From IMG/VR virus record IMGVR_UViG_3300049893_000724, positions 120,460 to 184,459 of that record: DNA of 64,000 nucleotides. One strand, given 5' to 3'. Below are positions 1 to 64,000 of this stretch, one piece after another. The translations under genes and the position numbers were made by a program. The notes beneath the pieces were generated by a model. That model was given only the letters and a program-made list of their open reading frames with translations, was not told the DNA's origin and did no database searches. This DNA comes from a virus. Positions within the stretch are counted from its first letter, which is position 1. Every line of letters starts with the position of its first letter.

Positions 1-705
1 ACTTGCCGATTGGGCATAGTTGATTAAACTTTCTGTTCCTGCAGAGGAAACTCTTGAAACAACATGAACATCAATTGTGCTATTTCCGTTTGTGGAATCG
101 GTAGTAACACCAGTGATAATTCCTTTGAGATAACCACTAAACAAAGAAGTTGTTCCTGCGCCAGGAAGAACAACGTTAGTGAGTGCAGCAGTAATACCAT
201 ACCCAACCACAGCACCTAAAGTTGCTAAATTGGTTGTTGTAATTCCGATGGTTTGATCTGCAAAATCGTCAATAAAACAAACTTTTAATCCATTTGCCCA
301 AGTGCCTGGATTCTTTGCCGCATAGGTAAAGTTTGTTGCCTCAGACCAATTGCCCGTATAGTCATCATAATTTTTAATTTTTGAATTGGTTGTGGAAGCG
401 ATTCCAACCCCAGCATTCGCATTATTGAGGCTTGAACCATCAGTTCTAACAACCTTTAAAACTCCGCCATATGAGAGATATGATGAAGCACTCATCCAGT
501 ACTCATATTGAGCGTCTGTTGAAATAGGCTTACCGAATACATTGATTAAATCTTGTTCGGTTGCAATATCAATAGGGTAATCGACAGGTCCAATAGGAAA
601 AGGTCCTGCAATCGCACCAATATTATCTAATACATTATCAGCTCTTCCTACCGTTAGATCAACCTCCCTGACTAGTACCCCAGGAGATAATTGAGGAGTC
701 GCCAT
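1..705 (-). CDS. 18: Tail sheath protein gp18 (partial, C-terminus outside window)
   Basis: This is the contractile tail sheath subunit that polymerises around the tail tube and shortens at infection. The first 235 codons are present and the frame is open to the left edge. The N-terminus MATPQLSPGVLVREVDLT is the hallmark start of T4-like sheath proteins, and the segment with DNVLDNIGAIAGPFPIGPVD also fits. It begins at an ATG ending at 705. It lies directly after gp17, as in T4 (17 then 18), and has a late-promoter-like AATAAATA 36 bases upstream. The rest of the protein and the tube gene gp19 should lie outside the window. Confidence 0.93.
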   Translation of the reverse strand, partial: MATPQLSPGVLVREVDLTVGRADNVLDNIGAIAGPFPIGPVDYPIDIATEQDLINVFGKPISTDAQYEYWMSASSYLSYGGVLKVVRTDGSSLNNANAGVGIASTTNSKIKNYDDYTGNWSEATNFTYAAKNPGTWANGLKVCFIDDFADQTIGITTTNLATLGAVVGYGITAALTNVVLPGAGTTSLFSGYLKGIITGVTTDSTNGNSTIDVHVVSRVSSAGTESLINYAQSAS

Positions 706-740
706 TTTTTTCTCCGTAAAATCTCAGTTTATCTAAAAAA

Positions 741-748
741 TATTTATT
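741..748 (-). promoter_or_regulatory. T4-like late promoter box for gp18
   Basis: AATAAATA on the minus strand matches 7 of 8 bases of the T4 late consensus TATAAATA. It lies 36 bases upstream of the gp18 start in an 82-base AT-rich gap. Confidence 0.6.
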
Positions 749-787
749 AAAAACTCACTTTTCACGGGGGAAACGTGACGTGAATAT

Positions 788-1018
788 CTACCAATCAGGA
801 TATTCCCACTTATCAAGAACTGATGTCACTATTCTACTAGAAACAATTCTTTTTATTGTACACTCTTTACATTCATAAGAATATGAAGATGCTACAGGGC
901 CCCTATCTTTACGAGTTTGGTAAAAACCATCTATCAAATTTTTCATTTCTCCACACACTCTACACTTTCTATCCACAAGAAGCAAATGACCCAATCGTAT
1001 TTGAGCATCAAGTTCCAT
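788..1018 (-). CDS. Small zinc-finger protein (CxxC...CxxC)
   Basis: A 76-residue protein with two cysteine pairs, CRVC at residues 19-22 and CKEC at 50-53, forming a treble-clef or zinc-ribbon-like fold. Function is unknown; nucleic acid or protein binding is inferred. The ATG is chosen because it shares one base with the gp17 stop (TAATG), a translational coupling seen throughout the window. An in-frame GTG 18 bases further upstream is less likely. It sits between gp17 and gp18. The pattern CGExK...Y...SYxCxEC resembles the finger coded at 49859-50059. Confidence 0.75.
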   Translation of the reverse strand: MELDAQIRLGHLLLVDRKCRVCGEMKNLIDGFYQTRKDRGPVASSYSYECKECTIKRIVSSRIVTSVLDKWEYPDW

Positions 1019-2664
1019 TAAGAAAGGTACTCCCACATATACGCACGATCACCATATTCATCAACGTGCCATCTATCACCATCAGCATCTACAAAACTTG
1101 TGTCATCGAGACCATCCAAAATGAATCCAAAAGGTGACATATCTTGCTCAATTTGATTTTTTTGTTCTTCATATAATCTTTTTCTTACATCTTGGTCTGT
1201 GAGTTCTTTGAAGTAATCTTGTGCAACTAACCAAGCATAAATTACAAGACACATTGCAAGGTCGTCATTACATCCTTCTTCTGCTTCAAATGAATTATGC
1301 TTTTGGATGAATGTTGTAAGTTCACTGATAATTTCATAGTCATTTATTAGTAACTTACTTTCCTCAATCATAGTCTTTAGATTAAGACATCCAACTTTCT
1401 TAACTGTTTTGGACATCTTTACTCCAAGTTGAGTTTTCTTTCCAGAAAAACCTTGACCAACGATTTGACCTGCTCTGCCTCTCATTGAGCACATTAAAAG
1501 ATTGTTATATTCCAAATCGTATTGGAGAATACTTGCTACCTGATCTCCAACGTCATTTACCTCACATAAAATATAAGCACTATTATATGCAGATGCTGTT
1601 TCGTGAATTATACTTGGAAATAGCATCGGTTTTATTTCATTGTTTCTATACTTGGCAACAACTTTATGTGGGAACTGGGTGATATCTACCACAGCAAACG
1701 CAGAATAATCATTACCAACCCCTCTAGCAACGTCTACAGTGATGAGGTAATCATGATTCTCTACAGGGTCCTCATAAACATCTAAACCAGCACTGCGGGT
1801 CTTGGGAGCGTCGTATACGAGGGTTCTGAGTTTGCTTGGTGCAATGAGAGTATCAACAGAACCTAAGAATTCGCATTCAAATTCTACCTTGAACTGTTGT
1901 TCGGAAGTGTTTGCAATTGTTTGTTTTTTCCACTCTTCATCACGCCCAGGAACTTCACTCCAATGAACGTCAGTAAAGACATATTCATTTTTACCTTTTT
2001 CAGCATCGTGCCACATACGGTAGAAATGATTCATACCGTGTGGCGTAGAAACTATGATGACTTTTGTTTGTTTACCAGAAGTAATAGTAGGATAAACAGA
2101 TGCAAAGAACGAGTCTGCAATATGGTTTGGAACGAAAGCGAATTCGTCGAGGAAGAGGATATTAAATGACATACCTCGGACAGCACTCGCAGATGTAGAA
2201 GCTGCCAATATCTTACTGCCATTTTCTAACTCCAATGAACCTTTGTTCCAAGCAATAATACCTTGCTGCATCCACTTAGGAAGATTTTCATATGCAGTTT
2301 GCAATCTATCAAGAAGTTCTCTTGCGGTTGCCGCTTTGTTTGCAAGAATACCAATGTTTACATTATCATTAAAAACTGCATAATGCAATAAAAAAGAAAC
2401 CACGGTTGTAGACTTACCTGTCTGCCTAGGCATCTTACAGATATTAAATCTATGATTATGGAAATTATTAATTAACTTCTCTTGGAAATGATATGGTTTA
2501 AATGTTTGTAGTCCGTGATCTAGAGTAACAATTTTTACATAATTATTTGCAAAATAAACGGGATTATCCTTACATTTCATAAACTCAAGAATTTGTTCTT
2601 GAGTAAATTCAATAGGAGTATTTGCTTTTTTTAAAAGCGGATTACCGAGATAAACATCACTCAT
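1018..2664 (-). CDS. 17: Large terminase subunit gp17 (packaging ATPase/nuclease)
   Basis: This motor protein translocates DNA into the prohead and cuts concatemers with gp16 and the portal. At 548 residues it is somewhat shorter than T4 gp17 (610). Visible motifs are Walker A MPRQTGKST (78-86), Walker B FLDEF (171-175) and the following coupling motif SxPHG (VSTPHG). The RNase H-like nuclease domain starts near residue 308 (TVDVARGVGNDYSAF). It lies after the 564-residue gene with a 15-base gap and before the zinc-finger gene with a 1-base overlap. Large terminase is one of the most conserved phage proteins, so identity is very secure. Confidence 0.96.
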   Translation of the reverse strand: MSDVYLGNPLLKKANTPIEFTQEQILEFMKCKDNPVYFANNYVKIVTLDHGLQTFKPYHFQEKLINNFHNHRFNICKMPRQTGKSTTVVSFLLHYAVFNDNVNIGILANKAATARELLDRLQTAYENLPKWMQQGIIAWNKGSLELENGSKILAASTSASAVRGMSFNILFLDEFAFVPNHIADSFFASVYPTITSGKQTKVIIVSTPHGMNHFYRMWHDAEKGKNEYVFTDVHWSEVPGRDEEWKKQTIANTSEQQFKVEFECEFLGSVDTLIAPSKLRTLVYDAPKTRSAGLDVYEDPVENHDYLITVDVARGVGNDYSAFAVVDITQFPHKVVAKYRNNEIKPMLFPSIIHETASAYNSAYILCEVNDVGDQVASILQYDLEYNNLLMCSMRGRAGQIVGQGFSGKKTQLGVKMSKTVKKVGCLNLKTMIEESKLLINDYEIISELTTFIQKHNSFEAEEGCNDDLAMCLVIYAWLVAQDYFKELTDQDVRKRLYEEQKNQIEQDMSPFGFILDGLDDTSFVDADGDRWHVDEYGDRAYMWEYLS

Positions 2665-2679
2665 AACAAAACCTACTTA

Positions 2680-4374
2680 TTAATTACAGTTCCAACGACG
2701 AAGTGCTTTGTTTATATTGCTATCCGGGTCTCTTGCGGTTTTTGCTGAAGTCAATTTTGACTTCATCCCCTTCATTCTACGGCAAAAAGACTTACGACGT
2801 GCTGCTCTTTTACCTTCTGGATTTTTTTCAGTAACTGCAGTTTGGAGTTTTGAACCTGGATTCTCACGGCGATATGCTTTTACTGCAGCAGGACTTAATC
2901 CATCAGTTTTATCTTGACGATTTACTTTTTGCCAGTCTTCATCAACTTCAACTTCTTCGCCCATAGGCTTTACGTAGTTTTTATTAAAACCCGGTTTTCC
3001 CGCACTACCGCCTTGATAACCAATTCTGATTAATGGTTGTCCTGGTTGAATTTCTGAAACTGAATGATAAATTACTTTTGCGCCTGGATAAACCTTTTCA
3101 ATTTCACTAGAGATTTCACTTCTGGTCGGTAGTTTTGTTTGTGGGAAAAACATTTGTATGCCGTGATACTTCCCTCTCCAAGAAATAGTAATTGAAATTA
3201 TATTTCCAGTCTCTGCTTGCAATCTAGTTGCTTCTTCAACCTGAGACTTAAATCCTTTAATTGGTTCTGGGTTAATTAAATCAACGACCTCAGCAAAGGT
3301 GTTTCCATTTGCATCTTCTATTGTTTGCTCAGGAACGCAGTTTGGAACCATTTTCTTTCCTTTCTTTTTCATGCCAACTTGCTTATAACCAGACCAACAC
3401 GCTTCATCCATTTCCCCACTTGCAACATAATCTGCCGCAGTATCAATATAATCTGCTGCTTTTGTAATTTTAGATTGTACCCATGCTTCTAAATCTCCTT
3501 CACCTTTACCTACTTTCATTTGAAGTCTTTTTACAGCATCAGCAATAGTTTTTAACTCAGATCTTGCCATTGAATATTCATGATCTTTAATGGAAACCTT
3601 ATCCCATGCCTTTCCGCCATATGAACATTCAGATCTAGTTTCTCTCTTATCACACAATGGACAGTATCTTTGTTCTTCAACTGCTTCTGACTTAGTTCCC
3701 CAGTTATCCGCACCAACTTTGCGGCACTTGACTAATGCACCTGAAGCATATGCACTTGGCCAAACACTATAACGTGATTTTACTTTGTGGTAGCAAGCAT
3801 CTTTTTTGCCGCTACCTTTACCTGGTTTATCTTTTGCTTCTTGTACATCCATTTCTTCTTTCATTTTCTTTCTAGGTGAATCTGTAGAAACATAGGTTGG
3901 TTTTGCGGCACCTGATTTTTGTTGCTGGCCAGGATCCGCTTCTTTTTTTCTTCTTGCTGCAGATAGTCTCTCTGCTTTAGTCATAGTCGCTCTTTTTGCA
4001 GAAGAAACACACTTAGGAACTCCTTCTCCAGGTTCATCACTTGCACATGTCCCACCAGTTACTACATTAACCCAACCAGACTTTCCATCTTTTGATTTAG
4101 ACTTTCCAAACCAATCACGAAGTCCCTCTTCGGTAACATCTTTAAATTTTTTATGGTGCTTCTTAGCATCCGCTTCCATTTTTTTCAAACGAGTATAATA
4201 ATCTGGTATTTCATCCAGATGTTGAAGAGCAATGTCCATTGCAAGTTCATGATCTTTAGTGTGTTCATGTTCAATAGGTTCACCCATATCAAGTTGCTTC
4301 TGAATGAAAGAAACATCAAGACGATGCTTTTTTGCAATCTGCTCAACTGTTTTATGTGGTTTAATTTTGGGCAT
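2680..4374 (-). CDS. Mosaic virion-region protein of unknown function (DUF5661/DUF5872/DUF6321-like segments)
   Basis: A 564-residue protein in the gp16-gp17 interval, where T4 has no gene. From memory of phage families I see three modules. An N-terminal helix-rich stretch (about 40-70, ALQHLDEIPDYYTRLKKME) looks like DUF5661. A Gly/Lys-rich cysteine-containing part (about 88-230, DWFGKSKSKDGKSGWVNV and DACYHKVKSRY) is DUF5872-like. A basic C-terminal Cys/Arg segment (about 485-564, ending ALRRWNCN) is DUF6321-like. No enzymatic motif is evident. It starts one base inside the stop of the 51-residue gene (TAATG). Late expression and a packaging or internal-head role are inferred from position only. 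Confidence 0.8.
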   Translation of the reverse strand: MPKIKPHKTVEQIAKKHRLDVSFIQKQLDMGEPIEHEHTKDHELAMDIALQHLDEIPDYYTRLKKMEADAKKHHKKFKDVTEEGLRDWFGKSKSKDGKSGWVNVVTGGTCASDEPGEGVPKCVSSAKRATMTKAERLSAARRKKEADPGQQQKSGAAKPTYVSTDSPRKKMKEEMDVQEAKDKPGKGSGKKDACYHKVKSRYSVWPSAYASGALVKCRKVGADNWGTKSEAVEEQRYCPLCDKRETRSECSYGGKAWDKVSIKDHEYSMARSELKTIADAVKRLQMKVGKGEGDLEAWVQSKITKAADYIDTAADYVASGEMDEACWSGYKQVGMKKKGKKMVPNCVPEQTIEDANGNTFAEVVDLINPEPIKGFKSQVEEATRLQAETGNIISITISWRGKYHGIQMFFPQTKLPTRSEISSEIEKVYPGAKVIYHSVSEIQPGQPLIRIGYQGGSAGKPGFNKNYVKPMGEEVEVDEDWQKVNRQDKTDGLSPAAVKAYRRENPGSKLQTAVTEKNPEGKRAARRKSFCRRMKGMKSKLTSAKTARDPDSNINKALRRWNCN

Positions 4375-4529
4375 TATTCAACTGGTTTTGATTTAGTCTG
4401 CTCACCTTTTGCTCTTTTTTTTCTCCCCGCACAATGAGCACGTTGAGAAAATCCTTTTGGATTTGAGCAATCAATACTCTTTTTATATTTATTAGTCCAC
4501 TCTTCTTGAAACTGCTTAAACGTTTTCAT
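4374..4529 (-). CDS. Small basic protein with capsid-targeting-like N-terminus
   Basis: A 51-residue Lys/Arg-rich protein starting MKTFKQFQEEW. This strongly resembles the T4 capsid targeting sequence (MKTYQEFIxEA) of internal head proteins. It carries two cysteines (C21 and C33) and a basic tail. It overlaps the gp16 end by 14 bases and its TAA shares a base with the next ATG, so it is translationally embedded in the packaging operon. Entry into the prohead is inferred from the N-terminus; no perfect (L/I)xE processing site follows. Confidence 0.72.
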   Translation of the reverse strand: MKTFKQFQEEWTNKYKKSIDCSNPKGFSQRAHCAGRKKRAKGEQTKSKPVE

Positions 4530-4950
4530 CTTGAGTTTGTTGTTTTAATAGTTTTGCTAGTTCTGCAGTGGATCCCACAAAAAGTGCATTATTAACTGTA
4601 GTGGGACCTTTACTAATTTTTTCTTCTTCAATATCTTTTAGTTTTTTCTGAAGATCCATTAATTTATCTGTTGCATCAGCCACATTTTTAATAAGTTGAC
4701 CGGCAACTTCATACGCTCTTGGCATTTCACTTTCCTGTGCAAGTTCAAGAATCCCATTGATTGCTTCTTGTCCTTTTTCAATCAAAGAATACAAATTTCC
4801 TCTGGTGTATTCATAATCTTTTTTGATATCATCTACAGTTGAAGCGATTTTTTCTACTTTTTCGATAGAAGTATCAACGTCAGTAGAAACTATTTCTCCT
4901 GATACATTAAAAGTATTATTCAATTCATCAAATTTTTTTGTCATTTTCAT
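4516..4950 (-). CDS. 16: Small terminase subunit gp16
   Basis: A 144-residue, largely helical and coiled-coil protein (heptad-rich around 35-110, with KLMDLQKKLKDIEEEK). Size and position just before gp17 match T4 gp16 (164 residues), the ring-forming regulator that recognises DNA and stimulates the gp17 ATPase. The conserved closing part NNALFVGSTAELAKLLK is typical of T4-like small terminases. It begins with MKMTKK inside a 4-base ATGA overlap with gp15. Confidence 0.9.
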   Translation of the reverse strand: MKMTKKFDELNNTFNVSGEIVSTDVDTSIEKVEKIASTVDDIKKDYEYTRGNLYSLIEKGQEAINGILELAQESEMPRAYEVAGQLIKNVADATDKLMDLQKKLKDIEEEKISKGPTTVNNALFVGSTAELAKLLKQQTQDENV

Positions 4951-5948
4951 GATGTCGAACCACTAAATCCAAAATCATCTCCCGCTTCAATCGCAGCATT
5001 ATCCGCAGTTGTTATTGATTTAACTGCCGCCCCTGCGAGATGTGAAGTAATCGTGGTTCCATCTCTGCCTCTATCGACAGTTAAAACATTACCAGTCTTA
5101 AGTTTTACATAGATCTCTTCACCTTCAAGATCTAAGTAGGTATTGACGGAAATTGAAGATGCATTGTTAACTTCAATAAGAATATCTTCAGTCGTAATAT
5201 CCTTAACAAGATTTGTTAAGACTATACCAGTATAGTTCTTAATTGCTCTTGGTTCTGATGTATAAACAACTTCGCGTCTTGGTGTTGAAGTTGCATCGCC
5301 AGTAATATAACTGATAGTGGTCTTTTTGACGATATCTTTTGTTGCTGTTTGAGTTGGTCCAAATAGATAGGTTTTTGCAGTAAATCTTAATGTGTATATT
5401 AAAACTCTTCTTGTAGTAAAGTTACCTTCATAATCATCCTGGAAAGTTATATTTTCTAAAACTATTGGAATATCTCTTTTTTCATTAATCGCATCAACAA
5501 GTTCTACTGTTAGATTGTAAGACGGTTGGAAATATGGTAAAATCTGCTCTACAATTTGCAATGCATCATCATTTAATTTGGACATGATTGATAATTCAAA
5601 TTGCATATTATAAGGAACAGGCATATATGCTTTTTTAATTATCGTTCCATCTTCTGCCGTTCCTGCAGTGAATGTTTGAGTTGTCGTTACTTTTCTAGAT
5701 GCATCATAAGTTAACCCAGTAAATTCAAATGACATTCTGGGCAATGTAATTTGAACGGGTTTATTGAGATCTGGAGATTGCTCAAGTCTTGCTAAGAATT
5801 TTTGTGTTGGTCCATATGCTAGAGGGACTTTAATAACATCAATAACTTGATTTGAATTATCTGTATGTTTAATGCTAATATCATTAAACAAAGATCCAAA
5901 TGCTATAACAGTTTTTCTTAGAATTTCGTTATAAAAATATTCAAACAT
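4947..5948 (-). CDS. 15: Tail completion and sheath stabiliser gp15
   Basis: This protein caps the top of the finished sheath and joins the tail to the neck. It has 333 residues, against 272 in T4. The N-terminus with FEYFYNEILRKTVIAFGSLF followed by IKVPLAYGPTQKFLARL is diagnostic of gp15. The extra C-terminal part (from about residue 245, with RGRDGTTITSHLAGA) looks like a small beta-rich add-on. It lies between gp14 and gp16 as in T4, preceded by a late box at 5992-5999. Confidence 0.93.
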   Translation of the reverse strand: MFEYFYNEILRKTVIAFGSLFNDISIKHTDNSNQVIDVIKVPLAYGPTQKFLARLEQSPDLNKPVQITLPRMSFEFTGLTYDASRKVTTTQTFTAGTAEDGTIIKKAYMPVPYNMQFELSIMSKLNDDALQIVEQILPYFQPSYNLTVELVDAINEKRDIPIVLENITFQDDYEGNFTTRRVLIYTLRFTAKTYLFGPTQTATKDIVKKTTISYITGDATSTPRREVVYTSEPRAIKNYTGIVLTNLVKDITTEDILIEVNNASSISVNTYLDLEGEEIYVKLKTGNVLTVDRGRDGTTITSHLAGAAVKSITTADNAAIEAGDDFGFSGSTS

Positions 5949-5991
5949 TTTATTGGTTCCTAGTGATACTATTTAATCAAATAATAAATTG

Positions 5992-5999
5992 TATTTATG
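5992..5999 (-). promoter_or_regulatory. T4-like late promoter box for gp15
   Basis: CATAAATA on the minus strand matches 7 of 8 late-consensus bases, 43 bases upstream of the gp15 ATG. The TAA inside the box is the stop codon of gp14. Confidence 0.6.
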
Positions 6000-7410
6000 G
6001 CATCCCAAAGGGATTGCTTTCTGTAAAATCAATAATGTTATCCGCTTCAGTTTCTATATTTAAGTTATCAGCATATGCATCTTTAATGTCATATGCGTTA
6101 ATGGATGATAATACATACGATGCTGAGGAAGCGGATCCAACAATATTTTCTCCTCTAGTAAATGTTCCTGTTACATTAGAAACTTCAAGAATGTTGGATA
6201 CAGAATTCCAAGATCTTACTCTTGCGGTTACGCCGCTAGAACTTCCTGTAATTACTTCATTATATTGATAAGTCCCAAAACCAACAAAGGATGGTGCAGA
6301 AATTGTTATTGTTGGTATTGATACGTATCCGAGTCCAGAGTTTGTAATATTGATTGCCGTAATCGTTCCCGCCGCACTGACGACTGCTGTAGCAGCAGCT
6401 GAAACAGTTGCGGCACCACTAAATGTAATGATTGGTGCTGTTGTGTAACCAGATCCTGCATTAGTGACTGTAATTGGACCAATCAAACCGTTTCCAATGT
6501 ATGCAGTTGCTGCTGCCCCAGATCCTCCTCCCCCAATAAAACGAACTCCTGGTGCTACAGTGTAACCGGATCCTGGATTTACTAGATAGACATTCTGGAC
6601 AGACTTGTTTTGTGGATTTATATTGTCATTACATACCACAACGCCGCCAACCATAACTGCTGTAGCAATTCCAGTAATTCCTCCCGCAGGAGCAGAGGAT
6701 ATTCCAACTGTAGGAATACTAGAATAACCACCACCACGATTTGTAAGTGCAATATACCGAATTGCTCCATTCGCTAAGGTTGTAGTTGCGGTTGCAGTTG
6801 TTCCTGCACCAATCATTGTGAGTATTTGAGTTACAGCGACTCCACCACCAATACCATCAGTTGTATCTCCACCACCTATAATATTATCATCAATTTCGTC
6901 AACACTAGTATCAATAACTTCATCTTCATATCTAAAGAGTTCACACTTTAAAGTATAAACATAAGTTTTTTGTAGTTGGTAAAATGGTTGTTCATGCTCT
7001 ACAAACTTTACTTCAAATAATCTATCTCCAAGAGGGAAATAAATTAAATCACCTTCTCTTGGTCTTGTTCCTAATTTGATATTTGGTTTATTCTTTATAA
7101 GAGGAACAATATATGATTCAAATCTCTCTTTAGATACAGTAATTGTTAATTCATTGAGTGCCTGAATTCCAAATTTAGAAAGGATAGTTGTATTGTCTCC
7201 ATACCCCTCATAATTTTCAATGTAAGCTTCTAGGGGATACGCATCATCAAATGCAGATTCTATTACCTCTCTTAAAACTGTTTTTTCTGTTAGATATCTC
7301 CTGGGCAAATAGTGAATATCAACTCCGTACATACGAAGTTGTTCGTTAATCAAATCTTGTATTAACCCTTGCTCACCAGCGGAACCTTGTAAAAAGAATG
7401 GATTAAGCAT
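5995..7410 (-). CDS. 14: Neck protein gp14 with Gly-rich repeat extension
   Basis: A head-completion/neck protein that with gp13 seals the filled head and receives the tail. The first 170 residues are recognisable gp14 (MLNPFFLQG, YGVDIHYLPRRYL, RPREGDLIYFPLGDRLFEVKFVEHEQPFYQLQ). T4 gp14 has 256 residues; this one has 471. The extra length is an insert at about residues 190-380 of repeated GSGYTxxPxIxF-type beta modules also found in the gp7-position protein. The last 90 residues are acidic (NIETEADNIIDFTESNPFG) and return to the gp14 type. Confidence 0.93.
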   Translation of the reverse strand: MLNPFFLQGSAGEQGLIQDLINEQLRMYGVDIHYLPRRYLTEKTVLREVIESAFDDAYPLEAYIENYEGYGDNTTILSKFGIQALNELTITVSKERFESYIVPLIKNKPNIKLGTRPREGDLIYFPLGDRLFEVKFVEHEQPFYQLQKTYVYTLKCELFRYEDEVIDTSVDEIDDNIIGGGDTTDGIGGGVAVTQILTMIGAGTTATATTTLANGAIRYIALTNRGGGYSSIPTVGISSAPAGGITGIATAVMVGGVVVCNDNINPQNKSVQNVYLVNPGSGYTVAPGVRFIGGGGSGAAATAYIGNGLIGPITVTNAGSGYTTAPIITFSGAATVSAAATAVVSAAGTITAINITNSGLGYVSIPTITISAPSFVGFGTYQYNEVITGSSSGVTARVRSWNSVSNILEVSNVTGTFTRGENIVGSASSASYVLSSINAYDIKDAYADNLNIETEADNIIDFTESNPFGMP

Positions 7411-7414
7411 TTGA

Positions 7415-8260
7415 TCATCCTATCATATCGAAAGGTGGAAGTTCATAAGTATTGGACATTTTTTCCATTAAAATATCTATCTCTCTTTGAGCATCGTCAT
7501 ACATTTGTCTACCATTTAATTCAACTCCACCCGGTAACTTGACACCAGTAAATTTCATCATGTTCTGTCCCCACTGACGTTTTATTAATGAGGTTAGATA
7601 TGGTTTTAAGAAAGAATCGTTCCAAACTCTTGGATAATCATTTGGATTTAATGTTGCGTAGCAATCAATGATAATATATTGCCCCACATTCACCGATCCC
7701 CAATCAATATCCAAATAAAGTCTATCTTGTCTTTTATTGAAACGAATTTGTTTCTGTGTAGTCAGTAAGAAATCAAGATCTTCCAAATAAGTCTTGACCA
7801 TTGCATAACTTAAAAGTTCTGTAGCGCCCCAATAATAAATATCATTCAAGAATAATTGATATTTAACACTAAACATATTATGAGTGATGGTATTTGAACC
7901 ATCAAACAAGAATAATTTAGTGACTCCAATTACATTTGGTGGAACTTGAAGATAATTACTATTTTCTTCGTAAGTAAAAGTAGTTGCAGTTCCTACAATA
8001 TTTGCTGTAGCAGTTGTAGTTGCTATTCCTACGGCAGTATTATTTCCTCTCGATCTTCCTCTATCAATATCACCTTGAGTTATTTGATACTTATAAAATG
8101 CGGGATAAACACCATCAAAATGCCTTTCTTGGAAGAACTGAATAGCATCATCTACCAGATCATCAATCTGTTCATCTGCAACGTTAATTTCTAAAACTGG
8201 CGCTCCCAGTTTTCTTTTGCAGTAATCGATTAATTCTTGTCGAGTAGATGGTTGCGCCAT
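7415..8260 (-). CDS. 13: Neck protein gp13
   Basis: A 281-residue head-completion protein (T4 gp13: 309). It begins MAQPSTRQELIDYCKRKLGAPVL and contains DLVDDAIQFFQERHFDGVY, both typical of T4-like gp13. An inserted Gly/Ala/Thr loop near residues 70-95 is the only unusual part. It lies 4 bases before gp14 in the transcript and has a late box at 8279-8286 just upstream. Confidence 0.93.
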   Translation of the reverse strand: MAQPSTRQELIDYCKRKLGAPVLEINVADEQIDDLVDDAIQFFQERHFDGVYPAFYKYQITQGDIDRGRSRGNNTAVGIATTTATANIVGTATTFTYEENSNYLQVPPNVIGVTKLFLFDGSNTITHNMFSVKYQLFLNDIYYWGATELLSYAMVKTYLEDLDFLLTTQKQIRFNKRQDRLYLDIDWGSVNVGQYIIIDCYATLNPNDYPRVWNDSFLKPYLTSLIKRQWGQNMMKFTGVKLPGGVELNGRQMYDDAQREIDILMEKMSNTYELPPFDMIG

Positions 8261-8278
8261 TATTTTCTACTTTTTAAA

Positions 8279-8286
8279 TATTTATG
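8279..8286 (-). promoter_or_regulatory. T4-like late promoter box for gp13
   Basis: CATAAATA on the minus strand, 18 bases upstream of the gp13 ATG. Its TAA is the stop codon of the preceding 59-residue gene. Confidence 0.6.
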
Positions 8287-8461
8287 GTTTGATCTTTAAG
8301 AGGTCTTTTAATACTTCTTGTTGTTTGAGATATAATTTCATATATGCCTTTGCAATAGTTTTAATCTGCTCAATGTCCTCTACAGAATCAATTTCAATAC
8401 AAGCTTTCATATATTCAAAACTTTTCGATAGATCTTCCAGTTGAATTTCATTTGGATCCAT
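8282..8461 (-). CDS. Small helical acidic protein, unknown function
   Basis: A 59-residue protein starting MDPNEIQLEDLSKSFEYMKA with strong helix propensity and no cysteine pairs. It overlaps the upstream 75-residue gene by 14 bases. It lies between the large fibre-like gene and gp13, the position T4 uses for wac (fibritin), which is absent here. It could be an accessory neck protein, but I do not recognise the family. Confidence 0.7.
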   Translation of the reverse strand: MDPNEIQLEDLSKSFEYMKACIEIDSVEDIEQIKTIAKAYMKLYLKQQEVLKDLLKIKP

Positions 8462-8675
8462 TGATTAAACTCCTAAGTAATATTTTGATCTCGTCAATAT
8501 CATTTTTCATACTAGCAAGATCTTCTTCTATATTCTGTACTTTTTGATTCTCTTCATTCTTAGCATTTCTTCTTGAAACATACTCTTGATATTCAGACAT
8601 ATTTGTGTTAACAATTGAATTAGTGTTTCCATCACGCATTAGATGCGTGTATCCATCAACTTTAAAGTAAGTCAT
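8448..8675 (-). CDS. Small coiled-coil protein of the virion operon
   Basis: 75 residues. The N-terminal half (FKVDGYTHLMRDGNTNSIVNT) resembles short peptides found beside virion genes in cyanophages. The C-terminal half (about 35-70, NIEEDLASMKNDIDEIKILL) is a heptad coiled coil. It starts 1 base after the end of the 2484-residue gene. An attachment or chaperone role for the neighbouring fibre-like protein is possible but not shown. Confidence 0.75.
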   Translation of the reverse strand: MTYFKVDGYTHLMRDGNTNSIVNTNMSEYQEYVSRRNAKNEENQKVQNIEEDLASMKNDIDEIKILLRSLINGSK

Positions 8676-8676
8676 G

Positions 8677-11600
8677 TCACGCTAAAGCGATAACTCTTAA
8701 ATCTTTAATTCTTGGAACATAAACCTGATTAGTTGATGTTAGAATAAGTTTAATTCTATATGACTTAAAAGAAGGAAGTTTATCAATAGTGAAAGAATAC
8801 TCTTTGAATTCAATATCAGAGGTTTCGAATCCTAAAGATTGGGTGGGAGTTACAAAAGAATCTGAACGACCATCACTATCAGCAAAATCAATAACTTCAT
8901 TTTTTGTATTTAAATTCATATATCCAGGGAAAGGAACAAAAACAGGATTAAAGTTAGATTTCTCACTAATTGCGTAAAGTGCTCTAATATCACAGTATTG
9001 ATTGATATGAGCATTTAGTAAGACTTTAATTGAACTTGCTCCATTTTCCAAATTGATTTCTTTAGAAATATATTGGAAAGCGCACGGATCTTGGTCGATA
9101 GTGTTGACTCTAGAATCAGTTGCATAGTTAGAAATTACACTGTTAACTCTATTTGAGGTTAAAATTGCACTGACCCTTTGTGTATCAACAACTGGAGTGA
9201 GTCTTGAATCTACAGTATCAAGTTGTAATCTTAGATTCATTGATTTATTGCCAGGTAAGGTCGTTAATCTTACATTTTCATTGACTTTAGAACAAATAAT
9301 TCTTGCACTATCTAAGTAATTTGGTTTGTTAACACTTATATTTTCGAATCCATTATCAATGAATGGAATTTCATTTCCGCTGATACTTGAACCAGTAACT
9401 GATCTGAGAGAAGCACTTAATGAAGTTCCTCTTACAGTTAGGTTTTGTACTATTGGCGTAATAATTTCATAAGGCATATTTTGGGTAGCCTTGATATCAT
9501 ATCCACCAGTAGATTTTGTTTGGTTGATGTAAAGATTTGGATAGCCTACATCAGAAGTTCTTCCAATTCCACTTGATCCCATATCAAGTTTTACATGATA
9601 AGAATCAAAAGTTATTGGATTAGAAACTGTTACATCACCCAGGTAATGAGTTTTATTAATTCTTCTGAGGGAAACTCCGCCAAGTTCATATTTGTAAACT
9701 GGTGTTCCTACTGGATAATTCTTCGAATTTGCTCCTCTAGAAATGTTTCCACCAATTAGATTTCCAGATACTGAAGTGTATTCAATAATTTCATCACCAA
9801 TTAGAATGTAACCTGGATTTGTTGTCCCAACTCCAACATTTTCAAAAGTTGAGAAATTAGTTGCATTATCAACACTGATTGCTCCAGTTGAATTTGAATT
9901 GTATGCAATACTTAATTTTGTTGGATTAATATCTGATTGTATATTGGATAAAGTCACATAATTTTCATTAGAATACATACCATGGTTTTGGTGATTTACC
10001 TTGATATGTAATCCATCACTAATTGTTTCAACAGAATTAATGAACACATTGCCGCCAGTTGATGCATTGAGTGTGGTTGTAATGCCAGAACTGTTAATAT
10101 ACTGAACAGTTTTTGCAGAACCAACTACAAAATCACCCTGTACGTTATCGAGTATAAGTTGATTAACTCCAGTAAGTATACCAACACTAAATCTTGCATT
10201 TCTACCAACTGAAATTGAGCCAAAAGTGCTAATCCCAACAACATCGCCAACTTGATAACCAACGCCACCATTAACAATGGTTGCTGCAATTGCAACGCCA
10301 TTAGAAACAGTTACATTTGCAGTTGCATTTTTTCCATTGCCAGTAACAGTCACTAAATTAATATTATTGATGGTTAATGACCCACTAGATGGAGTGTATC
10401 CAATACCAGGATTAATTACATTTAGCGTGCCTGTTGCACTTCCAGCAGAACCAACATAATTTGCTGTTGCATTGGTTCCTCTCTGAAGAACAGTATTGCC
10501 TAAAGTTAATCCAGAGTCAATCACAGTTGATCCAAGACCAACTCTAATTTTATTTGAAATGAGATTAATAGAGTTGGGCATCAATGTTGGAATCTGCTTA
10601 TTTCCTTCAGTAAGTTCTGGGCTATAGAATTCAACAGTTCCTGAAGTTAAGAAGTCTGCTCTATAGAGAGTAAACTTGAGGTCCTCCCACTGACTTGCTT
10701 CCCAAGTAGAGGCATTTTGAGACTTAAATAGAGATCCAAGATACGGTTGGTTGGAAATAAATGTCTGGGTTAAAAGATCATTTTCTCCAATTCTTGAAAT
10801 ATAAACACTATATTTGGTTGAATTTGATGCAAGACAGATACAATATTCTTTACCTCCTTCAAGATAAACAGGAGCATCAAAGTTAAAAGTTGTTGCTACT
10901 GAACCATCTGATGAAGTTTGAATATCTCCTGGATCTAAAGTAATCTCTGAGAATGGAATAATCTTTTGTGTTGGGAATCCATTCTGCATTGTTCTTAACT
11001 GAAAGGTGACAGGAATGTCCATATCATCCTTTGATCTGAAGAATACATCACATTTGGTTAAGAATACACCTGTATCATCTTCAACTAAGAAAGATTGTGC
11101 AAGGGGATCATACCAACCTACAAGAACATCTCTTCTAGATTGTGATAGAGTTGTGCTATTTACAAGTTGTGTCCCTGTTGTTCTAGAAACTGCTCTTTCT
11201 TCAAATTCCTGTTTATTTTGAATTCTAGCATTTCTTACCGAAATAATATTTTCTTGAACAGTTTCTAATGTTCCACTAGAAACAAAACCTTCTTCAGCGA
11301 TAGTGGTGGCAACATTTTGATCATTAGAACTACTGTTTACCAAAGTAAATGTTTTAGTTCCTGCTTCAAATTTTGGATGAATATTTATATTTGGATTTGG
11401 AATATAGAAACTTCCGATTAAAGTTGCAGATAGGTCTGAAACTAACCTTACATTAGTGATGGTTGCTTGAGCACCACTCGTTTGCCCAACTAAAATCATT
11501 CCAGATTCTACCCACCCACTATATTCTCCTTGTGGTTGATTTGATAATGAGAATGTATCAACATTTAAAATGTTTGATGTTGAAGAATATGTTGATTGTA

Positions 11601-14600
11601 AACTTTGTCCAGTATATGGATTGTTGGGATAAGTTGTTGTTGCTGCATTATATGGACCCTCTTTATGATTAGATTGTGCAACTCTGAATGAAATTTTGGC
11701 AAAATCTTGCCCCAAACTTGGATTTAGTCCAGTATTTTGAACTTTTCCAACAACCTTTTCTCCAACTTGGAATGTACCAGAGATCATAGAAATTTCTAGA
11801 AGTTTTGGTACACAGTATTTGGTTACATTGACTCCATCAAAGAATGAATAGATTTGTGTTAATGGCTTAAGTTTCTTAGAAATAAATTGAACATTTCTGG
11901 ACCTCATATAAGGAATTAGATTTCTACTTACAACACGATCACCTACTGAGGTTTTATCAAATTGCTCAGTAACCACTGTTCTCAAACCAGTTCTTGTTTG
12001 AACTCCAGTATCTCTAATTTCTCTTAATTCGTCTTTAACTACAGATGTTACTTGAGTTTCATATACCTCTCTACCTCTACCACCAGAAATAACCCCTCTC
12101 CAGGCTCCACCAGAAACTTCTTCTCTAACTCTGGATGTATTAATAATTTCTTGACCAGTCCAGTTAGTTTCCCACGCATTCCAAACGACAGGAGCAAATC
12201 CTGTTTGTGGGTCTACGTTTAAAGTTTTAACTGCATTTGAAAGTGTTTCTGCATAATTTCCTTCTGTTTGGATAATTTTTGCTTCCAATCTTACAGTATC
12301 TACCCAAGTATCTGTTGCTGGAGTAAGTTCTAGAGACCCTTGCCAGAAACTAATTAGAAATGGAGTGACACTTTCTGATCTGGTTGCAAAAGATTGCTTC
12401 AGCCATTCAACTTCAGCATAATCGAGAGTTACAACATCTTTCGATTTTCTTACGTTTACACCTTCAATTGGCGTAAATGCAAGATCTTCAGTTGGATCTA
12501 CTCCAGTTACTGGTCCAAAAATTAAATCAACCGAGTTTGTATAATGTCTTGGTCTTAACTGTTTATTGGAAATATCAATACTATTTTTATAAAGAACAGA
12601 ATCTTCTTGTGCCAGTAAAGAAGTAAAGTTATCAACGAAAAATCCAGACTTAAATCTGTTAAGTCCATCACTATCTGGAATAAACAGATTTGCAGTATTT
12701 GTTTCAAGTAAAGAGAGAGCAGTATAGTATTCAAGATTTCTAATTCTATTCTCAAGTTGCTTGATATCAACCATTCGATATCTCTTATGCTCTAAGAATT
12801 GAATAGATGCCTGAGAAACATTATAAAGGTAGGCAGGAAGACTGATTGTTGCAATTTCTAATGCATCATCAACAGAAACTGGTTTTTCTGGTCTTTCGGC
12901 AGGAACTCCGTACTTAACTTGTAATTTACCATCTTTCGTAAGATAAACTCTGTCAATTCTTCCAAGATAGAATGAGAATGTTGTTAAGATTGATTCATCA
13001 GATGCTAGAATGTTTCTAGTAGAGTTTCCAGATGAATTGAAAGTTCTACCATAAAATTCTAGTGGAGATCTTGCATCTACACTAACAGTATATGTTGAAG
13101 TCTTTGGACGAATATCAATAATATCAGTGTTTCTGATTCCATTTACAGTCTGAATTTCTTTCGCATAATCAAATGTACTATAAGAATTGACCGTAGTAAT
13201 ATCACCATCATCATTTGATTGATAATATCCATTGGAGAAATATATTTTTAATTTTTTAGATGGTTCTTGGAATTCTGCCTTTCTCCTCACAGAACCATAA
13301 TCATAGAAAGTTGCTTCCTGACCATTTGTAAAAGTAAAGTTTGAAGAAATATCAAAACTTGGAGAATCTATTGTCTGAACTAGTGCTTGAATTTGAGATT
13401 CTTCAAATTTTAAAGTTTCTCCTTCTTTGAACGTCTTTTGATTTTTGTAAATAAATGATATTTTTGTATCATCTATTCTTTCTGCAAAAATAGCAATAGC
13501 TCCGCTAGTCTGTCCTATCAGTTTCTCTCCAATGACCAAATCAGAGGTAGTTGTTGTTGGACCATTAATGGAAGAAAGAACAACGGTAGGTGCTGATGCA
13601 CTCGAAGTGCCCGCCGATTCAAAAATTCCATGAATTTCAATAATATCTGCTTCGTTTAGTGAAATAATTTCATCTTGAACTCTAGTTCCAAATGGATAAT
13701 TTCCGTAAGAGAGGCCATCGTTTAGTGTCGTTGTTCCAATTCCAGAGTATTCATATTTGGATTTGTCTACAATAACATAATTTACTCTGTTTTTTCTCTT
13801 TAATTTTTCTTTTGGTTTTATCTTTCTAGTTGTTGCAATTAAAGTTGCTCCAGTATCCGATGCCGTTGAAAGATTATAGATTACAAGTGATGTTCCACTC
13901 GAATCAATTTGTACTCTATCAGAAGTTAAAACTTCAGTTTGTCCACTTGAATTAATGAGCGCATATCTTTCTTCATCAAATGGTAAGAAAGTTTCATTAG
14001 CTCCTGCAGTTACAGTTGTAGTTTGGTTTCCAGAAATATTAACTGTAAAGACTGTTCTGATACCAAGGACAGCGTTTGTTAAATCAACGTTTGAAATATT
14101 GACTTTAGGTAGTCTTGTGTACAGAGTGCTATCTGTTGAAGTTTCTAGGTTTGTCGTTAAAACCTTGAGATCAGTTACGTTGAGAGCTACTGTTGGTAGT
14201 TTTGCTTGGTTAATCCCAGATACGGTTGTAACACCAGTTACAGAAATTGATGTATTTCCCGTGCTAACCACTTTTGCATAAACTGGATCAGTGAAAGCGG
14301 GATCGCTATACTGAATCAAATTACCTATTTTAACAACTCTTCCTGGAAATAGTTCATTTGGTCCCGTAATTGTACTAATTCCACCAGAAATGGGAGTGAC
14401 GCTTGCTATTCCAACGTTAAATCGTATAGATTGAATTGCATCTGCCGAAAAAGTAGAAGCAGATCCAACAATTCCATAAACTGATTGAATATCAGAAATA
14501 CCATAAGAAGTAATTGCGGTTGCTACTCTGGTATTTTCAATGCCATCAATAATAAAAGATTCATTTAAGATAAAGTCTCCAGTTTTTTCATAAACTGTGA

Positions 14601-16131
14601 GTGCTACTCCAGCAGTTACTGAATCTTTTAAAAATGCAGTTGCTCCACTATTCTTTCCTTTAATGAAAGTGGGAGTAGATAGAGTAATTGCTTCGTTTAA
14701 AGTGATCTCTGTTATCGTCTGAACATCATAAAGAGAAATATTCCATTGATTTAGATTTGCATTTGCGGCATCATAAGACCCAGATTCTAATCTAAAATCA
14801 TAAACTCTTGCGACACCTATTTCTTTTCCTGGTGCAGTTCTTTGATTTGTCCCAACTCTAGAATCTCTAAGACTTAAAATATAGGTATTTCCAATTCCAA
14901 TTTTTGGAGCACCATAAACTCTATTTAATTTTAAAGTTGGACCGGTATTATAGTTTAATGATTGATTTTCAAGAGTTTTTGTGGTTCTTGGTTTAGGGCA
15001 ATCTAAAAACGTGGAACTTATTGTTTCGCATTCATATCCCCTAACAAATGCCTTACCTGGGGAAATTTGATAGACTGCTAGATCTTTTGATGGGGTTGAT
15101 CCACCATAAGTGAATTGACCTGGACCAAATAAACCATTATTTCCTACATTATCATTCAATGATTCCTTTAAAGAAGCATCAAAAGGAGTTACATAATAAT
15201 CACCAGATTCTGCAAATGTTCTTCTTGCTAATTCGTCAGTTATACTATTATATGGAGTTGTTTGTTGAGATCTAATTACACCCTCTTTAATGGTTGCAAG
15301 TTCAACAAAGTTTCCATCATCAAAATCAGTTATTGCTTTTTTGAATAAAGAAACTGTAATTTTAAGTCTATCAGCCCCTGGAGCAGAATAATTGTTAAAT
15401 CCCTGAGAATTGTCATTCAAGGATTCGTCCATATCAGAAGTTACAATCTCTTCATTTACGAGTAAACCAATTCTATAATTTGGAGTATTCGAATATTGAT
15501 CAAGAATTAAAGTTTCTGTATTAACAGTTACGAATTGTCCTCTAATAAAATAAACTCCCTCAGTGATAGAAAATGCAGATCCAATTGAAGTTGCATTGTT
15601 TGCAACAGTTGATGCAAATGGTTGACCTGCAGCAATCAGAGAATTGCCTAAAAGTCCGGAAGTGATTTGAGTATTGCAAGTTAACAGTTCGCCATCGGAA
15701 AACTGTTGAGTTGAATTGTTTTGGGTATTTGATGCTAAGTAATTGATATAAAGTGTTAGATTTCCTCTTTCAGAATTAGTGGGAAGTAAGACTTTATCTA
15801 CTACTGCAGTAACACCTGATGATTGACCTGTTATTTTTGTGCCTACTAATTGATCTGCATAGGCAGAAACAGGAACACCTAGATATGTATTTTGAAGTTC
15901 TACCGCATAATATAGTTGAGTATATCCAGTGTTCCCTGGAATAACCTTTGCGCCTTCTTTGAAAAAGTGCTGACCAAACTTTTCAATCTGATTTTGTAGA
16001 ATAGATTGTAAAGTTGTTAATTCTCTCGCTTGTACTGGGTATCCTGGTTTAAATAAGACCCTATGATAACCATTATTTGCATCAAAGTCATCAAAATATG
16101 GAGCTACGTTGAGGTTAGTTTCCTGAGACAT
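8677..16131 (-). CDS. Giant baseplate/fibre-like structural protein (DUF4815-type)
   Basis: A 2484-residue protein in the place of T4 gp9-gp12 (after gp8, before gp13). The N-terminus (NVAPYFDDFDANNGYHRVLFKPG...VQARELTTLQSILQ) is the DUF4815 signature of cyanophage virion proteins. The middle is a long series of beta-rich modules with helical segments near residues 1100-1170 (KRYRMVDIKQLENRIRNLEYYTALSLLE). The C-terminal third holds LTKCDVFFRSKDDMDIPVTFQLR and ends PRIKDLRVIALA. It probably forms part of the baseplate periphery or a short fibre. No T4 gp9, gp10, gp11 or gp12 homologue is otherwise visible, so it may replace several of them. Confidence 0.85.
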   Translation of the reverse strand: MSQETNLNVAPYFDDFDANNGYHRVLFKPGYPVQARELTTLQSILQNQIEKFGQHFFKEGAKVIPGNTGYTQLYYAVELQNTYLGVPVSAYADQLVGTKITGQSSGVTAVVDKVLLPTNSERGNLTLYINYLASNTQNNSTQQFSDGELLTCNTQITSGLLGNSLIAAGQPFASTVANNATSIGSAFSITEGVYFIRGQFVTVNTETLILDQYSNTPNYRIGLLVNEEIVTSDMDESLNDNSQGFNNYSAPGADRLKITVSLFKKAITDFDDGNFVELATIKEGVIRSQQTTPYNSITDELARRTFAESGDYYVTPFDASLKESLNDNVGNNGLFGPGQFTYGGSTPSKDLAVYQISPGKAFVRGYECETISSTFLDCPKPRTTKTLENQSLNYNTGPTLKLNRVYGAPKIGIGNTYILSLRDSRVGTNQRTAPGKEIGVARVYDFRLESGSYDAANANLNQWNISLYDVQTITEITLNEAITLSTPTFIKGKNSGATAFLKDSVTAGVALTVYEKTGDFILNESFIIDGIENTRVATAITSYGISDIQSVYGIVGSASTFSADAIQSIRFNVGIASVTPISGGISTITGPNELFPGRVVKIGNLIQYSDPAFTDPVYAKVVSTGNTSISVTGVTTVSGINQAKLPTVALNVTDLKVLTTNLETSTDSTLYTRLPKVNISNVDLTNAVLGIRTVFTVNISGNQTTTVTAGANETFLPFDEERYALINSSGQTEVLTSDRVQIDSSGTSLVIYNLSTASDTGATLIATTRKIKPKEKLKRKNRVNYVIVDKSKYEYSGIGTTTLNDGLSYGNYPFGTRVQDEIISLNEADIIEIHGIFESAGTSSASAPTVVLSSINGPTTTTSDLVIGEKLIGQTSGAIAIFAERIDDTKISFIYKNQKTFKEGETLKFEESQIQALVQTIDSPSFDISSNFTFTNGQEATFYDYGSVRRKAEFQEPSKKLKIYFSNGYYQSNDDGDITTVNSYSTFDYAKEIQTVNGIRNTDIIDIRPKTSTYTVSVDARSPLEFYGRTFNSSGNSTRNILASDESILTTFSFYLGRIDRVYLTKDGKLQVKYGVPAERPEKPVSVDDALEIATISLPAYLYNVSQASIQFLEHKRYRMVDIKQLENRIRNLEYYTALSLLETNTANLFIPDSDGLNRFKSGFFVDNFTSLLAQEDSVLYKNSIDISNKQLRPRHYTNSVDLIFGPVTGVDPTEDLAFTPIEGVNVRKSKDVVTLDYAEVEWLKQSFATRSESVTPFLISFWQGSLELTPATDTWVDTVRLEAKIIQTEGNYAETLSNAVKTLNVDPQTGFAPVVWNAWETNWTGQEIINTSRVREEVSGGAWRGVISGGRGREVYETQVTSVVKDELREIRDTGVQTRTGLRTVVTEQFDKTSVGDRVVSRNLIPYMRSRNVQFISKKLKPLTQIYSFFDGVNVTKYCVPKLLEISMISGTFQVGEKVVGKVQNTGLNPSLGQDFAKISFRVAQSNHKEGPYNAATTTYPNNPYTGQSLQSTYSSTSNILNVDTFSLSNQPQGEYSGWVESGMILVGQTSGAQATITNVRLVSDLSATLIGSFYIPNPNINIHPKFEAGTKTFTLVNSSSNDQNVATTIAEEGFVSSGTLETVQENIISVRNARIQNKQEFEERAVSRTTGTQLVNSTTLSQSRRDVLVGWYDPLAQSFLVEDDTGVFLTKCDVFFRSKDDMDIPVTFQLRTMQNGFPTQKIIPFSEITLDPGDIQTSSDGSVATTFNFDAPVYLEGGKEYCICLASNSTKYSVYISRIGENDLLTQTFISNQPYLGSLFKSQNASTWEASQWEDLKFTLYRADFLTSGTVEFYSPELTEGNKQIPTLMPNSINLISNKIRVGLGSTVIDSGLTLGNTVLQRGTNATANYVGSAGSATGTLNVINPGIGYTPSSGSLTINNINLVTVTGNGKNATANVTVSNGVAIAATIVNGGVGYQVGDVVGISTFGSISVGRNARFSVGILTGVNQLILDNVQGDFVVGSAKTVQYINSSGITTTLNASTGGNVFINSVETISDGLHIKVNHQNHGMYSNENYVTLSNIQSDINPTKLSIAYNSNSTGAISVDNATNFSTFENVGVGTTNPGYILIGDEIIEYTSVSGNLIGGNISRGANSKNYPVGTPVYKYELGGVSLRRINKTHYLGDVTVSNPITFDSYHVKLDMGSSGIGRTSDVGYPNLYINQTKSTGGYDIKATQNMPYEIITPIVQNLTVRGTSLSASLRSVTGSSISGNEIPFIDNGFENISVNKPNYLDSARIICSKVNENVRLTTLPGNKSMNLRLQLDTVDSRLTPVVDTQRVSAILTSNRVNSVISNYATDSRVNTIDQDPCAFQYISKEINLENGASSIKVLLNAHINQYCDIRALYAISEKSNFNPVFVPFPGYMNLNTKNEVIDFADSDGRSDSFVTPTQSLGFETSDIEFKEYSFTIDKLPSFKSYRIKLILTSTNQVYVPRIKDLRVIALA

Positions 16132-16137
16132 AATTCT

Positions 16138-17688
16138 TTAGAACTGCAAAATGACTTTAATATCTTCTTTTTGGTTAGATGATCTAGTAATTGCTGGTCG
16201 GTTATCTACGTAGATGATATTTCCTGAGTACTTTTTGACTTCAGGATTAGCCAGACCGTTAGTAAATTCCTGACCAAGGTAATATGTCCTACTATTTATT
16301 ACTGTAGATATACCTGTAAACGAAGTGTCTATTGCTAGATTAGATCCCGAAGATGGAACAATTGTTAGACTTCCACCAGTAGATGGTGAGCTAGTAAATT
16401 CAGTCAAATCAAAACCATATGTTGGACTTGTAATTGCAACTCCAACAGTCGTAAAACCAGCAAGAGAACGATCTTGCCAGTATTTTAAAACTCCTGTAGT
16501 TTGATCATAACTGATAACTCTTCCAACCGCAGTAGTCCCAGATGCAACAGTTTGTTCTACATAAGAGTCTGCTGTAAAGGTGGCAGAACTATATCCTGCT
16601 CCAACAAGTTTAAGTGCATAAACTGCACTTGCTTTATCGGATGTGAGCAAACTTCCTGTACTTACTTTAGGGTTTTCTACAATTCCAACTCTAGCAATTT
16701 GATTTCCTGTAATAAAATCTGGATTTTGAATATCATTTTCTATTCTAGAATAAAGAAGAACGTTATATGCACCTAATTCGCGGTAAACGTCTGCACCATG
16801 GCCACCCTTAGGTGAAATTATAACATTAAAAGTTGGTCTGGTTGTCCCTGTTGGAACACCACCTGCAAGCAAATCAACGTTTCCGTATGTATAACCGGAT
16901 CCTTGACTTGAAACCGTCACTGTTTCTACCTTTGCGTCATTGTTAATAATAATAGTGCATTCGGCACCAATTCCATCTCCTTTAATAGGAACTCTGGTAT
17001 AAGTTCTATTTGCAGTTCCTAAACCTACACCTCTATTTGTAATAGTTACAATCTTAATCGAACCATCTACTGCATTATCTCTCACTGCTGCATTGTCTGT
17101 CGAAGCATCCCAGTTTGCGGGAACGGGAATAAAATCAGAGGTTTCGAATTTCGTAACCTCTGCAGGTTTTAGAGTATACAGATATTTCCAAATATAACCA
17201 TCGCCACTTGAACCAGCGGATCTTGGTTCTAGATCTGTAAATGTTGGTTCATCTAGGGAGGGTTTTCCATTTGGAGTGTCTGGTGTTGTTCCGTTTTGTA
17301 GGCATATGTAAACTCTATAATCACTGTTTAAAATATAATAAGATGCTGCATATAAATTGGTTGCTCCAGAAACTTTAGCAGTATTTGATCTACTATAATC
17401 GTGACGATACATATCATAAGTTGTTCCAGAAGACCAAAACCTTTTTTGAACAACCTGTCTAACTTCAGATGCACTAATTCTCTTAAGTGCAATCATAGTG
17501 TCCCAATAACTATTCTCCTCATCAAAAGAATCTTTTGGTGAAGGTGGATTTGTATCCCAATCAGACTGAATTTCTGTTGGATTTGGCAGTCCTATAAAAG
17601 AGTAATATGAGTTACCCGAAGAACTTACTCCAGCAACAAAATTCTTAGCATTTAATATTCTAATCTGATCAGTTATAATTGCAGCCAT
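16138..17688 (-). CDS. 8: Baseplate wedge protein gp8
   Basis: A 516-residue wedge subunit (T4 gp8: 334). Two segments align by eye with T4: GDGYIWKYLYTLKPAEVTKF with GDGYVWEYLFEIPP, and the end NIIYVDNRPAITRSSNQKED with T4 MIYMENRPPIIMAMDQTEE. The extra residues lie in the middle (about 215-440) and include a GSGYTYGNVDLL repeat like those in gp14. It stands between the gp7-position gene and the DUF4815 gene, and carries a late box at 17706-17713. Confidence 0.92.
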   Translation of the reverse strand: MAAIITDQIRILNAKNFVAGVSSSGNSYYSFIGLPNPTEIQSDWDTNPPSPKDSFDEENSYWDTMIALKRISASEVRQVVQKRFWSSGTTYDMYRHDYSRSNTAKVSGATNLYAASYYILNSDYRVYICLQNGTTPDTPNGKPSLDEPTFTDLEPRSAGSSGDGYIWKYLYTLKPAEVTKFETSDFIPVPANWDASTDNAAVRDNAVDGSIKIVTITNRGVGLGTANRTYTRVPIKGDGIGAECTIIINNDAKVETVTVSSQGSGYTYGNVDLLAGGVPTGTTRPTFNVIISPKGGHGADVYRELGAYNVLLYSRIENDIQNPDFITGNQIARVGIVENPKVSTGSLLTSDKASAVYALKLVGAGYSSATFTADSYVEQTVASGTTAVGRVISYDQTTGVLKYWQDRSLAGFTTVGVAITSPTYGFDLTEFTSSPSTGGSLTIVPSSGSNLAIDTSFTGISTVINSRTYYLGQEFTNGLANPEVKKYSGNIIYVDNRPAITRSSNQKEDIKVILQF

Positions 17689-17705
17689 TTGAGCAGTTTT
17701 TTATC

Positions 17706-17713
17706 TATTTATG
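17706..17713 (-). promoter_or_regulatory. T4-like late promoter box for gp8
   Basis: CATAAATA on the minus strand, 17 bases upstream of the gp8 ATG. Its TAA is the stop codon of the 3996-residue gene. Confidence 0.6.
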
Positions 17714-20700
17714 AAATGTAATTGAGGTATTTGAGGGGAGAACTCCTGCGAATCATAGTTCCTGTTGCAATTCCAGTATAACCATTTGTAGTATAAGTAT
17801 TATACGAATTTTGTTTCTTTCTACCACCTAGATTAATTCTTCCCCAACTATATTCACCATAGAAATTACTATACCCAATACCAGAGATATTATTGTAAGA
17901 TGTGAGACTTACCGTTACCTTTGCAACGTGAGTTACGCCTAAACCAGGAACCGAAGTCTGTGCAATAGAAACTGCCACTGCCTGATAAACATTATCTAAG
18001 AAGGTAGTTCCTATTCCTATGACTGAACCATTGGAATTTAAGGTGGTAACACCTTTACCGACATTAGAACTATGAACAACAAAGTAATAACCAGTTGCAA
18101 TTCCGCTAATTGTTGTTACGCCAGTCAAGGATGAATTTCTAAGTGGAGAATCGTTAGGAATTACAAAATCAAATACTATACCAGTAGAAGCAACACCTAC
18201 AGATGTTGTAGAAACTCCTGTAATAATTCCAAAGTCTCCTTCATAACTATTGACTGTGTTTTCCTCTACTGAGAATGATGGTGGAGAAATAAGAACATTT
18301 GGAACATTCGTTGAGGTGTATCCTGTTCCTGGTCCTGTTATGGAGATAGAAGTTACAATTCCTGCAGTAATTGATGCAATGCCAACTGCAGTTGAACCAA
18401 ATCCAACCGCATTTTCAATTGTTACTGTTGGAGTGTTTGTGTAACCAAATCCACCATCAGAGATTTGTACCGATGAAATAGTCCCTGCAGTAGAAACAAC
18501 TGCTGTTGCTGCAGCTGCAACTTTATTTTCTTGAGGTATGATTACTATATCTTTTTGGAATGTTAGTGAGATATTATTTTCGTTAATTGGATTAAAGAAT
18601 GGGCGAATAGAATCGACGAATGCAACAGTAGATCCAATTCCAACGGATTGAATTAGATATGATGATGGATAAATTGAAGCTTCATATAGAATTCTATCCT
18701 TACCAACTTCTTTTTCATCAACGATTTTATCTTCAGTTTGTCTACACCAAGTCACGGGTCTTGTTGTAAGTGCATCATTTGCTATGCCTGGTCCATAGTA
18801 AGGTAAAGTTTTTACAATATCAGTTGATTCTACTGAATTAACCGTTCTTTCACCTTCTTGCAGAGTTGGAGATTGTCCAAGGATTGGATCATAACCAATA
18901 GTTAATTCATCACCAACTTTAACTGTTTCGAGTACATTTTTTTCAACAACATCGATTGAACCACTACCCTTATAAAATATGAGTTTGCAAGTGTCTCCTG
19001 ATTTTGGTGCTTCTGTAAATGCAATTACACTACCACCATTGAAGATGTATCCAGACCCAGGAACCTGAAGAACATCATTTAAGAATATGAGTAGATTATC
19101 TTGGACGTTGATTGATAAACCTTTAGATGCTCTAATCGAAATTAGTGATCCAGCAACTCTTATTGGGAATGTTAAACGATTACCATCAAATAGATTTTCA
19201 ATACTATCCAATACTTGCAATTCTCCAATTGACCATCCAGTAAACTTATCACTGATTGTATTTTGAATTGAAAGTTGGAACTCCCTATAGGTCTTTGTTG
19301 GATCAGTTGGAATTCCAACAGTTCCACCAATAGAAACGGTGAGTATTTCACCTTGGCCATACCCATATCCAAGATTTTTAATTTCAAAGTCAATTATGCT
19401 AGATCCTTGTCCAACAACAACATCAATCGTTGCCCGAGTTCCAACTCCAGTTACTGAAGAAGAACTATAGACAAGAGGTAGATTTGAATAAGACAGTGGA
19501 GCATCGATAACTACATATGGAGGATTTGTTGATGTATATCCTGTTCCTGGATTTGTAACTGCAATACTTACGATGTGACCATTGCTAACGGTAGCAGTTC
19601 CAATAAATTGAACGATTGGTATTCCAGTGGATGATGTTGCAACTCCAACACGTACAACCTGAACTCCTGATCTATATCCAGAACCACTATTACCAATACT
19701 GATAGATGAGATGGTTCCAAGACCAGAAACAATTGCAGTTCCTCCAGCAGAAACTAAAGGTTGATAACCAAATCCTTCAGTAGATCCTACCGATACAATT
19801 ATACCACCAGATGGTATAGATGCTGTGTTCACATCATATGCAGCAGAAACTCCAACTCCAGTAAAAGTAATTGATGTTATTCCTGTGGATTCTGATAGAC
19901 TATAATCATTTGCTAATCCAGGACCTTGGAAGATATCATTTAGGAGAATGATTGCATTTTCTGTAGAAATACCAATCACATTTGATCCATTTGATTTCAA
20001 GTTAAAGGTTTTGGTTATACCGTTAAATTGATTTGAAAGATCATTAAACACATAATTTTTAGAATATGTTTCACTAGAACCTGCTGGAGTCCCTGATCTC
20101 AAGAAAGTTCTTCCTTGGAATTTTGAACTTGTAGATATTCCAGTCCAATCTCTTTCGTCAGGAGGATTGGTGCTTGTTCCAAGAGGAATGTTTCCGTATG
20201 GAGCCTCTGTGAAATTCAAAGTGTTATCTACAATGTTATAGTTTCCGATGACTTTAGTTACCAAAGTTCCTGTAGAATATCCAGCAACTGCAGTTCCTAA
20301 CCAAGGTCTGCGAACTCTGAGAGCATTAGTACTTCCAACACCTACAGAGTCAATACGCATAATTTCACTTCCAATCTTAATTAAGTCTCCACCGAAGAAT
20401 GAAGTTATTCCACTTACATAAATTAAATCATCTGTACTGAATGCATTGATTGCTAATGTAGTTGTTTGTGCTGTAGAAACAATTGGTGACTGAATAAGAT
20501 TATCAACTGCAACAATTACTTTTGCATTTTGATTTGTTGAAGTAAATGCGTGAGAAGTTCCTATGCCAACAGATGTTAGGTTTAAAACTTTTGGAGTCAG
20601 ACTTAGAGCATCTTCTGCACTTCTTGATAATTTAATTGCATTTTCATTGATTTTTACAACATAAACACTTGATGGTAGTTTATCAGTTATCCCGATGCCA

Positions 20701-23700
20701 ACTCCAAAATCAGTTGATGCAATTCCAATTGCTTGAGATGTTCCTGCACCTGCATATGTGTAACTAATTTGTTCTCCAGTAACAAAAAAGTGGTTTGGAA
20801 GAGTAATAGAGTCTGACAATGTGTTCGCAATAGAAATATTACTTCCATCAAAATCTCTTCTGAAGATTTGGTATCCTTTATGTTTTAAATCAAACGCACG
20901 TTTAATATCTCTTTCGGTTCCAAAGTAAGTGTTATAATTTGTTTCAATACTTCCATTATTGAATGATATTGCGTCCTTATCATCATCTTGAACTTTAAGT
21001 GCATTGAAGAATCCAACAACTCTTACATTGATATTTGCTAAGGGTGTAAATGTTAATTCGGTAGTAGATGCATTTTTTCTAACTCCAAATGTTCCAAGAC
21101 CAGAATGTGTTTCTACATTTCCAAATTCAACAATATAAGTTTCTCCAGAACTTTCATCAGTTTCATCATCTAGAACAACAATCTCAGATAATTGATACCT
21201 ATTGTTTGTTGTATCTGCAACTTGAATAACACTATAAGAACAATCATAACCTCCGGGATATTCAATAATCGATGTGGCCACTGGGGAACCGGATGAAGAT
21301 ATTGAAGTTGACATACCCTGAAGTCGGGCGTGTTTCATATCATATGTACCAATTCCTGATGCAGATCCACCAAGGAGTGTTTGGAACGTATTGAAGGTAA
21401 CTGCAACACCTGGATTTGGATAAAAATCAACCTTGAGTTGAGATCCTGAAATGTATGGATAATATGTACCTAAACCAGAACTTGAATAAGCATCAATTGA
21501 ATGGTTGGTGACTTGTCCATATTCTAGCAATTCAACACTTATTCCATCATGAACAAGATTCAACTCATCAAATTCATACTGACCATTAGTTCCAGTAATT
21601 TCAACTAAAATCTTAGCAGAATTGTAAGTAGTACCTACACCAACGATTGTAGTAGATCCAGAAGAAACAAATCCACTACTTGTCTTAACCGTCACCAAAT
21701 CTCCAAAATTGGATGAACCAATTCCGAGCATTGAATCTTTTAAGTTATAAGTTAGTGTTGTTATGTTGTAATCATTAACTGAATAGTTTGTGGGGTTAAA
21801 AGTCAGTACCCCCTCAGATCCCTCAACTATGAAATCAAACGCACCTAAGTCATAAGTTGATTCTAATCTTGCATATTGATTAAGATAACCGATACCACCA
21901 CTATGAATGAGTGTTACTAACATCAATTGTCTTTGACCAACATATCTTCTATCACTCACATAAGTGATATACTTTTGTGCTCTGGCGTCAGTCAATAAGA
22001 ATCTATGAGCTTCTGAATATCTTGTAGATCTTGGGTTACTATTAAACTGAGAACTTATGTCATCAATTGAAAGAACTCTATTGCCGATTGATTCAAAATA
22101 ATCAGTCAGAACTCTGTTTGAGAATGTGATTTCGTTTGAGAATGTTCCTCCACCACTACGAACAAGTGAATTTTCTCTAACCAAATCAAAGTCTGCTACA
22201 CAGTTAAGATCTACAAAACTAGTGATATCATTGATGACCTCAATATATGTCTTTTCAGTTGAAAGACCCACCGCCATTGAATTAGAATTCTTAGTTTCTA
22301 GTTGATATTCTGCAAATTTCTTAAATCCAGTTGTGTGGTTTAAAGTGCTAACAGCATCTTTCCAATCATCATAACTCACTTGGGATTTAACTGAATATGA
22401 GAAGTTTTGATAGAAATCACTATCTTGTATTCTCTCAGAATTAGTATTTAAGAATCCAGCACTAAGTTGCCACCCATTATCAACCAAAGATGAAGAATCC
22501 AATCTAAAAAATGAATCGCTGGTATCTACAATACTTACAATACCTTGAGTTTTGGATGTTGCGCCTTCGATAATTTCGCCAACAACAAAGTTTTCTTTAG
22601 ATACTGCTCTGAGTTGATTTACGATTGGATTCCACCCATCCACATAACCAGTTGTGCTGTTAGATTTAATTGTTTCCCCAATCAAATAATCATTCTTTTG
22701 GAGTTGAATATCAAAACTTGGGAAGTATTTTTCTGGTATTATTCTTCCAGATGAATTAACTTCATCATAAGTGCCGGGTATTTGTGAGTTTGTTAGAAGA
22801 CCATCGAGACTATAAGATACTGATCCAATCCCACCTCTGTTTTCTGTTACTGAGGTGAGTGGGAATAATTTATAATTGTAATTTTCGGAATTATAACCAA
22901 TTCCTGTTGAACCCACACCAACACTGATTCCTTCAATCATAACTTTATCATTCACCTTAAATGGGAATGAATCTGCAGTACTAAATCCTACTGCTAAAGT
23001 AACCGTAACTTCTTTTGTTGATGAATTATATTTAATTGATCCAATTCCAACGCCATTTGTATTTTGTACTGGAAGAATTGTTGGAGTCGTGTTATTCAGT
23101 CCATAAGAATTTTTGCGGATTTCAATTTGATTTTGTCCAAGAGTGTATTTGAGATCAACTTCTGGAACTAACTTATTGGTCTTTCCATCAAATACAAGTA
23201 GTTTTGGTGCCGAAGAATAACCTCTACCAAATGAATTAATTCCAATCGATTTGAAGGAAGATAGAGGTTCTATTTTAATTGTTTGATTTAAAGAAACACT
23301 TGGTCTGAGAGTAAAGTCACTTGGAAAATCAAATCCAATATTATTGATTTTTGTTTTCTTAATTTTTCCAATTGAAGTACTAGATGCTTCTAGGATTGCA
23401 TTTGCGCCAACTGTTGAAATAACTGTTGAAATTCCAGGAAGTGTATAATAATTTCTTCCCTTGCTTATAACCTCAATTTCTGCAATCGAACCGAATGCAC
23501 TTGTTGAATCTGTGGTGTAACTGATGCTTGATGCGGTGCTTACGTAGGATGAATTCTCTGGAGTTTCTGATAGAGTGTAAGTAAAAGTAGTTGATGAAAT
23601 TGATGTTATCACTTGATCACCGTTATACTTACTTTCAAGTATTTCGACTTGATTGTTCAGAAGAACTTCAGTGTCAATGCTTATTTTTTTCTTTTCTTCT

Positions 23701-26700
23701 GGAATCGCGCTTTCATATATTGGTGTAAGCTTGTAGTATAGTTTTTGTGGAATATTTTTGTTAACTGTTAAAATAACCTTAGCGTTTGTTGATACTCCAA
23801 CAGTACCAGACTTTTGCACTTCAAAAGTATTCTGCTCACCGCTGGCTTCAAAAATTTGAGTAAAGTTGCTATCTTTATAGAAATCCAAACTAAATGCAGG
23901 ATATCTCTGAGATTGGTTTAGATAAGATAGGGAAGAATCTGATAGATCAAATGTAACTTGAGAGTTTTTATACAGAGTTAGTGCTGGGTTGATTGGAGAA
24001 ATATTTCCAGTTGAAGAACTTGTAATACCAACAATTGTGGGTACAAGTTGAGTTGATCCATAGAACGTTCTTGATAACTTAAAGTTATCCCTATCAAGTC
24101 TAACAATAAAGTATTCTCCTTCATTTTGTAGACCGCCAGCTGGAGCAGTTGATGTGTGAATTACTTTCTGACCATTATGGAATCCATGATCAATTATTGT
24201 AATTGTATTCGTAGTCGTATTTACGCCAGCAAATGATTTGGGATTAACAACCACCTTTCTATTGTAGTCATCATACTTAACTGTGAAGGTTGTTGTGATT
24301 GCTGGATTTACATCAATATGAACAGCATCATCATTAGTAAGTCCGTGAGTGCTTGCACAAGAAACAGTAACAATGTTTCTTTCAATTGTTCCTGTGATTA
24401 CATTAAAGTTAGTTTTGAAACTGTGATAAACGCCAGAACCATTACTAATAAAGTATAGAGTTGATTGGGATCTCTGAGTGCTCGCAATACCAACAAAAGT
24501 GCCTGTAGAACCTAAACCAACTCTAACAGTGGCAATACCTATTAGATCATTTGAAATTTTTGCGATATAAACGGATGATTGATCACCGATAGTTGTAGTT
24601 CCAACTCCTGTTGCCGAAACTACAAGTGAAGAACCACCATTGTTCGAATAAGTAACAAGATCTCCAGTTTCTAGACCGTGATTTGGAATATAAATTGTTT
24701 TTGTTGGGATGAATATTTGAGTAATGCCTGCTCCAGGATTGCTGAACGTAATAGTAGTACCAATTCCAACACCAGATAATGTACCTAGACCAATAGAATC
24801 AATTGGATTGAAATATAATTGTTTGTTAATTCTGTAATCATACGAAGTTCTGTAACCCGCATTGATTGTAAGTTTTCTTGAAGATTCTTTTATAGAAGTA
24901 GATGCTGTGTGTGCTACTCCAGAAGTTCCTTGATAAGCTCTGATAACTCTAATTCTAGAATTCAATCTATCAACATTAAGAACTTTTACTTTTTCATTTT
25001 CAATCGTTAAAATATCATTTTCTCTTATATTTGGATAAGTTAAAGTACCATTAACATTAACATAAGTTATAATACCAGTAATTCCAGTGCTTCCAATCCC
25101 TGTCGTAACGGTTCCTGAAGTTGTGCCAATACCAGAAAGAGTGAGTATATTTGTGGATATTCCTATTTGATAAAATCCCTCTAGCAATGATGAAGTTGTG
25201 CTTAATCCAGAAATTGAAACTTTATCGTTATTTTTAAAGTTGTGTGGATTCTCTGCAAAAATAATATAATTATCTTTATTTTCGCCAGGATAAATTTCCA
25301 CGCTGGAAATTGAACTGGTGGCAACACTTACGGAAGAAACTGCCTTTCCACTAAGTTTAGAAACCCTAGCACTTGCACCGTTTCCTTGAGTGTCTGTGTT
25401 GTTAAAAATTAATGTATCATCTACCTTATAATTTTGTCCGCCCGTCACAATACCTACAGATTCTACAAATCCAGGTGTTGCAAACTTAACATCTACTGTT
25501 TGGTTTAGTTCGTTTGGAATCGTAAGATATGAATAAGATGATGTACCATTTATCAAATTGTAGAAATAAGTATTTCTAACCCAGTTAGTTTGATTTAGGT
25601 CTAAATCATCTTGGTTTGAAGTCTTTAAGAAATTGAATTCGTTTGGTTTTGACTTAAATGAATTGCCAACCAAATATGGGAATTTTGGTTGCTTATATCC
25701 AGAAAATTTGCCTCCGCTATCTGCAGAAGTTTCAAATGTAGCAAAATATGCATATGTTCCTTTTGGAAATTCTGGAGTTATGCAGAATCTGCCATTATTT
25801 TCATCGAGGAAAGTATCACCTGATTTTTTATAATAGGTAAAATCCTCTACAAAAAATCCAAATTCAAATAATGTCGAAGATGGTCTGTTTGATTTGCTTT
25901 CAAGTACATATGAAGAATTTAATTGTGCAACAACTCCACCAGTTTTTGTAATGTACCCATAAGGACCATATATTGGGTTTCCGTCATATGCCCATCCAAT
26001 TATGGGAGAATGACTTGTTGAATTTGCCTCTACGTTGTTTTCTTTTGCAAGATCAGTTTTGCCGTATACTTTATTGCCACTTTGATCTGATGGTTGAATG
26101 ATTTCTCTTAATTTTCTTGGAGCATAAATGTGAGAATACTGAAGACCAAATTTTTCATTAAGACCCTTTGCTATAAAACCATCATCTGGGGTTATTGATG
26201 AATAATATTTTTTGAATAAATTAACAGTCCAAGATTGTATTTTTGCACTAAACTCCGCAGAAGATCCTGCAGAAGTGACTGTTATTGAAGTAGATCCCTG
26301 AATATATCCAGAACCACCTTCAATTACTTTTACTGAAGTTAATTGACCATTAGTGATTACTGGGGTTACTACTGCACCCGAGCCAGATCCTTGAATGGTT
26401 AAAGTTGGAGGAGCGTTATATTCAGAACCCACATTATTAACTAAAACCTCAACAATCTTCCCATCTGATACGATTGGATTTAATTGCGCGTTCTTTCCAG
26501 ACTTCAAAGTAAACGAAGGTTGTCTGTAAAAATTGATGATTTCTGACGATCCATATCCAACACCTTTAGAACTAAGGTGTACTGACGTAATCTGTCCTCT
26601 AAAAATAGGCTGAACTACTGCATCAAATGTTTTTGTTCCAATTGATGATAATCCAACATTTCCAATCAGTTCTACTTTTATTTCTGGATAGTTAAAAACA

Positions 26701-29699
26701 TGTGTACCAAGTCCAACCGTTGTTAATTCAACATATTGCTTTGTCTTATAATAGAAATCATAATCAGTTCCAACACCAACTGTAGATAATTTAAATGCAT
26801 TATCATTGACTTTGGTTACGATATAATTGGTGCTAGTTGATAGTCCACCAATGGGAGTAAAGTCTGTAGTATAAACAACAGTTTCTCCAGACTTATAATT
26901 GTGGGAATTGATTTCTACTTGAGATAATGAAGTATTAATTCCCAGATGTGTGGTTGTTCTCTTTTTATTTTCATATCCAAAACCAGGATTTTCAATATTA
27001 ATAGATTTTAGAACAGATTTCTTATTGTATGATTGGAATCTATGATTACCAATACCATATGATGATAAAACAACGGTGTTAATACCGGAAATAGCGTCGC
27101 TTAAAGTATTGTGTAGTTTGATTGTAAAATTATCTTTTACAGAAACATAATATGAAGAATCAGTTGAGAGACCACCAACACCTCTTTGACTATCTGTTTT
27201 ATAGATGACTCTTTCTGCATTTCTGAATTTATGGTATGTTGTAAATCCAATAGTTGATAATGCACTTCCAATACCAACTAACTCTGCATTTCCTTGGGAG
27301 TTAAATGAAGATTCGTGGTTAATTAACTTCATATTGGCGTATGCCTTTGCGCCAACGCCATTTCCACCAGTAATCTTAACGATAGGTACGTCCAGATAAT
27401 CAAATCCAGGATCTACTATTCTAATTTCTTGTAAAGATCCACTTATCGCACAGAAACCAGTTGCTTCAGTTCCAACAGAATCTGAAATTGCTAAAACTGG
27501 TGGATTTATAATATCATAGTTTGATCCGGGAGCAATAACTTCTACTCCTTCCAATTCTCCATAATAAACTGATTCACTTGCCTTATAGTTTAAAACTTCC
27601 ACACCGTTAATTAAAACTCCAGTAAATCCTGGATTTGTTTCATAGTAGTTTCCATCATTGATTGGTGCAGATATTTCTCTTAGAATTTTTTGAGTATTCA
27701 GAGTTTTTGATCTAAAATCATAGAATTCAATTTTATCATTCGATACAGTTGTACTACTTGATACTGATACAAATATATTATTAAAGATATTTGATCTACT
27801 TTTTGCTAGTTGAATTCTATTAGAATCAACCCTCTTAACGAAGTATAATCCTTCATCAAATAGAGAATTTGAAGAAACTGCCGGAGTATAATATACGCTA
27901 TCACCAGTATAAAACCCATGATCAGAATTTGGTGTTATCGTAAAAGTATCTCCAGAGAAAGATCCAGAAAATGTTATTGATCTATCTGTAGTGCTTAATG
28001 TTTGATTATGATAACTTGGGATTGATGGTGAAGCGACTAAAGTTTTTTGTTGAATCTTATATACATTTTGTATATTTGTATTAATCGTAGAAGTAGATGG
28101 AAAATATGTAGAATTTGCTTTAAGAAGATTCTTTTTAACAATATAAGTATCTGTTAAAGAAAGTGATCCCTGGCCCTTGATTGTAAATGTAGTGCTTGAA
28201 GTTACATCAATAATCGTAGATGTTTTAATAGATCCCGAATTTGAAATAATATTAACTTTATCTCCAATTTTTAAGATATTTTCATTTTCCGTTGTTACGT
28301 CATATACATCGTTTGTTCCACGAGATGATAATCTCTTGACCCCATATGAAATTGGAACATTAAAAAACCAATTTTTGGAAGTAGTATCTTTTGTATTAAC
28401 ACCTAAGGTTCTAATGACTGATGTATCATCTTTAACGTGATATCGAGTATCTCCAAGAATTTCTGTGGAGTTTAAAACCGACGTAACCCTTAATTTAACT
28501 AAAGAACCATCAATATCATACGCATTTGCATACGTATTGATACCAATAGTTGCTCCATCCAAAATAGTTTTAGACGCTCCAGAACATCCAAAAAATTGAG
28601 TTAATGATTTTGAAGTATAAGTAACAACTCCTGTGGTATTATCGCCATAACTAACTAAAAGTTCTCCACTTGAAGAAAATCCCACAGTTGAATCTACATC
28701 AAAGACACTAACTCCTATTGAAACAGGTCCAACTATTTTTGTTCTTGGGTGAACAGTGAACTTTCCGACAGTTGCACCGTTAGCAATGATATCTCTATCA
28801 TATCCGGCATCTAAACTTAATTTATAATATGTGTTACCAACACCAGAAACTATTCTTTCAACATAAGTAATTGGACTGCGGGCATATGTGATATCACCAT
28901 ATGCATTTTGATATAAAGTTTGGTTGGTTAAGTTAGTAAGATCTCCAGAGATGCTTTCTACAACAATATCATTCGTGAGTCTATATTGAGCATCTGATGG
29001 TCTAAAAAGATTTTCTTTTGGTTTTATAATCTTAACGTCTTTACCATATAAAACCTTGAACAAAATAATAAAAGATTCATCTGTGCCTTTGCTCTGATAA
29101 AAATCTTTTATTTGCTTTAAAAAGACTGATTGGTTTAATCCAGAATACAGGGATCTATTTTCAAATCCAGGAGAAAGTTGATATTTAATTTTTGATAGAA
29201 ATTCTTTGAGGAACAAAGAACTTAAATTTACAATCTTTACGCCAGAGTTGTGTAAAGAAGACTCTGATGAGTTAAATGTTAATTGATCTGGTGCATTTTG
29301 AGTATTATAGGATGTAATACCACTAAACCCTCTTATACATCCAAGAAATGAATTTGTTGTTTTTGAAGTATATGTGATAATTTCATTATCAATTTGAATC
29401 AGTCCATACGAATCTGGAAAATCTAAAGTTCCTTCAGGGTTCTGACCCACATCAACTGTAATTGTTGTATCAACGTCAGTAATTGATGAGGCAAGGTACA
29501 CGAATTCCGTATTATTTGCAATTTCATCAACTTTTACATATTGGTCTATGTTCTGAATTAAATCAACAGGGGCACCTTTAAACTCTTGTGAGATATAATA
29601 TTGAGATAAAAATTCAGATATTAACGGAAATTCCTCCCTAACATACGCGGGAAGTTGATTTTGAACAATGTTGCTGAACTGAATTCTTTTTTCTGTCAT
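17709..29699 (-). CDS. 7: Giant baseplate wedge protein at the gp7 position (3996 residues, YHYH domain)
   Basis: The largest gene here, 3996 residues against 1032 in T4 gp7. The N-terminus (RIQFSNIVQNQLPAYVREEFPLISEFLSQYY) is typical of the cyanophage protein coded between gp6 and gp8, so it is placed as gp7 by synteny. The rest is dozens of repeated beta modules with GGxGYxxxPxVxI loops. One YHYH-type domain lies near residues 1225-1255 (SPIIGWAYDGNPIYGPYGY). The C-terminal half has many VGxGTxx turns. No frameshift is seen over 12 kb, so the reading frame is under selection. The modules probably decorate the outer baseplate; a glycan or metal-binding role is inferred. Confidence 0.87.
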   Translation of the reverse strand: MTEKRIQFSNIVQNQLPAYVREEFPLISEFLSQYYISQEFKGAPVDLIQNIDQYVKVDEIANNTEFVYLASSITDVDTTITVDVGQNPEGTLDFPDSYGLIQIDNEIITYTSKTTNSFLGCIRGFSGITSYNTQNAPDQLTFNSSESSLHNSGVKIVNLSSLFLKEFLSKIKYQLSPGFENRSLYSGLNQSVFLKQIKDFYQSKGTDESFIILFKVLYGKDVKIIKPKENLFRPSDAQYRLTNDIVVESISGDLTNLTNQTLYQNAYGDITYARSPITYVERIVSGVGNTYYKLSLDAGYDRDIIANGATVGKFTVHPRTKIVGPVSIGVSVFDVDSTVGFSSSGELLVSYGDNTTGVVTYTSKSLTQFFGCSGASKTILDGATIGINTYANAYDIDGSLVKLRVTSVLNSTEILGDTRYHVKDDTSVIRTLGVNTKDTTSKNWFFNVPISYGVKRLSSRGTNDVYDVTTENENILKIGDKVNIISNSGSIKTSTIIDVTSSTTFTIKGQGSLSLTDTYIVKKNLLKANSTYFPSTSTINTNIQNVYKIQQKTLVASPSIPSYHNQTLSTTDRSITFSGSFSGDTFTITPNSDHGFYTGDSVYYTPAVSSNSLFDEGLYFVKRVDSNRIQLAKSRSNIFNNIFVSVSSSTTVSNDKIEFYDFRSKTLNTQKILREISAPINDGNYYETNPGFTGVLINGVEVLNYKASESVYYGELEGVEVIAPGSNYDIINPPVLAISDSVGTEATGFCAISGSLQEIRIVDPGFDYLDVPIVKITGGNGVGAKAYANMKLINHESSFNSQGNAELVGIGSALSTIGFTTYHKFRNAERVIYKTDSQRGVGGLSTDSSYYVSVKDNFTIKLHNTLSDAISGINTVVLSSYGIGNHRFQSYNKKSVLKSINIENPGFGYENKKRTTTHLGINTSLSQVEINSHNYKSGETVVYTTDFTPIGGLSTSTNYIVTKVNDNAFKLSTVGVGTDYDFYYKTKQYVELTTVGLGTHVFNYPEIKVELIGNVGLSSIGTKTFDAVVQPIFRGQITSVHLSSKGVGYGSSEIINFYRQPSFTLKSGKNAQLNPIVSDGKIVEVLVNNVGSEYNAPPTLTIQGSGSGAVVTPVITNGQLTSVKVIEGGSGYIQGSTSITVTSAGSSAEFSAKIQSWTVNLFKKYYSSITPDDGFIAKGLNEKFGLQYSHIYAPRKLREIIQPSDQSGNKVYGKTDLAKENNVEANSTSHSPIIGWAYDGNPIYGPYGYITKTGGVVAQLNSSYVLESKSNRPSSTLFEFGFFVEDFTYYKKSGDTFLDENNGRFCITPEFPKGTYAYFATFETSADSGGKFSGYKQPKFPYLVGNSFKSKPNEFNFLKTSNQDDLDLNQTNWVRNTYFYNLINGTSSYSYLTIPNELNQTVDVKFATPGFVESVGIVTGGQNYKVDDTLIFNNTDTQGNGASARVSKLSGKAVSSVSVATSSISSVEIYPGENKDNYIIFAENPHNFKNNDKVSISGLSTTSSLLEGFYQIGISTNILTLSGIGTTSGTVTTGIGSTGITGIITYVNVNGTLTYPNIRENDILTIENEKVKVLNVDRLNSRIRVIRAYQGTSGVAHTASTSIKESSRKLTINAGYRTSYDYRINKQLYFNPIDSIGLGTLSGVGIGTTITFSNPGAGITQIFIPTKTIYIPNHGLETGDLVTYSNNGGSSLVVSATGVGTTTIGDQSSVYIAKISNDLIGIATVRVGLGSTGTFVGIASTQRSQSTLYFISNGSGVYHSFKTNFNVITGTIERNIVTVSCASTHGLTNDDAVHIDVNPAITTTFTVKYDDYNRKVVVNPKSFAGVNTTTNTITIIDHGFHNGQKVIHTSTAPAGGLQNEGEYFIVRLDRDNFKLSRTFYGSTQLVPTIVGITSSSTGNISPINPALTLYKNSQVTFDLSDSSLSYLNQSQRYPAFSLDFYKDSNFTQIFEASGEQNTFEVQKSGTVGVSTNAKVILTVNKNIPQKLYYKLTPIYESAIPEEKKKISIDTEVLLNNQVEILESKYNGDQVITSISSTTFTYTLSETPENSSYVSTASSISYTTDSTSAFGSIAEIEVISKGRNYYTLPGISTVISTVGANAILEASSTSIGKIKKTKINNIGFDFPSDFTLRPSVSLNQTIKIEPLSSFKSIGINSFGRGYSSAPKLLVFDGKTNKLVPEVDLKYTLGQNQIEIRKNSYGLNNTTPTILPVQNTNGVGIGSIKYNSSTKEVTVTLAVGFSTADSFPFKVNDKVMIEGISVGVGSTGIGYNSENYNYKLFPLTSVTENRGGIGSVSYSLDGLLTNSQIPGTYDEVNSSGRIIPEKYFPSFDIQLQKNDYLIGETIKSNSTTGYVDGWNPIVNQLRAVSKENFVVGEIIEGATSKTQGIVSIVDTSDSFFRLDSSSLVDNGWQLSAGFLNTNSERIQDSDFYQNFSYSVKSQVSYDDWKDAVSTLNHTTGFKKFAEYQLETKNSNSMAVGLSTEKTYIEVINDITSFVDLNCVADFDLVRENSLVRSGGGTFSNEITFSNRVLTDYFESIGNRVLSIDDISSQFNSNPRSTRYSEAHRFLLTDARAQKYITYVSDRRYVGQRQLMLVTLIHSGGIGYLNQYARLESTYDLGAFDFIVEGSEGVLTFNPTNYSVNDYNITTLTYNLKDSMLGIGSSNFGDLVTVKTSSGFVSSGSTTIVGVGTTYNSAKILVEITGTNGQYEFDELNLVHDGISVELLEYGQVTNHSIDAYSSSGLGTYYPYISGSQLKVDFYPNPGVAVTFNTFQTLLGGSASGIGTYDMKHARLQGMSTSISSSGSPVATSIIEYPGGYDCSYSVIQVADTTNNRYQLSEIVVLDDETDESSGETYIVEFGNVETHSGLGTFGVRKNASTTELTFTPLANINVRVVGFFNALKVQDDDKDAISFNNGSIETNYNTYFGTERDIKRAFDLKHKGYQIFRRDFDGSNISIANTLSDSITLPNHFFVTGEQISYTYAGAGTSQAIGIASTDFGVGIGITDKLPSSVYVVKINENAIKLSRSAEDALSLTPKVLNLTSVGIGTSHAFTSTNQNAKVIVAVDNLIQSPIVSTAQTTTLAINAFSTDDLIYVSGITSFFGGDLIKIGSEIMRIDSVGVGSTNALRVRRPWLGTAVAGYSTGTLVTKVIGNYNIVDNTLNFTEAPYGNIPLGTSTNPPDERDWTGISTSSKFQGRTFLRSGTPAGSSETYSKNYVFNDLSNQFNGITKTFNLKSNGSNVIGISTENAIILLNDIFQGPGLANDYSLSESTGITSITFTGVGVSAAYDVNTASIPSGGIIVSVGSTEGFGYQPLVSAGGTAIVSGLGTISSISIGNSGSGYRSGVQVVRVGVATSSTGIPIVQFIGTATVSNGHIVSIAVTNPGTGYTSTNPPYVVIDAPLSYSNLPLVYSSSSVTGVGTRATIDVVVGQGSSIIDFEIKNLGYGYGQGEILTVSIGGTVGIPTDPTKTYREFQLSIQNTISDKFTGWSIGELQVLDSIENLFDGNRLTFPIRVAGSLISIRASKGLSINVQDNLLIFLNDVLQVPGSGYIFNGGSVIAFTEAPKSGDTCKLIFYKGSGSIDVVEKNVLETVKVGDELTIGYDPILGQSPTLQEGERTVNSVESTDIVKTLPYYGPGIANDALTTRPVTWCRQTEDKIVDEKEVGKDRILYEASIYPSSYLIQSVGIGSTVAFVDSIRPFFNPINENNISLTFQKDIVIIPQENKVAAAATAVVSTAGTISSVQISDGGFGYTNTPTVTIENAVGFGSTAVGIASITAGIVTSISITGPGTGYTSTNVPNVLISPPSFSVEENTVNSYEGDFGIITGVSTTSVGVASTGIVFDFVIPNDSPLRNSSLTGVTTISGIATGYYFVVHSSNVGKGVTTLNSNGSVIGIGTTFLDNVYQAVAVSIAQTSVPGLGVTHVAKVTVSLTSYNNISGIGYSNFYGEYSWGRINLGGRKKQNSYNTYTTNGYTGIATGTMIRRSSPLKYLNYIS

Positions 29700-29703
29700 T
29701 TGA

Positions 29704-31629
29704 TTATAATCTTACTAAATTCCCGTTTGTGTAACTTGATGATACAATGTAGTTTGATGCTGAAGGGTCTAATCCAGAGGAAATTTCATCGATGACCATT
29801 TCAAAATTACTCTTACTAATATCTAGTTGCAAATATAAATCCTGTAATCCAATCACATCATTTGACTTTGGAGTTGCAGATATCTCAATGATTGGTTGGC
29901 CGTTTCTTTGTTTTGCAGAAGTAACAATAACTGGATTAAGTGTGATAATACCAGATTTGTAGTTGATTGAACCAACATTCCTTCTTAAAATTGTTGGTGT
30001 TGTTGAATTTGCACTCGGAACATTAAAGAAGAAGATAGAACCAGTCACTCTATCCGTGTTTGGAATGTCTGCCAAATAAACATCTTGGGAAATTCCACTA
30101 ATTCTAAATGCAGTAGATTTGATATTATAACCAGACATACTATTGATGTGAAATTCATTTCCAAATCCAATTGAATATTCTGCAAAACTATTCAAAGAGA
30201 CTCTAAGGTCTCTTCGAATTTGAATTTTTGTAATATTTGAAGTTACTGATTCGTGACTGTCATCAATAATCTTTAAAAACTTACTGTACTTAAATCTTGC
30301 GCCGTACTTGTTCAATTCAGTTGATTCTGCATACTTATTTGCATTTGATTGAACAACACTTGAAACGTAAGATGCACTTGGAGCAAGATTTGTATTATAA
30401 TATACCTTTGAATCTGTCTCAATATAAAGATATTTAAGATCTAAAATTTCTGGAACAATTCCTGCAACAGAATATTTTTTAAGTTTGAGTTTAATATTCT
30501 CTTTGACAAGATTTGAGAGAAAATCTCCACTTCTTGGTTTAATACTGATGAATACTTTTCCATATTGTGGTGGAACCAATTCTTCTCCACCAAAAACTGA
30601 TATTGATTCTGTTTCTGGATAAATTTTTGATGGAATTAAAGTTTCATAGTCATTTGCAGTGACTGCTCTGTTCTGAGAGGAATAAATTCTTGGCGCATAT
30701 TTTTTAATCGATTCTACAGATTCAATATTTTCTCCACCAGAAGATATTAATCCAGTTGTGAGTAAAGAAATACCAGAAGTTACTGTATATTCTGTGGAAT
30801 TTCTTGTATAAACAATTCTTCCAGAATATGTGAATTGGCTGACCCCATTTGCAGAGTCGCCATTTGTTGTAATATAAGAAACTTCAATATAATTTCCGTC
30901 TTGCAGTGCTTTACCAAATACATTATCGCCAAAAATCAATTCATATCTCTCATCTTCAATTTCTTGCAGGAAATAAACTTCAGATTCCTTATCAATTTCA
31001 AAAAGACTATCTTGTTGGTTATATTTTACAGAAACTGTTGATTGTTGATTATTTTTTACGATTGTGGAGATTAGATTTGTATCGATGCCAGAGTTTGGTA
31101 AAATAAACCTTTGATTTGGATTGCGAGATGTGTAAGTAAAGTTGGAAGTTAATAAAATTCCTTCAAAAATTGCAATATCATTGAATTCTGCAATGTTATC
31201 ATAAACAGGAACAGTAATATCTTCTAAGATTGAAAAAACAAAAGACTGATTTCCGAATGTTCCAGAGGTGCTTGCAATTGGCCCTTTCTTAAGAGTTAGC
31301 GATACTGGTGCTGGAGTGATATTTGAACAATCTACAAAAAAACTTACTGTAGCTTTTGCTGCTTTCTTTGATCTTGGCACATATCCAATGTTTCTTGCGA
31401 GTGCAACGACATTTTCTCTTAATGTTGCACTATCAATAAACACTTCATTTGCAACCATATTTGCATTATATGAAGTGATGTAGGTATTGTATGCCAGAAC
31501 ATCAAGAATCGTTGAAAGGTTAGACCCTTCAAAGTCATAGTCAGTGAAGTTTGAGTTTGACTTAAGATAATCCCTAAGTGTTGTTTTAATCTGGTCGAAA
31601 TCCAGATTTGTAAAGTTTACTAGTGGCAT
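29704..31629 (-). CDS. 6: Baseplate wedge protein gp6
   Basis: A 641-residue protein (T4 gp6: 660) that ties the wedges into the inner baseplate ring and drives the hexagon-to-star change. The N-terminus (NFTNLDFDQIKTTLRDYLKS, then GSNLSTILDVLAYNTYITSYN) and the VALARNIGYVPRSKKAAKA segment are classical gp6/J-type baseplate motifs. The ATG abuts the gp25 stop with no gap. Five bases separate it from the gp7-position gene. Confidence 0.95.
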   Translation of the reverse strand: MPLVNFTNLDFDQIKTTLRDYLKSNSNFTDYDFEGSNLSTILDVLAYNTYITSYNANMVANEVFIDSATLRENVVALARNIGYVPRSKKAAKATVSFFVDCSNITPAPVSLTLKKGPIASTSGTFGNQSFVFSILEDITVPVYDNIAEFNDIAIFEGILLTSNFTYTSRNPNQRFILPNSGIDTNLISTIVKNNQQSTVSVKYNQQDSLFEIDKESEVYFLQEIEDERYELIFGDNVFGKALQDGNYIEVSYITTNGDSANGVSQFTYSGRIVYTRNSTEYTVTSGISLLTTGLISSGGENIESVESIKKYAPRIYSSQNRAVTANDYETLIPSKIYPETESISVFGGEELVPPQYGKVFISIKPRSGDFLSNLVKENIKLKLKKYSVAGIVPEILDLKYLYIETDSKVYYNTNLAPSASYVSSVVQSNANKYAESTELNKYGARFKYSKFLKIIDDSHESVTSNITKIQIRRDLRVSLNSFAEYSIGFGNEFHINSMSGYNIKSTAFRISGISQDVYLADIPNTDRVTGSIFFFNVPSANSTTPTILRRNVGSINYKSGIITLNPVIVTSAKQRNGQPIIEISATPKSNDVIGLQDLYLQLDISKSNFEMVIDEISSGLDPSASNYIVSSSYTNGNLVRL

Positions 31630-32031
31630 TTACCTTGTAGGTTGCAATACAAATTGTAATTGTTGAGCAGGAACGTCTGCTCCAATAATGTTATAAACGA
31701 TAACAGCATCAAAAGAACCATTATCATAGTCCGGATAAACATCAACGCTGATCAATTGAACTCTTGGCTCATAATTACGAATTGAATTACGAATTTCATC
31801 GGCAATTGTTGATGCGGAAATTTCATCAATGTTTTCAAACAAACTCTGAGAGATTCTAGAACCAAAGTTTTCATTAAAAAACTTCTCTCCAGGCACAGTA
31901 AACACAATATTACGAATAGAACGAGAGATTGCAGTTTCATTCTTAAGGGCAATCAGGTCACTATTCAGGGGATTAACCTGAAATGACATACTAATATCTT
32001 TAAAACCCTGACTTACCCTTTCGAGTGGCAT
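31630..32031 (-). CDS. 25: Baseplate wedge protein gp25 (lysozyme-like fold)
   Basis: 133 residues, almost exactly T4 gp25 (132). It nucleates the sheath at the baseplate. The line IRNIVFTVPGEKFFNENFGS and the later EPRVQLISVDVYPD are hallmark gp25/gpW-type motifs. It begins the visible baseplate operon and has an AATAAATA late box 20 bases upstream. Confidence 0.95.
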   Translation of the reverse strand: MPLERVSQGFKDISMSFQVNPLNSDLIALKNETAISRSIRNIVFTVPGEKFFNENFGSRISQSLFENIDEISASTIADEIRNSIRNYEPRVQLISVDVYPDYDNGSFDAVIVYNIIGADVPAQQLQFVLQPTR

Positions 32032-32051
32032 TAGATATGATAATTCTGTCT

Positions 32052-32059
32052 TATTTATT
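32052..32059 (-). promoter_or_regulatory. T4-like late promoter box for gp25
   Basis: AATAAATA on the minus strand, 20 bases upstream of the gp25 ATG, at the stop of the preceding 84-residue gene. It is placed to start the gp25-gp6-gp7 late transcript. Confidence 0.6.
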
Positions 32060-32312
32060 ATGAATTTTTAGACTCATAAATGGGTTCTGTTCCATATTCC
32101 CAATCATCATAGTCCTCATCATTACGAATTTTTGAGTGTATTTCGCTTTGGTGATAAAAATCGTGTTTTTTGGGTGTTAATTCGTCATTTGCAATCTCAC
32201 GAAGCATTTTTTGCTTCTCTACTTTTGAATCCCAACCATATTCACTTGCCAAATACTGAGTTCCCCACTCATTTTTCATAAAATTTTCATCTTTATCGAC
32301 TTGTTTGGTCAT
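32058..32312 (-). CDS. Small charged protein, unknown function
   Basis: 84 residues, very rich in Asp, Glu and Lys (MTKQVDKDENFMKNEWGTQ, then NDEDYDDWEYGTEP). No membrane segment or catalytic motif. It overlaps the end of the 223-residue gene by 20 bases. Its stop lies in the gp25 late box. Confidence 0.75.
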   Translation of the reverse strand: MTKQVDKDENFMKNEWGTQYLASEYGWDSKVEKQKMLREIANDELTPKKHDFYHQSEIHSKIRNDEDYDDWEYGTEPIYESKNS

Positions 32313-32964
32313 TGTTTTGCTCCTGATTTGTTAAATCAGAACTTTTTACGGGGTTGCTATCCCGAGTATCAATGTAAAATCCTTGTCTTAGGTAATCTTG
32401 GTCATCAATAAAGAACAAATTATCTATTTTTTGAATATTTTGCCCCTTCCAGACTGGTATTGCAACAGAATTTCCATAACGAAAGTCTGGATTTCTTCGA
32501 AAATGTACTTCAATGAGTTTATCACCAATAAATTCACAGTTTATCCACTCATAATTACCTTTTAATGAGTCTAAAATTGAAGGAAATTCAATTTTTGTGT
32601 CAATTTTAGACCATTTTTTCCATTTATACAATGGATCATGATTATCTCTTTCACCCAAAACTACTAATTCTGCTTCTCGACAGTGAAAATCAACGCTGAT
32701 ATGTTCTCCCTCAAAGATCTCACACCAAAATTCTGCAGGATGTAAATCATCAGTGTACTTATCAATCCATTTTATACGAGAAAATCGTCCCATTCCAAGT
32801 AGATTAATACAAGGACGGACGATATAATGACCTGAATGTGGAACGGAGCACCCTGTAGGACCACACAGATGCCCTAGACGATGATTTAAAATTAACTTGT
32901 TATAAACCCAAAGATCTTCTAAATGAATTGATTTCCATTCATCTGTTGGGTCTGAGTAATACAT
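32293..32964 (-). CDS. ATP-grasp-like cyanophage protein (tentative)
   Basis: 223 residues. The segments RPCINLLGMGRFSR, AEFWCEIFEGEHISVDF and NCEFIGDKLIEVHFRRNPDF look like ATP-grasp core strands. In that fold a Glu/Asn/Arg cluster binds Mg-ATP. The GHLCGPTGCSVPHSGHYIVRP region near residues 30-52 is Gly/Pro rich. I do not recall an experimentally defined member, so the call rests on pattern only. It overlaps both neighbours (46 and 20 bases) and lies near a glycosyltransferase gene. Confidence 0.72.
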   Translation of the reverse strand: MYYSDPTDEWKSIHLEDLWVYNKLILNHRLGHLCGPTGCSVPHSGHYIVRPCINLLGMGRFSRIKWIDKYTDDLHPAEFWCEIFEGEHISVDFHCREAELVVLGERDNHDPLYKWKKWSKIDTKIEFPSILDSLKGNYEWINCEFIGDKLIEVHFRRNPDFRYGNSVAIPVWKGQNIQKIDNLFFIDDQDYLRQGFYIDTRDSNPVKSSDLTNQEQNNDQTSR

Positions 32965-33170
32965 GTATGAATTCCAGATACATGATTTCGATGAAGAGTA
33001 TAATTCTTCTGAATACGAATATCAGAATTTTTAAAAGTCCAACACTCTCCACTATTATCTAGGAACACGACCCATTCAAGATCATGTTCTTGAGAACGAT
33101 CAATCATAAAAAAAGCCCAACCATTACCCTTGGGAGTAATGACTGGGATTTGAGGATTAAGTTGAATCAC
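32919..33170 (-). CDS. Conserved small cyanophage protein, unknown function
   Basis: 83 residues starting at GTG. It contains NGWAFFMIDRSQEHDLEWVV and FLDNSGECWTFKNSDIRIQKNYT, a pattern I remember from many cyanophages but without known function. The GTG overlaps the stop of the 46-residue gene (GTGA). The last 15 codons overlap the next gene. Confidence 0.8.
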   Translation of the reverse strand: MIQLNPQIPVITPKGNGWAFFMIDRSQEHDLEWVVFLDNSGECWTFKNSDIRIQKNYTLHRNHVSGIHTCITQTQQMNGNQFI

Positions 33171-33307
33171 CGACCTTGACCGCGATATCTTTTCTTACGA
33201 CCATTTCGAGAGGTCGCACTCAGTAATGTACGAGCCGAGCGTCCCTGACGAGTTTTCTTTGGTGCTCCAGGTTGAAAAATAGTCTTATTCGATCCACCTT
33301 TAGCCAT
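33167..33307 (-). CDS. Very basic 46-residue protein
   Basis: Starts MAKGGSNKTIFQPGAPKK and is about one third Lys/Arg with no acidic residue. It is probably nucleic acid binding. It overlaps the upstream gene by 8 bases and the downstream GTG by 3. An AGGAAAT-type leader precedes the ATG. Confidence 0.8.
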   Translation of the reverse strand: MAKGGSNKTIFQPGAPKKTRQGRSARTLLSATSRNGRKKRYRGQGR

Positions 33308-33452
33308 AAATTTCCTCCAGTTCTAAATCATTTGGGTTAATGTCTTCTCCCGAGTAAAAACGCTCAGAGAAGTCTTGAAGAATCTCACTACATTCCTCTG
33401 CAGTGAGATTCGCATAAATTTTACGTCCTTTATAGAGTACGTTATAATTCAT
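33300..33452 (-). CDS. Small acidic protein, unknown function
   Basis: 50 residues (MNYNVLYKGRKIYANLTAEECSEILQDF, written here in part, followed by an acidic tail ending ELEEIYG). It has a beta-hairpin-like start and one helix. The ATG shares a base with the glycosyltransferase stop (TGATG), and a GGAGGAAAT string near its end provides the ribosome site for the next gene. Confidence 0.78.
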   Translation of the reverse strand: MNYNVLYKGRKIYANLTAEECSEILQDFSERFYSGEDINPNDLELEEIYG

Positions 33453-34216
33453 CAGATAATGCGAGTTTTTTCATGTCCCACTCTGATACGAGGGTCGCAC
33501 CAGATTTCGAAACCTGCATCCTTTGCATCCAGACAGAATGAAACATCCTCACCACACATATCCTGGACATTGCCAGATTCAAAGACTTGCATCTTTGGAG
33601 CAAACCAAGGATATTCGAGATTCTCAAAGACGCCCTTCTTAATCAGCACCCAACCAAAGCCAGTGTAATCAACTGTGAAAGGCTTTCTGCGCTTCTGAAT
33701 AGACTCAACGGTTTCGTGGTTCATGACTCCACCATTCTTGCGGAAGTCATCTTCTTCCAACCAGTGTGCGACAGAGGTTGTGTGTCCATCTTCTGTTGCA
33801 TACCAACCAGCAGTGATTTCACGCTCAGTACCATCTTCACTCAGAGAAAGATCACAGAGCTGCCAGAACTTGTTTGTATCAAAGACAATATCCGAGTCAA
33901 TCCAAAGTTGATAATCATACTCCAGTTTTCCATCCCAAGGAATTTGCTTAGGACCACGGAGAACATTTGCACCTAGACACTTACAACGTGCAAAGTTAAC
34001 CATCGAAGAGTAATCCTGTGAAATCTGAATACTCATTCCATTCTGTACCATATCAAAGCACAGTTGTACAAAGTTCTTCAGAAAGATAAAAGAACATCCA
34101 CGACCAGGAAGACAGAATACAATACTCTTCCCACGCATCCTTTCTTTGATTGCATCAATATCCCATTCTTGTTTTGGAGTTGGTGCAGTTGCTTTAACAG
34201 TAAATCCTTTTGCCAT
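33452..34216 (-). CDS. GT-A type glycosyltransferase-like protein
   Basis: 254 residues. SIVFCLPGRGCSF (31-43) is the first strand, DSD (107-109, in LWIDSDIVF) is the metal-binding DxD motif, and GEDVSFCLDAKDAG (about 222-235) is the ED acceptor motif before the closing WCDPRIRVGHEK. These are classical GT-A family features. The substrate is unknown; sugar transfer to phage DNA, virion protein or host polysaccharide are all possible. A sigma70-type promoter at 34241-34270 lies just upstream, giving a leader of about 18 bases. Confidence 0.83.
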   Translation of the reverse strand: MAKGFTVKATAPTPKQEWDIDAIKERMRGKSIVFCLPGRGCSFIFLKNFVQLCFDMVQNGMSIQISQDYSSMVNFARCKCLGANVLRGPKQIPWDGKLEYDYQLWIDSDIVFDTNKFWQLCDLSLSEDGTEREITAGWYATEDGHTTSVAHWLEEDDFRKNGGVMNHETVESIQKRRKPFTVDYTGFGWVLIKKGVFENLEYPWFAPKMQVFESGNVQDMCGEDVSFCLDAKDAGFEIWCDPRIRVGHEKTRII

Positions 34217-34240
34217 AAGAGAAATAAACCTTCAATGTCA

Positions 34241-34270
34241 ATTTTATCAGTCTATATATGCTTTTGTCAA
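34241..34270 (-). promoter_or_regulatory. Sigma70-type promoter for the glycosyltransferase gene
   Basis: TTGACA (34265-34270), 18-base spacer, TAAAAT (34241-34246), read leftward. Transcription would begin near 34234, about 18 bases before the ATG at 34216. Confidence 0.65.
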
Positions 34271-34498
34271 TTAGTAAGAAGGACTCCCGATTGGATCATT
34301 TGACTTATCTCCACCGCCCCCTCCACTACCTGCAGAGAGTTCAATGTAGTTTAAATCATCTACTGTATAATCAGTCTTCATGACTCCAACCATTCGATGT
34401 AAAGTATTCCAAGTATTATGAAATTCTTCTTCTTTTAATGAATGAAATAAACACCGATCCTTTGCATAAATGTGATATACTTTTTCTACTGCAGTCAT
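34271..34498 (-). CDS. Small conserved protein with Gly-rich tail
   Basis: 75 residues. The folded part MTAVEKVYHIYAKDRCLF...WNTLHRMVGVM is followed by DDLNYIELSAGSGGGGGDKSNDPIGSPSY, a flexible Gly/Ser tail. I recall similar proteins in cyanophages without function. The leader has TTCCGGAG about 10 bases before the ATG. Confidence 0.78.
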   Translation of the reverse strand: MTAVEKVYHIYAKDRCLFHSLKEEEFHNTWNTLHRMVGVMKTDYTVDDLNYIELSAGSGGGGGDKSNDPIGSPSY

Positions 34499-34530
34499 AA
34501 AAAATATCTCCGGAATTTTTTCTTTCAGTT

Positions 34531-34689
34531 TTATTTTGACACTGCATTATATATCAGCACTATGCAGAAACCCAGTGCGACAAAAAATGGGCGTGGATAA
34601 CGGATCATCCAGCCCGCTAATACAACTTTCCAAAATCCCCAGTAGGGCGACCTCCGATAATATCTGCGGGGGTTTATAGGACTAATCAT
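34531..34689 (-). CDS. 52-residue single-span membrane protein
   Basis: MISPINPRRYYRRSPYWGFW begins an Arg/Tyr-rich cytoplasmic head. A hydrophobic span follows (about residues 34-49, PFFVALGFCIVLIYNA). The positive-inside rule puts the N-terminus in the cytoplasm. The leader TTTCCGGAAG resembles that of the next gene. Such a small membrane protein could act on host membrane functions; function is unknown. Confidence 0.75.
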   Translation of the reverse strand: MISPINPRRYYRRSPYWGFWKVVLAGWMIRYPRPFFVALGFCIVLIYNAVSK

Positions 34690-34909
34690 ACTTCCGGAAA
34701 TTTTTTATGAGTGTGATATTTCGAGGTCGATTTGTCACCTCTGTAGGTTAGGGTAGTTTGGGTTTTTTAATAAGGGGGGCGCCTTTAAGAACGCAACGCC
34801 GCCGCGGCGCTATAAGAATCGGCGGCAATTAACTGCCGATTCACTATATCACCAAGTATAACACTGCTGCCCCACGATGTCAACCGCAGGGCACACAGTA
34901 AGCATCACA
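34690..34909. other. GC-rich intergenic spacer with hairpins
   Basis: A 220-base gap without a gene. A perfect 8-base stem GAATCGGC/GCCGATTC with an 11-base loop occupies 34816-34842. A GC-only palindrome CGCCGCGGCG lies just left of it, followed by GGCGCC within a G-run near 34775-34790. A weaker GAGGT/ACCTC pair is near 34723-34739. The composition is very unlike the AT-rich neighbours. There is no long U tract, so this is not an ordinary terminator. Confidence 0.55.
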
Positions 34910-35080
34910 TTAGAACGCGATTTCCTCCAGAGTAGGAATACCAATCACCTGCTCAATCACGGGCGATTCGATATAATCAAAACCACCAACTTGATCACTG
35001 GCGATTGCATCCAGAATGGACATAATCTCGCTGCCAGTGTTACCTTGTGCCAGCAGAGAAAGCATCACGGACTTGGACAT
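34910..35080 (-). CDS. 56-residue conserved small protein
   Basis: MSKSVMLSLLAQGNTGSEIM begins a helix-turn-helix-sized protein with the line LDAIASDQVGGFDYIESPV. It ends TLEEIAF. I remember close relatives in cyanophage genomes; no function is known to me. It is the last gene before the GC-rich spacer. Confidence 0.78.
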   Translation of the reverse strand: MSKSVMLSLLAQGNTGSEIMSILDAIASDQVGGFDYIESPVIEQVIGIPTLEEIAF

Positions 35081-35159
35081 AATAACGAAGGAAAGTGTTA
35101 GAAACTGTGTGGTTGGTGAGTGTCTTTATAAGGGCGCATCTCATTCCCCTTTGTTGATA

Positions 35160-35321
35160 TCAGACTGCTACATCTTCAGGCAGCAGATTTACAATGGCAT
35201 CCACACCAGCGATATGCAGAGACTGTACAAATACCATCGCTTGATTGATAGTGGGGAACTCTACAGTACGCTCTACTTTGTCTTGAACGTTAGTGAAGGT
35301 GACAGTGCGAGCTTGTGTCAT
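35160..35321 (-). CDS. 53-residue conserved small protein
   Basis: MTQARTVTFTNVQDKVERTV, then FPTINQAMVFVQSLHIAGVD and an acidic end. The pattern beta-beta-helix suggests a tiny compact fold. Unknown function. Spacing to neighbours is about 40-80 bases, looser than elsewhere. Confidence 0.76.
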   Translation of the reverse strand: MTQARTVTFTNVQDKVERTVEFPTINQAMVFVQSLHIAGVDAIVNLLPEDVAV

Positions 35322-35357
35322 TTGAGTGTTAATGAAAGTGTGGTCAGTGAGTGTTAC

Positions 35358-35603
35358 TTAGAAGTCGAACACGTCGCTATCAATCTGGACAACATTTACA
35401 GCGGGGTCATTATAGCGAACCCCATCACCAGTTACTGCATCTGAACCAACGCAATCACAGAAGGTTTGATAATCACCACACTCTTGGGCGAGGTGATACA
35501 AACCCTCATCATTGTTGATCCAGAGAGCAACATTCCAGGTCTCATAATTCTCCCAACCGTTATACTCAGTATCGGTCAGATTTGCTTGGAAAGTGGTGCT
35601 CAC
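35358..35603 (-). CDS. 81-residue conserved phage protein (GTG start)
   Basis: The core NGWENYETWNVALWINNDEGLYHLA is a DUF7249-like pattern found in many phages. The frame is open into the upstream intergenic element, but GTG at 35601-35603 (MSTTFQAN) is chosen because the codons before it are the repeated element itself. The start lies about 22 bases after the TATAGT of repeat copy 1. Confidence 0.8.
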   Translation of the reverse strand: MSTTFQANLTDTEYNGWENYETWNVALWINNDEGLYHLAQECGDYQTFCDCVGSDAVTGDGVRYNDPAVNVVQIDSDVFDF

Positions 35604-35623
35604 TGTGTGTTGGTTCGTCCTTA

Positions 35624-35652
35624 CACTATAGAGACACTTTAAGTGGCTCAGT
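35624..35652 (-). repeat. Intergenic palindromic element, copy 1
   Basis: Core CACTTAAAGTG (35635-35645) flanked by ACTGAGCC on one side and TCTCTATAGT on the other, read leftward. The gene at 35603 starts about 21 bases downstream. See the first finding for the family. Confidence 0.85.
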
Positions 35653-35677
35653 AACACTCACTCAGCAACCCTGGGTG

Positions 35678-35851
35678 TTACCAACGATCAGGACAGCTGA
35701 GATCTTCGACATAAGCTTCGACACGCTCAGCTGGTTCCAATTTGAATAACTTCTCCCAGTCAATCTGATGTGGGTCGAAGTCAGGAAACGCGGAGATGTC
35801 CAGCGTGATTCTATAACGAACCTTCTGTGCTTGTTGATAGGCAACTGACAT
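35678..35851 (-). CDS. 57-residue conserved small protein
   Basis: MSVAYQQAQKVRYRITLDIS, then DPHQIDWEKLFKLEPAERVE. The start is set by a strong AAAGGAG ribosome site about 7 bases upstream; the frame continues further but without ribosome site support. Close relatives occur in cyanophages from memory. It has its own sigma70-type promoter. Confidence 0.82.
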   Translation of the reverse strand: MSVAYQQAQKVRYRITLDISAFPDFDPHQIDWEKLFKLEPAERVEAYVEDLSCPDRW

Positions 35852-35879
35852 AAGTGCGCTCCTTTGGTGTTCTTGAAAT

Positions 35880-35908
35880 AGTCTAAGATACCTGGGAATT
35901 ATTGTCAA
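35880..35908 (-). promoter_or_regulatory. Sigma70-type promoter, leftward
   Basis: TTGACA (35903-35908), 17-base spacer, TAGACT (35880-35885). The start site would be near 35873, giving a 22-base leader with AAAGGAG before the gene at 35851. A GATAAATA late-like box (35921-35928) lies just behind it. Confidence 0.7.
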
Positions 35909-35980
35909 CGTCCTGGGGAGTATTTATCGGCATCGGTGGATTTATGCGGGGGATCTGTGGGGATTTTGTGACGTTGGGGG

Positions 35981-36010
35981 TTGACGGATTTATGGCGGTC
36001 GTGTTATAAT
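35981..36010 (+). promoter_or_regulatory. Orphan plus-strand sigma70-type promoter
   Basis: TTGACG (35981-35986), 18-base spacer, perfect TATAAT (36005-36010). It reads rightward, against every gene in the window. No plus-strand gene follows, so a non-coding or antisense transcript is the likely product. Confidence 0.6.
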
Positions 36011-36201
36011 GCGTTCGCTAAGATCACAAGACTTCAGCACATTAAAAGCACACAAATACACCCACTAATTCTCAACAATACACCTAAATGATTCTCAATT
36101 ACTAACACTTATTGAGAATAAGATAAAACGTTCATTTATATTTTTAATTACATTTTTTAATTGATTTAATACGTTTTTAACCATAAATCAATCAAAAAGC
36201 A
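36011..36201. other. AT-rich intergenic region with two inverted repeats
   Basis: Part of a 380-base stretch without a gene (35852-36230). ATTCTCAAT (36091-36099) pairs with ATTGAGAAT (36111-36119), and ATTGATTTA (36160-36168) pairs with TAAATCAAT (36184-36192). No reading frame is convincing. These stems could end the orphan transcript or form a protein-binding or replication-related site. Confidence 0.5.
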
Positions 36202-36225
36202 TAAAAAAAGGGGGTGTAATCCCCT
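36202..36225 (-). terminator. Rho-independent terminator after the 45-residue gene
   Basis: On the minus strand AGGGG-loop-CCCCT is followed by seven T. It lies 6 bases past the stop of the gene at 36231-36368. Confidence 0.75.
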
Positions 36226-36230
36226 CTGAG

Positions 36231-36368
36231 TTAGTATGTCATAATAGATGCAATCGTACCTGCTCGTATATAGAAATCAACCATTCTTTCTGCTTCATTG
36301 TAGGTATTAAACCCTTGAAACTTCCACCCTTGAGAATAAGGACAGAACCAGCGAATCGTTGTTCTCAT
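36231..36368 (-). CDS. 45-residue small protein
   Basis: MRTTIRWFCPYSQGWKFQGF, then an amphipathic helix (NEAERMVDFYIRAG). Unknown function. It is the last gene of a unit closed by the terminator at 36202-36225. Confidence 0.72.
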   Translation of the reverse strand: MRTTIRWFCPYSQGWKFQGFNTYNEAERMVDFYIRAGTIASIMTY

Positions 36369-36383
36369 TGTGTTAAACTCCTA

Positions 36384-36602
36384 TCAGTTAAGTACACTTT
36401 CCACCATATCATTCACATAGTCTTCATCATAAAAGAGTGAAATCTCTTCGATCAGTTCATCTGGAGTTGAGCAACTTTCACGCAGATTCAGTTCAAGTTG
36501 TTCGCTTGCAAATTGTACCAAACTGTCGAGATCCATACCATCAACAATCTGCTCAATGTAGTTAGCAAGCAGTTTATCGTATTGGTCTTGAGTAAGTTCC
36601 AT
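36384..36602 (-). CDS. 72-residue acidic helical protein
   Basis: MELTQDQYDKLLANYIEQIV, very acidic (about one quarter Asp/Glu), all-helical by eye. It may be a DNA mimic or a regulator, but the sequence gives no specific hint. Spacing to both neighbours is about 15 bases. Confidence 0.76.
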   Translation of the reverse strand: MELTQDQYDKLLANYIEQIVDGMDLDSLVQFASEQLELNLRESCSTPDELIEEISLFYDEDYVNDMVESVLN

Positions 36603-36619
36603 TTTGTTTGTGTAATGTT

Positions 36620-36790
36620 TCAGGAATGAGAGTGAAGAATGTCTAGCATTTGTTGGTGAAACTTGTCTGCCTCACGAACCACATTTGCTGCCTCTGATAC
36701 ATCTTCAATCTCATACTTTGTCATCTCCAGAGAATGAATCACATTAGAGAGAAGGTCAGTCAGTGCCTCAACTTTTTGTGCGTCAGTCAT
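36620..36790 (-). CDS. 56-residue helical protein
   Basis: MTDAQKVEALTDLLSNVIHS, continuous helix with a coiled-coil centre. Two adjacent ATGs exist; the second (36790) is chosen because AAGGAG is 7 bases away, against 4 for the first. Unknown function. Confidence 0.78.
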   Translation of the reverse strand: MTDAQKVEALTDLLSNVIHSLEMTKYEIEDVSEAANVVREADKFHQQMLDILHSHS

Positions 36791-36807
36791 CATCAATCTC
36801 CTTATGT

Positions 36808-37122
36808 TCAGTTCAGACGCATACCAGAGAAGAAAGGAATTGGGGCACCTTGATAGTTAATGAACCACTGGCCTTTCTTCTGAAAGACATACTCATTGTC
36901 ACAGCCATGCACTTTCAAAATAGCATTGAGGCGGGACTTTGTGGTTGCTGATTGATAACCACCATCGAACAATTCAATCCAAGTTTCACCAATGCGGGCA
37001 ATCAGATTACCGTACAGAAACACATCAGAAACATTGGAAAAGTTGATGACTTCAGTATTATCTTTCTTCCAATCTTGTGATGCAGTGATGGCATCATTCA
37101 TTTGCTTTTCGATGACTCGCAT
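36808..37122 (-). CDS. 104-residue alpha/beta small protein
   Basis: The N-terminal helix is followed by beta strands (VFLYGNLIARIGETWIELFDGG) and the end VHGCDNEYVFQKKGQWFINY, which resembles small phage proteins of unknown role. The start follows repeat copy 2 by about 22 bases and has no clear ribosome site. Confidence 0.78.
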   Translation of the reverse strand: MRVIEKQMNDAITASQDWKKDNTEVINFSNVSDVFLYGNLIARIGETWIELFDGGYQSATTKSRLNAILKVHGCDNEYVFQKKGQWFINYQGAPIPFFSGMRLN

Positions 37123-37143
37123 TGTGAGAAGTGTTGTGCTTAT

Positions 37144-37171
37144 ACTACTGGTACACTTTAAGTGGCTCAGT
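37144..37171 (-). repeat. Intergenic palindromic element, copy 2
   Basis: Core at 37154-37164; the -10-like end reads CCAGTAGT rather than CCTATAGT. It is followed by GTATAAGCACAAC, a leader shared with copy 11. Confidence 0.85.
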
Positions 37172-37176
37172 AACTG

Positions 37177-37290
37177 TTACTCAGCAGGTGAGATAATGTC
37201 AGCAACTGTGCGTAAAGTGTTGGCAGTGAGCGATCTTGTAGAAGGTGAAAAGACAAGTGCCATAATGAAAATCAATGCAAGAACTTTCAT
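37177..37290 (-). CDS. 37-residue secreted or membrane peptide
   Basis: MKVLALIFIMALVFSPSTRS is a typical signal peptide or membrane anchor (Lys then 13 hydrophobic residues). Only about 17 residues remain after it. Its stop lies 5 bases before repeat copy 2. Likely envelope acting; function is unknown. Confidence 0.68.
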   Translation of the reverse strand: MKVLALIFIMALVFSPSTRSLTANTLRTVADIISPAE

Positions 37291-37308
37291 CTTCTTTCTT
37301 TTCATTCT

Positions 37309-37470
37309 TCAGAAGTATTGGCGGCAGTATTGTGATTCATTCCACCCGTCACGTTCATAACGTCGGGCATCATAATCATCGGCATCCATTAGATCATCGT
37401 GTTCGCAATCCTCATAATAAGCATCAAACTTTGAGTAGGAATCACCATTGTAAAATGAAGTTGTAGTCAT
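37309..37470 (-). CDS. 53-residue Asp/Tyr-rich protein
   Basis: MTTTSFYNGDSYSKFDAYYE, then many Asp, Tyr and Arg residues (DDLMDADDYDARRYERDGW). Low complexity and probably flexible. Unknown function. Two bases separate it from the upstream gene. Confidence 0.72.
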   Translation of the reverse strand: MTTTSFYNGDSYSKFDAYYEDCEHDDLMDADDYDARRYERDGWNESQYCRQYF

Positions 37471-37472
37471 AG

Positions 37473-37709
37473 TCAAAAAGTATTCAGAACGTGAACAAAA
37501 TCAAGAGAAAAAACACACCAACCAACATAATCTGTCACCTCTTCGACTAATGCTTGAGCGATGGTTTCATCGGTGTCAGTATCATCAACTTCCACCTCGA
37601 AAGTATTACCAATCACAGAATTGATGACTTCTTGTTGTTCATCAACAGTGAAATCTTCATCATCAAAATCAAACAAAACCTCTGTGACTTGCAGTGTTAA
37701 GGTTTTCAT
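37473..37709 (-). CDS. 78-residue acidic protein
   Basis: Starts MKTLTLQVTEVLFDFDDEDF. It is strongly acidic and beta/alpha with VFSLDFVHVL near the end. The ATG at 37709 overlaps the upstream stop (TGATGA); a longer in-frame start six bases upstream is less likely. Confidence 0.76.
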   Translation of the reverse strand: MKTLTLQVTEVLFDFDDEDFTVDEQQEVINSVIGNTFEVEVDDTDTDETIAQALVEEVTDYVGWCVFSLDFVHVLNTF

Positions 37710-37987
37710 CAACATGCACCATAGAAAGGATTACCAAGTTGTGGAAGGTTTGTATTATCGGCAGTCACAAGATAATTGTGTGCTAGACGCTCACGAATTG
37801 CGATTGCTTTCTCTACACGATTCAGATACTTTTTCGACATCTGATCAATACCTTGCCAGGAAAGAACTTGCAAACACCACTCCTTTGAGATGTCACCGTA
37901 AGGTGTTTTGACGGGATAAAATGATACGACCATCGTACCATCTTTAGAGTGAAGTGTAGGAAACTCAGTCATCGTTGAAGTGCTCAT
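37709..37987 (-). CDS. 92-residue small protein after repeat copy 3
   Basis: MSTSTMTEFPTLHSKDGTMV. The second ATG (residue 6, 37972) lies about 20 bases after the repeat, as in other units, and may be the real start. The middle has YGDISKEWCLQVLSW and a helix KYLNRVEKAIAIRERLAHNY. Unknown function. Confidence 0.76.
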   Translation of the reverse strand: MSTSTMTEFPTLHSKDGTMVVSFYPVKTPYGDISKEWCLQVLSWQGIDQMSKKYLNRVEKAIAIRERLAHNYLVTADNTNLPQLGNPFYGAC

Positions 37988-38015
37988 ACTATAGGGACAC
38001 TTTAAGTGGCTCAGT
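37988..38015 (-). repeat. Intergenic palindromic element, copy 3
   Basis: Core at 37998-38008, with TATAGT immediately before the first possible ATG of the 37987 gene. Confidence 0.86.
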
Positions 38016-38024
38016 AACAGTTAC

Positions 38025-38204
38025 TCAAAGACCGTTGATGTACTCTCTGAGTTCAGCATCATACTCCTCTTGAGTGTTAAAAATACGACCGTGAATGTTG
38101 AGAGGAAACTTCTTCTCAACACCAGCAGCTGCAACCATTTGGCAGTCTGCTTCATCGTAACCCATTTCGATGAGGTTCTGAACGTAGGGATTGTAATGTG
38201 TCAT
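38025..38204 (-). CDS. 59-residue small protein
   Basis: MTHYNPYVQNLIEMGYDEAD, UBA-like helical start, then QMVAAAGVEKKFPLNIHGRIF. The ATG directly follows repeat copy 4 with no leader. Unknown function. Confidence 0.76.
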   Translation of the reverse strand: MTHYNPYVQNLIEMGYDEADCQMVAAAGVEKKFPLNIHGRIFNTQEEYDAELREYINGL

Positions 38205-38232
38205 ACTACTGGTACACTTTAAGTGGCTCAGT
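38205..38232 (-). repeat. Intergenic palindromic element, copy 4
   Basis: Core at 38215-38225, -10-like end CAGTAGT. The next gene starts at the ATG that completes TAGTATG. Confidence 0.85.
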
Positions 38233-38375
38233 TACTTAAACGATACGTTGACACCTACAACTTTTGCTGTAGGATTGCGAGCGAGTGCAGTTTCCCGTGC
38301 ATCTTTTGCAGAGTTTGCTTGCACTTCCTCCTTGAAGACTTTGCCACCAACGTATAACTCAACAATGTATTTCAT
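38232..38375 (-). CDS. 47-residue small protein
   Basis: MKYIVELYVGGKVFKEEVQA, then ANSAKDARETALARNPTAKV, a beta-beta-alpha-beta miniature common among phage small proteins. ATGA overlap with the upstream gene. The stop touches repeat copy 4. Confidence 0.78.
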   Translation of the reverse strand: MKYIVELYVGGKVFKEEVQANSAKDARETALARNPTAKVVGVNVSFK

Positions 38376-38572
38376 AGTGTTTGGAATGGTTGGACTTCTT
38401 TGATGTCAGAATTGAAAAACTTTTGAATGATGCTATCAATCACAGGATACCATTGTTCGTTATCACTCGGATAGCCACATTCTCGTGCTTGATTGAGAAA
38501 CTTCAAGATGCAAGTTTCCTCATTTGCAGTGAACTTAACGCGATTGAAAGTGTAACCAGTGTGTTCAGTCAT
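38372..38572 (-). CDS. 66-residue small protein
   Basis: MTEHTGYTFNRVKFTANEET, then CILKFLNQARECGYPSDNEQ. Helical, one Cys pair far apart. Coupled on both sides by ATGA overlaps, so it is clearly translated within this unit. Unknown function. Confidence 0.76.
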   Translation of the reverse strand: MTEHTGYTFNRVKFTANEETCILKFLNQARECGYPSDNEQWYPVIDSIIQKFFNSDIKEVQPFQTL

Positions 38573-38835
38573 TTGTTGTTAAGATTGCGGGAATTGATTT
38601 CTTCTTCGATGAGATCAAACACTTGCGTGTAGATGTAATCATAGTCTTCGACTTCGTTGAGAATATCGAACGCAACTTCACGATCTACAGGTACTTGATC
38701 GCCACCATCTTCGCTCCATACGAATACATCTTCATTGGTGAAGATAAATGCAGCAGCGGGTGCATCTTCTCCCTGTTGTTCGATCAGTCGATTAACACGA
38801 TCACGAAGATGTGCTAGGGTATTGTTGTTTGCCAT
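38569..38835 (-). CDS. 88-residue acidic protein
   Basis: MANNNTLAHLRDRVNRLIEQ, a helix, then APAAAFIFTNEDVFVWSEDG and an acidic helical C-terminus. The pattern is close to small cyanophage proteins I recall without function. ATGA overlap downstream. Confidence 0.78.
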   Translation of the reverse strand: MANNNTLAHLRDRVNRLIEQQGEDAPAAAFIFTNEDVFVWSEDGGDQVPVDREVAFDILNEVEDYDYIYTQVFDLIEEEINSRNLNNK

Positions 38836-38969
38836 CAGATAAACTCTTCGAGGTAGTAATCAAGAGGAAGTCCAAGCTCTGCTGCTTGTTGTTCCCATTC
38901 GGTCCATTCTTCGGGAGAAGCATCATTGAAGAAGTCTTCCCGAGTATAATCAAAAACAGGTCCGCACAT
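38835..38969 (-). CDS. 44-residue protein with DYYLxEF end
   Basis: MCGPVFDYTREDFFNDASPE, then EWEQQAAELGLPLDYYLEEF. The last 16 residues match the pattern of the protein at 47350-47487 (AARLEVPVDYYLAEF), so these look like two members of one short family. Overlaps the next ATG (TGATG). Confidence 0.76.
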   Translation of the reverse strand: MCGPVFDYTREDFFNDASPEEWTEWEQQAAELGLPLDYYLEEFI

Positions 38970-38971
38970 AA

Positions 38972-39115
38972 TCACTTTTTGTTGCGAGGGTTAATGTCAA
39001 TCAGTCGGTCAAGTGCATCACCAAGAGTAGAGCGAACTTGCTCATCTTTCAGTGATACAAACTCATACGCTTCGTAGAGTTTGATGTAAAGATCATCCCA
39101 TTGAGTTTGTGTCAT
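38972..39115 (-). CDS. 47-residue small protein
   Basis: MTQTQWDDLYIKLYEAYEFV, helical, ending RLIDINPRNKK. Two bases separate it from the next gene. Unknown function. Confidence 0.74.
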   Translation of the reverse strand: MTQTQWDDLYIKLYEAYEFVSLKDEQVRSTLGDALDRLIDINPRNKK

Positions 39116-39121
39116 TATCAA

Positions 39122-39370
39122 TCAGGCAGGAAGAATACAAAAGGTGCCACAGAAACGACGAACCCATTGTAGAGTTTCGTGGTAAGATGTGCGGGGGTTG
39201 CTCATCTCCATCGTAGAACCATTCTGAGGATTGTGTGCAACAGCAACATAAAGATTGTCGCACTCTTTATCAGTAATCTGCTCAATCCACATTTGATTGA
39301 CTTTACCTTCCTTCCAATTTGTGTGGTAGGAGTAGACTTCGGAGACGATCATCGGTTGAGTTGCGTTCAT
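39122..39370 (-). CDS. 82-residue small protein after repeat copy 5
   Basis: MNATQPMIVSEVYSYHTNWK. A second ATG (residue 7) has the usual distance to the repeat. The middle DKECDNLYVAVAHNPQNGST and the RTSYHETLQWVRRFCG end suggest a compact alpha/beta fold. Unknown function. Confidence 0.76.
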   Translation of the reverse strand: MNATQPMIVSEVYSYHTNWKEGKVNQMWIEQITDKECDNLYVAVAHNPQNGSTMEMSNPRTSYHETLQWVRRFCGTFCILPA

Positions 39371-39398
39371 ACTACTGGTACACTTTAAGTGGCTCAGT
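39371..39398 (-). repeat. Intergenic palindromic element, copy 5
   Basis: Core at 39381-39391, -10-like end CAGTAGT, directly upstream of the 39370 ATG. Confidence 0.86.
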
Positions 39399-39403
39399 AA
39401 CTG

Positions 39404-39712
39404 TTACCCATTTCTTCCATACCAAGCAAGAAACCCAATAATTGCAGCAACTGGTATAACAATCCACCAGTATTCTACAATCAACCAAATACCAAACACA
39501 ATTGCCGCTAACCATACATAACCCTCAACATCTCCATCAGATGAAGAAGAAGAACTGTTGGACTTTACTTCTCTCAAATTGACGATTTGTTGAACATCTC
39601 CGTGCTTGGCATAGATTTGTTCTTTCGCACCAGAGAATGTTGCAGCTTCAACCTCTGTGTTAATCCTACCGACGCGGGAGTTGACGAATACTTCTGCTCT
39701 CCAAGTTGCCAT
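39404..39712 (-). CDS. 102-residue membrane protein with two spans
   Basis: Starts MATWRAEVFVNSRVGRINTE (ATG 39712, overlapping the upstream stop). A soluble 55-residue beta-rich head with a Ser-rich linker precedes two hydrophobic spans near residues 62-77 (VWLAAIVFGIWLIVEY) and 79-96 (WIVIPVAAIIGFLAWY). Likely inserted in the host membrane; function is unknown. Confidence 0.76.
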   Translation of the reverse strand: MATWRAEVFVNSRVGRINTEVEAATFSGAKEQIYAKHGDVQQIVNLREVKSNSSSSSSDGDVEGYVWLAAIVFGIWLIVEYWWIVIPVAAIIGFLAWYGRNG

Positions 39713-39966
39713 TACCAAGTTCCTCTCTGAATGTGGATTTTGCGGACTTCCTGATACAGAAAATGCCGAAGTTTAGGGTCGGTAGTGTTATCAAAAGCAT
39801 AATACAATCGGTTCAGGTATTCATCTTGTGTCGAACCTATGTTACCATCACCACCAAGGTCATTGAGTGAAGAACCTGCTTTAGCTTTGGCACGTCCAAA
39901 GTTACCAGTGATGTTACCTTGTGTTCTTAGTTTCGGACGGATCTTTGAGAGATTAGAGTAAGTCAT
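39712..39966 (-). CDS. 84-residue small protein
   Basis: A basic Gly-rich N-terminus (MTYSNLSKIRPKLRTQGNIT) is followed by a helical C-terminus (DEYLNRLYYAFDNTTDPKLR). Overlaps both neighbours by 1-4 bases. Unknown function. Confidence 0.76.
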   Translation of the reverse strand: MTYSNLSKIRPKLRTQGNITGNFGRAKAKAGSSLNDLGGDGNIGSTQDEYLNRLYYAFDNTTDPKLRHFLYQEVRKIHIQRGTW

Positions 39967-40190
39967 CGTGCTACAATGTCCAGAGTTTCCATCAACATCA
40001 TCGCAAGTTCAGTCCGATTGTCTTCATCAACCACAGGAATGTTAGTTTCTACAAACTCACTCACAATTTCTTGCAGAAGGTCAGTCATTCGCTGGTCAGC
40101 ATACACATAACCTGCCAATTCATTCTTGAAACCGTCACGCAACAATCGCAGAGATTTTGTTACAGTGCGTTCTTGAGTAGTGTCAGTCAT
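39963..40190 (-). CDS. 75-residue helical protein
   Basis: MTDTTQERTVTKSLRLLRDG, then helices (ADQRMTDLLQEIVSEFVETN). The frame is open further upstream (to 40223) but MTDTTQ is typical of genes here, so 40190 is chosen. Unknown function. Confidence 0.74.
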   Translation of the reverse strand: MTDTTQERTVTKSLRLLRDGFKNELAGYVYADQRMTDLLQEIVSEFVETNIPVVDEDNRTELAMMLMETLDIVAR

Positions 40191-40219
40191 TTGAGGAAAG
40201 ATTTGTGTTTGGAGATACA

Positions 40220-40678
40220 TCAACGAGCGTACAAATAACCACCCGACCAGTCTGCATTTTCCAGCAGGTATTCACGATCAGCAATCAATCGCAGATCATA
40301 GCGTACACCTTGAGCAGGAGCTTTCCAAGAAGCAGACTTATACACTTCACCAGTCTTTTTATCAACGAAGCAGTGAGCAGAGCGACCACCGCCACCATCA
40401 ATAAAGATGACTTTGTGATACTTTTTGCCAGACTCGATGACATAATCAATGTCACACTTGCCAGACTTCAGTTCATCAATCTTGCGCTGATGATACTGTG
40501 ACTGAACCGAATCAGTGTTGTCGTAAGTATAATTGAAGTTCTCAATCGCTCGCTGATGTCCGCGAATCGAATACTGACGATAATTGTCTTTCAGTGCTTC
40601 AATCAGCAGATAGGTATTCTTGAGGACCGAATCTGCAATGATTTGTTGTGCTTGTGCTTGCATAGTAGTGGTGCTCAT
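40220..40678 (-). CDS. 152-residue conserved phage protein, unknown function
   Basis: MSTTTMQAQAQQIIADSVLK. The second ATG at residue 6 is a rival start with the usual distance to the repeat. The C-terminal half has YHKVIFIDGGGGRSAHCFVD, KKTGEVYKSASWKAPAQGVR and YDLR, a conserved beta-hairpin unit seen in many phage proteins. A nucleotide-binding or phosphate loop role is possible (GGGGRS), but unproved. Confidence 0.8.
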   Translation of the reverse strand: MSTTTMQAQAQQIIADSVLKNTYLLIEALKDNYRQYSIRGHQRAIENFNYTYDNTDSVQSQYHQRKIDELKSGKCDIDYVIESGKKYHKVIFIDGGGGRSAHCFVDKKTGEVYKSASWKAPAQGVRYDLRLIADREYLLENADWSGGYLYAR

Positions 40679-40706
40679 ACTATAGGGACACTTTAAGTGG
40701 CTCAGT
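40679..40706 (-). repeat. Intergenic palindromic element, copy 6
   Basis: Core at 40689-40699 with CCCTATAGT. It sits between the ligase-like gene end and the 40678 start. Confidence 0.87.
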
Positions 40707-40711
40707 TACAT

Positions 40712-41623
40712 TCACCAATTCTTTGCTAGGTTAAAATTTGCGCGACTGAATTGATAGCGGTCAACAATCTTGAAAGTGCCATAATTATTGACCATAACAT
40801 AACCTTCGTGATCACTTTGTTGACCATCAATCTCACAAAGGATTTCATCGTCACGCTCAATGAACCAGAACAAATCCATCTTGATTGAATACACCAACTT
40901 CCAAAGCCGAATCAGGTTGACATCACATTCACATTCTGATGCAATGTCATACTCAGCGACCTCATCAATTTGTTCACCCTCGCGGATGTAGCGATTGATA
41001 ACTTTTTTGAGTTCTTTCGCTTGCTTTTCATTCACGAAGTCGCAAAGAGTGCTCATTTGTTTAGCAAACTTGCACACATCTTCAATATCTTCACGATAAG
41101 GAGAGATCTCTGCTTCGGGACGCACAAACTTGCAGTATTTTGTGCTAATCAGATCACCTTCCAATGGATGAGCTTCCATCTCAGGAAGATAGTCTCCAGT
41201 GTAGTAAGTGTGAGGAGCAATGATAATCTCCTCACGCACAATCTCAGGAAACTTGTAAGTAATGGTATTGGGTCGGAATGTATCCAACCCTTTACCAAAA
41301 CCAATCCAATCACCTTGAAACACACCCTCAGTTTTAGGCAGAAACTCAAGGCAATAGATGAGGATTTGAGTTACACGCGGTTGACCACCAAAGTGCTCAA
41401 AAATGTCATCTTCATTATAGCAAAGACGAATCTTTTGCTTGTTAAATGCTGCCTTGGTGCATACAAAAAACTCACCATTTTGAGGATTAGTTCCCCACAC
41501 AATCGCAGGAGCACCATCAATCTTTACACTGATGTTGCTGTCGGTTTCATACATCCAATCCAGCACAGATAGATCCCCAGTGAGGATACAATCTTCGGGA
41601 TGTTCCAGGTGTTTGTTCTGCAT
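40712..41623 (-). CDS. KxDG nucleotidyltransferase (ligase-like) protein, DUF6267-type
   Basis: 303 residues. Motif I is SVKIDGAPAIVWG with the candidate adenylated lysine K34 (K-x-D-G). Mid-protein GVFQGDWIGFG and the late pair HEGYVMVNNYGTFKIVDRYQ (about 272-291) fit motifs IV and V of the DNA/RNA ligase superfamily. This fold joins nucleic acid ends through a lysine-AMP intermediate. Whether the substrate is DNA or RNA cannot be read from sequence. The ATG directly follows repeat copy 7. It follows the methyltransferase and nuclease genes in the transcript. Confidence 0.83.
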   Translation of the reverse strand: MQNKHLEHPEDCILTGDLSVLDWMYETDSNISVKIDGAPAIVWGTNPQNGEFFVCTKAAFNKQKIRLCYNEDDIFEHFGGQPRVTQILIYCLEFLPKTEGVFQGDWIGFGKGLDTFRPNTITYKFPEIVREEIIIAPHTYYTGDYLPEMEAHPLEGDLISTKYCKFVRPEAEISPYREDIEDVCKFAKQMSTLCDFVNEKQAKELKKVINRYIREGEQIDEVAEYDIASECECDVNLIRLWKLVYSIKMDLFWFIERDDEILCEIDGQQSDHEGYVMVNNYGTFKIVDRYQFSRANFNLAKNW

Positions 41624-41651
41624 ACTATAGGGACACTTTAAGTGGCTCAGT
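41624..41651 (-). repeat. Intergenic palindromic element, copy 7
   Basis: Core at 41634-41644 with CCCTATAGT. Its ACTGAG end provides the TGA stop of the methyltransferase gene. Confidence 0.87.
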
Positions 41652-42210
41652 TTTCATCAAGAGGCAGTTTTGCAGCAGAGTTACTCTTTGGTATGATAAG
41701 TTCTTCCATAATGATTTGCTTTGGTAGAAAGTTCCAGCAATAGTAACTAGAACTGAACGTAATCTTGTCGTTTGGTCTACCATCAGGACTATGAAACTTC
41801 ATCCGTTTATCAAACATTAGTAGTTGCAGATCCTTATCCTTAAACAACTGTTTGGGAGCACTATCATTCAACCAGGTGTTAGTCATAATGAGGGCAAATG
41901 GTTTCCCAAAAGATAATGCTCGCTCAAAGAACTTACGTTTGTTGGTGAATGGTGGATTGGATACGATTACATCCCACTCAAAGTCAGGAACATAAGTGAG
42001 AAAATCTTGTCCCGTTGAAATGTGTGTGGAGATGACTAGATTTTGTGCTCCAATCTGCTTGACAAACTCACTCTCTTTGGTATCAAATGGACACCAGACC
42101 TTTGCATCTTTGGGAATGTATTTGAGAATGGGAGTTACACCGTATGCAGGAGTATAGCACTCGTCATTGTTACCCTGCGAGTACATTAGTTTGCCACTAT
42201 CAAGAGTCAT
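41647..42210 (-). CDS. DNA adenine N6-methyltransferase-like protein
   Basis: 187 residues. The key motif is NPPF (85-88, in DVIVSNPPFTNKRKFF), motif IV of N6-adenine methyltransferases. YSQGNNDECYTPAYGV at the N-terminus and AKVWCPFDTKESEFVK (36-51) act as the motif I/X region. It would methylate adenines in DNA using S-adenosylmethionine. ATGA overlap with the candidate nuclease upstream suggests a coupled pair. The C-terminus AAKLPLDEN is shared with the 62-residue protein ending at 42743. Confidence 0.83.
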   Translation of the reverse strand: MTLDSGKLMYSQGNNDECYTPAYGVTPILKYIPKDAKVWCPFDTKESEFVKQIGAQNLVISTHISTGQDFLTYVPDFEWDVIVSNPPFTNKRKFFERALSFGKPFALIMTNTWLNDSAPKQLFKDKDLQLLMFDKRMKFHSPDGRPNDKITFSSSYYCWNFLPKQIIMEELIIPKSNSAAKLPLDEN

Positions 42211-42704
42211 ACAATACGAGTCCCAAATTGTTGGATTTCTTTCTTAGTCAGACTACCAGAGAGACGGGGATCTTTGTGCTTGCCGTGAATCTTACGCTCC
42301 CAATCTTTCTTGAGTTTAGGAAGAAGAATCATCAGCACATCATCACCAGTCAGTTTCCACACTTCCACAACTTTGCCACCTTCATAACGTGCAATGTAGT
42401 GGTTGGAGTATTTACCAAGCTTTTCTTCAATCAGATAACGCTCCTGCTCTTCCCAAGTATCTTGAACACTGATACCATTATACGTCCCATTGATAGAATT
42501 AGCAATGGTAGACTTATACTCACATTCACCCGATTCATCTACAGCATCAGCACCAGAATAGGTTTCTGCTACTTTATGCCCAAGAATACCAGCAAGATGT
42601 ATCTCACGAGAGCGAGCATAACTGAAAGGATCTCCCCAACCTTGTTCATCACAAAGTTGATACATTTCCTCAAACAGTTGTTGAAACCTTTGTTCTGGTG
42701 TCAC
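42207..42704 (-). CDS. Candidate PD-(D/E)XK nuclease (restriction-like)
   Basis: 165 residues, GTG start. A helical N-terminus leads to GADAVDESGECEYKSTIA (51-68). Asp53 or Asp56 with Glu62-Tyr-Lys64 fits the D...ExK catalytic core of restriction-type nucleases. The C-terminus HYIARYEGGKVVEVWKLTGD and KDPRLSGSLTKKEI is typical of phage-coded members I recall. It is fused translationally (ATGA) to the methyltransferase gene, as expected for a restriction-modification pair. The start lies about 16 bases after repeat copy 8. Confidence 0.72.
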   Translation of the reverse strand: MTPEQRFQQLFEEMYQLCDEQGWGDPFSYARSREIHLAGILGHKVAETYSGADAVDESGECEYKSTIANSINGTYNGISVQDTWEEQERYLIEEKLGKYSNHYIARYEGGKVVEVWKLTGDDVLMILLPKLKKDWERKIHGKHKDPRLSGSLTKKEIQQFGTRIV

Positions 42705-42719
42705 GGGTGTTCATTATCT

Positions 42720-42747
42720 ACTAAAGGGACACTTTAAGTGGCTCAGT
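42720..42747 (-). repeat. Intergenic palindromic element, copy 8
   Basis: Core at 42730-42740; the -10-like end is CTTTAGT. It contains the TGA stop of the 62-residue gene. Confidence 0.85.
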
Positions 42748-42931
42748 TTTCATCAACTGGCAGTTGTGCTACACTTTTGCCTTTCTTGTGGTCGTTGATG
42801 TACTTTCGTGCAGATGCTTCAGTTCTACACAGTTTCTCAAGTTGTTGACCGTTGTGGATAATGATGTATCCTTTGTTGCCATAAGGAACTGCTGCATAGA
42901 AATCCTTATACATTGTGAACCCTTCTTTCAT
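42743..42931 (-). CDS. 62-residue small protein
   Basis: MKEGFTMYKDFYAAVPYGNK, then YIIIHNGQQLEKLCRTEASA and a Lys-rich helix. ATGA overlap with the 176-residue gene. It ends SVAQLPVDEN, nearly the same last residues as the methyltransferase, next to the same repeat element. Confidence 0.76.
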   Translation of the reverse strand: MKEGFTMYKDFYAAVPYGNKGYIIIHNGQQLEKLCRTEASARKYINDHKKGKSVAQLPVDEN

Positions 42932-43458
42932 ACTAGAAACCTCTTTTCATACTCTAGAAGATCGGAAGGTGCTGGGATAATGTTGTCATCGTATTCTACA
43001 GCAGTTTTCCAGCTTGCGCCAGTCTTGCGATACAATTTGATGCCAAGATGCTGATACTTGAGATTAGTAGGGACGTGAACTTTATAGTCCACACCATCAT
43101 TCTCCGTCAGCATACTCAACCGCTTGTTCTCATCCTTGGTGACCGTAATCGTGGAACAAGATAACCAGAACAGGTTCTCAAATATGTCATAATCAGACAA
43201 ATACTTGTATGGGTTGTCCATAATCATCCGACCAATGAATTGTGGCGACAAACAGTGATCATGAGTACGCTCTTTTGGATTATCCTTTGCTGCCTCACTT
43301 ATCAAACCAAGATGATTGACCTGAGCACAATCAAACACACCAATGTAGTAAATGCGTGTGATGGGTCGGAAGAAATCAGGTTCGCCCCAGTTGTCTATAT
43401 TTGCCTGCAGAGAGTTAAATGTAGTTTGGCAGTAGGCTTTCCAGTTCTTGGAGTTCAT
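42928..43458 (-). CDS. 176-residue phage protein with THDH motif, unknown function
   Basis: The line KERTHDHCLSPQFIGRMIMD (about 83-102) is striking: a His-Asp-His run followed by a conserved helix. YLSDYDIFENLFWLSCSTIT and KYQHLGIKLYRK follow. I recall this pattern in viral and phage proteins near modification genes, but cannot name a proven activity; a metal-dependent nuclease is one guess. It leads the unit holding the nuclease and methyltransferase. Confidence 0.75.
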   Translation of the reverse strand: MNSKNWKAYCQTTFNSLQANIDNWGEPDFFRPITRIYYIGVFDCAQVNHLGLISEAAKDNPKERTHDHCLSPQFIGRMIMDNPYKYLSDYDIFENLFWLSCSTITVTKDENKRLSMLTENDGVDYKVHVPTNLKYQHLGIKLYRKTGASWKTAVEYDDNIIPAPSDLLEYEKRFLV

Positions 43459-43560
43459 TTTAATAAAAAGCGGTGATCTGGTTGCGGTGGATGGGTTCTA
43501 GGTCGCTTGCAGTAGAATTGCAGAAAAATCAGGTTTTTGGCCTAGTGGCCATCAGGGTTC

Positions 43561-44742
43561 TCACCGCTTGATGACCGACACGGCAGGTTGACCCTGATTG
43601 AAGATAGTATCAACAACTGCCTGCACTTTGCGTGAGGTGCTGATGCCAACCTTGTCATATACAGGCACACAAACCAGACCAAACTTCTTGGTTTCGTCAC
43701 CCAAACGGATCACACGTCCGATAGTCTGAGAGATGCCAATGTAATCCATATTCCGCATAAACAACACCGCTTCCAATCCAGACACATTAATGCCCTCAGA
43801 TAGGATGCTGTGGTGAATGACAACAAATCGCTTGCTGCTATCCTTACCCCAAGCATTGAGGGTATCAAAGAATACCTCACGGTCAACTTTCTTGCCGTCA
43901 ATGACAGCACCAGTCTTGGCAGTAATATACATCCAAGAGTAACCACGTTGCTCTAGTTGAGCACAGAAGTCTGATTGAGAAACAAGACCCACAATCTGTT
44001 TGGTAGAGCGAGCACAAATCAGAATCTTGCTGAGGTTCTGGTCATCAATCGTCTCCATCAGATTGTCAGCGTCACGCTCAAAGATCATCTGCCGATCTTG
44101 AACCATAGGCAGTTGCTTCACGACAACTTTAGGAGGCAAAATGTATCCACCATCAACCAACTCAGGAGCAGGAACTTGGCAGATTACCTGACCATAAACC
44201 TCAGGGAGGTTCATCCCAGGTTTAGAAATAGTGGTAGAATGTTTGGGAGTTGCAGTGAAGAAGTAGCAACGGTTAGCATTAGCACTGAAGTGCTCAGTTG
44301 CAGGGAAAAAGTGACGCTGAACGCTGTTATGTGCCTCATCAAAGTAGATCGTATCCACATCAATCTCAGCATCAACCAGACGCTGCAAAGAGTTGTACGT
44401 GGTGAAGATCAACTGATGACGATTAGCAGCGGCACACATACCTGCGTGAACAACAATGTCGGCAGGTTTGGTAGTGCTAACGTGATGAGTTTCGCCACTG
44501 TGAACGTGCAGAACTTCAGCGTTGGTGATGTGCTCCAGAAACTCAGAAGAGAGTTGCTCAGCAAGCAGAATACGGGGAGCAACAACTACAACAGTCTGCG
44601 GAGTTTCAGACTGAAACTGACGCATTGTATCATAGATCATCTTCAGCGTTTTACCGCCACCAGTAGGAACAATCACTTGGCCCTTGCTGTGCTTCTGCAT
44701 CGCAGCAATAGCACGGGATTGATGAGGACGAAGAGTAATCAT
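43561..44742 (-). CDS. SF2 helicase (ResIII/UvsW-like)
   Basis: 393 residues. Q-like LRPHQ (4-8), Walker A PTGGGKT (26-32), VVVAPRILL motif Ia, DEAH (135-138), TATP (163-166) and QTIGRVIR (motif VI, about 338-345) give a full superfamily 2 helicase. At this length it is shorter than T4 UvsW (503) and lacks an evident N-terminal extra domain. Roles include branch migration, recombination or the motor of a restriction-like system. A sigma70-type promoter is embedded in the hairpin just upstream. Confidence 0.88.
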   Translation of the reverse strand: MITLRPHQSRAIAAMQKHSKGQVIVPTGGGKTLKMIYDTMRQFQSETPQTVVVVAPRILLAEQLSSEFLEHITNAEVLHVHSGETHHVSTTKPADIVVHAGMCAAANRHQLIFTTYNSLQRLVDAEIDVDTIYFDEAHNSVQRHFFPATEHFSANANRCYFFTATPKHSTTISKPGMNLPEVYGQVICQVPAPELVDGGYILPPKVVVKQLPMVQDRQMIFERDADNLMETIDDQNLSKILICARSTKQIVGLVSQSDFCAQLEQRGYSWMYITAKTGAVIDGKKVDREVFFDTLNAWGKDSSKRFVVIHHSILSEGINVSGLEAVLFMRNMDYIGISQTIGRVIRLGDETKKFGLVCVPVYDKVGISTSRKVQAVVDTIFNQGQPAVSVIKR

Positions 44743-44783
44743 TACAAATTACAGTGTTTCAGGTGGTTTGGTATCTAAAAGAC

Positions 44784-44819
44784 ATTATAGCACCCTTCTA
44801 GGCGATTGTGAAGGGTGCT
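44784..44819 (-). promoter_or_regulatory. Promoter embedded in a hairpin upstream of the helicase
   Basis: A 10-base inverted repeat (AGCACCCTTC/GAAGGGTGCT, 44789-44819) contains TTCACA (44807-44812), 17-base spacer, TATAAT (44784-44789), read leftward. The helicase start is about 35 bases beyond the predicted start site. The stem may also end the preceding transcript, though its U tract is weak. Confidence 0.7.
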
Positions 44820-44834
44820 GATGATGTATCTGTA

Positions 44835-44859
44835 ACTAGAACACTTTGAGTGGCTCAGT
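44835..44859 (-). repeat. Intergenic palindromic element, copy 9 (degenerate)
   Basis: Core CACTCAAAGTG (44842-44852) has one mismatch and three bases are missing before the -10-like end. It sits between the basic-protein gene end and the helicase hairpin and no longer lies next to a start codon. Confidence 0.72.
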
Positions 44860-45464
44860 TAATCTTTGCCGCCTTCGTCACCTGTTCCAGTGTACTTGTG
44901 CTTTAATTGACTTTCTTTCTTCTTACCAGTTGCTTTCAACACAATGTCGCGTAGAGTTCTTCTACCTGCTCTCTTGAGTTGTCTCTTTTCTGCTCTGGTG
45001 TATTCACCTTTTACAGTTTTAACTTGCTTTTGGCGTTGTGGTGCTTCTTTCTTTTTCTTAAGAAGTTGTGATGCCGCTGATGTTAATTCTTTTTCTTTAG
45101 GTTTAGCAGCAGTTGCAGATGCGCCTGTTTTCTTTGCAGCAGCTCTTGCTCTTGCTGCTGCTACTCTTTCTGCTTTTGCTGCTGCTAATTGTTTCTCTCT
45201 TGCAGACCCACGCTCTTGTTCTGGTTGCTGAACTCTTGTTTCTGCTTTACGCTGAGTTCCAATATCTTTGCGTGGTTTGTATTCTTTGGCAGGAACAGTT
45301 TGTCCCCCACCTACTCTCTTTGTCCTGCGTCTTTCAGGAGCAGTTTTCTTACGCTCAGCTCCAACTCTTCCACCATCACCAACGCGACGGATTTGAGATG
45401 AACCCATAACACTAGCGTCATAGGCTGCTTCAGCAATCAAAACAAACTCCTGAAAGGTTTTCAT
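44859..45464 (-). CDS. Histone-like internal head protein with capsid-targeting sequence
   Basis: 201 residues, over 30% Lys/Arg with Ala-rich runs (ERVAAARARAAAKKTGASA). The N-terminus MKTFQEFVLIAEAAYDAS is nearly the T4 capsid targeting sequence (MKTYQEFIxEA) used by IPI-III and Alt. The gp21 protease cuts after (L/I)xE; IAE at residues 10-12 is a ready site, leaving a basic product. The inferred role is DNA condensation inside the head or ejection into the host. It has a CTAAATA late-like box upstream (45488-45494). Confidence 0.82.
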   Translation of the reverse strand: MKTFQEFVLIAEAAYDASVMGSSQIRRVGDGGRVGAERKKTAPERRRTKRVGGGQTVPAKEYKPRKDIGTQRKAETRVQQPEQERGSAREKQLAAAKAERVAAARARAAAKKTGASATAAKPKEKELTSAASQLLKKKKEAPQRQKQVKTVKGEYTRAEKRQLKRAGRRTLRDIVLKATGKKKESQLKHKYTGTGDEGGKD

Positions 45465-45487
45465 CAGTATCTAAACACTCTTTTTAG

Positions 45488-45494
45488 TATTTAG
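45488..45494 (-). promoter_or_regulatory. Late-like promoter box for the histone-like gene
   Basis: CTAAATA on the minus strand, 24 bases before the ATG at 45464. It overlaps the end of the upstream gene. Confidence 0.5.
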
Positions 45495-45691
45495 AACTCC
45501 TCCTCCTTTGCTTTATACGAACCCTTGAACACACGTCCCTCAGCATACAGTTGGCGGACACGTTCGCGGCGAGTAGCAATCAACAAATCGTATTGAGATT
45601 GTTGTTCCTTCGTGAACACAAAGTCTTGTTTCCGCCACGCATCTTTCAGTTCATTGATGTGAGGCAGCACATTAGCAATAGTTTCAGTCAT
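45491..45691 (-). CDS. 66-residue helical protein
   Basis: MTETIANVLPHINELKDAWR, then KEQQSQYDLLIATRRERVRQ. The ATG 4 bases after the upstream stop is chosen; the frame extends upstream without support. Helical throughout. I remember relatives in cyanophages; no function known. Confidence 0.78.
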   Translation of the reverse strand: MTETIANVLPHINELKDAWRKQDFVFTKEQQSQYDLLIATRRERVRQLYAEGRVFKGSYKAKEEEF

Positions 45692-45695
45692 TGAA

Positions 45696-45833
45696 TCAAA
45701 AATCAAAGTTGGAGTTAAGGAAAGCGTTGAAAGATTTGTCGTTATCCTCTTCCTCAAAGAGGGGTTCATTCATTTCCTCAACAAAGTCAAAGGAAGAAAA
45801 CTCTTCAATTTGCAGATCGTCGAAGCAGTCCAT
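45696..45833 (-). CDS. 45-residue acidic Phe-rich protein
   Basis: MDCFDDLQIEEFSSFDFVEE, then EPLFEEEDNDKSFNAFLNSN. Very acidic with Phe, a possible DNA mimic or binding peptide. The start follows repeat copy 10 by about 19 bases; the longer in-frame start would be inside the repeat. Confidence 0.7.
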   Translation of the reverse strand: MDCFDDLQIEEFSSFDFVEEMNEPLFEEEDNDKSFNAFLNSNFDF

Positions 45834-45851
45834 AATTTGTTTGTTGCTTAC

Positions 45852-45879
45852 ACTATTGAAACACTTTAAGTGGCTCAGT
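45852..45879 (-). repeat. Intergenic palindromic element, copy 10
   Basis: Core at 45862-45872, -10-like end TCAATAGT followed by GTAAGCAACAAAC before the ATG at 45833. Confidence 0.85.
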
Positions 45880-45884
45880 TTCAA

Positions 45885-46076
45885 TCAACGGGACAGAATT
45901 GCTTTCATATTAGCACGCTTCGCTGCCTGTTGTGCTCTTGCTTCAGCACCTAACTCCTGGTGAACGTGCTTAATATGTGCAGTCTTTTGTGTTGCTTGGC
46001 GCTTAGCAACTTGTTGACTGTAGTAGTTTGGCTCCATATGTGGAGATTGTTCCATAAATTGCTGAAACGTCTTCAT
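45885..46076 (-). CDS. 63-residue basic protein with capsid-targeting-like N-terminus
   Basis: MKTFQQFMEQSPHMEPNYYS matches the capsid-targeting pattern in its first ten residues. The remainder is basic and His/Gln-rich (QVAKRQATQKTAHIKHVHQE). Together with the histone-like protein and the 51-residue one it forms a set of three. A clear late box (46096-46103) lies 19 bases upstream. Confidence 0.76.
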   Translation of the reverse strand: MKTFQQFMEQSPHMEPNYYSQQVAKRQATQKTAHIKHVHQELGAEARAQQAAKRANMKAILSR

Positions 46077-46306
46077 TTTACCAACACTTTTTCATTATTT
46101 ATTGTTGGGACATCATTCCAATGTCTTATGACCCCCGCACAAATGAAAAGATTAGTAATGAGATAAGTGAGAAATATAAAGATCCGTATATAAGCAATGT
46201 TGTCTGCTTCTCTGTCATTTTTACCTGCTTTTTCTCCTAATGCTTTAGCAACTAATCGGAACGCAGTTTCCTTCTTCTTCGTACACCGATTCTCTGGTTT
46301 TGACAT
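46073..46306 (-). CDS. 77-residue single-span membrane protein
   Basis: A basic N-terminal half (KKKETAFRLVAKALGEKAGK) is followed by one hydrophobic span near residues 42-60 (IFIFLTYLITNLFICAGVI). The first 62 bases overlap the upstream gene in another frame, longer than is usual here; no later ATG exists. Unknown function. Confidence 0.65.
   Translation of the reverse strand: MSKPENRCTKKKETAFRLVAKALGEKAGKNDREADNIAYIRIFIFLTYLITNLFICAGVIRHWNDVPTINNEKVLVK
46096..46103 (-). promoter_or_regulatory. T4-like late promoter box
   Basis: AATAAATA on the minus strand, 19 bases before the ATG of the capsid-targeted 63-residue protein. Confidence 0.55.
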
Positions 46307-46514
46307 ACTCTAACTCACACCACTGTTCTGAATAACAAACCACAAGCAATCGGTCATTCCGATGTATTGAACACGCTTTATAGTTAGTCTTATCTTTAGG
46401 ACGCACCAATTCTTCAATTGTAATATACTCTTTATCTTTGAAATAAACCCAACCCTCAACACCTTTTCCGTTATTCCACTTCACATAGTCATTGACTTTG
46501 GGTTCGTAGGTCAT
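46245..46514 (-). CDS. 89-residue beta-rich protein
   Basis: MTYEPKVNDYVKWNNGKGVE, then GWVYFKDKEYITIEELVRPK and LLVVCYSEQWCELEYVKTRE. A small SH3-like barrel is plausible. I remember related cyanophage proteins. Four-base ATGA overlap with the upstream gene. Confidence 0.78.
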   Translation of the reverse strand: MTYEPKVNDYVKWNNGKGVEGWVYFKDKEYITIEELVRPKDKTNYKACSIHRNDRLLVVCYSEQWCELEYVKTRESVYEEEGNCVPISC

Positions 46515-46810
46515 ACAAATGCACTTTCCAGGGGTGTTTGTTTGATAGGCATTGCTGTGTAGTTTCGAGTATTCTTAAACTCCACAACTTTACCAACTTC
46601 CTTACTATTTACAGGACTATAGAACTCACACTTTTTGTAGGAATAGAATCCCCAGATGGTGCGGGTCGGTTTTCCCAAATTGTAATCAAACCTGCGGTCA
46701 CAACGCAACCAAATAGAAAACACATTACGTTTGAACTCTTCAACTTCATAGGAATAACCTTTGGGTGGTTTATGCGTAAACTGAGGAATTAAATCAACAG
46801 AGAGTTTCAT
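46511..46810 (-). CDS. 99-residue conserved small protein
   Basis: MKLSVDLIPQFTHKPPKGYS, then EEFKRNVFSIWLRCDRRFDY and TIWGFYSYKKCEFYSPVNSK. Beta-rich with conserved aromatics. The ATG at 46810 overlaps the upstream stop (TGATG); an earlier in-frame start six bases upstream is not preferred. Confidence 0.78.
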   Translation of the reverse strand: MKLSVDLIPQFTHKPPKGYSYEVEEFKRNVFSIWLRCDRRFDYNLGKPTRTIWGFYSYKKCEFYSPVNSKEVGKVVEFKNTRNYTAMPIKQTPLESAFV

Positions 46811-46947
46811 CAACAATCGTAGAACTTTTCTTGAGTGAGAAGTTTAATCATTTCCTGAAGTTGCAGGATTTCCTGTTGCTGTTCTGTAATCTTTTGTTGT
46901 AGTTCTGTAATGCGTCCTTGATACTGTTCTTTTAATTCACCAACCAT
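46810..46947 (-). CDS. 45-residue coiled-coil protein with start codon inside a palindrome
   Basis: MVGELKEQYQGRITELQQKI, then TEQQQEILQLQEMIKLLTQE, a continuous heptad coiled coil, so it probably forms a dimer. Its ATG is the centre of a 20-base perfect palindrome. It overlaps the next gene by one base. Confidence 0.75.
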   Translation of the reverse strand: MVGELKEQYQGRITELQQKITEQQQEILQLQEMIKLLTQEKFYDC

Positions 46948-46957
46948 ATGGTTGGTG
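46938..46957. promoter_or_regulatory. 20-base perfect palindrome over a start codon
   Basis: CACCAACCATATGGTTGGTG is its own reverse complement, with the ATG of the 45-residue gene at its centre. It could be an operator for a dimeric protein or, in mRNA, a stem hiding the start codon. Confidence 0.7.
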
Positions 46958-46973
46958 TGAGATACATTTTGTG

Positions 46974-47216
46974 TCACGTCGTAAAACTCTCAACAACTTC
47001 AGAATCTACATTTTCAGCAAGAGCAAATGTCACAGCATTAAGAATGTTTTCCTTCAAATCACTGTAGTATTTCTCATAGAAATTACCATCATCTTCAGCA
47101 GAAATCAAATCAAAACATTCATCATCATCCTCTGCAATGACATTCCAAACTCCACCATATTCTGATGCAGGAAAAGGAACATAGTGTTGAACGATGTAAA
47201 GAAACTTTTGTGCCAT
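46974..47216 (-). CDS. 80-residue acidic protein
   Basis: MAQKFLYIVQHYVPFPASEY, then GGVWNVIAEDDDECFDLISA, ending DSEVVESFTT. A compact acidic alpha/beta protein. Unknown function. Confidence 0.76.
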   Translation of the reverse strand: MAQKFLYIVQHYVPFPASEYGGVWNVIAEDDDECFDLISAEDDGNFYEKYYSDLKENILNAVTFALAENVDSEVVESFTT

Positions 47217-47236
47217 TGTTGTTTGTAGATTACCTC

Positions 47237-47350
47237 TTAATTGTAGTAGTTTTTGTCGCCTTCGTCAAGGTTGTTTCGGTCAGCCGCAAATATAAATGCT
47301 GCACCGATTGTGAGTAGAGAACCAAGACCCATTCCAAGTAGAAAAGTCAT
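47237..47350 (-). CDS. 37-residue membrane peptide
   Basis: MTFLLGMGLGSLLTIGAAFI is a Gly-rich span, followed by an acidic tail (RNNLDEGDKNYYN). Overlaps the upstream stop (TGATG). First of four small membrane proteins in this stretch. Confidence 0.72.
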   Translation of the reverse strand: MTFLLGMGLGSLLTIGAAFIFAADRNNLDEGDKNYYN

Positions 47351-47487
47351 CAATAAAACTCCGCAAGATAATAATCAACAGGAACTTCTAAACGTGCTGC
47401 TTCACGCTCAACTTCTTTCCAAAACTCTTCTGCTGCTTTATTCATCTCTGCTTTTTTGATGAGGTCTTGGATGCGTTTTGGAATCAT
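47350..47487 (-). CDS. 45-residue protein with DYYLxEF end
   Basis: MIPKRIQDLIKKAEMNKAAE, then EREAARLEVPVDYYLAEFY. Shares the PxDYYLxEF ending with the protein at 38835-38969. The ATG falls inside the gene at 47438-47572, in another frame. Confidence 0.76.
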   Translation of the reverse strand: MIPKRIQDLIKKAEMNKAAEEFWKEVEREAARLEVPVDYYLAEFY

Positions 47488-47572
47488 TTTCGTCTAGGTA
47501 ATCGAAGTGTTTAGAGAATAGAACTGTAAAAAACCAAGCAAATGCTGCTGAGATGATGAGAAAGTAAATCAC
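47438..47572 (-). CDS. 44-residue single-span membrane protein (GTG start)
   Basis: MIYFLIISAAFAWFFTVLFS is a clear span, followed by a charged tail KHFDYLDENDSKTHPRPHQK. The GTG overlaps the upstream stop (GTGA). The last 50 bases overlap the next gene. Confidence 0.68.
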   Translation of the reverse strand: MIYFLIISAAFAWFFTVLFSKHFDYLDENDSKTHPRPHQKSRDE

Positions 47573-47703
47573 CTTTGATTTACTATCGCCTGCTGACGAT
47601 AGTACGCTTTATAGAGTTTTTCATCACGTTGGATTAGAAATACATTCCATCCAATCATTGCAATGAAACCAAGAGCGAAAGTGATGACATACTTACGGTT
47701 CAT
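47569..47703 (-). CDS. 44-residue single-span membrane protein
   Basis: MNRKYVITFALGFIAMIGWN, one span, then a basic tail (KLYKAYYRQQAIVNQR). Type II-like topology by the basic start. ATGA and GTGA overlaps on both sides show tight coupling. Confidence 0.73.
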   Translation of the reverse strand: MNRKYVITFALGFIAMIGWNVFLIQRDEKLYKAYYRQQAIVNQR

Positions 47704-47822
47704 TTTTCAGTCTCAACAGTTGTCTTCAGAAGTTCATAATCTTGTTTTTTGTTGTAGATATTCATAACAAGATCCACAACACAATAACCAAAGGCAAATC
47801 CTGCCATAATTGAAGTAATCAT
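47700..47822 (-). CDS. 40-residue membrane peptide
   Basis: MITSIMAGFAFGYCVVDLVM forms one span, then NIYNKKQDYELLKTTVETEK. It overlaps the upstream gene by 4 bases (ATGA) and the next by 4. Unknown function. Confidence 0.72.
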   Translation of the reverse strand: MITSIMAGFAFGYCVVDLVMNIYNKKQDYELLKTTVETEK

Positions 47823-48226
47823 ACTGCTAGTGCTCCGTTAGGGATTTCAACGATTTCGGGGAGTTTCTCCTCAAAGGTATTCATATCATAGCACACCCAT
47901 TCACCACTGCGGAAGACATAGGCATACTCTTCACCTTCACGAAGATACTCACAGAGGTCAGCATCAAGGCGAGGAGGGCAATCATCACCGCGATAAGAAT
48001 AATAGTTAGGACCATAAACACCTTTCTTACCACTATCATCCCAACGCTCATCAGTCCAGGCACAGGACACATCACCACCATCAATCAGTTCTTCAGCAAG
48101 AGATTTGGTGTTGTAGTGAGTAGTCAGAATACGACCCAACCATTCGGGATAACCATCCCAGTGGTGATACACGGAAAGAATAGAACCGTCTTTGAGTTCA
48201 AGACCAATTCGTGAGCGAGTTGCCAT
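47819..48226 (-). CDS. 135-residue conserved phage protein, unknown function
   Basis: MATRSRIGLELKDGSILSVY, then HHWDGYPEWLGRILTTHYNT and GPNYYSYRGDDCPPRLDADL, ending with VCYDMNTFEEKLPEI. This is a widespread phage family with a strict HHWDGYPEWLG motif; its function is not known to me. The start follows repeat copy 11 by about 18 bases. Confidence 0.86.
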   Translation of the reverse strand: MATRSRIGLELKDGSILSVYHHWDGYPEWLGRILTTHYNTKSLAEELIDGGDVSCAWTDERWDDSGKKGVYGPNYYSYRGDDCPPRLDADLCEYLREGEEYAYVFRSGEWVCYDMNTFEEKLPEIVEIPNGALAV

Positions 48227-48243
48227 CAGAGAGTTGTGCTTAT

Positions 48244-48271
48244 ACTACAGGGACACTTTAAGTGGCTCAGT
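48244..48271 (-). repeat. Intergenic palindromic element, copy 11
   Basis: Core at 48254-48264, -10-like end CCTGTAGT, then ATAAGCACAAC before the ATG at 48226. It is the rightmost full copy. Confidence 0.86.
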
Positions 48272-48272
48272 T

Positions 48273-48746
48273 TCAGCAACTGTAGAGAAGTGCTCCAAGA
48301 CCAGCACCAAATAGCGTCCATCCATTACTGTTAGAACCATAGTTATTCCAACTACCAGAATAACCACCACGATTGTAGTTTCGTTGATAGTTACCGCCAT
48401 AGTTGTAACTATTACCAGTCAGTGCAGATGCAAGTCCAGCACCCAAAGCTGCACCAGCAACAGGATTACAAATACGCTGACGATATTGTGGTTGTTGAAT
48501 AGGAACTGCAACGGGTGATTGATAGACATTACCACCATTCGGGCGATAGTATGTACCAGTTCCGCACTGAACATTGTAGCGGTCTGTATTCACCCGACCA
48601 GAAACATAATTGCCGTAACTATCATAATATCCAGGAGTGTAATTTTCCTGATAATTTGTGCAGACTGAATAGATGTTTGTTTGTTGTGCAAATGCGGGAA
48701 TAGGAGCAGCAATTAGACCAGCAAGTAGAACTGCTTTGATGTTCAT
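48273..48746 (-). CDS. 157-residue secreted glycine-zipper protein
   Basis: The signal peptide MNIKAVLLAGLIAAPIPAFA predicts cleavage after AFA. The mature part is Asn/Tyr/Gly rich with GAALGAGLASALTG (about 103-116), a glycine zipper, and a C-terminal GWTLFGAGLGALLYSC. Three further cysteines could form disulfides. Likely acts in the host envelope. Its stop lies at repeat copy 11; it has its own promoter (48768-48796). Confidence 0.8.
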   Translation of the reverse strand: MNIKAVLLAGLIAAPIPAFAQQTNIYSVCTNYQENYTPGYYDSYGNYVSGRVNTDRYNVQCGTGTYYRPNGGNVYQSPVAVPIQQPQYRQRICNPVAGAALGAGLASALTGNSYNYGGNYQRNYNRGGYSGSWNNYGSNSNGWTLFGAGLGALLYSC

Positions 48747-48767
48747 TGGATTTGTTATTCTAAAGTG

Positions 48768-48804
48768 ATTATATATGAAAAAAGGGCACTTGTCCAGTGC
48801 CCTT
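48768..48804 (-). promoter_or_regulatory. Terminator fused with a sigma70-type promoter
   Basis: Stem AAGGGCACT/AGTGCCCTT (48782-48804) with a T tract (48778-48783) ends the upstream 54-residue gene. TGGACA (48791-48796, in the loop), 17-base spacer and TATAAT (48768-48773) form a promoter for the secreted protein. A CTGTCACA box (48804-48811) precedes the stem. Confidence 0.75.
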
Positions 48805-48815
48805 GTGACAGTTAT

Positions 48816-48980
48816 TCAATTGCCCATTTCTTTCAAACTTCGTACCAAATACTCAGTAAACTCCTCCATTTTTTCGGGCACTAATGCTTGTGGTCGTTCG
48901 GTAATAACTTTTCTAAGTGCATTCATCTCATTCCATTCATCATCAGTAAGTTTTTGATGCTTTCCAGATGAAAGTGTCAT
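48816..48980 (-). CDS. 54-residue helical protein
   Basis: MTLSSGKHQKLTDDEWNEMN, then PQALVPEKMEEFTEYLVRSL. Helical throughout. It ends 5 bases before a CTGTCACA-terminator. Unknown function. Confidence 0.76.
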   Translation of the reverse strand: MTLSSGKHQKLTDDEWNEMNALRKVITERPQALVPEKMEEFTEYLVRSLKEMGN

Positions 48981-49069
48981 AGTTTTGCTCCCGAATACTC
49001 TGATATGTTAGCATATCCACATACATTATCTAGACATTTAATAATCTCTTCGGGATTGCTTTACATTAC

Positions 49070-49297
49070 TCAATCTTCATCAAAGAATGAACCAAAACTA
49101 CCTTTGCTTCCAGGTTTACGGCTCTCCAGCATATCCATAATCTCCTCAAACTTCTTGCACTGTTCCATATCAAGCAGAAGTTTGGAAAGTTGTTGAATTA
49201 CAAGAGGTTTTTCATTCACGGATGCACTCTTGATAGCAGCACGAAGATGTGATTCTGCTTCAAGAAGATGGTCTAGTGTTTGTTTTGATAATGCCAT
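49070..49297 (-). CDS. 75-residue helical conserved protein
   Basis: MALSKQTLDHLLEAESHLRA, long helices, then KFEEIMDMLESRKPGSKGSF and FFDED. Known to me as a conserved cyanophage protein without function. TAATG overlap with the upstream gene. Confidence 0.8.
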   Translation of the reverse strand: MALSKQTLDHLLEAESHLRAAIKSASVNEKPLVIQQLSKLLLDMEQCKKFEEIMDMLESRKPGSKGSFGSFFDED

Positions 49298-49539
49298 TAT
49301 TTTGTACCAAGTAATAGATTGTGATAGCGAAGAACTTCAGGATTTTCTAAATCTTTGCAACGTGGATAGAAGATACCATCACGATAGCAGGCAGCTTCTG
49401 GGTTTGGTTTATCATATTTTACCACATAATCTGGTGGTTGTCTAAAATTACACAAATCTCCTTGCTTTGACATAAAGTTTTCTAGACAAAGACCACCAAT
49501 AAATGGTGCCAAACCTTTTAACATATAAAGAGTGTACAT
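49297..49539 (-). CDS. 80-residue small protein with Cys residues
   Basis: MYTLYMLKGLAPFIGGLCLE, then CNFRQPPDYVVKYDKPNPEA and CRDGIFYPRCKDL-type ending with four or more Cys. The ATG at 49539 overlaps the upstream stop (TGATG). The N-terminal hydrophobic helix may be a signal or anchor. Unknown function. Confidence 0.73.
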   Translation of the reverse strand: MYTLYMLKGLAPFIGGLCLENFMSKQGDLCNFRQPPDYVVKYDKPNPEAACYRDGIFYPRCKDLENPEVLRYHNLLLGTK

Positions 49540-49856
49540 CAGGGTGTCCACTCATAACCATTTGTTTGAATATCTTGCTTTACTTCTTCGTCAACTTGTC
49601 CCCAGAAGTCATTCCAAGCACCTTGACATTCTGGAGATGGGTCATTTTTATCACACTCTAGTTTGACTGGGCGATGACCACTTAATAATTCTAACACTCC
49701 AAGACATTTTTGAGATTGTTCTTTGTGATAATCGTATTCGTCCTGCACAACTTTACGAATTACGGAATAGATTTCGTGCGGTGATGCTTCTCCACACGAA
49801 AGAGCATCGTGCAACCAATTTTCAAGGTTTTCAAGAGAATACTTTTTGTAATCCAT
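49539..49856 (-). CDS. 105-residue small protein
   Basis: MDYKKYSLENLENWLHDALS, then EIYSVIRKVVQDEYDYHKEQ and PECQGAWNDFWGQVDEEV. Mostly helical; a conserved cyanophage family from memory. Start ATG 49856 is used; an in-frame TTG upstream is unlikely. Confidence 0.79.
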   Translation of the reverse strand: MDYKKYSLENLENWLHDALSCGEASPHEIYSVIRKVVQDEYDYHKEQSQKCLGVLELLSGHRPVKLECDKNDPSPECQGAWNDFWGQVDEEVKQDIQTNGYEWTP

Positions 49857-49858
49857 AA

Positions 49859-50059
49859 TCAATCTTCTCTGGGTTTAGGTTTAGAACACTCATTGCAGTA
49901 GTAGGAGAACCCCTGACGAAAGTATTTTACCACTTGATAATGCTTATCGTCAAGGGGTTTTGTTTCGCCACATTTACTACATATCCTTTCCGTATTGTTT
50001 TTTGGCTCGCTTGAGTTCTTTAAGTTCTTCTTTAATTTCTTTATATGCTGCTGCGGCAT
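49859..50059 (-). CDS. Zinc-finger frame, start uncertain (possible frameshift product)
   Basis: The C-terminal part holds CSKCGETKPLDDKHYQVVKY and CNECSKPK, a complete two-pair zinc finger. No good start lies near the finger. An ATG at 50059 without ribosome site is the best conventional choice (66 residues). Alternatively it is reached by a +1 slip from the overlapping helical gene at an A-rich run (AAAAAAC) near 50001-50008. See findings. Confidence 0.5.
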   Translation of the reverse strand: MPQQHIKKLKKNLKNSSEPKNNTERICSKCGETKPLDDKHYQVVKYFRQGFSYYCNECSKPKPRED

Positions 50060-50150
50060 CAATTTTGTTGCCCATTTCAAGAGCAATAATGATGTCCACT
50101 CTCGTACCGAAGTGAGCAAGGGCACGCTCAAACGAATCAAGTTCATACAT
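49977..50150 (-). CDS. 57-residue helical Lys-rich protein
   Basis: MYELDSFERALAHFGTRVDI, then AAAAYKEIKEELKELKRAKK. Frame and codon pattern look coding. It overlaps the upstream gene by 8 bases and the zinc-finger frame by 83. Conserved-looking; unknown function. Confidence 0.77.
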   Translation of the reverse strand: MYELDSFERALAHFGTRVDIIIALEMGNKIDAAAAYKEIKEELKELKRAKKQYGKDM

Positions 50151-50367
50151 CTGGACCACTCCAATTTTCTATATTAAGAATATCTATACGTGCATCCACA
50201 GCATCAATCGCATTCATCAATTCATACAGACAATTAGATGTTTCGATGTTCTCTTGTTCAAGTGCAACAATTCGTTCTTCAAGTTCAATCAACTTGGAAT
50301 AAACGTCGTCAGTTTCTACAATTGGTTTTTTAGATGGTGATATAAACCACCTGATAAACTTTCTCAT
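50143..50367 (-). CDS. 74-residue coiled-coil protein
   Basis: MRKFIRWFISPSKKPIVETD, basic amphipathic start (membrane or nucleic acid surface), then EERIVALEQENIETSNCLYE coiled coil. ATGA overlap with the upstream gene. Unknown function. Confidence 0.77.
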   Translation of the reverse strand: MRKFIRWFISPSKKPIVETDDVYSKLIELEERIVALEQENIETSNCLYELMNAIDAVDARIDILNIENWSGPDV

Positions 50368-50507
50368 AGTAATTGTCTCCAAAACTGTTCACCTTTTTGG
50401 AGTGCCAATACAACAGTTGTGTGCTCTCGTGCGTGTCTATCTAAATTATTTTCTTTGAAGTAGATATTAGAACGCTCAACAGCACACTTGAAGATATTAG
50501 CCCACAT
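50364..50507 (-). CDS. 47-residue small protein
   Basis: MWANIFKCAVERSNIYFKEN, helical and basic, ending QFWRQLL. It overlaps the upstream gene by 11 bases and the next by 4 (ATGA). Unknown function. Confidence 0.72.
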   Translation of the reverse strand: MWANIFKCAVERSNIYFKENNLDRHAREHTTVVLALQKGEQFWRQLL

Positions 50508-50682
50508 CTGTTGATTTGGTGTCAGTCGCAGTTTCATTTTTCACATTAGGGTGTGGTGCATACAGAGGGCCTTCATAGTTACCAGCAAACTCTGTTAAGG
50601 TCTTAACTGCTGCAACTACCTCAGGAGTTTCATTCCACTCCCATACATTTCCATTCTTATCAGTAAAAGTTCTCAGGCTCAT
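50497..50682 (-). CDS. 61-residue small protein
   Basis: MSLRTFTDKNGNVWEWNETP, a beta-hairpin start, then a helix and a flexible Thr/Lys tail. Four-base overlap with the upstream gene. Unknown function. Confidence 0.75.
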   Translation of the reverse strand: MSLRTFTDKNGNVWEWNETPEVVAAVKTLTEFAGNYEGPLYAPHPNVKNETATDTKSTDVG

Positions 50683-50891
50683 AGTTTTCCTCCAACGACA
50701 CCATCATACACTTTAGTTTCTACTTTGTCAAATCCTTCTTGCTTTTGTTTCAAATACCAACGGGTAGCACGGATACATTCTTCTTCTGTAAGTGAAGTAA
50801 TGATGCACGTCCCATCCGCAAGATGAGACTGCCACAATCCATATTTCTTTTCTTCAACATAAAACAAATCATCAATCAGTTGTTTATCCAT
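50679..50891 (-). CDS. 70-residue small protein
   Basis: MDKQLIDDLFYVEEKKYGLW, then CIITSLTEEECIRATRWYLK. Compact alpha/beta; I remember relatives in cyanophages. Overlaps the upstream gene by 8 bases. Confidence 0.77.
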   Translation of the reverse strand: MDKQLIDDLFYVEEKKYGLWQSHLADGTCIITSLTEEECIRATRWYLKQKQEGFDKVETKVYDGVVGGKL

Positions 50892-51033
50892 AATGACTTA
50901 ATTGCCTCTTGAGTTCTACTTGCACACTAATTAAATGACTGTATAAAAATTTTTGATACTCATTATCTTTTAGAAGATTGGTGAGATTATCAATCTGCAT
51001 CAACGCAAGAATAATTTTAGTTTTATCGCTCAT
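50884..51033 (-). CDS. 49-residue helical protein
   Basis: MSDKTKIILALMQIDNLTNL, then helices with KFLYSHLISVQVELKRQLSH. Overlaps the upstream gene by 11 bases. Unknown function. Confidence 0.73.
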   Translation of the reverse strand: MSDKTKIILALMQIDNLTNLLKDNEYQKFLYSHLISVQVELKRQLSHYG

Positions 51034-51211
51034 TTTCCCTCACCACACAAGATGTAGTGCATTTCAAGTCACCAGAACTACCAACAACGGTAGATGTGTG
51101 CTGTGGAGTTTTCATATTCACATCCACATAAACTGCATACACATAAATGAATGATGCAACTACACCAACAGCGGAGAACCCCCAAACAATACCAGTGAAT
51201 AGACTTTTCAT
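51023..51211 (-). CDS. 62-residue single-span membrane protein
   Basis: MKSLFTGIVWGFSAVGVVAS begins a span to about residue 28, followed by an extracytoplasmic tail with a Cys pair (KCTTSC). Possibly a secreted or anchored peptide. Unknown function. Confidence 0.74.
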   Translation of the reverse strand: MKSLFTGIVWGFSAVGVVASFIYVYAVYVDVNMKTPQHTSTVVGSSGDLKCTTSCVVRENER

Positions 51212-51214
51212 TGC

Positions 51215-51529
51215 TTATTTCTTACGCTTTGTAGTGCGAGTAGTGTTTCTAGGGGTATCCACGCTGGATTTTCGTTTGCGAACTGAACTTGTACCTCCGT
51301 CACTTTTTGGTTTAGACTTTGGCTCCACACTTCTCTTGTTTGTTTTACTGGACTTAGGGGGTTCATCACGATAATCAATCTTTAGAGTTCTTTTGTCTAG
51401 TTTAGAACGAACCAAGTATTTTTGCAAGTCATAGTCATCTTTAAACCACGCAATACGGTTCTCTGCTTTGATTTCCAATCTTACACCAAAGTTCTCATAG
51501 GGAAACAATGAGGTATCAATCATAGACAT
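51215..51529 (-). CDS. 104-residue basic protein with Lys/Ser tail
   Basis: MSMIDTSLFPYENFGVRLEI, then a folded part KDDYDLQKYLVRSKLDKRTL and a long basic tail (SSKTNKRSVEPKSKPKSD, RKRKSS). Nucleic acid binding is likely from charge. The ATG at 51529 overlaps the upstream gene by 14 bases. Confidence 0.76.
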   Translation of the reverse strand: MSMIDTSLFPYENFGVRLEIKAENRIAWFKDDYDLQKYLVRSKLDKRTLKIDYRDEPPKSSKTNKRSVEPKSKPKSDGGTSSVRKRKSSVDTPRNTTRTTKRKK

Positions 51530-51710
51530 TTTGTTCCTGCTGAATACGGTCCAAGTAATGATACATTGTCTCTCTGGAATACCTAAACTCACGAAAACGT
51601 TGTGGGTTTTTCTTTTCCATCTTGATAAGCATATTCAGCCAATCATAGCGTTTGTCGAGAACATAACCATAACGACGCTCATCGTGCATCAAATCAAAAA
51701 TAGAAATCAT
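51516..51710 (-). CDS. 64-residue basic helical protein
   Basis: MISIFDLMHDERRYGYVLDK, then WLNMLIKMEKKNPQRFREFR. The ATG at 51710 overlaps the upstream stop (TGATG). Unknown function. Confidence 0.75.
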   Translation of the reverse strand: MISIFDLMHDERRYGYVLDKRYDWLNMLIKMEKKNPQRFREFRYSRETMYHYLDRIQQEQNVYD

Positions 51711-51895
51711 CAGTCTAGGTGCTTTGGTTTGTCGGTGTCGAATGTCGTCCACTTTGCTATCTTAAGGCACATCAGCAAAGTTTGGTGTTCGCGCTGATAC
51801 AAATTCCAATCTTTTTTGAGTTTTGCTGCGTGTCTTCTACGATAAGCACAGCACCAGACGTTATAGTAAATCTTATCCTTTTCAGACAGTTTCAT
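51710..51895 (-). CDS. 61-residue basic small protein
   Basis: MKLSEKDKIYYNVWCCAYRR, a basic aromatic helix, then a helix around LLMCLKIAKW. A pattern I recall in cyanophages. Overlaps upstream by 14 bases. Confidence 0.75.
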   Translation of the reverse strand: MKLSEKDKIYYNVWCCAYRRRHAAKLKKDWNLYQREHQTLLMCLKIAKWTTFDTDKPKHLD

Positions 51896-52151
51896 CGCTG
51901 TAGTTCACATAAAGATTATCACCGCCAATATTAAGGTGATACACTGCACCATCGTTATGGTAGATCCCTAACCATACTGCTTTACCTTCTTCCATCACTT
52001 CATAGTGAACCATCTTCACATTTTCCCAAACAAGTTCATCTGGGTTTTTTACAAATCTACTCATTGGTTTTTCTACTCTCTTGTATTTTACACCCATAAT
52101 GGTTGCGGTGTCTCCTTCTATGAGAACTTTTGAGATGTCTATTTCAGTCAT
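51882..52151 (-). CDS. 89-residue beta-rich protein
   Basis: MTEIDISKVLIEGDTATIMG, then VKYKRVEKPMSRFVKNPDEL, and AVWLGIYHNDGAVYHLNIGG. Beta strands with regular spacing. ATGA overlap with the upstream gene. Unknown function. Confidence 0.77.
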   Translation of the reverse strand: MTEIDISKVLIEGDTATIMGVKYKRVEKPMSRFVKNPDELVWENVKMVHYEVMEEGKAVWLGIYHNDGAVYHLNIGGDNLYVNYSDETV

Positions 52152-52294
52152 TTTTCATCACAAAAGTTTCTATAAATTTCCCAAGCAAACTCCAAGAGTT
52201 GTTCTTCCCAACATTCCCAGTAATCACCTTTTTCACCAGTAAAACTATCAAACCCGCAGGATTTAGCAAGTTCAAGAATTTCTTTGTTAGTCAT
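52148..52294 (-). CDS. 48-residue acidic helical protein
   Basis: MTNKEILELAKSCGFDSFTG, then YWECWEEQLLEFAWEIYRNF. Fully helical. Overlaps both neighbours by 4 bases (ATGA). Unknown function. Confidence 0.75.
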   Translation of the reverse strand: MTNKEILELAKSCGFDSFTGEKGDYWECWEEQLLEFAWEIYRNFCDEK

Positions 52295-52440
52295 TCTGCC
52301 TCCTCATAAGCATCCTGTACCATCTCTGCGATTTCCATTACTTCTGCTTTGAACTCTGGTTTTGCGGTCTTTGCGATCTCATCATAGAACAGAGTAAGGG
52401 CAGTCGTCAATAGAACCAGTTGGCGTTTTGTGAAGTTCAT
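52291..52440 (-). CDS. 49-residue helical protein
   Basis: MNFTKRQLVLLTTALTLFYD, then PEFKAEVMEIAEMVQDAYEE. Helical; coupled by ATGA overlaps on both sides. Unknown function. Confidence 0.75.
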   Translation of the reverse strand: MNFTKRQLVLLTTALTLFYDEIAKTAKPEFKAEVMEIAEMVQDAYEEAE

Positions 52441-52652
52441 TGTCCCAATCGTAATTTGCGTTCAGGTGAAGGAATGTGTCCGTAGAAAATATCATCATAA
52501 GGGTAAATATAGGTATCATACCATCCAGAAGAAAGTGCTTCCCAAAAATCATCAGGAAAATGTTCGATGGTATCATAACTCTCTAAAGCATACCAGAAGT
52601 CGTGAAACCCATCAAGGAAGAGTTCCCACTTTGTTGGTTCTTGAAATCTCAT
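52437..52652 (-). CDS. 71-residue aromatic-rich protein
   Basis: MRFQEPTKWELFLDGFHDFW, many Trp, Tyr and Asp, ending GHIPSPERKLRLGQ. A compact fold is likely. ATGA overlap downstream. Unknown function. Confidence 0.75.
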   Translation of the reverse strand: MRFQEPTKWELFLDGFHDFWYALESYDTIEHFPDDFWEALSSGWYDTYIYPYDDIFYGHIPSPERKLRLGQ

Positions 52653-52804
52653 TTCAATCTTTCCAAGACATTACGAATGTGAGATATTGAAAGATAAAAC
52701 TCTCTGGTATTTTGTCCCCCTAATACGATTGCGTTCAGTTCTTCAAGTGCTTCGTTGATGAGTTCTCTGCGTTCAGCAATAGCAAGCATTTCTTCGTGCG
52801 TCAT
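52649..52804 (-). CDS. 51-residue helical protein
   Basis: MTHEEMLAIAERRELINEAL, then a second helix SISHIRNVLERLK. Overlaps upstream by 4 bases. Helical hairpin; unknown function. Confidence 0.75.
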   Translation of the reverse strand: MTHEEMLAIAERRELINEALEELNAIVLGGQNTREFYLSISHIRNVLERLK

Positions 52805-53262
52805 TCAGCATCTCTCCACTGCTTTCTCATTCTAACATACTCTGGGTCTTTTGCCGCTAAGTCTCTGAAGTGTTTGAAGATTGTTGCTGATTTTGCTTTT
52901 TCGCACGTAAGTGCATCTTCACTCTGGGGTAATACCTTACCATCTTTAGTGTATTTTTTCCCGTCAGAATGATTCGCGTATCTTCTAGACCTCGTAAATC
53001 CCATCTCAAGGAATTTGCGGGCCATATCCATACCAATGAAATCATCGTTCCTTGCGTATGCACAGAACATTTCGTATATTTTAAGAGCAGATTTGCGAGC
53101 AGTAGTCTCATTCTTGAACCTCCAATACTGGCAAATATCTTCGGTGTATGGTCGCACAAGGAGTACTCCCTGCTCTCCGCGTCCAATTCTATATAGTTTT
53201 CTTGTACTAAAATCAGTGAAATCTAAAGTTTTGTAATCAAGTGAGTAATCAAACTCTTTCAT
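52801..53262 (-). CDS. DUF4385-type phage protein
   Basis: 153 residues. The N-terminus FDYSLDYKTLDF followed by YRIGRGEQGVLLVRPYTEDI, then YWRFKNETTARKSALKIYEM and FIGMDMARKFLEMGFTRSRR, are the DUF4385 hallmark as I remember it. No biochemical role is known to me. It is the second longest gene in this packed stretch and overlaps both neighbours. Confidence 0.85.
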   Translation of the reverse strand: MKEFDYSLDYKTLDFTDFSTRKLYRIGRGEQGVLLVRPYTEDICQYWRFKNETTARKSALKIYEMFCAYARNDDFIGMDMARKFLEMGFTRSRRYANHSDGKKYTKDGKVLPQSEDALTCEKAKSATIFKHFRDLAAKDPEYVRMRKQWRDAE

Positions 53263-53648
53263 CGTCCAGTGATGTCCTCATAGTCCATAAGTTTACCATA
53301 GCGGAAGTGAAGTTTCAAGCGAGGCCAATCCTCCCATTTGCCTTTCCAATCTTCTGGATAGACTTCAACATATTTGGTAATCATACAAGGACTTATCTTT
53401 CCGTGATTACCATTAGGAACCCACTTAAAGTTTCTCCATTTGTGAGTTTCTTGGTAGTCCTCATCACCCTCTTCGATAATTACAAAGTCAGCGGTATGTG
53501 AGTAATCAATGTAATACAAAACACCATCAGGAGAAATCCAATACTGAGACATTGTGCCACCAATACCATCTTCAATGTCTTTAGTTTGAAGACGAGTATT
53601 GGTGAATTGTTCCCCTAAGTCATAAGAAGAACGAACATAGTCCATCAT
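53259..53648 (-). CDS. 129-residue conserved protein, unknown function
   Basis: MDYVRSSYDLGEQFTNTRLQ, then YWISPDGVLYYIDYSHTADF and NHGKISPCMITKYVEVYPED, WEDWPRLKLHFRYGKLMDYE. Beta-rich with conserved aromatics and Gly. The ATG at 53648 overlaps the upstream stop (ATGA); earlier in-frame ATGs are possible. Confidence 0.8.
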   Translation of the reverse strand: MMDYVRSSYDLGEQFTNTRLQTKDIEDGIGGTMSQYWISPDGVLYYIDYSHTADFVIIEEGDEDYQETHKWRNFKWVPNGNHGKISPCMITKYVEVYPEDWKGKWEDWPRLKLHFRYGKLMDYEDITGR

Positions 53649-53986
53649 TCCCATTCTTCTTCCTCCTCCTGATTTAAGAGATTTGAAATCTCATCAAGTT
53701 CTTCCAAAGTCATTGGCACAGTTTCTACTTTACCAGTTTCAATATCTTCTGCCATTTGATACAAATTCTCTAGAAACTTTTTAGGTAGAGTATCATCTTC
53801 ACCAAGAGATTGCCAGAACCAACTATAACATTCTTCATAAGGGTCATCATAGAACATTAGAGCATAATCCTTATAGTTGCCTCGCATTAGATCAGACCAG
53901 ATGCGAAAAGTTCCACCAATGTTTTTCCATCCGGTCATCCAGCAGTGACCAATATAATACTCAAACCAGTTCAGTTTCTTTGACAT
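53645..53986 (-). CDS. 113-residue Trp-rich protein
   Basis: MSKKLNWFEYYIGHCWMTGW, then WSDLMRGNYKDYALMFYDDP and an acidic helical tail. Function unknown. The C-terminal EEEEEWE precedes an ATGA junction. Confidence 0.76.
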   Translation of the reverse strand: MSKKLNWFEYYIGHCWMTGWKNIGGTFRIWSDLMRGNYKDYALMFYDDPYEECYSWFWQSLGEDDTLPKKFLENLYQMAEDIETGKVETVPMTLEELDEISNLLNQEEEEEWE

Positions 53987-54233
53987 CTACATCATCCATA
54001 TAGTCCCATCTCCAAGTACGGGAAAGAATATCAATATCTAGTCCAAACTTATATGCCCAGAACAACAAAGAAAATGTGCTACCACTTCCAGACTTGATTT
54101 GAATATAAGGCCAAGAAGGCCAATCATTCCAACTCACTGAAAATTGAAACAAACTCCAATCTCTTACATTTAAAACTTGGAAGTACCAGTCGTGCCCGAA
54201 ATCGTATTGGTGCTTAAGATTAAACAGTTTCAT
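53961..54233 (-). CDS. 90-residue beta-rich aromatic protein
   Basis: MKLFNLKHQYDFGHDWYFQV, then WSLFQFSVSWNDWPSWPYIQ and SGSTFSLLFWAYKFGLDIDI. Beta-sheet pattern with many Trp and Phe, perhaps part of a virion or membrane-associated complex. The ATG at 54233 lies inside the upstream gene end. It overlaps the next gene by 26 bases. Confidence 0.74.
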   Translation of the reverse strand: MKLFNLKHQYDFGHDWYFQVLNVRDWSLFQFSVSWNDWPSWPYIQIKSGSGSTFSLLFWAYKFGLDIDILSRTWRWDYMDDVDVKETELV

Positions 54234-54375
54234 TTTCAAGTTCCTCCAAGAGTTTAGTGTAGACATCAATCGCTGCCTGAGTGCAGTTAAGTTGTTTCAT
54301 ATCATAGATGTATCTTTCAACTGCCTCGATAATCATTTGATGTTTCAATTCTTCCCAACTATTAAAGTTAATCAT
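54220..54375 (-). CDS. 51-residue helical protein
   Basis: MINFNSWEELKHQMIIEAVE, a continuous helix, then CTQAAIDVYTKLLEELENET. ATGA overlap with the upstream gene and 14-base overlap with the next. Confidence 0.75.
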   Translation of the reverse strand: MINFNSWEELKHQMIIEAVERYIYDMKQLNCTQAAIDVYTKLLEELENETV

Positions 54376-54839
54376 TTGTTCTCATAGTCCATCGCTTCCA
54401 TCTCTTCCTCAGTGTAGTTAGGATTATCAGGATTTTCATATCGGGAAAGTTTTGCTTTCAAATCAAGAACTTCACGCTCCAGAGCATAATTTTTGTTCTC
54501 AAGTTCAATCACTTGCTTGCCGTGATTTTCTGCAAGCACCAAATCAAACTCATTAGCAACCCTACGCATATCTTCTTCATCTCGCATATCATTGAAAGCA
54601 AGATAACAAGCACCTTTCATAATGTTAATATCATCGTGTCCCATCGTGCGAGCAACAGTACCAAAGAAACGAAACAGTTGAGTGCTGTTAATATCGTGAG
54701 TGGGAATTTCAAAAGTATAATGTTCTTCAGGCAGCATCTCATCATCATAGATGCCCTTACCATAAGATTTCCATTCAGTATCAAAATGAACTTTTAGTTT
54801 GGCGTCGTAAGTCATTAGAGGGGATTGATATACAGACAT
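54372..54839 (-). CDS. 155-residue protein with C-terminal coiled coil
   Basis: MSVYQSPLMTYDAKLKVHFD, middle helices, then VIELENKNYALEREVLDLKA coiled coil and an acidic tail. Start 54839 is chosen because AGGGG lies 7 bases upstream. That AGGGG is the 3' arm of the hairpin at 54846-54870, so translation may depend on hairpin opening. Unknown function. Confidence 0.75.
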   Translation of the reverse strand: MSVYQSPLMTYDAKLKVHFDTEWKSYGKGIYDDEMLPEEHYTFEIPTHDINSTQLFRFFGTVARTMGHDDINIMKGACYLAFNDMRDEEDMRRVANEFDLVLAENHGKQVIELENKNYALEREVLDLKAKLSRYENPDNPNYTEEEMEAMDYENK

Positions 54840-54845
54840 AATAAA

Positions 54846-54870
54846 ACCCCTGACTGCGAAAGTCAAGGGT
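54846..54870 (-). terminator. Hairpin with T tract just before a start codon
   Basis: ACCCyTGACT/AGTCArGGGT stem with a short loop (UUCGC), then TTTTATTATG. It looks like a terminator for the 57-residue gene upstream, yet its 3' arm includes the likely AGGGG ribosome site of the next gene. Confidence 0.7.
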
Positions 54871-54893
54871 GAAAGGACGGTTAAACAACTGGA

Positions 54894-55067
54894 CTAGGTT
54901 GAAAGGATTTGTCTACATATTTTTCTACAACTCTGCGTATCTTCACTGCACTCGGTCAAGCACTCAAAGTAGGAATTCATAAGTTCGTGCTGATCAATAA
55001 ATTCATTAACAGTTGGCTCAAGTTGTTTCCATGCAGCTAATTGATTGTAAGAAATTAAATTGTGCAT
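54894..55067 (-). CDS. 57-residue conserved Cys-rich small protein
   Basis: MHNLISYNQLAAWKQLEPTV, then ECLTECSEDTQSCRKICRQI with four Cys. A strong GGAGG ribosome site sets the start. I recall similar small proteins in picocyanobacteria as well as their phages, so a host-derived origin is possible. Confidence 0.77.
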   Translation of the reverse strand: MHNLISYNQLAAWKQLEPTVNEFIDQHELMNSYFECLTECSEDTQSCRKICRQILST

Positions 55068-55181
55068 AATGACCTCCACACGCACAAAGAATATCATAAT
55101 CAAGAATTTTCGTTCATTCTTATGACCTCATTATTCTACAACTATCTAGGTGTTTTGTGTGGGTTTCTTAACATAACTATA

Positions 55182-55883
55182 CTAATATCTCATCAGTTGA
55201 AATGCACCATTCTTCTCTACGATTGCGGAGCAAGTATCAACAAAGTCACCACAACACATATATTCAACGCCATCAATTTTACGAATATTTGCGTGATGAA
55301 TGTGTCCCACAATGATACCTTTATACCCACCTTTCTGACGGCAATAATTTGCTAAATCTTTTTCGTATTGACTGATATACTTTTTACCACGCACAGTGTT
55401 CTTTAATGCATAAACAAGAGAGAAACGGAAAATCCTCTCCAGAAACAAACTCATTGGTGTAATTAGTTCATAACCTTTGTTAAAAACTAATTGTTTCCAA
55501 GAGCCAGATGAAAACTCTGAATGTTGATCTCCGTGAGTGCAGAGATACTTGTCACCGTTCTTAGTCTTATACACATATTCTTCTTGCATTGAGAAGTTCT
55601 TATGATCAAACATACAATATCGACGTAACATTCCTTCATGATTACCAGGAATATATACAACTTCCACACCTTTCTTGGTAAGATTTAAAATTTGATGAAC
55701 GCATTCAGTATGTTCTTTTTTCCAATGTGTGTTATACTTTTCCATACAATACACATCAATAATATCTCCAACCAATACCAACTTTTTGGTTTTGATTTTT
55801 TTAAGAAACTTGGAGAATTTTTTTACATTGCATCGTGTCGTACCAAGATGTACGTCGGATACAAACACAGCATCATAACTCAT
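55182..55883 (-). CDS. Calcineurin-like metallophosphatase (LpxH/DNA phosphoesterase type)
   Basis: 233 residues with a full metallophosphatase signature: SDVHLG (9-14, D10 and H12), GDIID (39-43), GNHE (80-83), THGDQH (116-121) and GHIHHA (193-198). It hydrolyses phosphoesters using two metals. Relatives act on UDP-diacylglucosamine, cyclic nucleotides or nucleic acids; the substrate is unclear. It ends at the window's longest non-coding gap on its downstream side (55104-55181) and its start overlaps the upstream stop. Confidence 0.86.
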   Translation of the reverse strand: MSYDAVFVSDVHLGTTRCNVKKFSKFLKKIKTKKLVLVGDIIDVYCMEKYNTHWKKEHTECVHQILNLTKKGVEVVYIPGNHEGMLRRYCMFDHKNFSMQEEYVYKTKNGDKYLCTHGDQHSEFSSGSWKQLVFNKGYELITPMSLFLERIFRFSLVYALKNTVRGKKYISQYEKDLANYCRQKGGYKGIIVGHIHHANIRKIDGVEYMCCGDFVDTCSAIVEKNGAFQLMRY

Positions 55884-56203
55884 CAGTCTCTTGTCCTCCA
55901 GTCTTCTGGACGTTCTTCAGTCCACCAGTCTACCATATCATCAGTGCTTTCAAAACTTCTTTTACCAAATCTTTCGTGACCTGTACCACCAATATCAAGT
56001 TGATTCAAAAAATCATCCATATCTCCCTCCTTCATATTGGGATTTTCAGCTGTTCTTCTTGCCTGCCGCAACATTGTTCCAGCAGTTCGATTTACTTTTG
56101 CAAGTTTCTCCGCCCAGATCATATCTTCAAGACTTACCTCTTCGTGAAGTGCAATCTTTTCGCAAATTGCTTCCAAACGAAGACGATATTGTGTAGAGAG
56201 CAT
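55883..56203 (-). CDS. 106-residue conserved cyanophage protein
   Basis: MLSTQYRLRLEAICEKIALH, then EEVSLEDMIWAEKLAKVNRT and MLRQARRTAENP, with an acidic Trp/Arg-rich end. I recognise the pattern from most cyanophages, but not a function. A late box AATAAATA lies 22 bases upstream. Confidence 0.81.
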   Translation of the reverse strand: MLSTQYRLRLEAICEKIALHEEVSLEDMIWAEKLAKVNRTAGTMLRQARRTAENPNMKEGDMDDFLNQLDIGGTGHERFGKRSFESTDDMVDWWTEERPEDWRTRD

Positions 56204-56223
56204 ATGTATTATTCGGATAATGA

Positions 56224-56463
56224 TTATTTATTTTTAGATTCTAACTCCTTCATCAACTCTTTCGCAAGTTGATTTGAGCGTCTCCACATAGAGTAACGTG
56301 CCCAGGGTGTTTGTGGATTATTCACCAACCACCAACGGAAAATTACAACCTTGTTTTTTACAATTCTTGTAATATAATAAAATGCCTTTGCCACACTCTC
56401 ATCAGTTACGATAAGATATGCGGCACAGGCAAAGATTACAAGATAGACATATTGAGCAGTCAT
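56224..56463 (-). CDS. 79-residue membrane protein
   Basis: MTAQYVYLVIFACAAYLIVT is a span or uncleaved signal; the remainder (ITRIVKNKVVIFRWWLVNNP) is basic and may lie along the membrane. Ends in the late box. Known to me from cyanophages without function. Confidence 0.77.
   Translation of the reverse strand: MTAQYVYLVIFACAAYLIVTDESVAKAFYYITRIVKNKVVIFRWWLVNNPQTPWARYSMWRRSNQLAKELMKELESKNK
56225..56232 (-). promoter_or_regulatory. T4-like late promoter box
   Basis: AATAAATA on the minus strand, 22 bases upstream of the ATG at 56203. It overlaps the stop codon of the membrane protein gene. Confidence 0.5.
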
Positions 56464-56630
56464 CTTCTCAGTGTTTTCAAATATTCTAACACATTTTCAC
56501 GAACTGCCATCAATTCATTATAGCACTTTTGATTATGAGCACACTGTCTCAGTTCGTGATCTGGTTTATGTACACTTTCAATAAACAGATCCAGTCCTCG
56601 GTTCCATTTAATGTCGGGTGCTTCATCCAT
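56460..56630 (-). CDS. 56-residue helical protein
   Basis: MDEAPDIKWNRGLDLFIESV, then CAHNQKCYNELMAVRENVLE. Two Cys (C30 and C36). ATGA overlap on the upstream side. Unknown function. Confidence 0.75.
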   Translation of the reverse strand: MDEAPDIKWNRGLDLFIESVHKPDHELRQCAHNQKCYNELMAVRENVLEYLKTLRR

Positions 56631-56790
56631 CTTTTTTAACTTTCACAGGACAAGTAGGAATAGTTTCACGAATGGTTTCAATTAATTCAGTTTTTAAGTA
56701 TTCGGGTAAAGCACCGTTAGATTTAATCTTGTGAATTAAACTTAATGCTTGACTACAAGTAATCGTAGTCGTGAGAAACAGAGCAACCAT
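56623..56790 (-). CDS. 55-residue secreted or anchored peptide
   Basis: MVALFLTTTITCSQALSLIH: hydrophobic start with a Cys at residue 12 in a lipobox-like setting (TITC). Then a helix and TCPVKVKKDG. It may be a lipoprotein-like peptide. Overlaps the next gene by 8 bases. Confidence 0.75.
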   Translation of the reverse strand: MVALFLTTTITCSQALSLIHKIKSNGALPEYLKTELIETIRETIPTCPVKVKKDG

Positions 56791-56811
56791 TGGCTCTCTC
56801 CTATTCTATCT

Positions 56812-56988
56812 CTATTTAATCAAGTCGTGACGAAGACATACCAACTTACCAATCAGAACACCATAGTAAAGAAGTCTAGCACGATCATTTTTGTGTTTAT
56901 GACTTTCCTCTTTGGTAATACGGATCAGCTCATTAATATCTTTGAGACTTAACTCAGTCTCATGAATGTTGTGTTCAGTTACTTCCAT
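56812..56988 (-). CDS. 58-residue helical protein
   Basis: MEVTEHNIHETELSLKDINE, then helices with a Lys/His-rich centre. The ATG at 56988 overlaps the upstream stop (TGATG). Unknown function. Confidence 0.75.
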   Translation of the reverse strand: MEVTEHNIHETELSLKDINELIRITKEESHKHKNDRARLLYYGVLIGKLVCLRHDLIK

Positions 56989-57374
56989 CAATCCCAACTT
57001 ACGTTTTGTAGAAGAAATCCAGGCATCACATAAGTCCAGGCACCCAGGCCATCAACTCCACCAACTTTATACTCATACTTGTAAGCAAACTTGTTATGAC
57101 TATCATAAGTCATAAATCCTTTTTCTTTATCAAAGTATGATTTGATGGTGAGTTTAAACCGATTGGAAAATACAGCACGAGTTCGCAGTGCTCCACCAGT
57201 CTCACGGGTTTCAATTACAATACAAGTATCCATTTGAAACTCTTTTGGTGTTTCAAGAGCACAGGGAGTTTCATATCGGAATGGGCGATACTCTTTCTTC
57301 TTGGCAACAGTTTCAGTCTGTGCAAATGAAGGAGTAGCAAACAGAAGAGCAGTCAGCAGCAGAAGTTTTTTCAT
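56988..57374 (-). CDS. 128-residue secreted protein
   Basis: MKKLLLLTALLFATPSFAQT is a textbook signal peptide (cleavage after FAQ or SFA). The mature 110 residues are beta-rich (CIVIETRETGGALRTRAVFS, KLTIKSYFDKEKGFMTYDSH) with two Cys. It would go to the host periplasm. Overlaps the next gene by 4 bases. Confidence 0.8.
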   Translation of the reverse strand: MKKLLLLTALLFATPSFAQTETVAKKKEYRPFRYETPCALETPKEFQMDTCIVIETRETGGALRTRAVFSNRFKLTIKSYFDKEKGFMTYDSHNKFAYKYEYKVGGVDGLGAWTYVMPGFLLQNVSWD

Positions 57375-57571
57375 TTGATAATCTCCCAGTGAGCATCGTT
57401 TTCTTTATTCAACCAAAAGCAGTATCTACGATTGATGGATACTACAAACAACTGGGTATCAGTCTCTTGCTCCACTTCCATAGCGTGAAGTTTATCCATT
57501 ACATTGCAAAATCTATTGCGGGCTTTCGAACTTTTAGGATTGATGTTGATGAGATGTTTTTTGGTCTTCAT
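57371..57571 (-). CDS. 66-residue small protein
   Basis: MKTKKHLININPKSSKARNR, then FCNVMDKLHAMEVEQETDTQ and WLNKENDAHWEIIK. Basic start, beta C-terminus. Unknown function. It follows the CTGTCACA-terminator of the ParB-like gene. Confidence 0.77.
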   Translation of the reverse strand: MKTKKHLININPKSSKARNRFCNVMDKLHAMEVEQETDTQLFVVSINRRYCFWLNKENDAHWEIIK

Positions 57572-57607
57572 CTGTTTGATTGAATTACAAGTATTTTATC
57601 AGATAAA

Positions 57608-57636
57608 AGGGGTCAGTGGTGACCCCTATGTGACAG
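57608..57636 (-). terminator. CTGTCACA box plus terminator after the ParB-like gene
   Basis: CTGTCACA (57629-57636), then an 8-base stem AGGGGTCA/TGACCCCT with a 4-base loop (57608-57627), then TTTTATC. It ends the 57648-58844 gene. Confidence 0.78.
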
Positions 57637-57647
57637 TCTCTAAATCA

Positions 57648-58844
57648 TCACTGACAATAACCACGAATGTAGTTTTCAATTTCTTCCCGACTTACACCAG
57701 TTTTGATGGTGGGATTTGCCAGTTTGTAAATTGCCTCCACAAAATTCTTATTTCGCAGGTTGAAGAAAGAATCCGAAACTTGTCCACTTGCAATCAGACT
57801 GTTGTTGACGTGACTTGCAGTTTTCACAAGATGCTGCCAAGGCTTTTTGTCAGTTGAAGTCGATCCAAGATACCGTTTCAGAGGGTATAGTGAGAAATAG
57901 GTTTCAATGTGTTCAGAGATATCAAAGTTGATACCAAGACCTCCCATTGCATCATCCAACATCGGATGCAAACGCTTCTCAAAGTTGTAAAGAGCACGTA
58001 GCAAATATGCAGAGAGTTCCTTGTTAGGTTTCTCTTTGTCCCAATCAACAGCATTGCACAAAGTCTGCACAATGTTCTGGAGAGTATCAAGTTCTCCGTC
58101 ATTGATTGCATATTGGATCAGTTTTTCCATCTGTGCAACTTTTGTGCAACTAAAGTGAGGGTTAGAAACCAGAGGGAAGGGGAAATCAACAGGTTGCCAG
58201 GTGAATCCAGGAATACACTTGTAGAAGTTCATAGTGTTGATTGCTGGAACATCCCCACAACAAACACGGTGATACAGTGCTTCCCAATCTTTTGTAGAGT
58301 TAATGCCCTTGATCTCTTTGTAAAAGAGCTTTGATGCCTCCAGAGCCCGATCAGATTCAGACACAGCAGAATCAAATGCAACTACGCGCACGAACAACTC
58401 AAGGTCTTCATTTTTTACAAGAGAAAGAGCTGCAATTTGTGCGGTAGTATGTTGCTTTTTGACAAGATCAAAGCGACCAGTTGTTTCATTATAGAAGACA
58501 ACAGGAGTTTCGGACTCACAGAAATCAATCGTGTGATTAAACAACTCAAAATTTTCAATACAGTACTCGGGACGCACAATGCGAACAGAACCCTGCTTGT
58601 AATACAGACTGGATATGGGAAGTTTTACAGTGTAAGTTGCCTTACGATCTGTTTGCTTGTTGTAGTATTCATAAAACTCATTTACATTCATAAAGCAATT
58701 CCCAAATCCAATGGGATACTTTATATGTGCGGTGTCAAGATTATCTTGAATTACGGAGCGAAGGCCGCGAAAACGAGGTTCAGAAACTAGATCTAGAGCA
58801 GAAATCGAATCAATTTGTTTGATTAGTTCAAGAGTGTTGGTCAT
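57648..58844 (-). CDS. ParB-like domain protein, unknown function
   Basis: 398 residues from MTNTLELIKQIDSISALDLV. The segment VRPEYCIENFEL...ETPVVFYNETTGRFDLVKKQ and HTTAQIAALSL (about 100-140) has the layout of a ParB/Sulfiredoxin N-domain, although the usual GQHR is KKQHT. The large helical C-terminus (RALYNFEKRLHPMLDDA) has no motif I recognise. A CTP switch, nuclease or DNA-binding role cannot be claimed. A strong sigma70 promoter at 58903-58931 and a terminator make it a single-gene unit. Confidence 0.77.
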   Translation of the reverse strand: MTNTLELIKQIDSISALDLVSEPRFRGLRSVIQDNLDTAHIKYPIGFGNCFMNVNEFYEYYNKQTDRKATYTVKLPISSLYYKQGSVRIVRPEYCIENFELFNHTIDFCESETPVVFYNETTGRFDLVKKQHTTAQIAALSLVKNEDLELFVRVVAFDSAVSESDRALEASKLFYKEIKGINSTKDWEALYHRVCCGDVPAINTMNFYKCIPGFTWQPVDFPFPLVSNPHFSCTKVAQMEKLIQYAINDGELDTLQNIVQTLCNAVDWDKEKPNKELSAYLLRALYNFEKRLHPMLDDAMGGLGINFDISEHIETYFSLYPLKRYLGSTSTDKKPWQHLVKTASHVNNSLIASGQVSDSFFNLRNKNFVEAIYKLANPTIKTGVSREEIENYIRGYCQ

Positions 58845-58902
58845 TGAAAGTAAAATACAAGTAAAGGACAAAACCTTTTTACGAGGGCTAACTCAAGTGT
58901 CC

Positions 58903-58931
58903 ACAATAACAGATTGGAGAACCGTTGTCAA
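58903..58931 (-). promoter_or_regulatory. Sigma70-type promoter for the ParB-like gene
   Basis: TTGACA (58926-58931), 17-base spacer, TATTGT (58903-58908). The start site would be near 58896, about 50 bases before the ATG. Confidence 0.72.
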
Positions 58932-58988
58932 GTGTGGCAGTGGAAATTTGTGATTCCCACATTACTAGGACATTTTAAAGGGCCCTAT

Positions 58989-59483
58989 TCAAAAAGTCAA
59001 GGTCTCATCTGTTATCAATCTCTCACCAAGAACCCTAACCATTAAATCAAGTGAAATCTGTTGTGGTCTTTGCTTCCACCCGTACCATTTGCTTTTCTTC
59101 CCATTCTCGTGTGGTGGAAATTTATTTACAGAATGATACTGCCCCTCTGTGATATCATAAATTTTAGTTCCATTCTGCAACCACCAGTGTTTTTCTCCAC
59201 GATAATCTTCTGCACTCATTGGAACTAATTCATTCGTATCCATAAGATAAAATAATGCTTGACTTGAATGATAGCAATGACCATAAAGAGGATTAGTCTT
59301 CATATCCTCTGGGTACATTAATTTCTTTCTACCTTTCAATAAATCTGGAGTTAAGTTCTGGCGAACCAACTCCATTACCAAAGTTATGTTATTTTCTGTG
59401 TATTCATATGGCTCAAAGACTAACCGACGTGTTTCAAAGATTGTATTGTCTTCATATCGGTGTCTCTCTATAGTCTTGGCCAT
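58989..59483 (-). CDS. 164-residue protein with Cys/His/Asp triad-like motifs
   Basis: Starts MAKTIERHRYEDNTIFETRR. YGHCYHSSQALFYLM (about 67-81), then HWWLQ (about 98-102) and YDITEGQYHS (about 108-117) place Cys, His and Asp in order, like NlpC/P60 or transglutaminase-type folds. This is an inference from spacing only. The promoter at 59508-59536 is directly upstream. Confidence 0.76.
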   Translation of the reverse strand: MAKTIERHRYEDNTIFETRRLVFEPYEYTENNITLVMELVRQNLTPDLLKGRKKLMYPEDMKTNPLYGHCYHSSQALFYLMDTNELVPMSAEDYRGEKHWWLQNGTKIYDITEGQYHSVNKFPPHENGKKSKWYGWKQRPQQISLDLMVRVLGERLITDETLTF

Positions 59484-59507
59484 ATTCTCATCAACCCTAG
59501 CAAAGGT

Positions 59508-59536
59508 ATTCTAATGATTTATCGGGGTTGTGTCAA
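59508..59536 (-). promoter_or_regulatory. Sigma70-type promoter overlapping the HNH gene stop
   Basis: TTGACA (59531-59536), 17-base spacer, TAGAAT (59508-59513). The TGA of TTGACA is the stop codon of the HNH gene. It gives a leader of about 20 bases for the 164-residue gene. Confidence 0.72.
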
Positions 59537-60285
59537 GACCTCTTTATCATACCTCTTACCCACCCTTCTCCAGGACATTCATTGTGCATCTTATTAGAGT
59601 GTCCATCATTCCAATAAAATCCTCTTCCTTTTACCCATCCTTCTCCAGGACATTCTTTACAATGACGGTTTTGCTCTCCATTGTTCCACCAAATACATTC
59701 CTTCTTTTTTTCTATTGTTTCTTTACTTCTTTTACATTTTCTTCCAGTTGCTTTTATTTTCATTTTTTTTATCGTTTCTTGAGAATATGATCTACCAACA
59801 TTTATTCCAGGTCTTCCTCTTTTCCATTCAGGTCCAGGACACATCTCGCAAAACTTTGTTTCTTTCCCATTATTCCACCACTTTGATTTTTTACGATGTT
59901 CTACCATCTTTTTTCTTGTTTCTTCTGGAAAGATAATTTCGGTTATTCTTAATCTTGCTGATTCATAAAGACGTGAATTATAATATCTTTTTTCAATATT
60001 TTTATTTTTACCGATCATAGATACGTGTGCCCATATCATTTTATATGTTTTTTGATCTTTTAATCCATATCTTCTAATAAAGGCTTTTTCTAATAGAGCG
60101 TGAGCAATGTAATGTTCTCTTGAAGTTAAAAATACAATTCTTTTATTTTTACCGTAAATGCTTACTGGAAATGTATGATGACCTTCTACATACAGTCCTT
60201 GTTTTTTTGCTTTCTTTTTAGTGTAACCTCTTTTCTCTGCTTTTCTTATGAGGTTACAATAAGTCCTTAAGTAGTTCATCGGCAC
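59533..60285 (-). CDS. HNH homing endonuclease with three Trp/Cys repeats
   Basis: 250 residues. The HNH core is YVEGHHTFPVSIYGKNKRIV (32-51) with H36/H37 and the later REHYIAHALLEKAF (56-69). Typical homing nucleases cut an empty copy of the insertion site and spread by repair. The C-terminus has three repeats of WWNNGxxxxxCxxCPGxxW type (about 135-159, 198-222 and 223-245, the last with His for the first Cys), probably zinc-binding DNA readers. It starts at 60285 or the next ATG. It carries an exact TATAAATA box and sits behind an inverted repeat and terminator. Confidence 0.86.
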   Translation of the reverse strand: MPMNYLRTYCNLIRKAEKRGYTKKKAKKQGLYVEGHHTFPVSIYGKNKRIVFLTSREHYIAHALLEKAFIRRYGLKDQKTYKMIWAHVSMIGKNKNIEKRYYNSRLYESARLRITEIIFPEETRKKMVEHRKKSKWWNNGKETKFCEMCPGPEWKRGRPGINVGRSYSQETIKKMKIKATGRKCKRSKETIEKKKECIWWNNGEQNRHCKECPGEGWVKGRGFYWNDGHSNKMHNECPGEGWVRGMIKRS

Positions 60286-60304
60286 TTAACTTGATTGGCA
60301 TTAA

Positions 60305-60312
60305 TATTTATA
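60305..60312 (-). promoter_or_regulatory. Exact T4 late promoter box for the HNH gene
   Basis: TATAAATA on the minus strand, an exact match to the T4 late consensus. About 20 bases precede the HNH ATG at 60285. Confidence 0.65.
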
Positions 60313-60340
60313 AAAAAATAGGAGTGGATTGACCCACTCC
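60313..60340 (-). terminator. Rho-independent terminator after the HExxH peptidase gene
   Basis: Stem GGAGTGG/CCACTCC (60321-60340) followed by a TATTTTTTT tract on the minus strand. It closes the peptidase unit 38 bases past its stop. Confidence 0.8.
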
Positions 60341-60375
60341 AACCTGAAAAGACGCCAATCAAGTTCAGGCATCAA

Positions 60376-60383
60376 TATTTATG
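60376..60383 (-). promoter_or_regulatory. T4-like late box at the peptidase stop codon
   Basis: CATAAATA on the minus strand with the TAA serving as the peptidase stop. No gene starts within 80 bases downstream and a terminator follows, so its use is doubtful. Confidence 0.35.
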
Positions 60384-60807
60384 ATGTTTGACCAGTCTCT
60401 GTAAGGTAATCTTCGTAAAGAATTTCTTCAAGATAATGTGCTTCTACTTCGTGTGGATACTCCCAGTAATCCAAATCTTCAAAGGTTTTATCATTACAAA
60501 GCATTTTACCTCTGCGTTCTTTAAGAAGACCTTTAACCCATTGCCGAATATGTACGCACTCGTGAATTAAAGTTTTTGTATAAAGTTCCAAATCAAGTTT
60601 TGGATCAATTTCAATCAGAAATTCACGAGGACGATAGATATCACCAGCAACAGAACAATATCCATAAGATTGCTCCCTACGAAGACCTCTGTGGTGGACT
60701 TCTACGGTGATATGATGTCTGGGTAAGTACTTGGACAGAAACCACTCTACAACACTGCTACAGCGTCTCCTACGGGCATTATAACCAGTAATATCAAGGT
60801 ATAGCAT
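60379..60807 (-). CDS. SprT-like zinc metallopeptidase
   Basis: 142 residues with HECVH (82-86, in TKTLIHECVHIRQW), the HExxH zinc site, and a later acidic stretch with HEVEAHYLEEIL that can supply the third ligand. SprT-type peptidases act on DNA-bound proteins. Length and layout fit phage-coded members. The ATG shares a base with the upstream TAA (TAATG). Confidence 0.82.
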   Translation of the reverse strand: MLYLDITGYNARRRRCSSVVEWFLSKYLPRHHITVEVHHRGLRREQSYGYCSVAGDIYRPREFLIEIDPKLDLELYTKTLIHECVHIRQWVKGLLKERRGKMLCNDKTFEDLDYWEYPHEVEAHYLEEILYEDYLTETGQTS

Positions 60808-60911
60808 TACAGTAGTGCCTTGAGTGCAACTTCAGTCACTTTAACGCCCCAATGGATGAACCAGATGAACGATGTGACAAAAAGTAATCTGTCTGTGGAG
60901 GAAAACCGCAT
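60807..60911 (-). CDS. 34-residue single-span membrane peptide
   Basis: MRFSSTDRLLFVTSFIWFIH: basic start and one hydrophobic span, then VTEVALKALL. Coupled to the peptidase gene (TAATG). It follows directly after the terminator-promoter at 60933-60965. Unknown function. Confidence 0.72.
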   Translation of the reverse strand: MRFSSTDRLLFVTSFIWFIHWGVKVTEVALKALL

Positions 60912-60932
60912 CGGTTTCGTGTGTCTCCATAC

Positions 60933-60976
60933 ATTATAAAACCTGCCAGGATCGTTCTGGCAGGTGGGTGTGACAG
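60933..60976 (-). terminator. CTGTCACA-terminator with TATAAT after the LamG gene
   Basis: CTGTCACA (60969-60976), then stem ACCTGCCAG/CTGGCAGGT with a 7-base loop (60941-60965), then TTTTATAAT. The perfect TATAAT (60933-60938) may be a -10 for the 34-residue gene, but no good -35 is seen. Confidence 0.78.
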
Positions 60977-60989
60977 TTTTTAAAGTGTC

Positions 60990-63900
60990 CTATCGGGCGT
61001 TTGCTTGTGCTCCGTAAAGATTGAATGATGGCGATTCCGCGAAGGCAGCGTAGATGTAAGTTTGGTTGCTGAGATTTTTGGCACTACCCGTTGTTCTTAT
61101 TTTGAACCCATTAGACAGAATATCTATATTTGGAGTGCCGATATTTGCTGAATCTTCGGCATCGCTGAGGTTAGCGCAAAGAGTGCGACTTAATGAGTTG
61201 TATTCGCTTCTTGTCGAGTCATTAATATCCCAAAATGTGTATCCATTGTTGGTGCTTGAACACTTAAACATTATCCATCTAGGTCTAAACCCGGTTATCA
61301 CCACCGGACCGTCGCTGCTTCCATTTCCGGTGTAGGAGCCAAATTTACTGAATCCGGGGATTTCTGCCCATAGGTAAGCTACATAATTATAACCAGAACG
61401 GTTGCAGTTTTCATTGCTACCTGAAGAATTGGTCTTCAAGGTGAATACAGTTGAACTGGTTCCTTTGACAACTCCGCTTCCCCAAGCAGTTTGTGCATCT
61501 GCAAGGTTCAAAACAAGGTTTTTGTTTGAATCGAGAGCGGGGTGATCAACCATCCAGTAGTCCGTGTATCCCCTACTTTTAACAATAATAAATGATGGAG
61601 TTTTTGTAAGTCCGTGAGAAATTGTGCTGTCGTTTACATTGTTTCCAGTATAAGTTATAATACTAAATCCTTGTTTAGTTCCAACAGAAGCACCAGTAGG
61701 AGTAATGGTTCCAGCAGTTAGTCCAGCAGCAGATGCCGTTGCATAACCAACATCATTAATATTAAAAGTACTTGAGTTTCCACCTGCTTTCCACGCCCAA
61801 CTGACGATTGGGTAGGTATCGCCGTTTGTGTCACTATCGGTGCCAACAGAAAATCCATTGGAGTTAAAAGAAGTCAATGCTTGAGCAACGGTGACTTCTG
61901 CATCAGTACCATCTGTAATTAGGCGTTTTGTTGCGCCACGCACCGTGTCAAACAAGCAATGGTTAGAAGATACTGTTCGCCGTTTAATCCATACAAAATC
62001 CGGTTTGAACCCGACATTTATACTCCTCGCTGCACCATTACCCGTATAAGTCGTCACCCCTACATACTGGTCCGGACGAACGATAGTAGGTCTTGGAGTA
62101 TTTGCAAGTGTTAATGGTTGGAATCCTGCTGGTGGTGGGAACTTGAAGGGTTTTTGACCGAAGTTTATCGTACCTTGAGCAGCAGTTGATTGTCCACCAT
62201 CTCCAATTGATGGTGAAAAATATCCAGAGAGACCACTATAAGCAACTCCTTGACTAATTCCATTTTTGTAAAAAGTCACAGTTCCGGCATCCATATCCAA
62301 TGCTACACTTATTGTATCTTTAGTTGTCCAAGTGGACCCATATGCTGAAATACTATTATTATTATATTTGTATGCGATTGCAAGATAATAATAACCACCC
62401 GATGTAGTTCCTGGAGTTGGACTTAAATTGTCAGTATCTTTAGAAATACCAACATTTAAAGCTCCAGTTCCAGTATCATCAATTACTTCCCAATACCATT
62501 TTCCAGAATTAACGTATATTGTTGATGCACATGCACTATCTTGTGTAGTTGTTGATGACCAAGTTAAATTGCCATTACTTAATGTTCCGTCTGGATTTGC
62601 AAGAGGATTCAAAGTACACCAACCACTCTGCTTTCCTCTTTGTGTATTAATATTCACAGTAAAAGGATTGAAGTTTGATGCAGTGGCATTACCATTTGCA
62701 GTAATAGTTCCTGGTGTTACATCTGCTGCTGTTGCTGATGAGTTTGATTTACAGCACAGAAGTTTTGTATTTGCTACTGAACTTATAGGTGCTGATGGTG
62801 GTGTGAAGTTTGATGTGTAGAGTGCGGTTCCTTTGACTACGTGAAGGTTACTGATGAAACCACCCAAAGCACTACCATTACTTGGATTATAAACCCCAAC
62901 ATATGAAGGGTACGATGCACTGCCACCAAATGTATTTGCATTTGTTGCAGAACTTCTCAATATTCCATTGACGAACATATAAACTGTGCTTCCACTTCTT
63001 GTAACTGCAATATGATTCCAACCACCCGGTAAACTTGCAGTTACAACATCTCCACCATTATAATACCAACTTATAAATGATGATGCAGTATTATAGTAAA
63101 GTTGAGTTTCTGTACCACCTTTATTAAATGTTATTGGTGATGGATAATATGGTGATGTATATGGAAAAGATGCATTTATGTATAGTTCAACAGTAAAATC
63201 GCCAGACAAAGAATAATCATTAGAAGAACCGATATTCAGGTAGTCGGTATTTGCACCAAAAGCAACAGCACCATCAGTAATCTGTGTTAGATTAGAACTA
63301 TAAGAAACCCCAGAGGGACTATCAGGAACTATATCTGGGTCTGTGGATGCTGGTATGAAGTTACTGGTGTATTTTGCGAGACCACTATACGCTCTAAAAT
63401 CTTGTATGTATCCATTAAAGTAAAGGTTATTATCGCCACCTTGTCGTCCAAGAGAAAGTTCTCCGTGTGTTATTGAACCACTTGTAACGGAACTTAAAAG
63501 AATACCATCTTTATAGATATCAAAAGTTCCTCCTGCACTTCTAACGCAGGCAAAATGATACCAAGTTCCAGTTGTTAATGCGACGGTAATATTTGTATTT
63601 ACATTCCAACTTCCACTAGCAGTTCCGCCCAAGAAATTAAGAGTTGATGAATTTGAAAAATAGAATGCAATTCCACCTCTACTGCTTGTGGAAGTCATTA
63701 CAGGAAGACTGTTAAATGCATTAAAATTAATCCAAAATTCAACAGTAAAAGTTGATGCGTTAATTGATAAACCACTAGTATTCAAATAAGAACTTGAACC
63801 ATTGAAACTTCCAGAAGCACTATAAAAGTTTCCATAAGAAGAACTATAAGTTATATTACTATCTGTAACTGCTTTATTACTCGTCCCACCATTAATAGCA

Positions 63901-64000
63901 TTACTAAAATCACTCTTAATACCAACAAGAGGTAGTGCTAATACTAAACTACTTGCATTACTATCAGTTCTTACACCAACTCTTGCGACTTTACCACCAC
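60990..64000 (-). CDS. LamG/SPRY multi-domain receptor-binding-type protein (5' end outside window)
   Basis: 1003 codons up to the right edge, no stop and no start in the window, so the N-terminus is missing. Domains in order: LamG-like jelly roll (FTVEFWINFNAF, GTWYHFACVRSAG, about 63330-63800), a second LamG (FTVELYINASF, GGWNHIAVTRSGS, 62830-63240), a SPRY-like part (SGKWYWEVIDD, DAGTVTFYKNG, 62170-62640) and three modules with VGFKPDFVWIKRR, GLTKTPSFIIVKS and GFRPRWIMFKCSS (DUF7483-like). LamG and SPRY domains are carbohydrate or protein binders, so a tail fibre or adhesin role in host recognition is likely. Confidence 0.85.
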   Translation of the reverse strand, partial: GGKVARVGVRTDSNASSLVLALPLVGIKSDFSNAINGGTSNKAVTDSNITYSSSYGNFYSASGSFNGSSSYLNTSGLSINASTFTVEFWINFNAFNSLPVMTSTSSRGGIAFYFSNSSTLNFLGGTASGSWNVNTNITVALTTGTWYHFACVRSAGGTFDIYKDGILLSSVTSGSITHGELSLGRQGGDNNLYFNGYIQDFRAYSGLAKYTSNFIPASTDPDIVPDSPSGVSYSSNLTQITDGAVAFGANTDYLNIGSSNDYSLSGDFTVELYINASFPYTSPYYPSPITFNKGGTETQLYYNTASSFISWYYNGGDVVTASLPGGWNHIAVTRSGSTVYMFVNGILRSSATNANTFGGSASYPSYVGVYNPSNGSALGGFISNLHVVKGTALYTSNFTPPSAPISSVANTKLLCCKSNSSATAADVTPGTITANGNATASNFNPFTVNINTQRGKQSGWCTLNPLANPDGTLSNGNLTWSSTTTQDSACASTIYVNSGKWYWEVIDDTGTGALNVGISKDTDNLSPTPGTTSGGYYYLAIAYKYNNNSISAYGSTWTTKDTISVALDMDAGTVTFYKNGISQGVAYSGLSGYFSPSIGDGGQSTAAQGTINFGQKPFKFPPPAGFQPLTLANTPRPTIVRPDQYVGVTTYTGNGAARSINVGFKPDFVWIKRRTVSSNHCLFDTVRGATKRLITDGTDAEVTVAQALTSFNSNGFSVGTDSDTNGDTYPIVSWAWKAGGNSSTFNINDVGYATASAAGLTAGTITPTGASVGTKQGFSIITYTGNNVNDSTISHGLTKTPSFIIVKSRGYTDYWMVDHPALDSNKNLVLNLADAQTAWGSGVVKGTSSTVFTLKTNSSGSNENCNRSGYNYVAYLWAEIPGFSKFGSYTGNGSSDGPVVITGFRPRWIMFKCSSTNNGYTFWDINDSTRSEYNSLSRTLCANLSDAEDSANIGTPNIDILSNGFKIRTTGSAKNLSNQTYIYAAFAESPSFNLYGAQANAR

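Follow-up and report, generated by a model that had tools for sequence, protein, structure and literature searches.

The early-gene cluster around uvsW in a contig from a T4-like cyanophage carries eleven copies of a short intergenic element, which belongs to a family with hundreds of sites in viruses that infect marine Synechococcus and Prochlorococcus. We think it likely that this element is a cyanophage-specific early promoter, with RNA starting on an invariant purine (R17) and an upstream block that would be read by a phage-specific trans-acting factor. In many copies, the start codon of the gene seems also to supply the first base of the RNA.

The window analyzed here is a stretch of 64,000 nucleotides (positions 120,460 to 184,459 of IMG/VR record IMGVR_UViG_3300049893_000724). 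The eleven copies reported in the initial annotation were all recovered in place (11/11), on the minus strand and co-directional with the genes. Searching the whole 184,459-bp contig for ACTGAGCCACTTAAAGTGT with up to 3 mismatches gave 11 matches, all on the minus strand and all inside the cluster, with none elsewhere; the reversed pattern, used as a control, gave 0. As had been claimed, the core is unchanged in ten copies, with CACTTAAAGTG exact in 10/11 and CACTCAAAGTG in the copy at 44842. In the same window, there were no matches to Rfam and no tRNA was found.

The copy at 48236-48271 consists of the block ACTGAGCCACT, the core, and the tail ATAAGCAC, with an ATG 17 nt past R17 (gene 47819-48226), and the copy at 45844-45879, of the GTGTAAGCA form, has its ATG 18 nt past R17. 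The gene at 42207-42704 begins with GTG 15 nt past position 17 of the copy at 42712-42747 (TTTAGTAGATAATG), and an ATG follows 21 nt on from the copy at 37136-37171 (ATAAGCAC form; gene 36808-37122, Kyano_Gp96). The copy at 35617-35652 is of the GTAAGGAC form. The copy at 44824-44859, upstream of the UvsW-like helicase gene that serves as our landmark (43561-44742, minus strand), is degenerate in its downstream part (CACTCAAAGTGTTCTAGTTACAG); a good host-like sigma70 promoter, TTCACA-N17-TATAAT, can be read from the sequence between it and uvsW (44784-44812, minus strand). The start codon had been noted to touch the element at 38204 and 41623, which is correct, but it is embedded in five copies rather than two. 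These are 41616-41651, where the embedded ATG at 41623 is the sole start of gene 40712-41623 (minus strand; DUF6267, T4-GC71); 40671-40706, where the ATG at 40678 (gene 40220-40678) has an in-frame second ATG 15 nt further; 39363-39398 (ATG at 39370, gene 39122-39370); 38197-38232, where the ATG at 38204 is the sole start of gene 38025-38204; and 37980-38015 (ATG at 37987, gene 37709-37987).

A motif search of cyanophage genomes, proposed as a check in the initial annotation, returned about 1,000 related copies from other cyanophage contigs. At up to 3 mismatches, there were 493 distinct copies compared with 4 in shuffled sequence. The copies share the core C-N4-AAAGTGTCCCTATAGT-RTRAGCAC, which has C at -4, AAA at 1 to 3, GTGTCCCTATAGT at 4 to 16, a purine at 17, and then TRAGCAC. 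Just upstream of the core lies a block of 8-10 bp, ACTGAGCC in this contig. Among 70 contigs with at least 4 copies, block identity was 0.96 within contigs and 0.38 between them, whereas core identity was 0.89 within and 0.84 between. Each virus has its own "bar code" in this block. Such a block, uniform in the copies of one phage but changing from one phage to another, is what a site for a phage-specific protein would look like, and we retain the earlier proposal of a regulator-dependent phage promoter class, which very probably requires a phage factor.

Uniform blocks could also arise if the element were a recombination cassette, homogenized by gene conversion and serving in gene shuffling, with any promoter function incidental. 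Small promoter-bearing intergenic cassettes of hyperplastic regions, the PeSLs, are reported from T4-type phages (Arbiol 2010; Comeau 2014; cited in PMC4503421), and our element resembles them in being a small, intergenic, promoter-bearing repeat. The block is identical in all copies of one genome, the copies sit among small, variable genes, and some adjoin terminators. However, the block is more uniform within a genome than the adjoining core (0.96 vs 0.89), which disfavors conversion of whole copies. PeSLs have a built-in stem-loop terminator and a sigma70 early promoter; here a terminator adjoins 35/1033 copies (a few per cent), the arms do not covary, and the sigma70 early promoter is missing. 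We regard the cassette explanation as quite improbable. The lack of covariation also bears on the suggestion that the element is a palindromic operator, which we did not uphold. The CACTT-A-AAGTG palindrome is peculiar to the lineage of this phage and missing from its relatives; the left arm differs between lineages, and mutual information between paired arm positions is at most 0.045 bits, with neither conservation nor covariation across the arms among copies. A hairpin or palindrome is therefore ruled out as a conserved feature.

The embedded start codons constrain where RNA could begin. Positions 17-19 of the core read ATG in 199 copies (about 40%), GTA in 192, ATA in 62, and GTG in 15. An ORF of at least 40 codons is opened by 182/199 (91%) of the embedded ATGs compared with about 40% for GTA/ATA, and in GTA/ATA copies a start codon occurs 15-35 nt further on. 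Where a second ATG follows an embedded one, it is in frame in 110/119 cases. In phages without the element, DUF6267/GC71 proteins have their first residue where the embedded ATG places it, which fixes the start codon of the gene at 40712-41623 within the element, and the Pfam model of this family begins at residue 3. Together, the ORF opening, the reading frame, and the element-free homologs establish, by comparison, that the embedded ATG is the true start codon. In P-TIM68, positions 15-17 are ATG in most of the 13 copies, out of frame and often running straight into TAA, suggesting that RNA does not start before position 16.

Terminators also bear on the start. In several bar-code lineages (L366, L237, L139, L104, L106, L325, L281, and L257), GC71 genes whose embedded ATG corresponds to residue 1 of the homologs have a strong intrinsic terminator (about -10 to -21 kcal/mol) that ends 10-20 nt upstream of the core. 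A terminator 10-20 bp upstream combined with a true embedded ATG implies an mRNA start no further downstream than that ATG. Overall, terminators show no enrichment upstream of elements (14/483 vs 63/2700 controls), so this evidence consists of individual cases only. The same cases tell against an RNA-level element, in which long transcripts would cross the repeat and a processing or translation-initiation signal would be cut or read at R17. The position between tightly packed co-directional genes, the embedded ATG, and the constant 3′ part would suit such a signal, but strong terminators lie immediately upstream with nothing else before the gene, there is neither covariation nor a hairpin, and orthologous genes in other cyanophages have ordinary promoters at the same place. 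We judge it improbable.

The initial annotation took TATAGT as the -10, with RNA starting 5-9 bases later by T4 middle-promoter logic. TATAGT is not constant: many copies have CAGTAGT or TGTAGT, and TAGTRT is the steadier string. Another candidate sigma70 -10, TAAAGT, was rejected, as it is broken in the S-B05 form (NAAANG). The relaxed cyanobacterial -10 is TANNNT. A sigma70-type promoter with TATAGT/TAGTRT as its -10 and a MotA-like activator box substituting for the -35, starting near position 25, has several features in its favor: T13-A14-N3-T18 fits TANNNT and persists in the forms from S-B05 and P-TIM68, the bar code occupies the -35 place, the region from position 24 on is G-poor as a leader would be, and in leadered copies the TANNNT-to-ATG distance is about that of ordinary cyanophage promoters. 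These points argue against a start at R17. With this geometry, however, the start falls 3′ of the true start codon in about 40% of copies, and embedded-ATG copies having no second start would yield RNA without a start codon; several of these follow directly after strong terminators, and some stand alone between two elements (41623 and 38204 in the window). We therefore consider a start near position 25 unlikely.

The proposed T4 middle-promoter machinery fared no better, as searches of this contig and of four element-bearing genomes detected neither MotA nor AsiA, while the T4 control was positive. T4 middle promoters likewise have an AT-rich element preceded by a phage-specific box, in multiple copies within a prereplicative gene region. 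The T4 MotA box is TGCTTtA, 12±1 bp before a -10 of TAtaaT (PMC2988021), whereas the block here is ACTGAGCC and varies between related phages. RNA from a T4-type middle promoter starts 6-8 nt past the -10; the comparative evidence points to a start at or before R17, 5′ of that expected from a -10 at TATAGT. In Syn9, GTGTCCAC/GTGGCACA lies about 35 bp before GTGTATTCTATAAGAGTC, and we assume this repeat to be the element that Doron et al. 2016 reportedly describe upstream of early genes in T4-like cyanophages of the Syn9 type. Both elements are repeated upstream of early genes in such phages, but the Syn9 sequence and layout are different, with an ordinary -10 and leader, and our core was absent (0 matches) from Syn9 as well as from 12 other Kyanoviridae genomes. 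Finally, the compact, contiguous conservation ending just past the presumed start recalls promoters of T7/SP6-type single-subunit RNA polymerases, and CTTAAAGTGTCCCTATAG agrees at 13/18 positions with the SP6 promoter, ATTTAGGTGACACTATAG. A search for PF00940 recovered it in P-SSP7 but not in S-SM2, SynMITS9220M01, or this contig, so this very improbable reading is largely refuted.

For the favored promoter, which is not sigma70-like and would start at R17, we propose that the transcription machinery contacts the conserved core and that RNA begins on the purine. Where positions 17-19 are ATG, the mRNA would be leaderless and translated from its first base; where they are GTA or ATA, it would carry a 15-35-nt leader. 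The block would be recognized by a trans-acting factor that differs in specificity from phage to phage. With no properly spaced sigma70 -10 upstream of R17 in the core, and with neither MotA, AsiA, nor a T7-type polymerase found in the phages searched, we infer that host RNA polymerase would use the element with a phage-supplied factor.

The product of 44859-45464 (minus strand), a very basic protein of 201 aa that may be delivered with the DNA, is our main candidate for all or part of that factor. Its T4-like capsid-targeting N-terminus, MKTFQEFVLIAE/A (the slash marks cleavage), is of the type found in T4 internal proteins, which combine such a sequence with L/I-X-E cleavage (PMC9026906). 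The contig has 2 ORFs with both features, and 6/7 homologs of the basic protein fit the motif, S9220M01 having V-N-E; the homologs include SSM2_065 and SynMITS9220M01_053. In T4, the injected protein Alt sets a precedent by changing promoter choice (PMC9026906, PMC2988021); the likeness is in the N-terminal targeting sequence, and packaging and injection are predicted here. Among 50,697 records, the protein matched only element-bearing phages. Around uvsW, protein and element co-occurred in 29 cases, neither was present in 23, the protein never occurred alone, and the element did so in 2. Independent pairs agreed in 4-5/5 (p = 0.0625), and shared ancestry could account for part of the link. 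The protein predicted a divergent element form in P-TIM68, which was then found. We detected no recognizable DNA-binding fold in the protein and no obvious variable recognition surface in its alignment. It is probably an injected protein and is a candidate co-factor. Genes 46974-47216 and 38025-38204 are also common to element-bearing genomes, but were rejected as element-linked since both occur in element-free phages.

We tentatively suggest a virion-delivered switch, in which the injected basic protein would direct host RNA polymerase to promoters bearing the phage's own bar code and starting on the start codon. If so, each phage would activate only its own early genes, from leaderless mRNAs, right after DNA entry, and bar code and factor would co-evolve and diversify between competing phages. 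With a constant core and a variable block, these promoters would make up a naturally occurring, mutually orthogonal set, and this design suggests why ordinary promoter predictors would overlook these early genes. The element offers a defined sequence with a base-exact predicted RNA start and a recognition block specific to each phage, as well as a single candidate gene, with predictions testable in the cultured phages S-SM2, SynMITS9220M01, S-B05, and P-TIM68. It bears on how T4-like cyanophages that have neither MotA nor AsiA redirect transcription in hosts that rank among the most abundant bacteria in the ocean.

The eleven element copies that the initial annotation placed between window positions 35624 and 48271 are all there, on the minus strand throughout and with CACTTAAAGTG exact in 10, and no additional copy occurs in the whole 184,459-base virus record. 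The annotation had also noted a start codon touching two of them; the copies that contain the start codon of the next gene number five. The source is a T4-like marine Synechococcus phage, whose UvsW shares 71% identity with its counterpart in phage S-SKS1 and matches only cyanophages or marine viruses. The copies sit among small early genes clustered around uvsW, a stretch that in relatives adjoins the gp25/gp6 baseplate genes. Before uvsW itself (44784-44812, minus) there is a degenerate element and then a good host-like promoter, TTCACA-N17-TATAAT, and the layout is similar in S-SM2 and SynMITS9220M01, which would suit a stacking of early and middle promoters. A single element also precedes a phage-borne restriction-modification-like pair (41647-42704, minus), made up of a PvuII-type restriction endonuclease-like gene (42207-42704, minus) and an adenine methyltransferase-like gene (41647-42210, minus), each a weak resemblance below the Pfam cut-off. 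Very long ORFs of 2484 and 3996 aa (8677-16131 and 17709-29699, minus) lie downstream of the early cluster and, by analogy with relatives, probably encode virion proteins.

A 17-base segment of the element matched 21 IMG/VR stretches, most with several copies, and the core pattern matched at least 118. At the same place in SynMITS9220M01 (TTACTCACCTC then TAAAGTGTCCCTATAGTATGAGCA) and S-SM2 (GGGGGGTCGCC then TAAAGCGTCCCTATAGTATGAGCAC), the 3′ part is kept and the 5′ part is different. We profiled 493 distinct copies with ≤3 mismatches to the core, versus 4 in shuffled sequence; with later loci the total reached 945 at ≤3 mismatches and 1,033 at 4. With position 0 set at the T of TAAAG, the near-invariant positions are C-4, A1-A3, G6, T7, T13, A14, G15, T16, a purine at 17 (R17) and T18. 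The proposed palindromic operator is not conserved across the family, its arm pairs sharing ≤0.045 bits. S-B05 (10000-50000) carries about 10 copies of the form AGAATTACTCACCTC-NAAANGTCCNCTATAGTGTAACCAC, in which the block is constant and the core centre altered. The element is real, widespread and, by comparative evidence, functional, and it is very probably a promoter.

Core positions 17-19 are coupled, reading ATG in 199 copies, GTA in 192, ATA in 62 and GTG in 15. Of the 199 embedded ATGs, 182 open an ORF that is 40 codons or longer, versus about 40% of GTA/ATA copies, where genes start 15-35 bases further on and almost never 1-14. In many embedded-ATG genes (e.g. 40220-40678), in-frame fusion to the element has extended the N-terminus by a short MSTT(x)-type peptide ahead of the ancestral methionine. 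Homologues of the DUF6267 gene (40712-41623) in S-RIM2, P-SSM7, ACG-2014f and Bellamy lack the element there and start at the same place or ≤2 residues off, and the Pfam match of the protein begins at residue 3. In several lineages a strong intrinsic terminator precedes this gene, ending only 10-20 bases 5′ of the core, so the RNA start must fall between terminator and ATG. The Prochlorococcus phage P-TIM68 holds a diverged form, TTAGTTACCTC then TAAATTGACATATTAATGTAAT, in at least 13 copies (17160-26061 of the compared stretch), and most of 13 carry an out-of-frame ATG at 15-17, often straight into TAA (ATGTAA), which suggests a start after 15. Together, the embedded start codons, terminators and P-TIM68 ATGs point to R17 as +1, with leaderless mRNAs in the ATG form, a comparative reading that we consider probable. 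The initial annotation instead took TATAGT as the -10, which as TANNNT at 13-18 would place the start near 25. That position is at odds with what the start codons indicate. The discrepancy is the chief tension in the data and the reason why we retain the TATAGT geometry as a rival; no sigma70 -10 in the core is placed to give a start at 17. Of 119 second ATGs ≤33 bases after the embedded one, 110 keep its frame, which alone cannot separate the two models because read-through transcripts would select for frame too. Copies with only an embedded ATG behind a terminator do separate them.

The T4 middle-promoter logic that had been invoked was not supported, as neither MotA nor AsiA was found in this contig, S-SM2, SynMITS9220M01, S-B05 or P-TIM68, with T4 as positive control in both searches. 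Published work likewise describes T4-like cyanophages as devoid of middle promoters of the T4 kind and of motA, asiA or both (PMC5780444). A T7-type polymerase was also not found by a search that detected the P-SSP7 control. Across 70 contigs, the block (-11 to -5) is 96% identical within a contig and 38% between contigs, compared with 89% and 84% for the core. Whole elements copying over one another does not explain the uniform block, since within a genome the core varies more. The pattern would be explained by a trans-acting, block-reading factor that varies from phage to phage, and we think such a phage-specific factor likely.

Three ORFs of the contig are common to 4/4 element-bearing genomes compared and missing from 4/4 element-free ones; two were rejected as element-linked, being present in other element-free phages. 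The third encodes a 201-aa basic protein (44859-45464, minus; 27% K+R), which among 50,697 phage records matches only S-SM2, SynMITS9220M01, S-B05, RB11-B, RN05-S, AG-345-O18, AG-345-E15 and P-TIM68. P-TIM68 was not previously known as a carrier and has zero matches to the core pattern; its diverged form was revealed by a de novo reading prompted by the protein match. S-B43 has elements by blastn, yet the protein search gave no match there at its threshold. Of 80 protein-bearing loci retrieved from IMG/VR, 79 hold at least two elements, and in the remaining one (L283) none was found. Around uvsW, 29 loci have both, 23 neither, none the protein alone and two, both short fragments, the element alone. 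The UvsW tree requires at least nine element changes, five forced by well-supported branches, and element and protein agree in 4-5 of 5 independent pairs and are never opposite (p 0.0625). The N-terminus, MKTFQEFVLIAE then A, is a kind of start found in only two ORFs of the contig, and resembles the capsid-targeting sequence of T4, which carries an L/I-X-E cleavage site (PMC9026906). Head proteins that are injected can change which promoters are used, as T4 Alt illustrates (PMC9026906, PMC2988021). We speculate that the basic protein might itself be the factor, an assignment that we regard as tentative and rather doubtful.

Syn9 has a different class of multi-copy early repeat, GTGTCCAC/GTGGCACA or AGTGTCCAC, about 35 bp, GTGTATTCTATAAGAGTC and the gene start (46339, 47254 and 48608 of stretch L030; 1050 and 3046 of L031), and S-PM2, S-H35, S-T4 and S-SKS1 have upstream boxes that resemble those of Syn9. 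Doron et al. 2016 reportedly described an early element, which is possibly the same as the Syn9 repeat. Neither Syn9 nor any of twelve other Kyanoviridae genomes contains a match to the present core, and a literature search largely of open-access papers found no description of its class. Orthologous genes are preceded by the Syn9-type class in some phages and by the present class in others, so that one promoter class has been swapped for the other several times.
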